Assembly: GCA_013388675.1 (NCBI GenBank)
Contig: JACAEW010000140.1
Span: forward strand, 1 to 44,523
Direction of reading: 5' to 3'
Length of the DNA: 44,523 nucleotides
DNA from: Syntrophaceae bacterium
GTDB lineage: Bacteria > Desulfobacterota > SM23-61
Under the pieces are notes generated by a model that worked only from the letters and a program-made list of their open reading frames with translations, had not been told where the DNA came from and did no database searches. Of this stretch, positions 1 through 44,523 are shown one piece after another. Numbering within the stretch: position 1 is the first letter of the stretch; each line of letters starts with the position of its first letter. The position numbers were made by a program, and so were the translations under genes.

Positions 1-188
1 AATCCCAGGTTAAACAACGACAACCCCATTGATTTCCAACGCGACCCGATGGAAGAACCGCTGCCTCAGGATGTCCTGCCCCGGGCGGGATGCCGCCCTG
101 GGCCCGGCCAACTCTCTTCCGGCAGGGGCAGACCCGGGAAGATCAAAATCTTCCTCAAGCACCCACTCGATTGGGAGAAGACCCAGAA

Positions 189-437
189 AAGAAGAACCGG
201 CAGGAATGGGAGGCGTTTCTCAATTCACCCCGGGTGGAACTCCTGCCGCATGACCTCGAAACGGCAGCCTACCATGCTCTCATCGTCAAGAGATTGAAGG
301 CAAGAGGGCGGCCCATTCCCACAAACGATATTTGGGTCGCCGCCAATGCGATGAAGCATGGTTTGGCGCTTTATTCTTTCGACCGACACTTTGAAGAGAT
401 CGAAGGTTTGCTGCTGTTCCCGGGCAATATCAAATGA
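189..437 (+). pseudogene. C-terminal remnant of a PIN-domain (VapC-like) toxin
   Basis: Frame encodes ...NRQEWEAFLNSPRVELLPHDLETAAYHALIVKRLKARGRPIPTNDIWVAANAMKHGLALYSFDRHFEEIEGLLLF, the second half of a PIN domain (PIPxNDxWxAA, DxHFxxIxGL). No recognisable N-terminal DTN half in frame. Confidence 0.6.
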
Positions 438-566
438 TGGTCCTGGAAAAAGTCAAATAAATGGGCCCTCTCCCTGCCACAAGGGAAGAGAATATTCATA
501 AAATCTGATGCGTAAATTCTCGGAGTCCAGAGCGCGAAATTCAAATAAAGTCCGGAAGGATTCTCT

Positions 567-1325
567 TCACATTTGCTTGAATACGTGCAGGTAGCGATGG
601 CTCACGGTGAGGATTTCGGGCCGATCCTTCAGGCGCAACTCGCCCCTTCCGGTCAGGGAACGCCCCACCCGGGCGATGGCGGCGGCATTCACGATCGTTC
701 CCCGGTGGATCTGCCAGAACTGATCGGGGTCCAATTCGTTGAGCAATTCCCTGATCGTCTTGCGGATGAGCGATTCTCCCGCCTTGGTGATCACCCGGGT
801 ATATTTGTCTCCCGCCTGAAAGTAGCATACCTCTTCCACCGGGAAAAGACGAACCCCGTCTTTGTGCTGCACCCGCACCCACCGCAGGAATGAAGGGCCT
901 TTTTTCTGCCCCAAGATCCGCTCCAAGATTTCGGCAACCTCGGCGGAGGGCTTGAAAGGGGTTGCAACCTGTTCCTGCAGGCGCTTCACCGTCTTTTCCA
1001 GCCGCTCGCGGGTGACCGGCTTTAACAGGTAATCGACCGCACCTTTCTCAAAGGCTTCCACGGCGTATTCATCATAGGCGGTGACGAAAACGACCCGGCA
1101 GGTGCCGGCGATCTTTCGGGCCACCTCCATACCGGTCAAGCCGGGCATTCGGATGTCCAGGAAGATGATCTCCGGTTGATGTTTAGCGATGACCTCCATG
1201 GCCTCGCGGCCGTTCCGGGCCTCTGCGCAAATGATCAAATCAGGCCAGACTTCCGAAAGCCTGGCTTTCAGGTATTTGCGGAGCTCCTCTTCGTCATCGG
1301 CGATGAGGGCTTTGATCTTTTTCAT
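567..1325 (-). CDS. LytTR-family response regulator (REC + LytTR DNA-binding domain)
   Basis: N-term KIKALIADDEEELRKYLKARL, FLDIRMPGLTGMEVA, VTAYDEYAVEAFEKGAVDYLLKPV; C-term LytTR (VCYFQAGDKYTRVIT..., FWQIHRGTIVNAAAI). Confidence 0.93.
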   Translation of the reverse strand: MKKIKALIADDEEELRKYLKARLSEVWPDLIICAEARNGREAMEVIAKHQPEIIFLDIRMPGLTGMEVARKIAGTCRVVFVTAYDEYAVEAFEKGAVDYLLKPVTRERLEKTVKRLQEQVATPFKPSAEVAEILERILGQKKGPSFLRWVRVQHKDGVRLFPVEEVCYFQAGDKYTRVITKAGESLIRKTIRELLNELDPDQFWQIHRGTIVNAAAIARVGRSLTGRGELRLKDRPEILTVSHRYLHVFKQM

Positions 1326-1528
1326 TGCTTAAGAAACTTTAAAAACGGAACGGTTTCGTGGTTTGAAAAAGACTTTCCCGAAATCCCTCCCGGCCTCCCT
1401 TTACAAAGGGAGGAGGGGGAGTTCAAGGGAATTCGATGAATCATTAAATCCTCCCCCTTTGAAAAAGGGGGATAAAGGGGGATTTGAATTAATCAAATCC
1501 TGAAAATCTGCGCTCATCTGCGTCCCAA

Positions 1529-2590
1529 TCATTTGTCTTTTTGATTCGGGATCTCGAGAATCGCCTTCAACCCCGATGGGTTGTTATCTTGGAGGATTAA
1601 TTTGCCTTCCCCGTCAAAGAGAGTCTGAAGCCGTTCCCGGATATTGGAGAGTCCGATGCCGGCCGCAGCTTTCTCATCCAGTCCCATCCCATTGTCGGAA
1701 ACGAGAATTTGGAGATACCCATTCTTTTCCTCAGCCCCGACGAAAATCTCCCCTCCATCGATCCTGGGCTCCAAACCGTGGCGAATGGCGTTTTCAACCA
1801 GCGGCTGGACCAGCATGGGGGGGAAAGGGCGGCTCTTCAGATGTTCCGGGATTTCGATCCGGTAGCGCAGCCGGTCCCCCATCCGCACCTTGTAAATATT
1901 CATGTACGCCCGGATCAGGTCCATTTCCTGTTCCAGGGTGGTTGTTTTTCCCCGCGTCCGGGAAAGGGAGGCCCGTAAATAGCGAGTCAGATCGGCCAGC
2001 ATCTCCTTCCCTTTTCCCGAATCGGTTTCCAGGAGACTCAGGATGGTGGAAAGGCTGTTGAACAGAAAGTGGGGTTCCACCTGGGCTTGGAGGAGCCGCA
2101 GGCGGCTTTCCAGGTTTTCCTTTTCCAGGGAGAGCCTCCGGATCCGTTCCTCCTGGACGAGGTCTCGCGCTTGGGCGATCTCTTCCCGGGACATAAAAAA
2201 ATAGGTGATGATCGTCCCAAAAAGGAGGCCCAAGAAAAAGAGCTGGAAGATCGGAACCTGCTCCCCATGCAAGATAAAGGAAAGGGGGATCCCGGTAAGG
2301 GCAGAAGCCAGGAAGGACCCTGCCACAGTCCCGATGCCGATGGCCGCCGCCACGATGAGCGTATTGCGCGCCGGAGAATGGGTATGGAACCAATATTTCC
2401 CGGCCAGGACACAGCCGCAGATGGAAAGGCCGAGGGACTGGGAAAAGACAAAGTTGATGTACCACCCCTTTCCATAGCCGATAAAGGTCAAAAAGACAGC
2501 GATGAGGGTGTTGAAACCCATGGTAATCGCCAGAACCTTGAAGATTCCTTTCCCGCTCACCGCTCTTTCGAATATCATCATGCCGGCCAT
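1529..2590 (-). CDS. LytS/YehU-type sensor histidine kinase (His_kinase domain)
   Basis: LQAQVEPHFLFNSLSTILSL H-box, VQPLVENAIRHGLEP, SDNGMGL; N-terminal TM helices; adjacent to the LytTR regulator. Confidence 0.92.
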   Translation of the reverse strand: MAGMMIFERAVSGKGIFKVLAITMGFNTLIAVFLTFIGYGKGWYINFVFSQSLGLSICGCVLAGKYWFHTHSPARNTLIVAAAIGIGTVAGSFLASALTGIPLSFILHGEQVPIFQLFFLGLLFGTIITYFFMSREEIAQARDLVQEERIRRLSLEKENLESRLRLLQAQVEPHFLFNSLSTILSLLETDSGKGKEMLADLTRYLRASLSRTRGKTTTLEQEMDLIRAYMNIYKVRMGDRLRYRIEIPEHLKSRPFPPMLVQPLVENAIRHGLEPRIDGGEIFVGAEEKNGYLQILVSDNGMGLDEKAAAGIGLSNIRERLQTLFDGEGKLILQDNNPSGLKAILEIPNQKDK

Positions 2591-2688
2591 CCCGGTTATT
2601 TGCCCTGGGGCTTTTCCATAGGGTTTTGTTTTTTCTTAGGGTACACCAGAAAAAACAAAAATGAAAGGAAACCTTAAAGGGGACTTGG

Positions 2689-2745
2689 GAGGTGAGAGGG
2701 GAGAGTTGTCCTTGCTCACAACTCTCAACTCCCTACTCTCACCTC
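2689..2745. terminator. Long two-tier hairpin between genes (possible terminator/processing site)
   Basis: GAGGTGAGAG-gg-GAGAGTTGT-ccttgctc-ACAACTCTC-aactcccta-CTCTCACCTC: outer 10-bp and inner 9-bp perfect stems. Confidence 0.5.
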
Positions 2746-2749
2746 TGGT

Positions 2750-3694
2750 TCAGGAGGCGGAGGGGGCCCGGAATAGCTGCCCCATCCGGAGAAGGAGGCT
2801 CATGTCTCCCTCGACCTGATACAGTCCATCCATCAGCGCCTTGGCCCGGTTGATCTCTCCCCGGGCGACTTTCAGCCAAATGTCCCCGGGTGAACGAATG
2901 GTCAAACGGGGGGATTTCACCTCTCCTTCCCGATAGGTGCATTTCCCATCGGCAATGGATAGCACCATCCGGCCCCCCCCTTCTCCAGAGATGTCAAACT
3001 GGATTTCGGCGGAAATATCTTTCCCTTCCGACGGATTAAAGGCCCCGGGCATTCCGGAAATGAGTTCCTTAGCCGTTCCGGGAGAAAGGTCAGGTCCAGG
3101 CGAAGGGGCGGGAAACTCCCTCTTGAGATAATATCCCGGGTACATTTTGGAGAAGGGAAGCCCAACTCCGAGAACCAGGATCAACGGCAGAAGGATGGCA
3201 TAGAAAGGCTTTCCATGACCCAGCCAGCACGATAGGGCAGCGAGGGAAAAAACCCCGCTCCAGAAATAGGTGATATGGAAATTAATGGTGCGAAACTGCG
3301 GGGTTTTCCACACCGCTTCGGGGGTCCATTGCTTGGCGATGGCAAAGGTGAAAGGGTCATACCCAAAGACCTGGGGCAGTAACGTGATCGAAAAGAGGGT
3401 CACGTAGAGAAGGGTTGTGGAATGCTTCACAAAAAGCGAAGAGATCGAGGGCGGGGCCAGAAATACCCACACCGTTCCTGCGGCAAGGAAGCCTAAAAAA
3501 CCTTTCTCCAGATAGGTGGAGTGTCCTAACCATCTTGTGGATAGAATCGCCTGGGTTGCGGCCAGAAGAAGGCCGATGGTCACCGCCAGCTTGGCTTGCG
3601 CCGGCGAGGCATCCCCGGTTCGGGCGATGACCTTAAATACAGCGACGGGGAAAAAAGAAGTGATCATCAAGACAAGGCTTGTTTTGGATTGCAT
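2750..3694 (-). CDS. Multi-TM membrane protein with C-terminal SCP2-like sterol-carrier domain
   Basis: Hydrophobic N-terminal two-thirds; C-term ...AEIQFDISGEGGGRMVLSIADGKCTYREGEVKSPRLTIRSPGDIWLKVARGEINRAKALMDGLYQVEGDMSLLLRM, an SCP2 pattern. Confidence 0.8.
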   Translation of the reverse strand: MQSKTSLVLMITSFFPVAVFKVIARTGDASPAQAKLAVTIGLLLAATQAILSTRWLGHSTYLEKGFLGFLAAGTVWVFLAPPSISSLFVKHSTTLLYVTLFSITLLPQVFGYDPFTFAIAKQWTPEAVWKTPQFRTINFHITYFWSGVFSLAALSCWLGHGKPFYAILLPLILVLGVGLPFSKMYPGYYLKREFPAPSPGPDLSPGTAKELISGMPGAFNPSEGKDISAEIQFDISGEGGGRMVLSIADGKCTYREGEVKSPRLTIRSPGDIWLKVARGEINRAKALMDGLYQVEGDMSLLLRMGQLFRAPSAS

Positions 3695-3789
3695 TTTCGT
3701 TCCTCTTTTTGGAAAGGTTTTTAAATTGGGTAAAGGATAACGGACTTCAGACCTCAGACCTCAGACCCGGGACCTCTGGCATATTATTC

Positions 3790-3932
3790 AGAGCTTATCC
3801 TTAAATAAGATTCTTTTGTTCAATCCCCCTTTGAAAAAGGGGGATATAGGGGGATTTGCTTTGGATCGCTTTTGAAAAATCCCCCCCGACCCCCCTTTCC
3901 AAAGGGGGGAATATTATTTATGGACAAGCTCT
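3790..3932. mobile_element. MITE-like element with ~24-bp imperfect terminal inverted repeats
   Basis: Left AGAGCTTATCCTTAAATAAGATTC, right (reverse complement) AGAGCTTGTCCATAAATAATATTC; flanked by TCA/TCA; internal G/C-run palindromes; second copy near 43961. Confidence 0.65.
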
Positions 3933-4016
3933 CAGTTCTTTTCCATTCATGGCCATTTCCATTTCTTTTTGGAGTGCCTGGAAAAATCGGTCTTTCCCGC
4001 CGGCGGCGAAAAGCAT

Positions 4017-5180
4017 TCATCGGGAAAAAAGACGATTCATCTTGAGCAGGAGATTCATATCTCCCTCGACCTTGTACCGCCCGTCCAGGAAAGCCTGCGG
4101 GCCGCTTATTTCTCCCCTCGAGATCTTTAGCCAGACATCGGCAGGGGTTTTAATGGTCAGGTTCGGCTTATCCGCCGGCCCTTCATGGAATGTGCACGCC
4201 CCTTCGGAAATGCGTAGATGGGCCACGAACGTTTCGTCCCCCTGGACCTCAAACTGGTATACGGCCGACAACCCCTCGGCCGCAGCCGCGTTGAAAGCCA
4301 GGGGCATCATGGCCAATAACTCCCGGCACGTCTTGGCTGCGATGGCCCCGGGAGCACGAGCCTTCCTTGTTTCTCCCCCGGCTTGGGTTTTCTTCTTTTC
4401 TTTCTGCTGCTCGATCATGTCTTTGATCCAGGCCTCCCTCATCCCCGGGTCCCGGGTGGATTCCGCCGGCCTTTGCTGGATGTAAGCCTGGAAGCCTTCA
4501 TAAAAACCATGTTCCTGCCAGTGTCTGAAATCGTGCCCCATGACCGTGTCCTTCTGACTCCGCACCAGGTCTCCCATGAATTGGTAGTACCGCAGATCCC
4601 GGTCGGTGGCGGGATAGCGGCGGTTTTCCATGATGGCCCGCGCTAGGTCCCGGGCCAAATCTGCAGCTCTGGCTTCAATCGCCTCTTTTCCCCAGAACCC
4701 TCCTGGCTGGACCGCCATGGCGGTCAAAGCGCCCACGGGGAAGGCCCCAAAGGTGCGGAGGAGAAAGCCTAAATAGGAGGCAACATCTGTTTCTCCCAGA
4801 CCGGCCGAAACAGAAATGGCCAGGCCCGGTTTCCATGTGGACCTGGGTTTATGCCCAAAGGCCAGGCTACGGTCCAGGAAGGTTTTCATCTGGCCGGTCA
4901 CGCTAAAAAAGTAAACCGGAGAAGCCAGGACTATGCCCTGGGCAGCAAGGAGTCTCTCGGTAACCCCCCGGTGGTCGTCATCGATCCAGCATTTTCCCTT
5001 CTCCATGCAGAATGCGCATCCGGTGCAGTATTGAATGTCAAGCTCGGCCAGGTTTATGATTTCCAGGTCAAAACCCTCCTGGGTGAGCGTCGGCCGGAGC
5101 ATCCCGATCATCTGGGAAGTATTCCCGATCCCCCCGTGGGGAGACCCGTTCACGGCAACGATGGTAGGTTTTTGATCCAT
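4017..5180 (-). CDS. Iron-sulfur flavoprotein/NAD(P)H-dependent FMN reductase-like protein with C-terminal SCP2-like domain
   Basis: VAVNGSPHGGIGNTSQMIGML, CTGCAFCMEKGKC, LASPVYFFSVTGQMKTFLDR; C-term SCP2 domain paralogous to that of the 2750..3694 product. Confidence 0.85.
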   Translation of the reverse strand: MDQKPTIVAVNGSPHGGIGNTSQMIGMLRPTLTQEGFDLEIINLAELDIQYCTGCAFCMEKGKCWIDDDHRGVTERLLAAQGIVLASPVYFFSVTGQMKTFLDRSLAFGHKPRSTWKPGLAISVSAGLGETDVASYLGFLLRTFGAFPVGALTAMAVQPGGFWGKEAIEARAADLARDLARAIMENRRYPATDRDLRYYQFMGDLVRSQKDTVMGHDFRHWQEHGFYEGFQAYIQQRPAESTRDPGMREAWIKDMIEQQKEKKKTQAGGETRKARAPGAIAAKTCRELLAMMPLAFNAAAAEGLSAVYQFEVQGDETFVAHLRISEGACTFHEGPADKPNLTIKTPADVWLKISRGEISGPQAFLDGRYKVEGDMNLLLKMNRLFSR

Positions 5181-5453
5181 TTCTGTTCCTCCTTTTTTTG
5201 ATTTACTGCTTTATGCCAGAATAAATCGAAATCCGGGGCTCCACAACGGAAAGGCGATGAACCGGAGAAATCGGGGGATGAAATGAATGGGGGAGGAGCG
5301 AATCGAAAATTAGGGGGTAAGACGGGAGAGGAATTAGGCGTTCCGCTTCACTTTTTCAACAAAGATGAATAAGATGTTCCTGCGAGGTTCCCGTCTATTC
5401 TTATAACCCGGGAGGCCACATTTTACGGGTGTTTTCTTTGGAAAATTCGATCT

Positions 5454-5885
5454 TTATCCCTGGAAGGGATTCAGGATGGTAACGGATTCGATCCGCGACC
5501 CGCTCTGAAAGTCCTCGGATAAAAGAAAATCCTCCTGGGCGGAAAGGGCAGATTGAAGAATGAGGCTGTCCCAAAACGAGAAGTGATATCGGCCCTTGAG
5601 ATCGATCGCTCCAAGGATGATTACTGCGTCATTGATAACTGTTGGCCAATGCAAAAGGTCCAAAATAATGCCTTTCGCGGTCCGGTGAGAAACCGGATTT
5701 CTCACTTTCTGTGTCAGGCTGACAAAAAGCTCCTGAAGGACTTGGGTGCTGATCACCCCGGTTTGATGATCCCAGAGGGCACCCAGAATTTCGGTCGAAG
5801 CCTTCCACTTCGCTCCGGCGATCGGATCATAAGCGCAAACGAATAATTTCGTATCCACAAAAAATTTATCTGTGGTGTAATTCAT
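5454..5885 (-). CDS. PIN-domain toxin (VapC-like)
   Basis: FFVDTKLFVCAYDP..., STQVLQELFVSLTQKV, FWDSLILQSALSAQEDFLLSEDFQSG. Confidence 0.85.
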   Translation of the reverse strand: MNYTTDKFFVDTKLFVCAYDPIAGAKWKASTEILGALWDHQTGVISTQVLQELFVSLTQKVRNPVSHRTAKGIILDLLHWPTVINDAVIILGAIDLKGRYHFSFWDSLILQSALSAQEDFLLSEDFQSGSRIESVTILNPFQG

Positions 5886-6153
5886 CTCTTTTCCAATCGA
5901 TTGCCCCCCGGGTACCCAGGCCTGACCCCTTGCGCATCAATCTCTTCTGTCGCCCGGCCGCCGCTTGATATTTCCGTTTCCCGTCCGAGGCTTTCTGGAG
6001 CAGGTCCCTGACCAATGCATTCAGAGAAATCCTTCTTTCGGCAGCCAGGATCCTCCCTTTCTTCAGCACCTCTTTGGGAAGGGAAAAGTAATATTTTGCC
6101 TTTCCATATTGAAGGACCCCCTTGATTCTTTTCTTTGCTTTTTTACATATCAA
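5866..6153 (-). CDS. VapB-like antitoxin (ribbon-helix-helix type); start uncertain
   Basis: KAKYYFSLPKEVLKKGRILAAERRISLNALVRDLLQKA; overlaps start of the PIN gene by ~20 bp. Confidence 0.7.
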   Translation of the reverse strand: MICKKAKKRIKGVLQYGKAKYYFSLPKEVLKKGRILAAERRISLNALVRDLLQKASDGKRKYQAAAGRQKRLMRKGSGLGTRGAIDWKRDELHHR

Positions 6154-6344
6154 ACAATTATGTGTAAGTCAAAGAGAGGCGCAACCCTGGGCCTTTAGCG
6201 GAAAAGAGAGGAGGGGATTTTTTTCCGGGCGAGGTTTTGTCCCTTCACCCCCATAAGCCAGGACGAGGCGGGAGCCAGATGGACGGCCCTGGGAGGAGAT
6301 CGCATAGATGCGGCGGGAGGGGCCTTAATTGGCGATGACGGATT

Positions 6345-7064
6345 TTAGATTTTCTCAAGCTCCACGACGAGGGGAAGATGATCGGAAGCCCAGCGGGCCA
6401 TGGGGTTTTGGGGTACGGCTATCTTTCTGACCGAAAGGTCCGCGGAGATAAAAACATGGTCAATTCGGCGGATGGGGAATCGACTCGGCCAGGTCTTCTT
6501 GGGACGGCCGGCTTTCCAATGGCGCTGGGCGTCGTGAAAGCTGCGGTCCAAAAGCCGATAGGCGGCTGAGTGAGGCCCGGCGTTGAAATCCCCGCAGAGG
6601 ATGAGGGGCGGGCGGCAACGGGGGTTCCCACTCCAATCCGGCCCCAGGAGCGCCTCCACCTGGCGCAAGCGCTCCTGACTGTGGTGTCCCAGGTGTGCAT
6701 TAATCACCTGGACGATGTCCTCTCCGATCCGCACTTGCACCCAGATGGCGCTGCGGATTGGAAAATGGTAGTTCGGTAGACCGGGGAGTCTTTCTTCCCG
6801 GATGAGACGCATGGGGTGGCGGCTCAAAATGGCATTGGCGTATAAGCCCCGGTTCTCCAGAGGGGGCGAATCGGGCTGAAAATACATGCCCAGGTCCTCG
6901 GCAATCAGGCGGGCCTGTTCGATACGCTTCCTTCGAAAGAGATTTGAATCGATCTCCTGCAAGGCAAGAATATCCGGATCGCACCGGCTAATGACCCTAA
7001 CAATAGGTCCCAGGTTTCCCTGACGGTCCCCTCCCTTACCGGCGTGAATGTTGTAGGTAACCAC
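6345..7064 (-). CDS. Endonuclease/exonuclease/phosphatase (EEP) family protein; GTG start
   Basis: VTYNIHAGKGG..., DILALQEIDSN, INAHLGHHSQERLRQ, LCGDFNAGP, RRIDHVFIS, ASDHLPLVVEL. Confidence 0.9.
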   Translation of the reverse strand: MVTYNIHAGKGGDRQGNLGPIVRVISRCDPDILALQEIDSNLFRRKRIEQARLIAEDLGMYFQPDSPPLENRGLYANAILSRHPMRLIREERLPGLPNYHFPIRSAIWVQVRIGEDIVQVINAHLGHHSQERLRQVEALLGPDWSGNPRCRPPLILCGDFNAGPHSAAYRLLDRSFHDAQRHWKAGRPKKTWPSRFPIRRIDHVFISADLSVRKIAVPQNPMARWASDHLPLVVELEKI

Positions 7065-7224
7065 CGAGAATATCAGGCCAATCTCCTTCGAAATGTCCGA
7101 GTCACGACCCGGGGAATAAAAGCTATACCCTTTTCGAGTATTTCAAGACGGGAACCTTCCAGTAGGAAAGTAATGAAAGATCTCTTGGCGAGACCATTGA
7201 CATCCAAATTTATGAGTTTAAAAT

Positions 7225-7267
7225 AAATTAACAATTATTTATGCTTTTGTAAAATAATTGTTAATTT
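7225..7267. promoter_or_regulatory. Perfect 16-bp-arm palindrome containing a Pho-box-like direct repeat (TTAACA-N5-TTTACA on the minus strand)
   Basis: AAATTAACAATTATTT (7225-7240) / AAATAATTGTTAATTT (7252-7267), 11-nt spacer; minus strand 7264-7248 reads TTAACAATTATTTTACA followed 4 nt later by CATAAA. Confidence 0.6.
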
Positions 7268-7293
7268 TTGCCTAAACCCAAAAAAGGAGGGGA

Positions 7294-7599
7294 ATGCTCA
7301 TGGCGTCTTTGGGTAATTTGTTTTCCAACGGATTAAAGGGGAACATCGTTTCGGGATTGGCCATCGGAGTCGGGGTGGCGATTCTGGCTCCCGTCGTGAT
7401 TCCCATTCTGGCGGGAGTCGCCAAGCCCCTGGCCAAAGGGGCGATCAAGGGCGGGATCCTGGTCTATGAAAAAGGAAAGGAAATCTACGGAGAAGTGACC
7501 GAGGTAGTGGAAGACCTGGCGGCCGAGGCCCGCTCCGAGCTTTCCGCAGCCCACAAAGAAGGCTCTGCCGCGGTTGCTGAGGGAGAAAAAAGTGTCTAA
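7294..7599 (+). CDS. DUF5132-like small membrane protein
   Basis: Gly-rich hydrophobic segment (IVSGLAIGVGVAILAPVVIPILAGVAKPLAKGAIKGGILVYEKGKEIYGEVTEVVEDLAAEARSEL), preceded by aggagg RBS. Confidence 0.8.
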   Translation: MLMASLGNLFSNGLKGNIVSGLAIGVGVAILAPVVIPILAGVAKPLAKGAIKGGILVYEKGKEIYGEVTEVVEDLAAEARSELSAAHKEGSAAVAEGEKSV

Positions 7600-8074
7600 C
7601 CCGGCCGAAGGACACATTTCCCACCAATCCCCCGGAAGGCTGAGAATCAAATTCCCCGAACAAAAGGGGCAAGAGAATTTCTTCAACAAGCTGGGGAAGA
7701 AATTGTTGAGCTGCCCGGGGGTGCAGAAGGTCGAAGCCAATCCTTCGACGGGAAGTGTCCTCCTGCTCCACGAATCCGATTCCCGGTCCATTGTCGAATT
7801 CGCCCGTGGGAAAAAGATTTTTCATGTCAGCGAGCCCAAGAAGGGGGAAAGTCCTTTTCACCAGAATCTCATCTCTTCTTTCGCCGGGCTGAATGAGAGA
7901 GTGAAATCGGGCATGGGGGGGCAGATCGACTTGTGGGGAGTTATATCCCTGCTCCTCATTGGGGCGGGAATCTATCAAGTCGCCAGGGGGAACCTGGTGG
8001 CCATTCCCTGGTACACGGCTTTGTATTACGGCTCCAATATTCTTTTGAAGTCCAGGGACGGTGGAAACGAGTAA
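7592..8074 (+). CDS. HMA-like (CxxC-less) domain membrane protein; probable GTG start (ORF listed from 7574)
   Basis: HISHQSPGRLRIKFPEQ...CPGVQKVEANPSTGSVLLLHE fold signature; C-terminal TM pair. Confidence 0.8.
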   Translation: MSNPAEGHISHQSPGRLRIKFPEQKGQENFFNKLGKKLLSCPGVQKVEANPSTGSVLLLHESDSRSIVEFARGKKIFHVSEPKKGESPFHQNLISSFAGLNERVKSGMGGQIDLWGVISLLLIGAGIYQVARGNLVAIPWYTALYYGSNILLKSRDGGNE

Positions 8075-8229
8075 CTTTTTCCACCTTTAAATCGAGATCG
8101 ATCCCGCCCGAGTGCTCATTTCCAAGATGACAAGGGAAATCTAAGGGTGAGTCTCGGGGGTTCCCCGGAGATGAGGGGAAACTTTTGTCTCTTCATGGCC
8201 CCTGAGAGTCCCGGCAAGGATTTTGAAAT

Positions 8230-11200
8230 TTGGTTCGGCCGATTCACACGGCAGTCAGCGGAAGGGGTCGTTTCCGGGTCCAGGGGCTCTACCGATCGGA
8301 ACGGCTCAAAAAACGTTTGGAAAGCGAACTGGCCAGGAACTCGGGTATCCGGTCGTGCTCCGCCAGCACCCTCACCGGAAACATTCTGGTGATCTTTGAA
8401 TCCCGCCTAACCTACCAAGCCGTTCTCGTGTTCATTCAAGAAATTCTTTCGGAGAGCCCGGAGCCCTTGGTCAACGCGGCGGGGAGGGCCTGCGCCAAGA
8501 ATGTTTCCGCCCTCAAAGGATCGAAAAGCACGGAGGGGCAGAGCAACCCGAAAAAGGGCAATCCCGCCCGGAAACAAGGCGGCCTCTCCCAACGTTTGAA
8601 GGGAAAAATGGCCGCGGTCCTTTCCGGCGGGCAGGAGCCCCGGGTTGAACCCTGGCACCGCATGGAAGGGCTGGCGGTTCTCAACCTCCTGCAAACCCCC
8701 TCCTCCGGACTGACCCAAGCCGCGGCCCTGGAGGCTAAGAATAAATACGGCCCCAACATTCTTCCCGAATCTCAGCGCCGGTCCCGCTGGAGTATCTTCG
8801 TGGACCAATTCAAATCCCTGCCGGTAGCCCTCCTGGGCGCGGCCGCGGCGATTTCCATTTTCACCGGGGGCCTGGGCGATGCCGTGGTCATCCTGGCGGT
8901 CGTTTTAATCAATGCCGGCATCGGCTTCACCACGGAAAACCAATCTGAAAAAACCATCCTCTCCCTAAAAAACCTGGTTAAACCCTCCGCTCTCGTCATC
9001 CGGGAGCAACGTCTCCAGGAAATCAAAGCGGAAGACGTGGTGGTGGGAGATATTCTGGTCCTACGCAACGGCAGTTACATCTGCGCCGATGCCCGGCTCC
9101 TCGAAATCCATCATCTGAGCGTGGATGAGTCCGTCCTGACCGGGGAGAGCATGCCGGTCTTCAAAGACGCTCTCCCCATCATCCGGGAGGGGGAAATCCC
9201 CCTGGCGGACCGGGCCAACATGGTGTACATGGGAACGCTGGTCACGGGTGGACAGGGGGTGGCGGTGGTCGTGGCCACCGGGCGGTTCACGGAAATGGGT
9301 CGGATTCAGGTTCTGACCGGAGAGGCAAGGCCCCCCGAAACCCCTATGGAACGCCAACTCGACCAAATGGGGCGTCAGCTCGTTTTCGTCAGCGGAATCA
9401 TCTGCGGGACGGTTTTTCTCATCGGCCTTCTTCGCGGGTACGGCCTCCTGCAAATGCTGAAGAGCTCCATTTCCCTGGCGGTTGCGGCTGTTCCGGAGGG
9501 CCTTCCGGCGGTGGCCACGACGACCCTGGCCATCGGGGTGCGCCAGATGCGCAGGCACAAGGTGCTTATGCGCCACCTCGCTGCGGTCGAAACCCTCGGC
9601 TCGGTGCAGACGATCTGTCTGGATAAAACCGGGACCCTTACCGAAAACCGTATGTCGGTGGTTGCCCTTCACACGGGCCTGAACCGCCTGAACCGGAACA
9701 ACGGCGGCTTCCTGCGGGTAAACGGCTGCCGTTTCAATGGACCTCCTCCGGATGGAGCCCCCGTCGTTCATCCTTACAACTGTGACGAGCTGCTACGGCT
9801 GATCCATGTCTCCGTCCTCTGCAATGAAACTGAAATAAACGGGAATAACGGAACCCACTGCCTCCGGGGGTCTTCCACGGAAAACGCTCTGGTCCAGATG
9901 GCCCTGGAGGAAGGGATCGATGTGGCCGGGCTCAAAAAACGGCATCCGATCCTGAAGGTCATTCACCGGTCCGAGAACCGGAACCTGATGATTACCATGC
10001 ACGAAAACCCGGGGGAGGAGGGCCGGCTGATCGCGATCAAAGGCAGCCCGCGGGAGGTCCTTTCCCTTTCCCGATCCTATTTCCGCGACGGAGTCCGCTT
10101 GCCCCTGAGCGACGAAGCGAGGGGGGAGATCGATGAGGAAAACGAAAGGATGGCCGGCGAGGCCCTTCGAGTCCTTGGTATGGCTTATGCCGTGGTACAA
10201 AATGATCTCCCCCTGGAGGACCTGGAGAAATCGGAAATTCTCTCCGAACACCTGATCTGGCTGGGACTGGTGGGGATGGCCGACCCCATCCGGATGGGGG
10301 TTAAGGACTTGATGAAGGTCTTCCACCGGGCCGGGATCGAGACGGTGATGATCACCGGCGACCAGAGTCCCACCGCCTACGCCATCGGTAAAGAACTGGA
10401 CTTGAGCCGGGGGGGACAGCTCGAGATTCTGGATTCCACGCATCTCTCCCAGGTTCCCCCGGAGGTCATGAAGGCCCTGTGCCGGGAGGTCCATGTCTTC
10501 GCCCGGGTCAGCCCGTCCCACAAGCTCCAGATCGTGCAGGCGCTGCAAGGGGCCGGACGGGTAGTGGCCATGACCGGCGATGGGATCAACGACGGCCCGG
10601 CCTTGAAAGCGGCGGATATCGGCGTGGCCATGGGCCGGACGGGGACCGATGTGGCCCGGGAGGTGGCCGACGTGGTCCTGGAGGACGACGAGCTGGAAAC
10701 CATGGTGGTGGCCATCCGGCAGGGACGGACCATTTACAATAACATCCGCAAGTCAGTGCACTTTCTGCTGGCCACCAACCTGAGCGAGATCATGGTCATG
10801 TTCACCGGCCTGGCGGCCGGGCTGGGGCAGCCTTTGAGCACCATACAGCTATTGTGGATCAACCTCATGTCGGACATCTTTCCCGGCTTGGCCCTAGCCC
10901 TGGAAAGCCCGGAGCCGGATATCCTGAATCAGCCCCCGAGGGACCCCCGGGAACCCATTATCCGCGCTGCGGACCTCAAGGGGATTGCCCTGGAGGCCGG
11001 AATCATCTCCGCCGGCGCCCTGGGGGCTTACGGGTACGGAATCATGCGCTACGGAATGGGGCCAAGGGCGAATAGCCTGGCTTTCCTGAGCCTCACCACC
11101 GCCCAGATTCTCCACGCGCTGAGCTGCCGCTCTGAAAAGCCGACCCTCCTCGGGGGAACCCGGATGCCCCCCAATCGCTACCTGGACCTGGCTGTGGGGG

Positions 11201-11433
11201 GCACGCTTCTTCTCCAGGCCGGGGCGCTGATGATTCCCCCGCTGAGAAGACTGCTGGGAATCTCCCCGCTCAGCCTTGCCGATTACCTGGTCGTGGGGGG
11301 CGCGGCCCTAGCGCCCCTCTTGATGAATGAGCGGGTGAAAGGGGCGAGGTACCGGAATCGCCTTGGGGAGGAAAAAAGGAAAAAAGAACAAATCCCCCGG
11401 GAGTCGGGGGAGGGAAAAGGAGAAGGGAATTGA
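8230..11433 (+). CDS. Cation-transporting P-type ATPase (Ca2+/P2-like) with N-terminal HMA-like domain; TTG start
   Basis: LTGESMPV, AVPEGLPAVATTTLA, CLDKTGTLTEN, KGSPREVL, TGDGINDGPALKAADIGVAMG, LLWINLMSD; N-term SGRGRFRVQGLYRSERL. Confidence 0.95.
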   Translation: MVRPIHTAVSGRGRFRVQGLYRSERLKKRLESELARNSGIRSCSASTLTGNILVIFESRLTYQAVLVFIQEILSESPEPLVNAAGRACAKNVSALKGSKSTEGQSNPKKGNPARKQGGLSQRLKGKMAAVLSGGQEPRVEPWHRMEGLAVLNLLQTPSSGLTQAAALEAKNKYGPNILPESQRRSRWSIFVDQFKSLPVALLGAAAAISIFTGGLGDAVVILAVVLINAGIGFTTENQSEKTILSLKNLVKPSALVIREQRLQEIKAEDVVVGDILVLRNGSYICADARLLEIHHLSVDESVLTGESMPVFKDALPIIREGEIPLADRANMVYMGTLVTGGQGVAVVVATGRFTEMGRIQVLTGEARPPETPMERQLDQMGRQLVFVSGIICGTVFLIGLLRGYGLLQMLKSSISLAVAAVPEGLPAVATTTLAIGVRQMRRHKVLMRHLAAVETLGSVQTICLDKTGTLTENRMSVVALHTGLNRLNRNNGGFLRVNGCRFNGPPPDGAPVVHPYNCDELLRLIHVSVLCNETEINGNNGTHCLRGSSTENALVQMALEEGIDVAGLKKRHPILKVIHRSENRNLMITMHENPGEEGRLIAIKGSPREVLSLSRSYFRDGVRLPLSDEARGEIDEENERMAGEALRVLGMAYAVVQNDLPLEDLEKSEILSEHLIWLGLVGMADPIRMGVKDLMKVFHRAGIETVMITGDQSPTAYAIGKELDLSRGGQLEILDSTHLSQVPPEVMKALCREVHVFARVSPSHKLQIVQALQGAGRVVAMTGDGINDGPALKAADIGVAMGRTGTDVAREVADVVLEDDELETMVVAIRQGRTIYNNIRKSVHFLLATNLSEIMVMFTGLAAGLGQPLSTIQLLWINLMSDIFPGLALALESPEPDILNQPPRDPREPIIRAADLKGIALEAGIISAGALGAYGYGIMRYGMGPRANSLAFLSLTTAQILHALSCRSEKPTLLGGTRMPPNRYLDLAVGGTLLLQAGALMIPPLRRLLGISPLSLADYLVVGGAALAPLLMNERVKGARYRNRLGEEKRKKEQIPRESGEGKGEGN

Positions 11434-12635
11434 GGAAGGACTTTATCTTCACTTCCGAATCGGTTCTGGAGGGGCATCCGGACAAACTCTGCGACCAGAT
11501 CAGCGACGCTATCGTGGATCACGTCCTGAAGCATGACCCCTTTTCCCGGATCATCGCCGAATGCGCCGTATCCACGGCGATTGTTTTCATCGCCGCCCGT
11601 TTTGCCTCCAAGGCCAAGGTGGATTTTTCCTACATCGCCCGGCAGACGATCCAGCAGATCGGCTACGATCAAAACGCCTTCAACGCCCAGACCTGCAGCA
11701 TCATTTCCAGCCTCCGGGAACTGCCCATGGAGGAATATGTGTCCTGGGACGAGAGAAAGCTGAGCGAGGAAGAGATCGACGCCATTCCGGCCAACAACCA
11801 GGCCACCATCTTCGGGTTTGCCTGCAACCAGACCGAGGTCCTCATGCCCCTGCCCATCTTTCTGGCCCACAAGCTCTCCAAGCAGCTGGCCGCCGCGCGG
11901 AAGAAAGCCCAGCTTCCTTACCTGGCGGCGGACGGAAAGACCCAGGTGGCCGTGGAGTACCGCAACCGTCGTCCCGCACGGATTCACAGCCTGACGGTCA
12001 TCGCCAGTCAGGGAAAACCCGCCTCCCAGGGGGGGCCGGACCTGAAGCGGCTGGAGAAGGATATCCGGCAGACCGTCATCGGCCCGGCCTTCCAGGAAGA
12101 GGAAATCCGGCCGGACGGCCAGACCAAGATCTTCATCAACCCCGACGGCCCCTTCATCGCCGGGGGGCCGGCGGTCCATTCCGGACTGACCGGAAGGAAA
12201 GGAGGAGTGGATACCTACGGAGAATACGCCCGCCAGAGCGGGGCGGCGCTGAGCGGCAAGGGGCCGCTGCGCATCGACCGGGTGGGCGCCTATGCCGCCC
12301 GGTACGCGGCCAAGAACGTGGTGGCCGCGGGGCTGGCCGAAGAGTGCGAGGTTCAATTGAGCTACTCCATCGGGTTGCCCAGACCGGTAAGCATCCAGGT
12401 GGAGACTTTCGATACCGGGAAGATGCCCGAGGAGAGAATTGCCGCCCTCCTGGAGAAGCACTTTGATTTTCGAGTCGGGGGGATCATCCGCCAGTTCAAC
12501 CTGCGTTTTCTCCCCTCCTTGACCCAGGGGGATTTCTACCGCAAACTGGCGGTCTATGGACATGTGGGCAGAAAGGACCTGGACCTTCCCTGGGAACGGA
12601 CTGACCGGGCGGACCGCCTAAGGGATGAAAGATAG
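11430..12635 (+). CDS. Divergent methionine adenosyltransferase (MetK-like); TTG start overlapping the ATPase stop
   Basis: FTSESVLEGHPDKLCDQISDAIVDHVL, NQTEVLMPLPIFLAHKL, FINPDGPFIAGGPAVHSGLTGRKGGVDTYG, RIDRVGAYAARYAAKNVVAAGLAEECEVQLSYSIG; TTGA overlap at 11430-11433. Confidence 0.9.
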   Translation: MRKDFIFTSESVLEGHPDKLCDQISDAIVDHVLKHDPFSRIIAECAVSTAIVFIAARFASKAKVDFSYIARQTIQQIGYDQNAFNAQTCSIISSLRELPMEEYVSWDERKLSEEEIDAIPANNQATIFGFACNQTEVLMPLPIFLAHKLSKQLAAARKKAQLPYLAADGKTQVAVEYRNRRPARIHSLTVIASQGKPASQGGPDLKRLEKDIRQTVIGPAFQEEEIRPDGQTKIFINPDGPFIAGGPAVHSGLTGRKGGVDTYGEYARQSGAALSGKGPLRIDRVGAYAARYAAKNVVAAGLAEECEVQLSYSIGLPRPVSIQVETFDTGKMPEERIAALLEKHFDFRVGGIIRQFNLRFLPSLTQGDFYRKLAVYGHVGRKDLDLPWERTDRADRLRDER

Positions 12636-12674
12636 CCGGGGGTCTTCTTTAGGACCGATGGAGGATGATCGACG

Positions 12675-12890
12675 ATGATCCCAGCTGATGACTTTCTTTA
12701 CGAGGACGATTCAGAACGAAAACATCACTCCTCGGCGATCCGCCGGATCGCGGAGAATTCAGGCAATTCGGTGGAAAAGGTCGAGAAGCTTTACGAAGAG
12801 AATCTTCGGAAACTCAAGCCCAGGGCGCGGGTCAAGGATTTTCTCTCCATCCTGGTAAGCCGTGAGGTGGAAGCCATCTTACGAAGTTAG
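12675..12890 (+). CDS. DUF3562-like small protein
   Basis: IRRIAENSGNSVEKVEKLYEENLRKLKPRARVKDFLSILVSREVEAIL. Confidence 0.7.
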   Translation: MIPADDFLYEDDSERKHHSSAIRRIAENSGNSVEKVEKLYEENLRKLKPRARVKDFLSILVSREVEAILRS

Positions 12891-15097
12891 GGTCTCTTTT
12901 CCTCCGCCGGAATCCATCTTAGAAGGCGCCTGGAATTCAGCATGATCCCCAGGGTGTGAAGCACGTGGAAAAGGCCCGCGGTCAGGGGGCTGAGCCGACC
13001 CGCGGCCGCCAGGAGGATTCCCAGGCCGTTGGTGGCCACAGCCAGCCAATGGTTCTGCTCGATGACCCGCAGGGTCTGCCGGCTGATTTGCCGGAGCCGG
13101 ATCAGCCGGTTGAGGTCGTTGTCCACCAGGGCGATATCGGCTGCTTCCAGGGCGACTTCAGACCCACCCGCCCCCATGGCGATTCCAACCTCCGCCCGGG
13201 CGAGGGCCAGGGCGTCGTTGACCCCGTCTCCGACCATGACCACCCGGAGGCCCCGCTGTTGCAGCTCTTCCACGTACCCGGATTTTTCTTCGGGCCGAAG
13301 AAGGGCGCGGCAGTCGTCCAGAGCCAGCTCCCGGGAGACCCGCCGGGCCACCGGCTCGGTATCCCCGGAGACGAGGCAAAGCACCCGCACCCCATCGCGG
13401 CGCAGACTATTCACGGCCTCGACCGAGCCCGGACGGAGTGGGTTGGCCACGCCGATCAGACCCTGAGCCCTCCCATTTTTGGCCACATACAGCGCCGTGT
13501 GGCCTGAATCCATAAGACGGCACCCCCGTTTGCGGAAGTAGCGGACATCCACTCCTTCCTCTTTCATATAATCTTCATTGCCCACCAGGACCGTTTCCTT
13601 TTCCACTACGGCGCGAACACCCTTACCCAGGACAAATTCGCTAGAAGAGGGGGGAGAGGGGAAAAGGTTGCGCCCGGCAGCCTCTTCCACGATGGCCCGG
13701 GCCAAAGGGTGGGGATTTTGGTTTTCCGCCGCGGCGGCGAGCAACAAGATTTTCTCCGGCGCCATTTTCGACGACCGGGGAACCACCGCGACGATCCGGG
13801 GAGAGTCCGAAGTGAGGGTCCCGGTCTTGTCGAAACAGAAGCAGTCGGCTTCGCCGATTCTTTCCAGATAGAGCCCCCCTTTGATGAGGCATCTGTTCCG
13901 CGCAGCGTTGGCCAAAGCGGCAGCCACCGCCGTAGAGGCGGCCAGAGCCGAGGCGCATGGGCAGGCCATGACCAGAAGGACGGTAAAGGCGCGGAAAACC
14001 TGGCCGGTCAGGACATAGGTGAGCGCAGTGGCCCAAAAACCCAGATGCAACAGGCGGCGGGCCAAGCGGTCGGCTCTCTGCTCCGCCGGAGCGCGGTTGG
14101 CGAGGGATTCGTCAACCAGGCGCAGAACCCGGCGCAGGTAGGTGTCTTCTCCGACCTGCTCGGCCCGGAGGTAAAGCCTCCCCTGCTGCAGCCGCGTACC
14201 GGCATAAACCCGATGATCCGCCCTGCGGAATTCCGGCTCGCTCCTTCCGGTGATATGGCTCTCATCCACCAGGCCCTCGCCGCGGATCACGGTTCCGTCC
14301 ACGGGAATTTTTTCTCCCGGATAGATCACCACCGTATCCCCGGGATACACCCGCTCAGCGGGGGTCCGCACTTCTTTCCCCTCCACCAGGATGAGCGCTT
14401 GCTTTACGGTCACCTGGAGAACTTCACGGATTTCCCTCCGGGATTTTTCCGCCACCGAGTCTTCCAGGAGGAGGCTCAGGGCCGTGACCCAGAGGACTTC
14501 CAGGGCGGTCAAGGCCTGTCCCATGAAAACCGCCAGCAGGCAGGTCCCGGCTAAGAAGGGGAAAAGACTCATTCCGGGCTTCTTTTTTTGGAGAGCAACC
14601 CTGGAGCGGTGGAGGAGGGGAAGGGAACCCAGGAGGACCGTGATACCCAGCAGGCTCAAGGGCCCCTGGGAAAGTGGAGAACGGAAAAAAAATCTCCGCC
14701 CGAGGGCATATAGACCCACCAGGGAAAAAGCGGCAAGCCACCCGATACCTCCGTGCCAGGAACCTCGCAGGGGACGGACCGGTGCTCCCAATTCTTGGGG
14801 GGCGCGCCGCCGAAAGGGTTGCTCCCGCGGCGTGGGAGAAGAGGGGTAAAGAAGGAGTCCCTCCTGCAACAGGTCCACCAACTCCCGAGGGGTTGTTTCG
14901 CCAGGTTTGAAGAGCAAGATCACGCTCCCCGTCGTGGGACGGGCTTCCGCCTTTTCAACACCAGGCTGGCCTGAAAGCCAATCCTGAAGGAGGCGCGCTT
15001 GGTCCCTGGAGTGCTTCAGTCCGGAGACCCGGACGCGCAGTCGGCCGGGGGAGGCATGCGAGATTTCATAAGGTTGCGAAAAATGTGTTATGCTCAT
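12887..15097 (-). CDS. Heavy-metal translocating P-type (P1B) ATPase with N-terminal CxxC-less HMA-like domain
   Basis: CPCASALA, CFDKTGTLTSD, NPHPLARAIVEEA, GDGVNDALALARAEVGIAMG; start ATG at 15097 preceded by GGGAGGTCCTGCC (supplied ORF extends upstream to 15190). Confidence 0.93.
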   Translation of the reverse strand: MSITHFSQPYEISHASPGRLRVRVSGLKHSRDQARLLQDWLSGQPGVEKAEARPTTGSVILLFKPGETTPRELVDLLQEGLLLYPSSPTPREQPFRRRAPQELGAPVRPLRGSWHGGIGWLAAFSLVGLYALGRRFFFRSPLSQGPLSLLGITVLLGSLPLLHRSRVALQKKKPGMSLFPFLAGTCLLAVFMGQALTALEVLWVTALSLLLEDSVAEKSRREIREVLQVTVKQALILVEGKEVRTPAERVYPGDTVVIYPGEKIPVDGTVIRGEGLVDESHITGRSEPEFRRADHRVYAGTRLQQGRLYLRAEQVGEDTYLRRVLRLVDESLANRAPAEQRADRLARRLLHLGFWATALTYVLTGQVFRAFTVLLVMACPCASALAASTAVAAALANAARNRCLIKGGLYLERIGEADCFCFDKTGTLTSDSPRIVAVVPRSSKMAPEKILLLAAAAENQNPHPLARAIVEEAAGRNLFPSPPSSSEFVLGKGVRAVVEKETVLVGNEDYMKEEGVDVRYFRKRGCRLMDSGHTALYVAKNGRAQGLIGVANPLRPGSVEAVNSLRRDGVRVLCLVSGDTEPVARRVSRELALDDCRALLRPEEKSGYVEELQQRGLRVVMVGDGVNDALALARAEVGIAMGAGGSEVALEAADIALVDNDLNRLIRLRQISRQTLRVIEQNHWLAVATNGLGILLAAAGRLSPLTAGLFHVLHTLGIMLNSRRLLRWIPAEEKRP

Positions 15098-15249
15098 GGC
15101 AGGACCTCCCTGGTACCGGAATGAAGGGCCCATCCTGGCCGGGGGAAGAACCCAAGGCGGTGCAAAGGCTATGCAGGAATAAGGTATCACAAGATCGGGA
15201 AAGGAGACAATAGAAGGAATTCCGAAAATTCTTACGGCTGGGAGCAGGA

Positions 15250-15279
15250 GACCTGCCCATCCGGGCGGATGGGCAGGTC
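15250..15279. other. Perfect 13-bp stem, 4-nt loop hairpin
   Basis: GACCTGCCCATCC-gggc-GGATGGGCAGGTC; no U-tract on either side. Confidence 0.7.
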
Positions 15280-15309
15280 AGGCTGGGGTGCGGCGAGGTG
15301 GGGGGGAGG

Positions 15310-15678
15310 TTAGATGATGGCGGTCAAAAAAGACAGGCCGGTACCCTCCAGGGCTACCCCGGCGGCTGAGCCGAAGAGCGCCCGGCTTACGATCTGGCCA
15401 GCTTTGGCAACAGCGTTATGGATGTACTGATCGTTGGTGACCGCCTTGGAACGGTCAAAGTATCCATGCCTTTGAAAGGCTTTCTCAATCTCTTTTCCCT
15501 GGACCTGGCCGGGATCGTAGAAAATGGTCACGCTTCCGGTGGTCGGGTTCAATTCGGCAGCTTCAACACCCCTTAAGGTGGAAAGAAGCTCCCGGACTTC
15601 GGGGTGATATTTCTCGTTCTTGAGAATTGGGCTTTTGATCCTTAACCTTCCAGGAATCTGGTGGATGTAATGGTTCAC
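15310..15678 (-). CDS. HMA-like (CxxC-less) domain small protein; probable GTG start
   Basis: VNHYIHQIPGRLRIKSPILKNEKYHPEVRELLSTLRGVEAAELNPTTGSVTIFYDP; GGAGGAAGAGA upstream of GTG. Confidence 0.82.
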   Translation of the reverse strand: MNHYIHQIPGRLRIKSPILKNEKYHPEVRELLSTLRGVEAAELNPTTGSVTIFYDPGQVQGKEIEKAFQRHGYFDRSKAVTNDQYIHNAVAKAGQIVSRALFGSAAGVALEGTGLSFLTAII

Positions 15679-15973
15679 TCTCTTCCTCCTTGGGATGGGT
15701 TGGCAAGCGATGATAACCCCGGCAGGCCGGGTAGGCGGAACACCGAAAACGGATGACTCCAAATTGTCGCCGGTATAAGTGCATTTTATTCCCGCATTTA
15801 GGGCACTGAGGCCTTTGCGGAATCGGCAGAGGCCTCTTCCCGATGGTGAACTGGCGATTGCATTGGAGGCATATCAGCCGAGGAGTTCCCGACCGGCTCT
15901 TTCCGTATCGATTGGTCGCCTCCGAATTGCATCTCGGGCAGCGAATCATCTCTTTTTCCCGATCCAGCTTCAT
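15563..15973 (-). CDS. Double zinc-ribbon protein
   Basis: IRCPRCNSEATNRYGKSRSGTPRLICLQCNRQFTIGKR...PQCPKCGNKMHLYRRQFGVIRFRCSAYPACRGY; overlaps the next gene by ~115 bp. Confidence 0.65.
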   Translation of the reverse strand: MKLDREKEMIRCPRCNSEATNRYGKSRSGTPRLICLQCNRQFTIGKRPLPIPQRPQCPKCGNKMHLYRRQFGVIRFRCSAYPACRGYHRLPTHPKEEESEPLHPPDSWKVKDQKPNSQEREISPRSPGASFHLKGC

Positions 15974-16010
15974 GATTAAGTGTATTTCACCAAACGCCCT
16001 TTAATTCAGG

Positions 16011-16037
16011 ATTATATTCTTGTAAAATATTTGTAAA
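16011..16037 (-). promoter_or_regulatory. Pho-box-like direct repeat TTTACA-AATAT-TTTACA with TATAAT -10
   Basis: Minus strand 16037-16021 reads TTTACAAATATTTTACA; TATAAT at 16016-16011; 38 bp upstream of the zinc-ribbon start codon. Confidence 0.65.
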
Positions 16038-16231
16038 ATCATGGACTCCGCCGGGACCGGGGGGAGGGAAGGGATTCGTCAAGGGGTGAATTTTCCGCGC
16101 GGAAATTCTTTTTTTCCACCCCGCAGAATTTCTTTGACGCCGCGCGGATTTGGGTGTATAAGAGGCGGGAGAAACACGGCCCGAACTGGGCGAGCAATTG
16201 CGGGTTTTTGCATCCGGAAGGAGGTGCCAAT

Positions 16232-16537
16232 ATGGGTCTGCTAAAGAAGGGCATTCTATTCGGCATCGGCTTAGTCTCCCATGCTGAGGAAAAATTGGAA
16301 TCCTTCTCCGAGGAAATGGTGAAAAAGGGAGAAGTCGCCCAGCAGGAAGTCAAGAAAAAGATGGAAGAGCGTCTGGCCGCCTCCCGGAAGAAAAAGGAGG
16401 GGGCCGAGAAGACGGAGCCCGCGAGGATGAAGGAGCAGATGGTCGAAGCGGGCCTGGTCAGCCGTGAAGACCTTCAGAAGCTCGAAGACCGCATCGCCGC
16501 CCTGGAATCGAAGCTGGACCGGATTTCTCGCGCCTGA
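16232..16537 (+). CDS. Phasin-like coiled-coil protein
   Basis: MGLLKKGILFGIGLVSHAEEKLESFSEEMVKKGEVAQQEVKKKMEERL...LVSREDLQKLEDRIAALESKLDRI; aaggaggtg RBS (supplied ORF starts at 16154). Confidence 0.78.
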   Translation: MGLLKKGILFGIGLVSHAEEKLESFSEEMVKKGEVAQQEVKKKMEERLAASRKKKEGAEKTEPARMKEQMVEAGLVSREDLQKLEDRIAALESKLDRISRA

Positions 16538-16610
16538 GAAAACCTCCTTTTTGTATCCTTTCCCCCTGGATTCATTTTGGGGGGCGTCTGGTTTCTCTTT
16601 GAGGAGTCTC

Positions 16611-17888
16611 ATGCTGGCTCAGCCCTGGAAGCGCTGGCAGAGAGGAAAGGAAATCCTTCGCACCTTCTCCCGTTACGGGTTTGACTGGCTTCTCTCTCTA
16701 AGGCTGGACGGAAAAACCGCAGCCGCACGATTTCAGGCGGCCGGCGATTCCTTCCCCAGAATGATGGAGTCCCTCGGGCCGGTCTTCATCAAGCTGGGGC
16801 AGAATCTGGCAGCCCGGCCGGGACTTTTTGAAGAACCCATCATGGATGCCCTGGCCCGGATCGAAGACCGGGGGGAGGCCCGTCCGTTCTCGGCGCTGCG
16901 ATCTTTCCTCGGCGACCAACTGGGAACAGACCCCGCCACCCTTTTTTCATCCTTTTGCGACGAGCCGGTTACATCCTCTTCCACGGAATGGGTATACCGG
17001 GCAAAGCTGAAGACCGATCGGGAAGTGGCCCTGAAAGTCCGGCGGCCGGGAATCGAACGGCTTATCGAGGTGGACCTGGACCTTCTTCTGCGGACCGTTC
17101 GTTTCATCGAACGGCACACCAGTTGGCTGGCGGGTCCCGAGGCGAGGGAGACCCTGGAAGAAATCCGGAAGAGGCTGAAGCAGGACTTATACCTGTTAGA
17201 GGAGGGGCGGAACTGCGAGCGCCTTCAGAAAAACCTATCCTCTTTTCCTCAAATTCGCATTCCAGCCGTTTTCTGGGAATACTCTTCCCCGGATCTGCTG
17301 ACCCTGGAAGCCTTGGAGGGGGTCAAACTATCCCGCCCGGACGCCCTTAGCAAGGCGCCGGTCTCCCCCATCCGGTTGGGGGAAACCCTGGCGAGTTTAT
17401 ACTTGAAGCAGATTCTGGTGGATGGTTTTTTCCATGCCTGCCCGTCTTTGGAAAAGCTGGCCCTGGATGGGGAAGGGAGACTGATTCTGCAGGATTATAA
17501 GGCTTTCCATTGTCTTTCTCCCGCAGGGACCGGGCTGTTGAAAGGCCTGATTTCCGCCATGTACCGGCGCGATGCTGAAAAGATCGGCTCCCTGCTGATC
17601 GATTCGCGCGGGGGAAAGCAGGAAAATGGCGGGGCCTTTTCCCTGAAACTTCAGTCCCTCCTCAATCAGGAAGAGTATGCCGCCAGTCGATCGCAGATGT
17701 GGGGCGGGGTGTTTTCATCGGTCGTTCATCTGGCAAAGGAGGCGGAACATCCGCTTCCCAAGGAGGTCCTCAGCGCGGGAGAAACCCTTTCCACCCTTGA
17801 AAAGACCCTCGGATTCCTGTCCCCGAAAGTCCGTTTCCTGGAACTGGCCGCTTCCGTCTGTGGGAACGCAGGTCCCCTCTCCCCCTGA
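16611..17888 (+). CDS. AarF/UbiB (ABC1) family protein, apparently a degenerate kinase
   Basis: MESLGPVFIKLGQNLAARPGLF, VALKVRRPGIERLIEVDLDLL, YLKQILVDGFFHA; catalytic motifs altered (see findings). Confidence 0.88.
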   Translation: MLAQPWKRWQRGKEILRTFSRYGFDWLLSLRLDGKTAAARFQAAGDSFPRMMESLGPVFIKLGQNLAARPGLFEEPIMDALARIEDRGEARPFSALRSFLGDQLGTDPATLFSSFCDEPVTSSSTEWVYRAKLKTDREVALKVRRPGIERLIEVDLDLLLRTVRFIERHTSWLAGPEARETLEEIRKRLKQDLYLLEEGRNCERLQKNLSSFPQIRIPAVFWEYSSPDLLTLEALEGVKLSRPDALSKAPVSPIRLGETLASLYLKQILVDGFFHACPSLEKLALDGEGRLILQDYKAFHCLSPAGTGLLKGLISAMYRRDAEKIGSLLIDSRGGKQENGGAFSLKLQSLLNQEEYAASRSQMWGGVFSSVVHLAKEAEHPLPKEVLSAGETLSTLEKTLGFLSPKVRFLELAASVCGNAGPLSP

Positions 17889-17966
17889 TTTTTGGGGGGT
17901 CCACATCCTTTCTTTTGAATAGCCCTCAACCGTCGCCGCTTCTTGCGTTACATCTCCTTTTTTCTA

Positions 17967-17992
17967 ACCCCAGGAACGGGGTCTTTTTCTTT
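17967..17992 (+). terminator. Rho-independent terminator after the aarF-like gene
   Basis: ACCCC-aggaac-GGGGT followed by CTTTTTCTTT. Confidence 0.6.
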
Positions 17993-18026
17993 CTTCGATT
18001 CGCCCGGCGGTTTCAGGAGGGGCGGT

Positions 18027-18053
18027 TTTAATAATATTTTACAGATCGATTAT
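18027..18053 (+). promoter_or_regulatory. Pho-box-like repeat TTTAAT-AATAT-TTTACA plus -10-like GATTAT
   Basis: 18027-18043 TTTAATAATATTTTACA; 4-nt gap; GATTAT 18048-18053; upstream of the alkaline phosphatase gene. Confidence 0.5.
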
Positions 18054-18201
18054 CCGGCCATAACATTCGTTTGGCCAAATAAAAAACGCAGGGGTCAAAT
18101 CCAGCCTTGATTTTTCAGAAATCCCCGGGTCCTTCTCTTGGATTGGAGAACAAGGGAAGACGATCCTGAATCCAAAACAGATTAACCCACAGGAGGAAAA
18201 T

Positions 18202-19779
18202 ATGCGCAGCAAGGCGTTCGCGGTCCTGTTTGCAGGGATTTTACTTGGTTTCATGGCGGCTTCCGGCGGAATGGCGGCGCCCCCGGCGAAACCGACAGCC
18301 AAATATGTTTTTCTGTTCATCGGCGACGGCCTGGGGATCGCCCAGCGGAATTCGGCGGAGCTTTATGTGGCCGCTACAAGAGGGTTGTCCCGGCCGGAAC
18401 AGGCCAAACTGGTGATGAACACCTTTCCGGCGCAGGGAATGAACACGACCTATGATTTGACCAGCGTGATTCCCGACTCGGCCTCGGCGGCCACGGCCAT
18501 TTCCTGCGGGTTTAAGACCAAGTCAGGGGTCATCGGGATGGATGCACAGGCCAAAGTCCGGTATGAAACGATTGCCGAGCTGGCCAAGAAGAAAGGCTGG
18601 AAGATCGGCATCCTGAGTAGCGTTTCTCTCGACCATGCCACGCCGGCCGCCTTCTATGCCCATGTCCCGAGCCGGCGTCAGATGTACGAAATTTCCATGC
18701 AGCTGGTTGAATCCGGGTTCGATTACTTTGCGGGAGGGCAGCTCTTGCAGCCCGCGGATCAGAAAGACCCCGGGAAACCCAACGCCCTGGAGACGGCCAA
18801 GAAAAACGGCTATCGGGTCGCCATGGGGCGGGCCGGCTTCCAGCAGCTGAAGCGGGGGAGCGGCAAGGTCATCGCCATGAATGACCTGGTGGACAAAAAT
18901 GCGGCGATGTATTATGCCCTGGACCAGAAGAACGGGAACGGTCATGTCACCCTCGCCGAATATACCGCCAAGGGAATCGAGCTGCTGGAGAATCCCAAGG
19001 GGTTTTTCATGATGATCGAAGGGGGCAAGATCGACTGGGCCTGCCATGCCAATGACGCGGCGGCTTCCATTCATGACGTGCTGGCCCTGGATGAGGCAGT
19101 GGCGGAGGCGGTGAAATTCTACCAGAAGCATCCCCAGGAAACCCTCATTATCGTGACCGGCGATCATGAAACCGGGGGAATGACCATTGGCTTTGCCGGG
19201 ACCCGGTACTCATCCTTTGTGGATAAAATCCGGCATCAGAAGATGAGCTACATCGAATTCGGAAAGAAATGGGAGGAATACAAGAAGACCCAGAGCAAGG
19301 GGGATGCCAAGTTTGAGGATATTCTTCCGCTCATCAAGGAGGCCTTCGGCCTCTACATTCTCTCCCCCGAGGAAAAGGCCGCCCTGCAAAAGACCATGGG
19401 GGAAGGAAAGGGCAAAGACGCTTCTGAGGAGGTTAAAAAGGCGGCTAAAGAGGCGGAGATCAAAATGAAATATAGCATGCTTTTGACCGACCTGGAATTG
19501 AAAGTCCTGCAGGAAGCGTTTCAGCAGAGCATGGTTGGCAAAAAAGAAAGGGCGGCGGATGATTACACCTATCTCCTTTACGGCGGGTACGAACCCCTGG
19601 CCGTCAAATTGACCACCATCTTGAATAACAAAGCCGGGATCGGCTGGACCTCGTACTCCCACACCGGGGTGCCCGTACCTACCTCGGCCCTGGGAGTGGG
19701 GGCGACGATGTTCAACGGCTACTACGACCAGACCGACATATACGTCAAAATGATGAGGATTGCCGGCTTCGGGAAGTAA
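18202..19779 (+). CDS. Alkaline phosphatase (PhoA superfamily), secreted
   Basis: Signal peptide; KYVFLFIGDGLGIAQRNSAELY, SVIPDSASAATAISCGFKTKSGVIGMDA, EGGKIDWACHANDAAASIHDVLALDEAV, VTGDHETGGMTIG. Confidence 0.95.
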   Translation: MRSKAFAVLFAGILLGFMAASGGMAAPPAKPTAKYVFLFIGDGLGIAQRNSAELYVAATRGLSRPEQAKLVMNTFPAQGMNTTYDLTSVIPDSASAATAISCGFKTKSGVIGMDAQAKVRYETIAELAKKKGWKIGILSSVSLDHATPAAFYAHVPSRRQMYEISMQLVESGFDYFAGGQLLQPADQKDPGKPNALETAKKNGYRVAMGRAGFQQLKRGSGKVIAMNDLVDKNAAMYYALDQKNGNGHVTLAEYTAKGIELLENPKGFFMMIEGGKIDWACHANDAAASIHDVLALDEAVAEAVKFYQKHPQETLIIVTGDHETGGMTIGFAGTRYSSFVDKIRHQKMSYIEFGKKWEEYKKTQSKGDAKFEDILPLIKEAFGLYILSPEEKAALQKTMGEGKGKDASEEVKKAAKEAEIKMKYSMLLTDLELKVLQEAFQQSMVGKKERAADDYTYLLYGGYEPLAVKLTTILNNKAGIGWTSYSHTGVPVPTSALGVGATMFNGYYDQTDIYVKMMRIAGFGK

Positions 19780-19797
19780 AGCCCCCTGGGGCTGTGG

Positions 19798-21039
19798 ATG
19801 AGAAAAAGTGACGGTGGATATGTGAGGTCCCGCATGATCCCTGCCAAGAACCGATTTCCGAAGGAGAGGGTGTTTGTCGGCATTGTCCTGATCTTGTCGG
19901 CCGGCTTACTGGTCCTGCCGGACTTTTACCAGAGTCCCTATTCAACGCAGGAAGAACGGTATTCGGCGGAAGTCCTGGAGGTGGATAATTCCCTGATCCA
20001 GCAGTTCGGAATCGTCAAGGCGGGCAGCCAGAGAATGAAGGTCAGGATTCTGGAGGGTCCTCATGCGGGCCGGGAGGTCGCGGCGAGCAACGATTTGATC
20101 GGCAAAATGGAAAGCGACAAGATGTTCCGGCCCGGGGACCGGGCTTTCCTGGTGGTCAGCATCGGCAGTGCGGGGGGGGAAATTCTGGGGGCCTCGGCCT
20201 ACGATCACGACCGGCTGCCCGTCGAAGGTCTGCTCCTCGTCCTTTTCGCGGTGCTGCTCATCGGGTTCAGCGGCTGGAGCGGGGCCAAAGCGCTGCTCTC
20301 TTTTTTCTTCGCCGTTCTGGTGATGTGGAAAGTGCTGTTTCCCGGCATCCTGCAGGGATTCGATCCGATCTGGGTTGCCCTGGGGGGGGTCAGCCTGATC
20401 GCCGGGGTGACCCTCTTCCTGGTGGCCGGGGTGACCCGGACCGCCTGGGTCGCCTGGCTGGGGTCTTTGCTGGGGATTCTCCTCACCGCTTCCTTAGCCC
20501 TGGTCCTATTTCCCGCCTTTCGCCTCCACGGGGCGATCCAGCCCTTTTCGGAGACGCTGCTCTACTCGGGTTTCGACAACCTGAATCTCGGACGGCTTTT
20601 CGTGAGCGCGATCTTCCTCGGGGCGTCCGGCGCAGTGATCGATGTGGCCATCGACGTGGCCGCGGCCATGGCGGAGGTGTCCGCCAAGAGGCCGGACCTT
20701 TCCAGATTCGAGCTGACCCGATCGGGCTTCCGGGTGGGCCGGGCGATGGTGAGCACCATGGTCACGACCCTGTTGATGGCCTATGTCTCCGGCTCCATCG
20801 CCTTGCTCCTGGTCTTACTTTCCAAAGGAATTCCCGCGGTTCACATATTAAACCTCAATTTCATCGCTGCCGAAATCCTGAGAACGGTGGTCGGCAGCTT
20901 TGGACTCGTGACCGTGGCCCCCTTTACGGCCGTCGTGGGGGGATTTTTTTTGGTGAAAGGGGGGAAAAATCATGCCCCGATCCCGGCGTACCGCGGATCC
21001 CCGGCAGGTTCAATTCAAGATCGAAGCCAGCCGGGCTGA
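19798..21039 (+). CDS. YibE/F family membrane protein
   Basis: N-term TM and small beta domain; DHDRLPVEGLLLVLFAVLLIGFSGWSGAKALLSFFFAVLVMWKVLFP; GASGAVIDVAIDVAAAMAEV. Confidence 0.88.
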   Translation: MRKSDGGYVRSRMIPAKNRFPKERVFVGIVLILSAGLLVLPDFYQSPYSTQEERYSAEVLEVDNSLIQQFGIVKAGSQRMKVRILEGPHAGREVAASNDLIGKMESDKMFRPGDRAFLVVSIGSAGGEILGASAYDHDRLPVEGLLLVLFAVLLIGFSGWSGAKALLSFFFAVLVMWKVLFPGILQGFDPIWVALGGVSLIAGVTLFLVAGVTRTAWVAWLGSLLGILLTASLALVLFPAFRLHGAIQPFSETLLYSGFDNLNLGRLFVSAIFLGASGAVIDVAIDVAAAMAEVSAKRPDLSRFELTRSGFRVGRAMVSTMVTTLLMAYVSGSIALLLVLLSKGIPAVHILNLNFIAAEILRTVVGSFGLVTVAPFTAVVGGFFLVKGGKNHAPIPAYRGSPAGSIQDRSQPG

Positions 21040-21199
21040 TTTGAAGGTTGGCGATCGGGTCACACCCCAAACCCTTGTGGGCACCGATTGGGAGACCGGT
21101 AAGAGCGTGGCGGCGGGCGTCCACGGCGAAGTGGTGGGGGTCCGTTTTTTAGGGGGTGAACATGCCTTCCTGGTGTTCATCCGTCCCGATTCCCGGTGA
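20972..21199 (+). CDS. Small beta-barrel-like hypothetical protein
   Basis: LKVGDRVTPQTLVGTDWETGKSVAAGVHGEVVGVRFLGGEHAFLVFIRP; overlaps the yibE/F 3' end. Confidence 0.5.
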   Translation: MPRSRRTADPRQVQFKIEASRADLKVGDRVTPQTLVGTDWETGKSVAAGVHGEVVGVRFLGGEHAFLVFIRPDSR

Positions 21200-21352
21200 T
21201 ATCGGTTCCATCCGGATTTGAGTCCGCAAGTTTTTCAGCAGTCCCTCCGCTTTCTCGGGCGCAGCCATTCCAAGGATCGGCGCATCTCTTTCAGCCCCCT
21301 AGTCTTTCCTGAGGCAGCGAAAATTCTGGCGATCCAAGATTCGGGCCAAGAA

Positions 21353-21379
21353 TTTACAAAAGGGAAACAGGTCTTTAAT
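21353..21379 (+). promoter_or_regulatory. Candidate Pho-box-like promoter TTTACA-AAAGG-GAAACA-GGTC-TTTAAT
   Basis: Same 11-bp period and 4-nt gap to the -10-like element as the sites at 16011-16037 and 18027-18053. Confidence 0.4.
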
Positions 21380-21453
21380 TCATCCCGGTTATTTTTTTAA
21401 TATGAAATGGGCTTTGATCATGAAAAAAGAACCCTTTGAACGAGTGGACGGCC

Positions 21454-21711
21454 ATGAAGTGTGCAAAATGCCATGGAAGAATGTATGCGGAAACTTTCTA
21501 CAGCCATACCGAGGCGTTTCACGGCTGGCGCTGCCTGATGTGCGGCGATATTGTCGACCCGGTCATCTTCCTTCATCGGATCACCGGGGATCGGAACATT
21601 CCAATTCCTGAAAGGAATGAGGATTTGATTCGCCTGATCGCGAAATACCTGTCTTTGAAATCCGCTGCTGCCTGCGGTGGAACCGGAAGGAATCCGCCCC
21701 GTGGGGTTTGA
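21454..21711 (+). CDS. Small zinc-ribbon protein
   Basis: MKCAKCHGRMYAETFYSHTEAFHGWRCLMCGDIVDPVIFLHR. Confidence 0.6.
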   Translation: MKCAKCHGRMYAETFYSHTEAFHGWRCLMCGDIVDPVIFLHRITGDRNIPIPERNEDLIRLIAKYLSLKSAAACGGTGRNPPRGV

Positions 21712-22022
21712 GGGTACCGGGGCTTTGGAGTTCGCCCGCCTGATCGCTTTTGCGCGGATTGTGGGAAGCGCAGGAGAATCCCGGGAGATTTCCTTCTTGG
21801 CTCAGGGGGATCCGGCGGTGAGGCTGACCGGTTTCCCGTCGAAGGTCCCAGCGGTGCACCCCGCCAAAGATATGATCGATCGATTGGAAGGCGAGGGTGC
21901 GGACGAGGTCGGGAGGTTCCTCTTGGCACTCTTGCGGGGCCTTGAGCTTCTTCTTTATCCCGGCAGAGGCGCTTGGCCGGGACCCAAGGACCGCCCTACT
22001 TCATGATTCGGGGGGAAATTCA

Positions 22023-22730
22023 GTGAAGCTTCAAAACCTGGAGGGGTTCTATCGCTGGCATTCCAAGGTCTACGAGATCACCCGCTCCATCTTCCTGGCC
22101 GGCCGGACGGAGGCTGTGGACCTTCTTGCCTTGCAGGACGGAGACCGGATCATCGACTGGGGATGCGGCACCGGCCTCAATTTTCCTCTCCTGCTCCGAA
22201 AAAAAGTGGACCTGGTGGGGATCGATGATTCGGCCTCCATGCTGGGGCGGGCCCGGGAAAAATTCCCGGAAATTGAATTGGTTCAAGGGGATATGTCCCA
22301 TTATCCTTTCCCCGAGCAGGCGGATAAAGCCATTTGCACTTATTCTCTGTCCATGGTCGATCCGTGGAAGGAGACCATCAGGAATATTTGTAGGGCCCTC
22401 AAGCCAACCGGGAGATTGGTCATCCTGGACTTTGGTCAGCTTACCGGGCCTCTCAAGCTTCTTGCTCCATTTTTTTCTGCTTGGCTTAAGCTCCACGGGG
22501 TGAATCCCGGGATGTCCCTCTCCTCCTTGCTCCCGAAATATTTCCATGGCCTGAAGATTCGATCCCTGCACAGGGGGTACAGCTTCCTGGCCCTAGCGGA
22601 ATTTCCCGTCCTGCAGCCTTCCCCCACCCGGCCTCCCGACAGGCCCTTCCGGGTGGTCTCGCAGAGATTCATTTTCCCTCCGGGGGGATCACGCCCGATT
22701 CTCTCCTTTGACTTCACCCTGAACCGTTGA
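22023..22730 (+). CDS. SAM-dependent methyltransferase, BtaB-like; GTG start
   Basis: FYRWHSKVYEITRSIFLAGRTEAVDLL..IIDWGCGTGLNFPLLLRK..VGIDDSASMLGRAR..LVQGDMSHYPF..CTYSLSMVDPWKETIRNICRALKPTGRLVILDFG. Confidence 0.85.
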   Translation: MKLQNLEGFYRWHSKVYEITRSIFLAGRTEAVDLLALQDGDRIIDWGCGTGLNFPLLLRKKVDLVGIDDSASMLGRAREKFPEIELVQGDMSHYPFPEQADKAICTYSLSMVDPWKETIRNICRALKPTGRLVILDFGQLTGPLKLLAPFFSAWLKLHGVNPGMSLSSLLPKYFHGLKIRSLHRGYSFLALAEFPVLQPSPTRPPDRPFRVVSQRFIFPPGGSRPILSFDFTLNR

Positions 22731-22755
22731 ATCGATCTCGCCCCCGGGGCTCCGA

Positions 22756-23841
22756 CTAACCTTCCTTTGCCTGGAGAAGCTTCTGCTTGAGGTCGTTTTC
22801 GATCTTGAGGAGCTCCTGCTCCGCTTGCTGCCGCTTGGCCCGCCCATCGCGGTGGATCCGAATGACCTCCTCGATGGTACTGATCAGGTCGTCATTGGCC
22901 TTTTTCAGAGTCTCGATATCCACGATTCCCCGCTCGGTTTCTTTGGCGGTCTCGGTCGTCCCCGCCTTGAGCATCTCGGCATTTTTCCGGAGGAGCTCAT
23001 TGGTGGTCTCCGAAACCTCCTTCTGCAGCTCCAGGGCCTTTTTCTGCCGCATAAGACTGATGGCAATCACGATCTGGTTCTTCCAGAGAGGAATCGTGTT
23101 CAGGATCGAAGTCTGGATTTTCTCGGTCAACTCCTGATTGGAGCCCTGGATCAGACGAATCTGGGGAAGGGTCTGGAGGGCGATGGTTTTATTCAGCTTG
23201 AGATCGTGGATTCTCTTTTCGAAACGGTTGAGCGCCTGGGCAAAATCCTTGAACCGCTGGGCCTCGATCGGGTCGGAGGAGGCCTTCACTCTGGCTTCCA
23301 TCTCCGGAAGGAGCCGGGTGCGGGCTTCATCGAGTTTTTCTTCGCCCGCCAGAATGTAGGTTTCGAGCTCCCGGAAATATTCGACGTTCCGATCGAAGAG
23401 ACCGTCGAGCATGGTGATGTCCTTCATCAGTTGCCGCCAGCTCTGGTCGAGCTTCTGGGTGATCTCCTCGATCTGAGCGATGATGGTCTCCTGCTGGGCG
23501 ATGAACCGCCGGCCCTTGTCGAAAAGCCCGCCGATGATGGGAAGGGATTCGAGAAGGCCTTTCCCCTCCCTGAGCCGGTCGAGGTCCACCGACCTAACCT
23601 GGACCAGGAGGTCGGTAAGCATGTTTCCCACGACCCCCGCATCTTTGGCCTTGATTTCTGCCAGGACCCGGTCAGCAAAGTCGGCGATCTTGCTCTGGAC
23701 CCCGACCCCGAACTGGATCAGGGCCTGGCCGTCGGTCAGGCCGATCTGATTCTTGATTTGGGATATCTTTTCCCGGTCGGGCCCCGCCAAAGGAATGAGG
23801 GGAGCTTGGGGATTGTCCATCCGACTGGTTTGCTTCTCCAT
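22756..23841 (-). CDS. TelA/KlaA toxic-anion-resistance family protein
   Basis: QIGLTDGQALIQFGVGVQSKIADFADRVL...LESLPIIGGLFDKGRRFIAQQETIIAQIEEITQKLDQSWRQLMKDITMLDGLFDRNVEYFRELETYILAGEEKL. Confidence 0.9.
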   Translation of the reverse strand: MEKQTSRMDNPQAPLIPLAGPDREKISQIKNQIGLTDGQALIQFGVGVQSKIADFADRVLAEIKAKDAGVVGNMLTDLLVQVRSVDLDRLREGKGLLESLPIIGGLFDKGRRFIAQQETIIAQIEEITQKLDQSWRQLMKDITMLDGLFDRNVEYFRELETYILAGEEKLDEARTRLLPEMEARVKASSDPIEAQRFKDFAQALNRFEKRIHDLKLNKTIALQTLPQIRLIQGSNQELTEKIQTSILNTIPLWKNQIVIAISLMRQKKALELQKEVSETTNELLRKNAEMLKAGTTETAKETERGIVDIETLKKANDDLISTIEEVIRIHRDGRAKRQQAEQELLKIENDLKQKLLQAKEG

Positions 23842-23856
23842 TCTTTTCCTCCCGCC

Positions 23857-24945
23857 TTAGGGATTTGATCGGGTCTGCAATGCGGCGATGATCCTTTCCA
23901 TGACCGCCGGGCTGGGCATGGGGATGACCTTTTCGATCCGTTCGGGAATCCCGGCCACAGTTAAAACCTTCGGATCGTTCCGAACGCCCGCGAGCCCTGT
24001 CCGAAAACCGTGCCGGGTCCAGGCAATTCTCTGGACTTCCGGGTCCTCCAGGGCTTTGATCAGGCTGGCCGCCTTCGCGTTGGTGGCGATGATGATATGA
24101 GAGCTCCAGACCGTTGGCACCGGGTAGAGGATACGGACCTTACCCTTCACCACCTCCCATATATCCTTATTTTGCAGCCCGAATTCGATCAGCTGGTTCT
24201 CGTAGCCCACGATGATCGGATGGGCGCCGATACCGGTCCTGAGAAACTGCTCAAAGAGCACACCGGTGGAATGTTCCATGTACCCCACCCGTCCAAACAA
24301 CCGATTGACTTGGGGGAGGACCTTTCCCACCGCCTGCTCATCCACCAGCTCGCCGCCGTTCAGGATGCTCGCCACAAGGCCGGCGAACTGGTTTCCGCTG
24401 TTGGACTTCAAAGGGTCGGTGGGGATTATGGCGATGTTCCCGTAGAGGCTGGGAAGGCCGATATCCGTCCACTTCGCCCGTTCGAGAACCAGCTTGACCA
24501 ACCTCCCCATATCTGCGGCGTATAGAACACCACCCTGGCGCTGGAGGATGGCGCTTTTTTCCAGGGCTTCAGCCACGATATCCCAGGAATAGAGGACGAT
24601 GGGCGAATTGAAGATCGTGGCATCCTTCACCAGGGGCTTCCCCAGGGATTTATAGATTTCCAGGGCCACCTGGCTGCTGGGGAAGAAGAAATCATACTTG
24701 GCCGGGTCCTCCCGGATCATCTCGATGGACCCGGCCTTGTTATAATCCAGGACGCAGCCGTAGCGGGTCCTCAGGACCTTTTGGACCTGTTCGTCCTCCA
24801 GGAATCCCAGTTTTTCACTCCCCACGAGTCCTTTCAGCTTGACCGGGGAGGGAGGGCCCCAGGATTCCCCAAGGAACATCTTCCAAGCCAAGCCCAGGAG
24901 GATGATGGCCCCCAGGATCAAAAACCCGATTCCCTTTGTTCTCAC
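23857..24945 (-). CDS. Membrane-anchored periplasmic substrate-binding-like protein; GTG start overlapping the xpaC-like stop
   Basis: Single N-terminal TM then solute-binding-like fold (KLKGLVGSEKLGFLEDEQVQKVLRTRYGCVLDYNKAGSIEMI...YDFFFPSSQVALEIYKSL). Confidence 0.75.
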   Translation of the reverse strand: MRTKGIGFLILGAIILLGLAWKMFLGESWGPPSPVKLKGLVGSEKLGFLEDEQVQKVLRTRYGCVLDYNKAGSIEMIREDPAKYDFFFPSSQVALEIYKSLGKPLVKDATIFNSPIVLYSWDIVAEALEKSAILQRQGGVLYAADMGRLVKLVLERAKWTDIGLPSLYGNIAIIPTDPLKSNSGNQFAGLVASILNGGELVDEQAVGKVLPQVNRLFGRVGYMEHSTGVLFEQFLRTGIGAHPIIVGYENQLIEFGLQNKDIWEVVKGKVRILYPVPTVWSSHIIIATNAKAASLIKALEDPEVQRIAWTRHGFRTGLAGVRNDPKVLTVAGIPERIEKVIPMPSPAVMERIIAALQTRSNP

Positions 24946-25559
24946 GGTTTGGGCCTCGCAGTGGGCTCTTCCGCGTAGCCGTCCATCTCCATCGTCTTCT
25001 TGAGGACCTTGATTTCGCTCTCCAGGTCGAAAATATCGCCCTGAAGAAGCTTGACATAATGCTTTTCAAAAACGCGGTGCAGGTCTTCAAGGGTATGCCG
25101 GGCCTTGTCCAGGGGAAGGGTGATTTCCTTTCCCGCCTGCCGGTGCTCCTCCAGCTCATCATAGCGGCGGACCACCTTGTGAAGGACATCCATGTAATAA
25201 GGCAGGGCCCTTCGGGTGCTCTTGACCAGGGAGGGTTCCGCTTTCACCTTGTTCAGGATGTTTTCGACGCTCCGCCCGATCCGCTGCACCTTTTTCCCCA
25301 CTTCGCCGTCAGTCACTTTGGCGGCCGCGGAAAGGATTGCCGCCATCTTCTCATTCATCTCTTGGAGAAAGGCTTTCACCTCCCCGTCTCTTATTCCGCC
25401 CAGGGCGACCGCCAACCCCTTTTGTTTGTGGCCGATGAGCAATACGGCGCCGAACCCGGCTATGGCCGATAGGAGGGAAAAGAGAAGGGGCCCTCCCAGG
25501 GCCAGGTAGAAGAACAGAAAGATTCCTCCTCCGATGGTACCCGCCAGGATGTTTTTCAT
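24942..25559 (-). CDS. XpaC-like protein (5-bromo-4-chloroindolyl phosphate hydrolysis family)
   Basis: Two N-terminal TMs; ALPYYMDVLHKVVRRYDELEEHR...ARHTLEDLHRVFEKHYVKLLQGDIFDLESEIKVLKKTMEMDG. Confidence 0.78.
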   Translation of the reverse strand: MKNILAGTIGGGIFLFFYLALGGPLLFSLLSAIAGFGAVLLIGHKQKGLAVALGGIRDGEVKAFLQEMNEKMAAILSAAAKVTDGEVGKKVQRIGRSVENILNKVKAEPSLVKSTRRALPYYMDVLHKVVRRYDELEEHRQAGKEITLPLDKARHTLEDLHRVFEKHYVKLLQGDIFDLESEIKVLKKTMEMDGYAEEPTARPKP

Positions 25560-25595
25560 CGGCTGCGAATCCCCACCGCTTCCCCCGGGGGAAGC

Positions 25596-27281
25596 TCAGT
25601 GATAAGCCCGCACCTCCCGGAACGTATGGATCAAGTCCTTGCGGCCGTCGAAGACCTTTCCCCGGGTGAGACCCGCGATGTCCCGGAGCTGCTTTTCTTC
25701 GGCGCTCCCAAATTGAACCGGGAAGACCGGGATATCCTTCCCGCATTTCCGATAGGCCCGATCCAGGTCGGGCAGGGTTGAGCCGGTGTTGCTCTTTCCG
25801 TCGGTCATCAGAACCACCGCCGGGACAAAACGGCGGTGATCGACCCGGCAAAGAAGCTCGATCCCCCGGATCACCGGGGAGTAAATGTCCGTCCCTCCGT
25901 CCGGGCCCAGCCTTTCCACTTCGTCCAAGACCTGGCGGATGAGGGAGGGATTGTGGCCCTCCAGGTTCCAAACCTTCAGGGTGCGGTTGCTGAAGGCCAT
26001 AAGGACCACCTTATCTTCCGCCGAAAGATGGAGAAGGTATTTCGAAGCGATGGCGGGGTCCAGGACCGTTCGGATGGCGGCCTTCAGCTGCTTTTCCCCC
26101 TCGCCCTTCATGCTCCCCGAGAAATCCAGGGCAAAAACAGTGAAGGAGGCTTTGCGGAACAGGGTCTGGTAAAAAACCAGGGCGTCATAGAGCACCTCGG
26201 GGGCCGGAAGTCTCAAAGGGGAAAGGACCCGGTCGTAGCGGATTCCCCAAGCGGAATTCCAGACCCGGGCCGGGGGGGCTTGCAGCGGGAAGGCCGTCCG
26301 CCTTCCCAGGGCGAGCAGCTCCTGCTGGATTTCCTTCGAAAGGAGGTGGTCCTGAAGCTTCCGGAAGAAGGCGATCTTCCGGTCATCTCCCCTGTCAATC
26401 ATCCCGAGGGGGGAATCGGCAATCACAATCCCGTCCACCGGGTAAACGGCATAAAGAGGCTCTTTCCCCTGGCGAATCAACTCTTGATTGGTTTCGATGA
26501 TGAGGGATTCATAATTGACCATGGCATCATAATCGCCCTGGAGGAACAGGTCTTTCAGCCAGCCGGAGCTACCCGACGAACGGTTGACCCCCTCGAGGAG
26601 CCGGCGCATCTTCTGCTTGAGAGTAGGACGGTCGAGGACCTCCCGGGTCAGGACATCAGGGCTGTCCGCCAGGGCGTATAAAAAACCGATATAGGCCGAA
26701 CACCCGCTGTTGGATTGAGAAGCCGAGGTCATGGCGAACCGCAGCCGCCCCGTTTCCACCAATTCCAGGATATCCTGGACCCGAATCCCTTCGCGGGTCA
26801 GGTTGAGCTCCCGGGCCTTGCTTTTCTTTACTCCCAGGATGACGGGAGAGTACATGATGGATTTCTGGTGCTTTACGATCCGGTGGGTATCCCCCAAGTT
26901 CAGCCAAATGCTGCTTGCCGGCCAGACCGCGTCGGCCTCCACTTTGCCGCCTTGCAGGTCCGTCATCATGTCGATGGAGCCTTTGTATTGCATTACCATC
27001 TTGACGCCGTTTTTCCCCCCGAACCTTTCCAGAATACCCTCCAGGGCCTTATTCTCGGACCCGGAGAGGATGACGAAGTTCTCCGGGGTCCTCTCCGAAC
27101 AGGAGAAAAGGAACGGGGAGCATCCCAAGAGGGCAAAGAGGAAAAGGGATCGATAGAGGCTGGCCGCGCCGGAAACTCGTCGAGTCAACAAAATCCTTCC
27201 CCCGAAAAAATCATGGCTTTCCTTTTTAATATTTGGATAAAACCGGAATCCCGGCACCCTTCGTCCCTCTGATTCTATCAT
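25596..27281 (-). CDS. Lipoprotein with solute-binding domain plus von Willebrand A domain; start uncertain
   Basis: Lipobox-like SPFLFSC; ENFVILSGSENKALEGILERFGGKNGVKMVMQYKGSIDMM; FTVFALDFSGSMKGEGEKQLK...DGGTDIYSPVIRGIELL...VVLMTDGKSNTG. Confidence 0.88.
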   Translation of the reverse strand: MIESEGRRVPGFRFYPNIKKESHDFFGGRILLTRRVSGAASLYRSLFLFALLGCSPFLFSCSERTPENFVILSGSENKALEGILERFGGKNGVKMVMQYKGSIDMMTDLQGGKVEADAVWPASSIWLNLGDTHRIVKHQKSIMYSPVILGVKKSKARELNLTREGIRVQDILELVETGRLRFAMTSASQSNSGCSAYIGFLYALADSPDVLTREVLDRPTLKQKMRRLLEGVNRSSGSSGWLKDLFLQGDYDAMVNYESLIIETNQELIRQGKEPLYAVYPVDGIVIADSPLGMIDRGDDRKIAFFRKLQDHLLSKEIQQELLALGRRTAFPLQAPPARVWNSAWGIRYDRVLSPLRLPAPEVLYDALVFYQTLFRKASFTVFALDFSGSMKGEGEKQLKAAIRTVLDPAIASKYLLHLSAEDKVVLMAFSNRTLKVWNLEGHNPSLIRQVLDEVERLGPDGGTDIYSPVIRGIELLCRVDHRRFVPAVVLMTDGKSNTGSTLPDLDRAYRKCGKDIPVFPVQFGSAEEKQLRDIAGLTRGKVFDGRKDLIHTFREVRAYH

Positions 27282-27399
27282 CCCAGCAGGAATTCCGGTC
27301 CGGGAAAACCATTACTTCCCTACTTCGGACTGTGATGAAAAGGCGAAATGGCGCGAGGCTGGTGCCGCCGTTCATTGGAATCAATGCCGTTTTCCCACC

Positions 27400-27426
27400 A
27401 TTACAAAAAATTTACCGCCGGTTAAC
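27400..27426 (+). promoter_or_regulatory. Candidate Pho-box-like promoter ATTACA-AAAAA-TTTACC-GCCG-GTTAAC
   Basis: 11-bp-period repeat with each half 5/6 to TTTACA; upstream of the PHP-glycosyltransferase gene. Confidence 0.4.
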
Positions 27427-27602
27427 CTGCCCGTTGCATCTTCCTCCGATAATAAACATGGATAATACCCCCACCCAAGGGGAATCTTCCGGCAATGGGC
27501 CGGTCCCATTCAGCGGGAAAAAATCCATGTCGCCCAGGGGGAGATAAACGCCGATGCGGCCCGGTTCAAGAGGATCTTCTTCGAATTTATGGGGATGAGC
27601 AA

Positions 27603-30002
27603 ATGAAAATCGACCTTCATGTCCATTCCAAGTTTTCGGATCAAGCCCCGGAATGGGTCCCGAGGAAAATCGGTTGCCGAGAAAGTTACTCGGAGCCCCT
27701 TCATATTTACCGGGTTGCCATGGAGAGGGGCATGAATGGGGTCACCATTACCGATCACAATTCCATCCTCGGGTCGCTGGCCATCGCCCATCTCCCGAAT
27801 GCCTTTATCAGCGAGGAGGTGACCACTTATTTCCCCGACCATCCGGGGGAAATCCATGTCCTTGCCCTGCGCATCAACGAGGAAAAGCATCGAGAAATCC
27901 AAAGGCTCCGCCGGAACATTTTCGACCTGGTCGCCTATCTGAAAGACCAGGCCATTCCCCATGTCCTGGCCCATCCCCTTTATGGCCTGGGGAGTCACCT
28001 TCCTGGCGACGTATTTGAGCGGCTTCTGCTCCTTTTCCGGAATTTCGAGGCGAACGGTACCCGGGCGGAAGAACAGAATGAGACCCTGAAGGCTATCCTT
28101 TCGTTTCTCCGCCCGGAAGACATGGAGAGGCTTGGCGAGCTTCACGGCTTTCGGCCCCCCGACCCCGATCCCTGGTTGAAGAATCTGGTGGGCGGTTCCG
28201 ACGACCACAGCCTTCTGTATGTGGGCTCCCGTTATACCGAGGTGCCGGGGGCCCAGGGGTTGGAGGATTTTTTTCGGGGTTTGGAAACAGGAAACGCCCG
28301 GGTTGGGGGGGGTCAATCCAAACCGGAGCAACTGGCCCATTCCGTTTGCAGTATTGCCTATCAATTCTTCAGGGAGCGCCTGGGTCTCCAGCGGACCCGA
28401 GGGCGCAATCCCATCTTTCGATTCCTCGATCGATCCCTCCTGGCGCGGATTGAAGAAAAGGAAACTTTTCTCCCTCGCCTTCGCGGGTTTTGGCCGCATC
28501 TGGGGATTCGGGGGCTAAAAAATATGGGCTTCCAGACCGGGTGGAGCATCTTTCAGCGGACGGTTCTAAAGCCGTTCCTGGGGGACCCGCAACTCAAGGA
28601 ATTCCTGAAGACCGTAAAAGGTGGAGACGATCACGGCAGCCAATGGTTTCGTTTTGTTAAGACCGCGGTGAATACGTCCCTCAGCCAGATTATGGAGCAG
28701 GTTTTCCAAGACGCGGATGCCGCATCCTGCGGACTCCTTCCCCTTCTCCCCTCCATCGGCTCAGCCGGAACCTTCGGCCTTTTGGCGGGGCCCTATATGG
28801 GTTCCTATGCCCACGCTGCCGCGGATCGCCGCTCCAGCCGCCAGGTCCTCGAGAATTTTTTTCCTTCTATTCCCGGAAAAGGCCGGGAAAGCTTAATCGG
28901 CTGCTTCTACGATACGCCGGAGGGGGGGTTGGCGCGGTCGCTTTTCTCAGCCGGGGAACATGGGCTGGGATTCGCCGGGACCGGTTTGCCATGGACCGGG
29001 ATCACCTGTCATGGAGAAAGCGTTGCGCCAGAGGGGAATTTTAAGGTTTTCCGTCCGGTTGGGCGTTTCGTTTTTGGGCCTGACCCGGTGCCTCCATTCC
29101 CGATTCCTCCATTTCTAGACCTTTTGCAATACTCTTACGAGAGCAATTTCACCGGCATCCATTCCCTGACCCCCGGCCCCATGGGTCTGGCCGCCCTGGC
29201 GATCGCCCGCATCCTGCGGCTTCCGATTCGAGCCACCCTTCACGGCGGCATATCCCGTTTCACCCGGCGCTTTTCCGGCGATCCCTCTGCGGAGGCCACC
29301 CTCTGGAAATACCTTTCCTGGTACTACAACCGCATGGAACAGCTTAACGTCCCCTCCCGATGGGCCGTGAAGGACTTGGCGAGGAGGGGATTGCGGCAGG
29401 ATAAGATGCGGGTTTTCTCTCCCCCCGTGGATTTGCAGCGGTTCAATCCGGTCAAGAGAAACGGGTACCTTGAAAAAAGATTCGCCCTGACGAGGGGAGC
29501 GGGCCTCCTCTATGTCGGATGGATCGCGAGTGAAAACGATATTCCCCTGCTGGGAAAAATCCTTGCCCAACTCCGGCGGACCGCTCGGGAGGCATACCTC
29601 ATTTGCATGGGGGAGATTCCCGAACGATCGGAACTGGAGAAAAGCTTAAGGGGGGCTCCCGTCTTTTTCACCGGCCCATTGGAAGAAGAAGACCTGGCCT
29701 TGCTCTTGGCTTCTTGCGATCTCTTCGTTTCCCCGAGTATTTCCGATTTGGAGGGGGAGATCGTGCTGCAAGCACAGGCCTCGGGCCTGCCCGCCGTGGT
29801 AGCCGATTCGGGATGTTTCCCGGAGTTCATCATTCCGGGCCAGACGGGTATGATCGTAAAGGCCGGGGATGCATCCGGTTTATTCCAGGCCATGGAGACC
29901 CTCACTCTGGACGCCGCCAGGCGCCAAAGAATGGCCAGGGCGGCCCGCCGCCACATGGAGGAGCGAAATGTTACCGCGGATTTCCCCCAGACCCTATTCT
30001 AA
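27603..30002 (+). CDS. PHP-domain phosphoesterase fused to GT4-type glycosyltransferase
   Basis: MKIDLHVHSKFSDQAPEW...GVTITDHNSI..VLAHPLYG...GGSDDHSL; C-term RFNPVKRNGY..LLYVGWIASENDIPLLGKIL...VFFTGPLEEEDLALLLASCDLFVSPSISDLEGEIVLQAQASGLPAVVADSG. Confidence 0.88.
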   Translation: MKIDLHVHSKFSDQAPEWVPRKIGCRESYSEPLHIYRVAMERGMNGVTITDHNSILGSLAIAHLPNAFISEEVTTYFPDHPGEIHVLALRINEEKHREIQRLRRNIFDLVAYLKDQAIPHVLAHPLYGLGSHLPGDVFERLLLLFRNFEANGTRAEEQNETLKAILSFLRPEDMERLGELHGFRPPDPDPWLKNLVGGSDDHSLLYVGSRYTEVPGAQGLEDFFRGLETGNARVGGGQSKPEQLAHSVCSIAYQFFRERLGLQRTRGRNPIFRFLDRSLLARIEEKETFLPRLRGFWPHLGIRGLKNMGFQTGWSIFQRTVLKPFLGDPQLKEFLKTVKGGDDHGSQWFRFVKTAVNTSLSQIMEQVFQDADAASCGLLPLLPSIGSAGTFGLLAGPYMGSYAHAAADRRSSRQVLENFFPSIPGKGRESLIGCFYDTPEGGLARSLFSAGEHGLGFAGTGLPWTGITCHGESVAPEGNFKVFRPVGRFVFGPDPVPPFPIPPFLDLLQYSYESNFTGIHSLTPGPMGLAALAIARILRLPIRATLHGGISRFTRRFSGDPSAEATLWKYLSWYYNRMEQLNVPSRWAVKDLARRGLRQDKMRVFSPPVDLQRFNPVKRNGYLEKRFALTRGAGLLYVGWIASENDIPLLGKILAQLRRTAREAYLICMGEIPERSELEKSLRGAPVFFTGPLEEEDLALLLASCDLFVSPSISDLEGEIVLQAQASGLPAVVADSGCFPEFIIPGQTGMIVKAGDASGLFQAMETLTLDAARRQRMARAARRHMEERNVTADFPQTLF

Positions 30003-30015
30003 GCCGAGGGGTCCC

Positions 30016-30759
30016 ATGAAGATCAGCTTTGTGATCCCGGCATTCAACGAAGCGGAAAATATAGGCCCATGCCTCTCTTCCCTTTTCCGGGAATTGGAGG
30101 GAGATCCCTTTCCGGCGGAGATCATCGTGGTGAACAATGCCAGCACGGATGCAACCGGGGATATCGCCGCCCAATTCCCCGGAGTCGTGGTCGTCGATGA
30201 GCCCAGGAAGGGCCTGGTCATGGCGCGCCAGGCAGGGTTCCTGAGGGCCACGGGTGATCTCGTGGCCAATGTGGATGCCGACTCCAGGCTCACGCCCGGC
30301 TGGATTCAATCGGTGAGGAAGGAATTCGCGAAAGACCCTGAACTTGTATGTCTCAGCGGGCCGTATATTTATTATGACCTTCCCCGCTGGAAAAGGGCGG
30401 TGACAAAGTTCTTTTACATCCTTGCCTTCGGGGCCTACCTGGGCACCAAATTTGTTCTGCGGGTGAGCTCGATGGCCCAGGGGGGGAATTTCGTCGTGCG
30501 AAGGGCCGCTCTCGAGCAAATCGGGGGATTCGATGTGAGCATCGATTTTTTTGGCGAGGATACGGATATCGCCCGCCGGCTTAGCAAGGTGGGCAGTGTA
30601 AAATTCACCTTCTCCCTCCCGATGTATTCTTCCGGCCGTCGTTTCGCCGGGGAAGGTATGCTGCGGACAGGCTTTCTGTATATGCTGAATTACCTCTGGG
30701 TCTCCTTTTCCGGCCGACCCCGAACCACAACCTCAACCGATGTTCGAATCGGCTGTTGA
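30016..30759 (+). CDS. Family 2 glycosyltransferase
   Basis: MKISFVIPAFNEAENIGPCLSSLFRELEGDPFPAEIIVVNNASTDAT...NVDADSRLTPGWIQ...GGFDVSIDFFGEDTDIARRLSK. Confidence 0.93.
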   Translation: MKISFVIPAFNEAENIGPCLSSLFRELEGDPFPAEIIVVNNASTDATGDIAAQFPGVVVVDEPRKGLVMARQAGFLRATGDLVANVDADSRLTPGWIQSVRKEFAKDPELVCLSGPYIYYDLPRWKRAVTKFFYILAFGAYLGTKFVLRVSSMAQGGNFVVRRAALEQIGGFDVSIDFFGEDTDIARRLSKVGSVKFTFSLPMYSSGRRFAGEGMLRTGFLYMLNYLWVSFSGRPRTTTSTDVRIGC

Positions 30760-31169
30760 TGGAAAGAGTGAGGAAGGGATTCTTTTTTTCCCAAGATTTA
30801 ACCGGAGGCCCCATCGATAAAAATGCAACCTGCACCTTCTCCTGATTGCCGATCGGGTATTACCGGCTAACCCGAACTTTGTTACCCCCCGGGTCTAAAA
30901 TTACAATGGAGGCTGGCTCTCTCGGTATCGGGTACAATCCGCCTGCAGCGTTTCCGATACCAATGAAAGAGCCGACTAAGTTCGTCATCAAATCAGGGGC
31001 GGCCGTTGCCGAGAGAACAGGCGTGACGATACCGCCCTAGACAAATAACGAATGGAAAACCCAGAATACCAGGGGTTGGTCTTTAACAATCAGTCGGCCA
31101 TCCCGATGTTCTATTTTCCTTGCCATAGGTCTCAGGGCATTGAGATGACCGAAAAGGTGACAGATACAA

Positions 31170-31212
31170 ACCCCCGATAGAAGGCCGGGGGTCCCGAAAG
31201 GGGATGGCCTTC
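31170..31212. other. Intergenic element with two mutually exclusive 7-bp stems
   Basis: ACCCCCG(31170-76)/CGGGGGT(31186-92) versus GAAGGCC(31180-86)/GGCCTTC(31206-12), the latter enclosing TCCC-GAAA-GGGGA. Confidence 0.45.
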
Positions 31213-31349
31213 AGGGCTTTTCCAAGATTAAGGGAAGATCGGGCTGCGTGGGGATTTCAGAAATTCCTCGGTGATCGCGGGCCCGGCATCTTGGAAGGCC
31301 CAGGCTCCTGGATTCCATCGGCGAGGTCCGCCCTTGGCACAGCTTGCCC

Positions 31350-33314
31350 TCAGGAATCGAGGATTTCGCGGACCTGGTTGGCCAACTTCTCGACACTGAA
31401 GGGTTTCGAAAGATACCCGCTTCGTTCGGGAAGGGATTGCTGATCACTCAAGGCCCGGTCCGTATGTCCGGAGAGAAAGAGTACTTTCAAATCCTTGCAG
31501 AACGGACGAAGCTGCTCGGCCAAATCTACGCCGCCCATGCCCGGCATCACCACATCGGTCATAAGAAGATCGATCCTTCCCTCATATCTGCGCCGCAGTT
31601 CCAGCGCCTCAAAGCCGTTGGAGGCTTCCAAGACCTGATACCCTTGTTTCCGAAGAATGCGCAGGACCAGATTCCGAACTTTTTCCTCGTCTTCGACCAC
31701 CAGAATCGTTTCCGCCCCCTTGGGGATTTGGCCCTGGGCGCTTTTTTCCTTTTTTTCCTCCTCCAGGGTTTCCAGACGGGGAAAATAGAGCTTGAAGGTC
31801 GCACCATGGCCGGGTTCGCTGTATACCCGGATATGGCCGAGGCTTTGGGTCACGATTCCATATACCGTCGCCAGTCCCAATCCCGTTCCCTTTCCTTTCT
31901 CTTTGGTGGTAAAGAAGGGCTCGAAGATTCGGCTCTGCACCTCGGGGGTCATGCCGATGCCCGTGTCGCTTACCGAAAGCATCACGTATTTTCCCGGTTT
32001 CACGCTCACGTGGCGCTGGCTGATGGCGGCATCGAATTCTACATTCCCGGTTTCAATCAGAAGCCGGCCGCCCTTGGGCATGGCATCGCGGGCATTGACC
32101 GCCAGATTGAGGATCACCTGCTCGATCTGCCCAACGTCCGCCTTGACCGTTCCCAAATCAGGGGTCAAATGCGTTTGGAGCTCTATGTCCTCACCGATCA
32201 AGCGGCGGAGCATCTTTTGCAGGTTGCGGATAACTCCGTTCAGGTCTAACACCCGCAATTCCATGATTTGCCGGCTGCTGAAAGCCAGAAGCTGTTTGGT
32301 CAGGGATGCCGCCTTATCACCCGCCTCTTTGATTTCCTGAAAGGACTCCTGGAAGCGGTCCCCCTCCGCCAGTTCCATCAGGCAAAGCTGGGCATGGCAG
32401 TTGATAACCGAGAGGATATTGTTGAAATCGTGGGCGACCCCTCCGGCGAGACGTCCGATGGTTTCCAATTTCTGGGACTGTTGAAGCTGTCTTTCGAGAT
32501 TTCTTACCTCCCGCAGCTTCTCGGAAAGGTTTTTCATGGCCGAAAGGAGCTGCCCCGCCTCATCTCCCCGGTCCACCCGGATCTCTGCGGACAGGTCCCC
32601 TTCCGCGAGTTGGTTGGCCACTTCGACCCCCTGACGCAGGGGTCCGGTGATGCTCCTCGTCAGAAAAAAGATCATTAACCCGGCGGCCAGGCAAATCCCT
32701 CCGCCGACCGCCGCAGACAGATTGCGGGTAAAGAAATAAGCATCTTCGGTTTGCCAATAGAGAAGGTCGCTCTGCTCTTTTTCAAAGATGACAAGTTCGG
32801 CGCAAATCTGCTGCAGTTGCTGAAGAACAGGCCTCGCGCTGATCATGTAATCATGACCCGGGCCTGCCCCGATCTTCGGTGAGTCCCCCATAAGAATTCG
32901 GTCGCTGGCGCTTCGGGATTTCTCCACGGCCTTCTTAAGCCGATCCAGCAGGTCTCTTCCCCTTTCCGTTTGCTCCAGCCTCTCTAATTCCGTCAGGGAG
33001 GTTTGCAGGCTTTCCCGGGAAGTCAAGATTTTTACGTATTCCATGCTCCTGACGATTTCGTCCGGGGAAAGGGCGGTTATCAAAAGGGCTTTGTCGATGG
33101 TATGGACGGCGTCCCGGATCATGTTGGCGTGCCATATTTTGGCATTGTTGACTTGGAGGATGGAATCCATCTTATCCTTCATGCGGTTCATATTCGAAAT
33201 GCCCAGAACCCACACAAAAACCATGGACCCTAAGGCGAAACCGAGGACCATCACCAGACGATGCCCGATTTTCATATTGCGCCAGGGAAAGGGATTCATC
33301 TCTTCTCGTTTCAT
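31350..33314 (-). CDS. Hybrid sensor histidine kinase (periplasmic sensor + HAMP + HisKA/HATPase + REC)
   Basis: LAGGVAHDFNNILSVI, VNARDAMPKGGRL, VSDTGIGMTPEVQSRIFEPFFTTKEKGKGTGLGLATVYGIV, ILVVEDEEKVRNL...LLMTDVVMPGMGGVDLAEQL. Confidence 0.95.
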   Translation of the reverse strand: MKREEMNPFPWRNMKIGHRLVMVLGFALGSMVFVWVLGISNMNRMKDKMDSILQVNNAKIWHANMIRDAVHTIDKALLITALSPDEIVRSMEYVKILTSRESLQTSLTELERLEQTERGRDLLDRLKKAVEKSRSASDRILMGDSPKIGAGPGHDYMISARPVLQQLQQICAELVIFEKEQSDLLYWQTEDAYFFTRNLSAAVGGGICLAAGLMIFFLTRSITGPLRQGVEVANQLAEGDLSAEIRVDRGDEAGQLLSAMKNLSEKLREVRNLERQLQQSQKLETIGRLAGGVAHDFNNILSVINCHAQLCLMELAEGDRFQESFQEIKEAGDKAASLTKQLLAFSSRQIMELRVLDLNGVIRNLQKMLRRLIGEDIELQTHLTPDLGTVKADVGQIEQVILNLAVNARDAMPKGGRLLIETGNVEFDAAISQRHVSVKPGKYVMLSVSDTGIGMTPEVQSRIFEPFFTTKEKGKGTGLGLATVYGIVTQSLGHIRVYSEPGHGATFKLYFPRLETLEEEKKEKSAQGQIPKGAETILVVEDEEKVRNLVLRILRKQGYQVLEASNGFEALELRRRYEGRIDLLMTDVVMPGMGGVDLAEQLRPFCKDLKVLFLSGHTDRALSDQQSLPERSGYLSKPFSVEKLANQVREILDS

Positions 33315-33332
33315 TCGCGAACGCCGCCGGGG

Positions 33333-34385
33333 TCAGCGCGTGAGGGGATGGCCACCATAGGTGATGGCCTCGATGAGGTGGTTGGCTTTCGACGCCGCTT
33401 CGGGGGAAAGGGGGGCATAGTGGAGGGGTCTGGCAAATTTCTGGCCGTCGCGGATGATCCAGCGCAGCAACTTGACAACCTCTTCTGCTCTTTCCTTGTT
33501 TCTTCCCGCGTAGTTTTGCTCCCGGTACAAGACCAACCAGGTGAAGCTGCTGATGGGATAGCCGTTGTCGGCATGGGTGTCCGTGAGGGATATATGCGTG
33601 TCGTCCGGCAGGGGTACCTCGGCGGCCAAACTCACGGAATCCGGAGTGGGGCTAATGTACCTCCCATTCCGGTTTTTAACCGCACCCACGGTCATATCGT
33701 TTCCGAGCGCATAGATGAGTTCCACGTAGCCGATCGATCCGGGAATCTGTTTGACCGAACCGGCCACCCCCGGATTTCCCTTCGCTCCGGTTCCGACGGG
33801 CCAATTCAAGCTTTTCCCGGTTCCGACTTTTTCCTGCCACTCGGAAATGGTCTTGCTCAGGTATTCGCTGAAGATATGGGTTGTTCCGCTCCCGTCCGAG
33901 CGATGAACGACGCGGATATTCATGGCTGGAAGTTTCGCCTCTCCGTTGATGGCTGCAATCTTCTGATCATCCCATCTTTGGATTTTTCCCAGGAAAATAT
34001 CCGCCAGGACCCCGGGGGTGAATCTCAGCATGGGATTCTCGGGCAGGTTGTAGGTAAGGGCCACCGCCCCCAAACAGGTGGGGATGTGGATGACCGGGGC
34101 TCCGGCTTCCTTCATTTCCTGGGGGGTCATGAAGGCGTCGGTCCCCCCGAAGTCGATCTTCCTCTCAATGATCTGGCTGATCCCTCCTCCCGAACCTATT
34201 CCCTGATAATGGATTTTAATCCCGGTTTGACGAAAATAAGCATCGAAGATTCTGTGATAGAAGGGGAGGGGAAAGGTTGCGCCGGCCCCCCGCAATTCCC
34301 TTTCAACCGCCTTGGCCGGAGACGCGTTGAAGCCGAGAAAAAAAACAACTGCGAGACAAAGGAATCGAATGCTGCAGGTTTCCAT
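33333..34385 (-). CDS. pstS: Phosphate ABC transporter substrate-binding protein PstS
   Basis: Signal peptide; LRGAGATFPLPFYHRIFDAYFRQTGIKIHYQGIGSGGGISQIIERKIDFGGTDAFMT; VHRSDGSGTTHIFSEYL. Confidence 0.95.
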   Translation of the reverse strand: METCSIRFLCLAVVFFLGFNASPAKAVERELRGAGATFPLPFYHRIFDAYFRQTGIKIHYQGIGSGGGISQIIERKIDFGGTDAFMTPQEMKEAGAPVIHIPTCLGAVALTYNLPENPMLRFTPGVLADIFLGKIQRWDDQKIAAINGEAKLPAMNIRVVHRSDGSGTTHIFSEYLSKTISEWQEKVGTGKSLNWPVGTGAKGNPGVAGSVKQIPGSIGYVELIYALGNDMTVGAVKNRNGRYISPTPDSVSLAAEVPLPDDTHISLTDTHADNGYPISSFTWLVLYREQNYAGRNKERAEEVVKLLRWIIRDGQKFARPLHYAPLSPEAASKANHLIEAITYGGHPLTR

Positions 34386-34432
34386 GGGACCTCCTCGTAC
34401 GCCAATCGGTCTATTCCGATTTTTAGGCTTGA

Positions 34433-34665
34433 TTCGAAAAGTACGTGATCAATGAATTTCGGGGAATCATTCGTAAAAGGGCAGAGTCGCGCCCGGTAAC
34501 CAGGATTTTCCTTAAGACCCCGGCGCTCCCCAAAATCCCCCCTGCCCCTCTTTATCAAAGGGGGGGTGGGGGAGGGATTTCAAAGAGGGGTTGGCCATAC
34601 AAAATGTCTTGGCCAATTTCAGGCTTTTTTTGAAAGCGTGCGCGATGAATCACGTACTTTTCGAA
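34433..34665. mobile_element. 233-bp MITE-like element with perfect 17-bp terminal inverted repeats
   Basis: TTCGAAAAGTACGTGAT at 34433-34449 and its reverse complement ATCACGTACTTTTCGAA at 34649-34665; noncoding, internal inverted G/C runs. Confidence 0.7.
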
Positions 34666-34684
34666 CATAACCGACTTTTACTTT

Positions 34685-34711
34685 AGCGTATTGATGTTAA
34701 AGAATTGTAAA
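34685..34711 (-). promoter_or_regulatory. Pho-box-like repeat TTTACA-ATTCT-TTAACA with -10-like TACGCT upstream of pstS
   Basis: Minus strand 34711-34695 TTTACAATTCTTTAACA, then TCAA and TACGCT. Confidence 0.6.
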
Positions 34712-34894
34712 AAATTGCAGGATTTGACGCCCGAAAGGCAATTCAAGGAACGAGGGGAAGAAGGGGAATTCAAATCGGCCGGGGGAGGCAAAGGATGGAC
34801 AGGGTCTTTCCACCCAATGGGTATCCGAAGCAAGAGCGCTCCATATAAGAATCGCCCCGGATGCCGTGGTCGGTCTCCTGGATTCCTGGCAGGG

Positions 34895-37800
34895 TCATGG
34901 ATACGGCCTTGCCGGTTGGCCGGGATTACCGGGGTCCTTTCGGGTTTTGATCCCTCCCAGGCTGCGGTTTGCCAGAACAGGAAATAGAACCCCCCCTCCC
35001 ATGGCCAGCATGTCCGGAAGATTCAAAGAAGGGACCCCCACCAGCCGGTTCAACCCGGGAACGAAGGAGGAGAGAACCCGCGTCCCGAGGGCCGCCCAAA
35101 AAACCGCCGTCAGAATGGGATTCCCAGGGCGGGGAACAGACCCGGGAGCACCCTTCTTTGACCTCCGGATGGAAAAAGCATGGGCCAGGACGCCGGTGTG
35201 GAGGGTTTGATAAGCCAAGGTTCCGGCCTGAGGGCCGCAGCCATGTCGCAAGATCCCGTAAGCTCCCACCCCGGCGGCGCCGGCGGCGATGAGCATCGCT
35301 TCCCGATTGGTTTCCCGGAGATTCGGCAAGGCGAAGGGGTCCGGCAGGCGATCCGGAGGCAAATGGGGATCGGGGAAGTCGAAGCAAAAACCCAGGACCA
35401 TCAGGCTCGTCCACAGGGAATCCAGGGGCTGGGAGCGGTAGCCAAGGTTGGCCGCCGTCGCGGCGGAGAGAAAGATCATTTCGCCCAGGGAGGCAATGAA
35501 CAGGAAATGAAGAGCCCTTTCCATGTTCCGGTAAAGGGAACGGCCCGCCTGGATGGCCGGGATGAGGGTGTGGAGTTCGTCCCTCTCTAGGACCAGGTCG
35601 GCCGCCCGCAGGGCCGTTTCCTTGCCGCTGATCCCCAGGGTCACTCCCACGTCAGCCATGCGGAGCGCCGGGGCGTCATTGATCCCATCCCCGACCATGG
35701 CCACCACCTGGCCCGAATTCTGGTAGGACTGAATGATCTGGGATTTCATGGACGGGCTGACTTTGGCGAAGACGTGGACGCGCGTGGCCAGGGACTGGCG
35801 GATTTCGGCGGGAACATCGGCGAGGAGGCCCGCGTCAAGAATCTTCATATCCTCGACGCCACTGATTCCCAATTTCTTGCCGATGGCATAGGCCGTAGGG
35901 GTTTGGTCGCCGGTGATGATGACCGTCTCGATTCCCAGGTGATGAAGACCGGCGATAAGCTTCCGGGCGTCCTTCCGCAGGGGGTCGGCCATGCCGATCA
36001 AACCCACCCAAATGAACCCCTTTTCATGTTCGTCGCCTGTTTCATCCGCAGAATAGGCGACCCCGAGAACCCGGAGGGCATCGCTGGCCATCTCCACATT
36101 CATCGATTCGATGACCCTGCGGTCTTCCGGCAGGAGAGGAACGACGTCGCCGTCCTTCAAATGCCGGTCGCACTTCTCCAGGACATCGAAAGGACTGCCT
36201 TTGATGGCGAAGAGTTCCTGGTTTTCAGGGGTTCGATGCAAGGAGGAAATAAAAGGGCGATTCTCTGAGCGAAAGGTCATGCGTTGAACGGGAAAGGCTC
36301 CGCGCAATTCTCCCACGGAAAAACCGGCCTTCAGGGCCAGCCGGAGGAGGGTCATTTCCGTGGAAGACCCGCGCAGGATGGCATGCCCGTCTTCCTCCAG
36401 GAATTCGGCTTCGTTGCACAAGACCGATATCTTGAGCAGTTGAAAGAGGTCAAAGCAAACGGATGGCCGAAGAAGCCGTTTTTCGAAGAAGAATTCGTCT
36501 TCCTCGACCTCGATCCTTTTCATTCCGCAGAATATGCGCAGGACGGTCATCCGATTCTGGGTGATCGTGCCGGTCTTGTCCAGGCAAACAACCTGGATCG
36601 CCCCCAGATTCCCCAGGGCGCCCAACCTCCGAACCCGGATGTGGTATTGCTTTAGGTTCCGGAGGGCGCCGGAAAGGAGGGCCGTGGCCAGGAAGGAGAA
36701 ACCCACGGGGAGGGCGGCGATAAAGACCGCCGGGGCCAGGCTAAGAAGCCGAAATCCCCCGTACCCGCGCAGAAGACCCAGCGCCAGGACGAAGCCGGCC
36801 CCGACGCAACCCCGCAAAAGCATCCGGCGGGCCATCCGATTCAGGAGCCGGATTGTGCGGGCCTCGGGGGGGAGAATTTCGCCCAGGAGGGTTTGGAGGC
36901 GGCCGAACTCGGTCGATCGTCCCGTGGCTACGACCACAGCCTTGCCGTTTCCGCCGGTGACCAGGGTCCCTTTGTAAACCATGTTGTGCCGTTCCGCCAC
37001 CGGAGTCCCGGGGGCCAGAGAAGCGGCGGTCTTGGGGGTGGGCAAGGATTCTCCGGTGAGGGCGGATTGGTCCACGGTCAGGTTTTTTGCCAGGATCACG
37101 CGCCCGTCGGCAGGCACCTCGATTCCCGCATGGAGAAGAAGGATATCGCCAGCTACAAGATCGGTTTCAGGTATTTCACGAAGGGCGGAATCCCGGATCA
37201 CCAAGGCGGTGGACTCTGAATCGCCCTCCTGGGTAAGGATGCTTTCCGCTCCCCTTTCCGTCAGATAGTCGATGACCGCGCCGGTGACCAGGGTCCCGAG
37301 TGTGAGGGCAGCCGTCGCCGGATTTCCGCGGATGAGAGTCAATACCCCGGTTATGCCCACCAAAGCACTGGAAAAGGACCTAAACTGGCTTGCCAGTATA
37401 TCGATGAAAGAGCGAGGGCGAAGCTCCCGGTAGGTATTCGGGCCCCAGCGCCGCAATCGACCACGGGCTGACTCGCCGCAGAGGCCTTGATCGGCGCTCG
37501 TTTCCATCTGCTGCAGCAGGTCTTCGGCACTCATGGAGTGCCAATGATTCAAGTCTGGAAAGCCGGAAGGTACAGCACTACCCCAGTTTTCCAGGACAGA
37601 ACCCTTCGGACCCGGGAGGATGAATGGCGCTTTTTGGCGGAGTCCCGGGGGGGAAAAGGGAGAACCGCCAATTCCCTGTCGATGAAATTCTTCGAGGATT
37701 TTTGTGAGGGGAGCAAGGACAACCTGCATCCCCCTGTCTGGATGGAAACGGATGATCAAATTTCCGGTGGCAGGGTTGGCCCGAACTTCCAAGACCTCGG

Positions 37801-37909
37801 GGATTAGGGAGAGTTTCCTTTCCAGAAAGGACTGAAGCCGGGAGGACCGGTGCAATCCGTGAACCTTGATTCTTGCTCTCCCCGGAATTTGGTGGAGGAT
37901 GCGGATCAT
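34895..37909 (-). CDS. P2-like P-type ATPase with N-terminal HMA-like domain; altered ion-binding motifs
   Basis: IRILHQIPGRARIKVHGLHRSSRL; LTGESLPTP; CLDKTGTITQN; ITGDQTPTAYAIGKKLGI; VGDGINDAPALRMADVGVTLG. Confidence 0.93.
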   Translation of the reverse strand: MIRILHQIPGRARIKVHGLHRSSRLQSFLERKLSLIPEVLEVRANPATGNLIIRFHPDRGMQVVLAPLTKILEEFHRQGIGGSPFSPPGLRQKAPFILPGPKGSVLENWGSAVPSGFPDLNHWHSMSAEDLLQQMETSADQGLCGESARGRLRRWGPNTYRELRPRSFIDILASQFRSFSSALVGITGVLTLIRGNPATAALTLGTLVTGAVIDYLTERGAESILTQEGDSESTALVIRDSALREIPETDLVAGDILLLHAGIEVPADGRVILAKNLTVDQSALTGESLPTPKTAASLAPGTPVAERHNMVYKGTLVTGGNGKAVVVATGRSTEFGRLQTLLGEILPPEARTIRLLNRMARRMLLRGCVGAGFVLALGLLRGYGGFRLLSLAPAVFIAALPVGFSFLATALLSGALRNLKQYHIRVRRLGALGNLGAIQVVCLDKTGTITQNRMTVLRIFCGMKRIEVEEDEFFFEKRLLRPSVCFDLFQLLKISVLCNEAEFLEEDGHAILRGSSTEMTLLRLALKAGFSVGELRGAFPVQRMTFRSENRPFISSLHRTPENQELFAIKGSPFDVLEKCDRHLKDGDVVPLLPEDRRVIESMNVEMASDALRVLGVAYSADETGDEHEKGFIWVGLIGMADPLRKDARKLIAGLHHLGIETVIITGDQTPTAYAIGKKLGISGVEDMKILDAGLLADVPAEIRQSLATRVHVFAKVSPSMKSQIIQSYQNSGQVVAMVGDGINDAPALRMADVGVTLGISGKETALRAADLVLERDELHTLIPAIQAGRSLYRNMERALHFLFIASLGEMIFLSAATAANLGYRSQPLDSLWTSLMVLGFCFDFPDPHLPPDRLPDPFALPNLRETNREAMLIAAGAAGVGAYGILRHGCGPQAGTLAYQTLHTGVLAHAFSIRRSKKGAPGSVPRPGNPILTAVFWAALGTRVLSSFVPGLNRLVGVPSLNLPDMLAMGGGVLFPVLANRSLGGIKTRKDPGNPGQPARPYP

Positions 37910-38053
37910 CGTTTCCCTTCGCCGCTTTTTCTGATTCGGGCACCATCGGCCCCTTTGTTCTTCAGCATGTTATTCCAGGTGCCTCGATTCTGCAACCCTC
38001 TTTTCATAGGGTCTTTTTCGCCCCGGGAAGACTGGGCCGGATTTTTTTCTTTT

Positions 38054-38080
38054 TTTACAAAAAAGTAAACCAGCCATAAC
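38054..38080 (+). promoter_or_regulatory. Weak promoter-like site TTTACA-N5-GTAAAC-N4-CATAAC
   Basis: One good half-site and correctly spaced -10-like element; the second half-site is poor. Confidence 0.25.
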
Positions 38081-38142
38081 GGTGTTTTGTTATTCTATTC
38101 CTGAGAAAGGACCTGAATGTTCCCGGAAATTTATTCGATGCG

Positions 38143-38961
38143 ATGAAAAACCTCTGGGGCTCTTTCGGACAAAGAACGGTTGGGTACGGCGGATTAAGGG
38201 TTTTGAATCCTTTTCCTTCAGGGTTGAGAAAAAGAATCGACAGACTTCCCCGGGGGCTAGCCTTGGCCTGCGGGGTCCTTTTTTCAGCCCTTGTCCTTTT
38301 GTTCGCCTCGCTTCTCCTCCGGAATATTTTCCAGCCGCTTCTTGCTCCTCTCATCGAACTGGAAAATTTTAAACAGGCCTTGCAAAGATGGCAGGGGGAT
38401 TTCGGCTCCTGGATGCCGGTGATCTTTATCCTGGTCCACGCATCCCAGGTGGTGGCTGCGCCCATTCCGGGGGAGGTGACCGGATTCATGGCCGGCCTAC
38501 TGTTCGGAGTCCATCCCGGTTTTTTGTATTCCATGGTGGGCCTCATCCTCGGTTCCTGCCTGGATTTCTACTTGGGGAGGTGGCTGGGAAAACACCTTCT
38601 CCATAAGGTAATTCCCCGGGAGATCCTGGAGAATTTCGGGTTTCTCCTCAAGAAGGAGGGAAAGCTCATCGCCTTCCTCCTTTTTTTGCTTCCCGGATTC
38701 CCCAAGGATTTTCTAAGCTATTTTCTGGGAATGACTCCCATGAACTTCGGGGCCTTCGTTTTGGTGATGGCCGCCGGGAGAGCCCCGGCCACATGGGTCC
38801 TGGCCCTTCAGGGGGCCCAGGTCGCCCGGGGAAATTATCCGGTCTTCTGGGGGCTCATCGGCGCGGCGGCTATCCTTCTGCTCGTCTTCTATGCCTATCG
38901 GAAAAGGATGTACGGTTGGATACGCCGAAGGTCATGGCCAGGGAATTACCCGGTTCATTGA
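38143..38961 (+). CDS. TVP38/TMEM64 (VTT/DedA-like) membrane protein
   Basis: ILVHASQVVAAPIPGEVTGFMAGLLFGVHPGFLYSMVGLILGSCLDFYLGRWLGK...FLLFLLPGFPKDFLSYFLGMTPM. Confidence 0.9.
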   Translation: MKNLWGSFGQRTVGYGGLRVLNPFPSGLRKRIDRLPRGLALACGVLFSALVLLFASLLLRNIFQPLLAPLIELENFKQALQRWQGDFGSWMPVIFILVHASQVVAAPIPGEVTGFMAGLLFGVHPGFLYSMVGLILGSCLDFYLGRWLGKHLLHKVIPREILENFGFLLKKEGKLIAFLLFLLPGFPKDFLSYFLGMTPMNFGAFVLVMAAGRAPATWVLALQGAQVARGNYPVFWGLIGAAAILLLVFYAYRKRMYGWIRRRSWPGNYPVH

Positions 38962-38977
38962 GGTCACGCCGGGAAGC

Positions 38978-41080
38978 TCAAGGGACTAAGGAGAAGAGGA
39001 TTTTTCCCCGTGCCTGGGCCGGGGGGGGGATTCCCATTAGCCGGGAGATCGTCGGGGCCAGGTCGACGGCATGGATGCCCGGGATCGGACCCTGCCGGCG
39101 GATTCCCGGGCCCGAGGCCAGGAATACGGCCCGCAGGTTGACTTGATGAGGAATGTCAACCAGGTTCGGCAGGTGCCCGTGGCTGCCGAAAAACGGGGCC
39201 AGGGCAATCCTTTTTTCGGGAGTGGAGGCATTGAACTGGTAGGGCGGACGGAGGACCGCCACCACATCGCCGCTTCTCGTGGGGTGGAGAGAATCACTCC
39301 CATCCACATTCCCCAGTTCCTCTTTCTTCAAGATTTTCAGAACCACCTGTTTGCCGGGATTCTCCGGGTCCTTAAGATTCCGAAAGGCGGCAAGAATCTC
39401 ATCCCGAACTTTTTCATAGTGGGCAGCAGGAACGACCCCGCCCGGGTCGCGTCCTTCAAGGCTGATGTAGACCTGCACCGTGGCCCCCGAATAACAGGCC
39501 TTAGCCAGAGTCGGGGCTCCCCCGGGGCGGCAATTGGCGGTCTGCGCGGTTGATTGTAAACCCGCATCCTCGAGTATCTTCCCGGTGTTGACCGCGTACC
39601 AGTGGGGGGCAAACCCGTGGTCGGAGGCGGCGAAAACCGTGACATAAGGTCCCATAAGCTGACGGGCTAGGGCGAGTTTGGCATCGGCGCCGGAATAGGC
39701 GCTGCGGATGTATCCTTCCCGTTCGGTGACGCGATGATCCAAGTCCCCTTGGCAGCGCCTCCGGTCATAGCAGGGATTGGGCGTACCATCCATATCCGAG
39801 GGGGTGATGAGTCCCAGAAAATGGTGTTGGAATTCGTCGGGAACGGGATAGCCCACCAGGGCGAGGTCCGTTTGGGGCTGCAGCGTCTCGAGAATAAACG
39901 TGGTAACGGCATTCCCGTAGGTCGCCTCCAGGTCGAGCCCCTGCTGGACGTAGGTTTCTTCGTCGATGATCCCCGCCTGCAGCGGGGCTGCGTCGGCCAG
40001 GATGTAGCCGGGGAGGTTCTCGGCGATGTATTTTTCCAGCCGATCTTCTCCCGGCCCTCCAGGCGGCAGCGAATTGCAGGCATCGGTTGTACATGTGGCC
40101 GTCACCCGGGCCACGGGGGTGAAATAAAGCTTGAACCTGCCCAGGTCGGGTTCCAGGATGATCAATTTCACGTAAAAACTTGCCGCCTGACCGGCCCGTG
40201 GCCCGGTTAACCCGCTCGGGCCGGGCAGCTTGACTTCCTTGAATTCACCCGAAGCCAAATCCACGGACTGGCAGGAGACATTTTTGGAACATCCGCCGGG
40301 CACCAGAATGACGCGATCGTAAGTCGGGAGTCCGTCAACCTGGCTGTCGAAAACATACACGTCGTAAACTCGATCCGGGTTCTCTGCGGGTTTCCAGGTT
40401 GGAATCTTGAATACCGCCTGCCTCGGGGGGGCGGCGGGGTCTCCCTTGGGGACGTTTATCCATCCATCGGCGGGCAAAAAGGAGGCCGCCTGATAGGAAA
40501 CTCCGAAGGCGGCAGCACCCGTTTCCTCCTCAGTGGAGAAAGGCGCGGCAAGGACCCCCCGGTTGGAAAAATAACTCCCGAATTCCACCGTCGGACCGGC
40601 GATCTTGGCGTTCAGCCCGCCCACCCAATGGACCTGGGCCACTTTCCTGCCTGCCCGTTCCGCGGCCGCGGCCAGGGTGTCGGCCTGAAGGATGTCGGGC
40701 ATAGAATAGAAAGTCGGTTTGTTGAAATCCCCGCCGATGCGGTGAAAGGTGTTGTTCGTGGAGCCGTGTTGCGCAGGGTATGCCCCCGTTGCAAGGGAGT
40801 ACCAGCAGACCCCGGAATTGGTGGGGAAGGGGGGAGCCATCCCGTTTTGCCCCAAGACTCCCTGGTCTATAAGCTGCCGATAGGTGGTCATGAAACCCTG
40901 CCGGGCGTAGCTTTCCATCAAGTCGGGCCGCATGCCGTCGGCGACGAAGAACAAAACTCTGGGGGCCGCCGGTTTTCCCTGCGCCAACCGATCCTGGGAG
41001 ACTTTTGAACCGGCTACACACCCTTGCCCCCAGAAAAATCCAAGGACTGCAGCGAGGAAGAAAAAAACTCTTTTGTTCAT
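38978..41080 (-). CDS. Secreted alkaline-phosphatase-superfamily protein (type I phosphodiesterase/nucleotide pyrophosphatase-like)
   Basis: [67 protein letters not shown]...[15 protein letters not shown]...[12 protein letters not shown]-terminal signal. Confidence 0.88.
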
Positions 41081-41405
41081 GCTGGGGGGCCTTTAGGCAG
41101 GTCCCGGGTCCCCTCGAGGTCTTGACCCGATCCCAATAGGGTTTGGGCCTCTATTCTTTCGCCAGCCACTTTCAGGAGATCGAGGGTCTGCTGCTGGTTG
41201 CGGCATAGGCAGGCCCAGCAGCCAGTTGGGCCCTCGGCCAAGCGGCCCAGTCCGTCCGCATCGGGCAAGACCCCACACCGTGTCGCCAGGGTCAAGTCGC
41301 GAGCCCGGAGGCGGAATCCGTCGGCAAGCGACCAAGAAGCTAAAAGTTGGGTAATTGGACTCATGGCGATGCGCGAAGCAAGATGGGTCCACAGAACCCC
41401 CTACA

Positions 41406-42743
41406 TTATGTCCCCACCGTTTCCAGCGCCTCTCGCATGATGGTTACGATCCTGTCCACCTCATCCTCGCTGATGATCAGCGGGGGGGCAAAAGCCAGAA
41501 TATCGCCGATGCTGCGGGTGAAAAGGCCGCGATCCAGGCAGGCCTGGCGCACCTTGTTGCCCAGATTGGCCGGGGCTTTACTTTCCTTGTCGGCCACCAA
41601 TTCCACCGCGCACATTAACCCCAGGCCGCGCACATCGCCCACCTTGGGGAACTCGAGCAGCGATTGCAGCCCGGCCAGCAGGCGCCGGCCGCGTTGCTTG
41701 GCCCGTTCGGCCAACCCCCCACGCTCCAGAATGTCCAGGTTTTTCAACCCCACCGCGCAGCAGGTAGGATGGCCTGAATAGGTGTAGGCATGCATCCACC
41801 GCTGGCCATACTCCGCTGTCCGAATCGCATCGCGGATTTCATCGGAAATCTGGATGCCTCCCAGGGGCAGGTAGCCGCTGGTGATGCCCTTGGCAAAAGA
41901 CATGATATCGGGCTGAACCCCCCACCGTCGCAGGGCAAACCAATCTCCGGTACGGCCAAACCCGGTAATCACTTCATCGGCGATCAGCAGCACCTGGTGG
42001 CGATCGCAAATTTGGCGCAGATGGGGAAAATAATCATCCGGCGGCACAATTACTCCCCCGGCCCCCTGAACCGGCTCGGCGATGACTGCGCCCACCGTAT
42101 CCGGTCCCTCGCGCAGAATGGCCTCCTCCACCAGGCGGGCTGCCGCCTGGCCGATGGTTTCGCCCGCTTTGACCTCGCCGTCAAAGCGGTAGGGATAAGG
42201 CGCGGCCACATGAACAAAGCCCGGTACGCGGGGCTCAAACATCTCCCAATACATAGGAAGGCCCGTGGCGCTCATGGCCGCCAGGGTGACGCCATGATAG
42301 GCCCGGTGACGGGCGATGATTTTGACCTTGCCCGGCTTGCCCTTGCGCTTCCAATAGTAGCGCACCGTTTTAAAGGCGCTTTCGTTCGCTTCGGCCCCGC
42401 CGGAGGCGAAGTAGGTGGTGTTCAAGTTGGGGTAGGCAAAGCCGGCCAATCTTTCGGCCAGCTCGATGGCTCGCAGATTGGACGAGCCGATGTAGGTGGA
42501 ACAGAAAGCCAGTTCGCTCATTTGTTTGCGGGCGGCCTCGGCCAATTCCGTGTTGCCGTGGCCGATGAGCACATTCCACAAACCGGCCAGGCCGTCGATG
42601 TACTCTTTTCCTTCCACCGTTCTTAACCATACCCCATGGCCCGATTCGATGAGCAGCGGGGCCCGGTGGTCTGTCGGGTGGTGTAACGGATGGAGCAAAT
42701 GGTCCTGGTCCTGCTCAAGCAGGGTGTTTGGGTTCGGCATCAT
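41406..42743 (-). CDS. Class III pyridoxal-phosphate aminotransferase
   Basis: GVWLRTVEGKEYIDGLAGLWNVLIGHG; FASGGAEANESAFKTVRYYW; VIAEPVQGAGGVIVPPDDYF; LLIADEVITGFGRTG; SFAKGITSGYLPLGG. Confidence 0.95.
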   Translation of the reverse strand: MMPNPNTLLEQDQDHLLHPLHHPTDHRAPLLIESGHGVWLRTVEGKEYIDGLAGLWNVLIGHGNTELAEAARKQMSELAFCSTYIGSSNLRAIELAERLAGFAYPNLNTTYFASGGAEANESAFKTVRYYWKRKGKPGKVKIIARHRAYHGVTLAAMSATGLPMYWEMFEPRVPGFVHVAAPYPYRFDGEVKAGETIGQAAARLVEEAILREGPDTVGAVIAEPVQGAGGVIVPPDDYFPHLRQICDRHQVLLIADEVITGFGRTGDWFALRRWGVQPDIMSFAKGITSGYLPLGGIQISDEIRDAIRTAEYGQRWMHAYTYSGHPTCCAVGLKNLDILERGGLAERAKQRGRRLLAGLQSLLEFPKVGDVRGLGLMCAVELVADKESKAPANLGNKVRQACLDRGLFTRSIGDILAFAPPLIISEDEVDRIVTIMREALETVGT

Positions 42744-43192
42744 AACGACCTCCAGATGATTTAGGGTCTTTCAAATGGCCTCGTTACAATTGGGAGGGTC
42801 CCGTAAAAAGCCGGAAATAGGACTTCCCCGTCGATGGGAAGCGGAAAAAAGGTCCCACCGAGCCCATAACGGGGTCCGTGGGCAAGAATTTTATACCGGC
42901 CATGCGGACGCACCCGCATTCTTAGTTCTAAGTGCTCGGGCATCCTTTTCCATTTTACCGGTTTTCATGGGAAAAGAAAGAACATTCGATATTGAACCTG
43001 GATCGCTTTCAGTCTGACCTCTCGGGGGGGGAGCGCTGTTTTCCTACCGCTAACTGAAGACGGGATCTCGCAACTGTTCAGCCAAACGAGAAAAGATTTC
43101 CCAATAGGCGAGGAACCCTGGAAATCCCCCTTGATCCCCCTTTATCAAAACGGGAAATTCGCTTTGATTTTTCTAAATCAATTAAAAAAGCT

Positions 43193-43230
43193 CTCCTCCG
43201 TTTGATAAAGGCAAGCCGGGAGGAGTTTTT
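43193..43230. terminator. Candidate bidirectional terminator
   Basis: CTCCTCC ... GGAGGAG followed by TTTTT on plus; the minus strand ends GGAGGAGAGCTTTTTT. Confidence 0.5.
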
Positions 43231-43409
43231 GAGGAAGCCTTTTTAAATAGCTGAACATTCACACGATCTTTTATCCCGCCCAATTTCGAACACGGAATAA
43301 GGGAAGATTTCCCCTACCCCATCGGGATCGGAGGGGATTTATCCAGCGGCTCCATCCGGTAGGGTTCAACCCCCGATAGAAATTTCCCGGAATTCATCCC
43401 TCTTCTGCA

Positions 43410-43835
43410 TTAAACTTCTCGGGGCTGATCTCCTTCCTCTGTCCAGGCGCGGATTTTTTCCGACAATTCCTCATCCTCCAGGGCCTGCTGGCATTCAAGG
43501 CAATAGGCGGTGAAGGGCATGGCCAGAAGACGCTTTTCGCCGATCTGGCCGCCGCATTCTTCGCAAACCCCATAGGTGGAATCCTGCAGGCGCTCGAGCG
43601 CGGCGGCAATCCTCTTTAACTTTTCGGTGCATGAGATCATTTGTCGCCGGCTGATCTCCTGCTCAAACCCGAAATAGCCCAGGTCTCCTTCATCCCGGAT
43701 GGTGGAGGCGAAAAAGGTGGTTCCTTCCTTCATCCTCTTCCCTAATTCCTGCTTCAGGTGCGCCTCGAATTCCCGGTTCTTCTCCAGCAGCATTTTCTTG
43801 AGTCTCTCCTGCCGCCCCTTCATGGAAGTCGCCAT
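43410..43835 (-). CDS. TraR/DksA-type zinc-finger protein
   Basis: ALERLQDSTYGVCEECGGQIGEKRLLAMPFTAYCLECQQALE; start ATG at 43835 with GGAGG RBS (supplied ORF extends upstream to 44135). Confidence 0.9.
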   Translation of the reverse strand: MATSMKGRQERLKKMLLEKNREFEAHLKQELGKRMKEGTTFFASTIRDEGDLGYFGFEQEISRRQMISCTEKLKRIAAALERLQDSTYGVCEECGGQIGEKRLLAMPFTAYCLECQQALEDEELSEKIRAWTEEGDQPREV

Positions 43836-43960
43836 GTTTCCTCCTTCGCCACTGAATTGCCTCCTTTCCCATGCGGAAAGGATCGGCTTGAGCCTTATTA
43901 AGAAACAGGAAATATACGGCAGGATTATTGGCTTGTAAATTTTCAGACCCAATTCGCTTA

Positions 43961-44245
43961 AGAGATTATCCTTTAATAAGATTCTGTTGTTCAATCGCCC
44001 TTTGAAAAAGGGGGGCATAGGGGGATTTGCTTTAGATCGCTTTCGAAAAATCCGCCCTACCCCCGAAGGTGTGAAAAAGTTGGTTTGCGTCCTTTTGCTG
44101 TCATTCCAGCGCAAGCCGGAAGCCAGTCTTTTCAAACCCTTAAGAAATTCCTGGGCCCCGGTTTACACCGGGGTGACGACAAAGAAGCAATTTTTTCACA
44201 GCTTCCCCCTGCAAAAGGGAGAATATTATTTACCGACAAGCTCTA
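43961..44245. mobile_element. Second copy of the 3790-3932 MITE-like element, interrupted by a nested insertion
   Basis: AGAGATTATCCTTTAATAAGATTC ... GAATATTATTTACCGACAAGCTCTA; left core near-identical to the 3790 copy. Confidence 0.65.
44065..44204. mobile_element. Nested ~140-bp TIR element flanked by CCCCC
   Basis: gaaggtgtgaaaaagttg ... caattttttcacagctt imperfect TIRs, CCCCC at 44060-44064 and 44205-44209; carries gtcattcc...gggtgac internal palindrome. Confidence 0.55.
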
Positions 44246-44424
44246 CATTGTTCTCTGAATCAAGGCTGGGTCTTTGAATGGCCAGCTTTCCCGTTTTTTT
44301 GGGGGGCGCGGAGGGGAGAGGGATATGGGTTTTCATCCTCGATCGGTCAGAGAATAAGGAATGCTTCCCCCATGGGGGAAAAGGGGAGCGGGTCTGAAGG
44401 ATTTCCCCCCCCCCGCCGGAACCG

Positions 44425-44523
44425 TCAGGATTTGGAGACTTCGAGGATGAATTTTTGGATCCTGGCTTTGATTTCATCCCGGATGGTCCGGGCCTGGGAA
44501 AGCTGCTCCGCATGGGTCCCGGC
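44425..44523 (-). CDS. C-terminal fragment of ArsC-like/low-molecular-weight phosphatase-family protein (truncated by window)
   Basis: Minus strand ...GTHAEQLSQARTIRDEIKARIQKFILEVSKS*, resembling the C-terminal helix (FRxxRDEI) of that family. Confidence 0.4.
   Translation of the reverse strand, partial: AGTHAEQLSQARTIRDEIKARIQKFILEVSKS

Follow-up and report, generated by a model that had tools for sequence, protein, structure and literature searches.

The window, that is, the whole stretch of 44,523 nucleotides analysed here, is contig C255 of a 4,997,860-base draft genome (5.0 Mb) of a Syntrophaceae bacterium (GCA_013388675.1). Its genes and candidate regulatory sites are listed in Table 1. 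The membrane protein encoded next to DUF5132 has an HMA_2 domain with a conserved GRLR basic motif, and its structure model has the HMA fold (Foldseek E-values of about 0.01, TM to HMA domains of up to 0.67). ATPase A keeps the M4 PEGL, M5 N..E and M6 N..D residues that are typical of Ca pumps. The nearest equivalog is the PMR1-type TIGR01522, of the SERCA/PMR1-type Ca ATPases, with a score of 600.6, below the cut-off of 798.3. ATPase B keeps the DKTGT phosphorylation site, but PVGF replaces PEGL and the M5/M6 ion-site residues are lost; judging from these motifs, its substrate has probably changed or been lost. The genome has five HMA_2 domains, and all of them lie within the window. The MetK encoded here is 44% identical to the MetK encoded on contig C229. 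By promoter alignment, the true start of the zinc-ribbon gene is probably the ATG at 15949. A scan of the window for RNA elements and tRNA found none. We also observed a gene for a small phasin-like coiled-coil protein (16232-16537; PF05597 below the cut-off), divergent from the zinc-ribbon operon.

Table 1. Genes and candidate Pho boxes of the window, in order of position.
Feature	Position	Strand	Basis or remark
EEP-family hydrolase	6345..7064	-	PF03372
Possible two-unit box TTTAAA-N5-TTAACA toward DUF5132	7217..7233	+	TAAAAT 16 nt 3'; weaker, not significant alone
Candidate Pho box, units TTAACA-TTTACA-ATAAAT-TTAATT	7226..7264	-	between EEP (-) and DUF5132 (+); 12.5 bits
DUF5132 small membrane protein, Glu/Ala-rich tail	7294..7599	+	PF17195, E=1.5e-12; alignment
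HMA_2 domain + membrane helices, no CxxC	7574..8074	+	PF19991
ATPase A, HMA_2-fused P2-type cation ATPase	8230..11433	+	Pfam; PEGL, NLSE, NLMSD kept
Second MetK (SAM synthetase paralogue)	11430..12635	+	TIGR01034 above cut-off
HMA_2-fused P1B-type heavy-metal ATPase, CPC motif	12887..15190	-	TIGR01525 above cut-off
Small HMA_2 protein	15310..15762	-	PF19991
Zinc-ribbon protein	15563..15973	-	Pfam zinc-ribbon matches
Candidate Pho box TTTACA-TTTACA-ATAATC-TTAAAG	15999..16037	-	5' of Zn-ribbon/HMA_2/P1B-ATPase genes; 11.4 bits
Candidate Pho box TTTAAT-TTTACA-ATTATC-ATAACA	18027..18065	+	5' of alkaline phosphatase; 17.1 bits, top match of the window
Alkaline phosphatase	18202..19779	+	PF00245
YibE/F membrane protein	19798..21039	+	adjoins phosphatase also in G185
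PHP-like N-terminus + GT4 glycosyltransferase	27495..30002	+	GT family matches; PHP likeness to L164 by eye
Hybrid histidine kinase, 3' of pstS	31350..33314	-	read from translation; relative beside PstS in G277
PstS phosphate-binding protein	33333..34385	-	TIGR00975, 342 bits vs cut-off 205
Candidate two-unit Pho box TTTACA-N5-TTAACA	34695..34711	-	5' of pstS; strict motif; TAAAGT 9 nt after unit 2
ATPase B, HMA_2-fused P-type ATPase, degenerate ion-site motifs	34895..37909	-	

A preliminary description of this DNA had proposed that four intergenic TTNANA-N5-TTNACA sites mark a phosphate-starvation island. The quoted sequences were all found verbatim in the window, on the strands and at the positions reported. 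For the genome we counted exact patterns. The loose motif TTNANA-N5-TTNACA has 21 matches in 5.0 Mb, compared with 12 for a reversed-pattern control, and four of the 21 fall inside the 44.5-kb window. The strict motif TTHACA-N5-TTHACA has only seven matches: three in the window (the sites at 7264, 16037 and 34711), three on contig C220 and one elsewhere.

Contig C220 carries pstS, pstC, pstA, pstB, two phoU genes, a gene for a PhoB-like regulator with Response_reg and Trans_reg_C domains, and kinase genes, of which the one adjoining the regulator was read from the sequence. Two of its strict matches overlap and form a perfect triple repeat, TTTACA ATTCC TTTACA ATGGA TTAACA, 5' of pstS; the third lies 5' of the phoB operon. 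The probability that at least three of the four strict sites outside the window fall on C220 is 6.7e-7, or 9e-5 when the overlapping pair is counted once. As C220 had not been seen when the motif was described, it provides an independent test. The motif could have proved not to be enriched near phosphate genes; we observed the opposite: outside the window, strict sites cluster nowhere in the genome but at the pst/pho locus. With an estimated contamination of 5.13% in the draft, it is conceivable that the window and C220 do not belong to one organism. Two further observations concern this contig: an 18.2-bit Pho box (L002, 6566-6604) lies 5' of a gene for a low-molecular-weight phosphatase/ArsC-like protein (6629-7090), and an 825-aa protein gene (L001, 14355-16832) with a weak Pho box adjoins phoB. 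The 825-aa protein has no Pfam or NCBIfam match, and its relatives are encoded beside the DUF5132 module described below in G295, G066 and G227.

We fitted a 39-column motif to the pstS upstream regions of other genomes in the phylum together with two promoters of the own genome. The fitted motif consists of four 11-bp units with a consensus of about (T/G)TAACA. For testing, a 39-bp matrix was built from 17 foreign pstS promoter sites, with the own genome and G014 left out, and scored on the window and on selected loci. On C220 it gives 20.7 bits for pstS and 19.1 bits for phoB. In the window, both strands considered, the three best matches are the boxes in front of alkaline phosphatase, between EEP and DUF5132, and in front of the zinc-ribbon gene, in this order; the fourth score, 11.3 bits at 40138, is intragenic. 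In shuffled windows the best score has a median of 8.9 bits and a 97.5th percentile of 13.1, and 0.075 matches of at least 12 bits are expected per window. Only the site at 18027-18065 is therefore significant singly against the whole window, and the scores at 7226-7264 and 15999-16037, taken singly, are inside the 97.5th percentile. The alkaline phosphatase site is imperfect when only two units are considered, yet it is the top four-unit scorer. Conversely, the pstS site at 34711 keeps its standing as a strict two-unit box, but it has only two good units and a four-unit score of -3.1, the weakest of the four. The "weaker relatives" that had been listed at 27400, 21353 and 38054 score 9.1, 8.2 and 10.3 bits, within the range of shuffled intergenic DNA (90th percentile 11.1), and we do not retain them.

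The four-unit model also changes the position of the -10 element, which had been placed 4 nt after the second unit. The +4 hexamer is real as a pattern, with a mean of 4.25 of 6 matches to TATAAT. Nevertheless, when the hexamers 3' of unit 2 are compared with TATAAT in 20 core pstS/phoB promoters, there are peaks at +4 and +15, two positions separated by one repeat, and a further one at +31, at a distance of 9 nt from unit 4. This succession indicates that the +4 hexamer is unit 3 of the 11-bp array and that the genuine -10 lies farther 3'. With 30 mostly held-out sites, the peak is again found 9 nt after unit 4 (3.07 matches, z = 3.4). In the window, a -10 at this distance is clear for the box at 15999-16037 (TGAAAT) and weak for those at 7226-7264 and 18027-18065.

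Known Pho boxes are AT-rich tandem direct repeats of 11-nt units located 5' of pst and phosphatase genes (PMC4415409, PMC1906773; for D. vulgaris PMC3333781), with the -10 about 10 bp downstream (PMC1906773). The geometry of an array followed by a -10, as read here from the promoters, is in line with these published boxes. The hallmarks of a Pho regulon are indeed found: 11-nt tandem repeats, the motif 5' of the organism's own pst/pho genes, the -10 spacing, and encoded PhoB/PhoR-type regulators. Compared with the PhoB/PhoP boxes of E. coli, Bacillus, Desulfovibrio vulgaris and cyanobacteria, the unit differs, being TT(T/A)ACA or GTAACA instead of CTGTCAT; moreover, pstS promoters of the relatives usually have four units, and the genes that would be controlled include an undescribed module.

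This module is conserved. Of 297 genomes sampled from the phylum, 19 have DUF5132, and the set that recurs near it comprises the HMA_2 membrane protein, a protein with a 22-residue-periodic repeat, the HMA_2-fused ATPase and MetK, often joined by the zinc-ribbon and small HMA_2 proteins. The HMA_2-fused ATPase has close full-length relatives in G014, G050, a Nitrospiraceae genome, Desulfobacterales, Desulfurivibrio and cyanobacteria. The module recurs in other families of the phylum, in Nitrospiraceae, in Desulfobacterales and partly in cyanobacteria, often beside pst/pho genes: genes for Pst, PhoU or PhoB-like proteins lie within the same 8-20-kb stretch in G014, G227, G295, G185, G277, L037 and L041. 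The locus of G185 also has alkaline phosphatase, YibE/F and P1B ATPase genes, and that of G277 genes for a PHP-GT protein, PstS and a hybrid kinase. In most relatives the repeat protein gene sits between those of the HMA_2 protein and the ATPase. The repeat protein itself (L114, 11602-12297; L037, 2-748) is Gly/Ala-rich and amphipathic, and has a weak match to Pfam Senescence.

We then looked at the boxes around the module in other genomes. At a threshold of at least 15 bits, the foreign matrix gave 27 matches, some of which belong to pst genes inside the loci, in 19 module loci (333 kb) and none in 20 control stretches (400 kb). Such a box was present in 12 of the 19 module loci and in 0 of the 20 controls (p=1.3e-5), the controls being taken from the same genomes at the same G+C and picked by position, without regard to their share of intergenic DNA. 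At DUF5132 itself, boxes occur at the matching EEP/DUF5132-type intergenic position in several relatives; compared with shuffles, p is below 0.05 in 14 of 23 loci and below 0.01 in eight. Five of the 23 (G117, G066, G100 and G275 twice) have no sign of a box there (p>0.4), and in G185, G275, G204 and G117 no match above the threshold was found anywhere in the locus. The clearest case is the zinc-ribbon promoter, whose box is conserved in six genomes (own plus five), 3-28 bp 5' of the annotated start; unit 4 is followed, at a distance of exactly 9 nt, by TATATT, TATTAA, TAATGG, TATTTA, ATATAA or TGAAAT. In cyanobacteria, L041 (8627-8665), L042 (8252-8290) and L085 (7325-7363) have four TTAACC repeats with an 11-bp period, the known cyanobacterial Pho-box type, near the HMA_2-ATPase, and they share a repeat of 11-bp period 5' of the ATPase; as these loci are closely related to each other and score close to the 95th percentile of shuffles, the support that they bring is weak.

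Based on these comparisons, we consider that the sites of the window are operators of the organism's own PhoB and that the genes behind them are under Pho control, with a probability of about 0.8. Alternatively, AT-rich intergenic DNA could have given rise to the repeats by chance, and two of them would happen to precede phosphate genes. AT-rich spacers do yield words like TTNACA, and, taken singly, two of the three scores in the window are unexceptional; however, six of the seven strict copies in 5 Mb fall in two phosphate-linked stretches, and the comparisons with control DNA (27 matches versus 0) and of the zinc-ribbon promoter in six genomes largely refute this explanation, which we regard as very improbable. 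OmpR-family relatives of PhoB bind similar tandem repeats. Another member of this family with an 11-bp-period site, for instance one responding to metal or envelope stress, might thus own the boxes and also control pst or recognize a PhoB-site look-alike. The cargo is rich in metal-handling proteins, and the box at 7226-7264 is enclosed by an inverted repeat, TTAACAATTATTT...AAATAATTGTTAA, which is unusual for PhoB. On the other hand, only pstS promoters went into the training of the matrix, and pst/pho genes adjoin the module, which makes such a regulator improbable.

A third possibility is that only alkaline phosphatase, pstS and perhaps EEP are Pho-controlled, the cargo genes being mere neighbours that are expressed otherwise, in some relatives by a divergent PadR-like repressor. 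In fact, the box at DUF5132 is often oriented away from it, toward the divergent gene, and PadR-like genes are divergent from DUF5132 in G050, G168, G256 and G277. But the boxes of G078 (30.0 bits), G085, G214 and L039 are directed into DUF5132, L039 has one that faces the ATPase, and in the six genomes the box faces the zinc-ribbon gene. We therefore judge this restricted control to be unlikely. As a separate observation, a Pho box lies in the intergenic region shared by DUF5132 and the PadR-like gene (L115, 16148-16513; G168, G256, G277).

For Pho control of the window by PhoB, we infer that PhoB would bind the boxes and that the genes would be induced at low phosphate. The operator would consist of four head-to-tail 11-bp units (two for pstS), with the last unit in the place of the -35 and the -10 hexamer 9 nt further on. 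When phosphate is low, phospho-PhoB would bind the window boxes and turn on alkaline phosphatase-YibE/F as well as PstS and its sensor kinase; it would likewise turn on the two groups that make up the conserved module, one of zinc-ribbon/HMA_2/P1B-ATPase genes and one of EEP and, divergent from it, DUF5132-HMA_2-ATPase-MetK. The core of the preliminary description thus stands, since Pho boxes and pst/pho genes accompany its cargo in further families and in other phyla as well, while the -10 at +4 and the weak sites do not. The inclusion of the P-type ATPases and the MetK-like protein is made plausible by the recurrence of the module with boxes and pst/pho neighbours. For the glycosyltransferases, loci of relatives suggest Pho control but the window's own site gives no support, and the methyltransferase that had also been named is not supported. 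Pho regulons are known in a few model bacteria; the refined four-unit operator model predicts regulon members for an uncultured group, and the regulation would tell when the conserved and apparently undescribed pump/small-membrane-protein module is used, namely at low phosphate.

The Ca-type residues of ATPase A, the CxxC-less HMA fold and the layout of DUF5132 led us to a proposal on the function of this module. Small one-helix proteins with a Glu/Ala-rich tail, PacL (DUF1490) and DUF6110, are encoded beside P-type ATPases and form platforms (PMC9374683). DUF5132 is alike in layout and not in sequence: it has no HMM match to DUF1490 or DUF6110, only DUF5132 being found, so membership was rejected, and the ATPase here is P2-type with an HMA_2 domain. 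The ferrosome (fez) cluster, whose FezC is described in PMC10979944, also has a central P-type ATPase pump and a proposed membrane compartment. It differs in that the main ATPase here is P2-type, not P1B, and in the Pho boxes in front. Ferrosome membership was rejected as well, since no FezC/DUF4405-type match was found among the window proteins scanned; with regard to a P1B-6 FezB, the window has one ATPase with CPC, assigned at the P1B level. Calcyanin and the CoBaHMA proteins of carbonate-forming cyanobacteria combine a CxxC-less HMA-like domain with glycine-rich helical repeats. In this combination they may resemble the HMA_2 proteins together with the 22-residue repeat protein that the relatives have, although separate genes encode these; a search of the own genome, a weak test, did not find the repeat protein.

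The module products may thus form a membrane platform or compartment in which DUF5132 would be the scaffold and the HMA_2-fused P2-type ATPase would move a divalent cation (Ca2+ or similar). Made at phosphate shortage, it might deal with cations associated with phosphate stores or with a switch from phospholipids to phosphate-free lipids. Such a cation-pumping platform, suggested by domain likeness, is a tentative proposal. Its extension to several phyla, as a cation-storage compartment with a DUF5132 scaffold, CxxC-less HMA_2 domains, the repeat protein, a Ca-type ATPase and a dedicated SAM synthetase, built under PhoB and linking phosphate starvation to metal or mineral granules, is more doubtful still; if true, it would not have been described before. 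A search of the available literature found no paper on DUF5132. The regulation gives a testable handle on this family and points to a connection that may exist, in several phyla, between metal and phosphate homeostasis.

Lipid replacement also bears on the PHP-GT gene of the window, whose product is possibly a glycolipid synthase. In D. alaskensis at low phosphate, phospholipids are replaced and an Agt-like glycosyltransferase gene matters for growth (PMC5193443); by this parallel, the PHP-GT gene is a plausible candidate for Pho control too. G085, G214 and G277 have PHP-GT relatives close to the module; in G247 and G204, the gene next to the promoter of DUF5132 encodes a PHP-domain protein related to that of the window. 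In these two genomes (L164, L170) we also noted that genes for a DUF2334-like deacetylase and the PHP-domain protein are divergent from DUF5132, with a box common to both directions. Finally, in the window, the genes of a TelA protein and its neighbours (22756-25559), tied to no box, adjoin the gene of a solute-binding/VWA protein (25596-27281).
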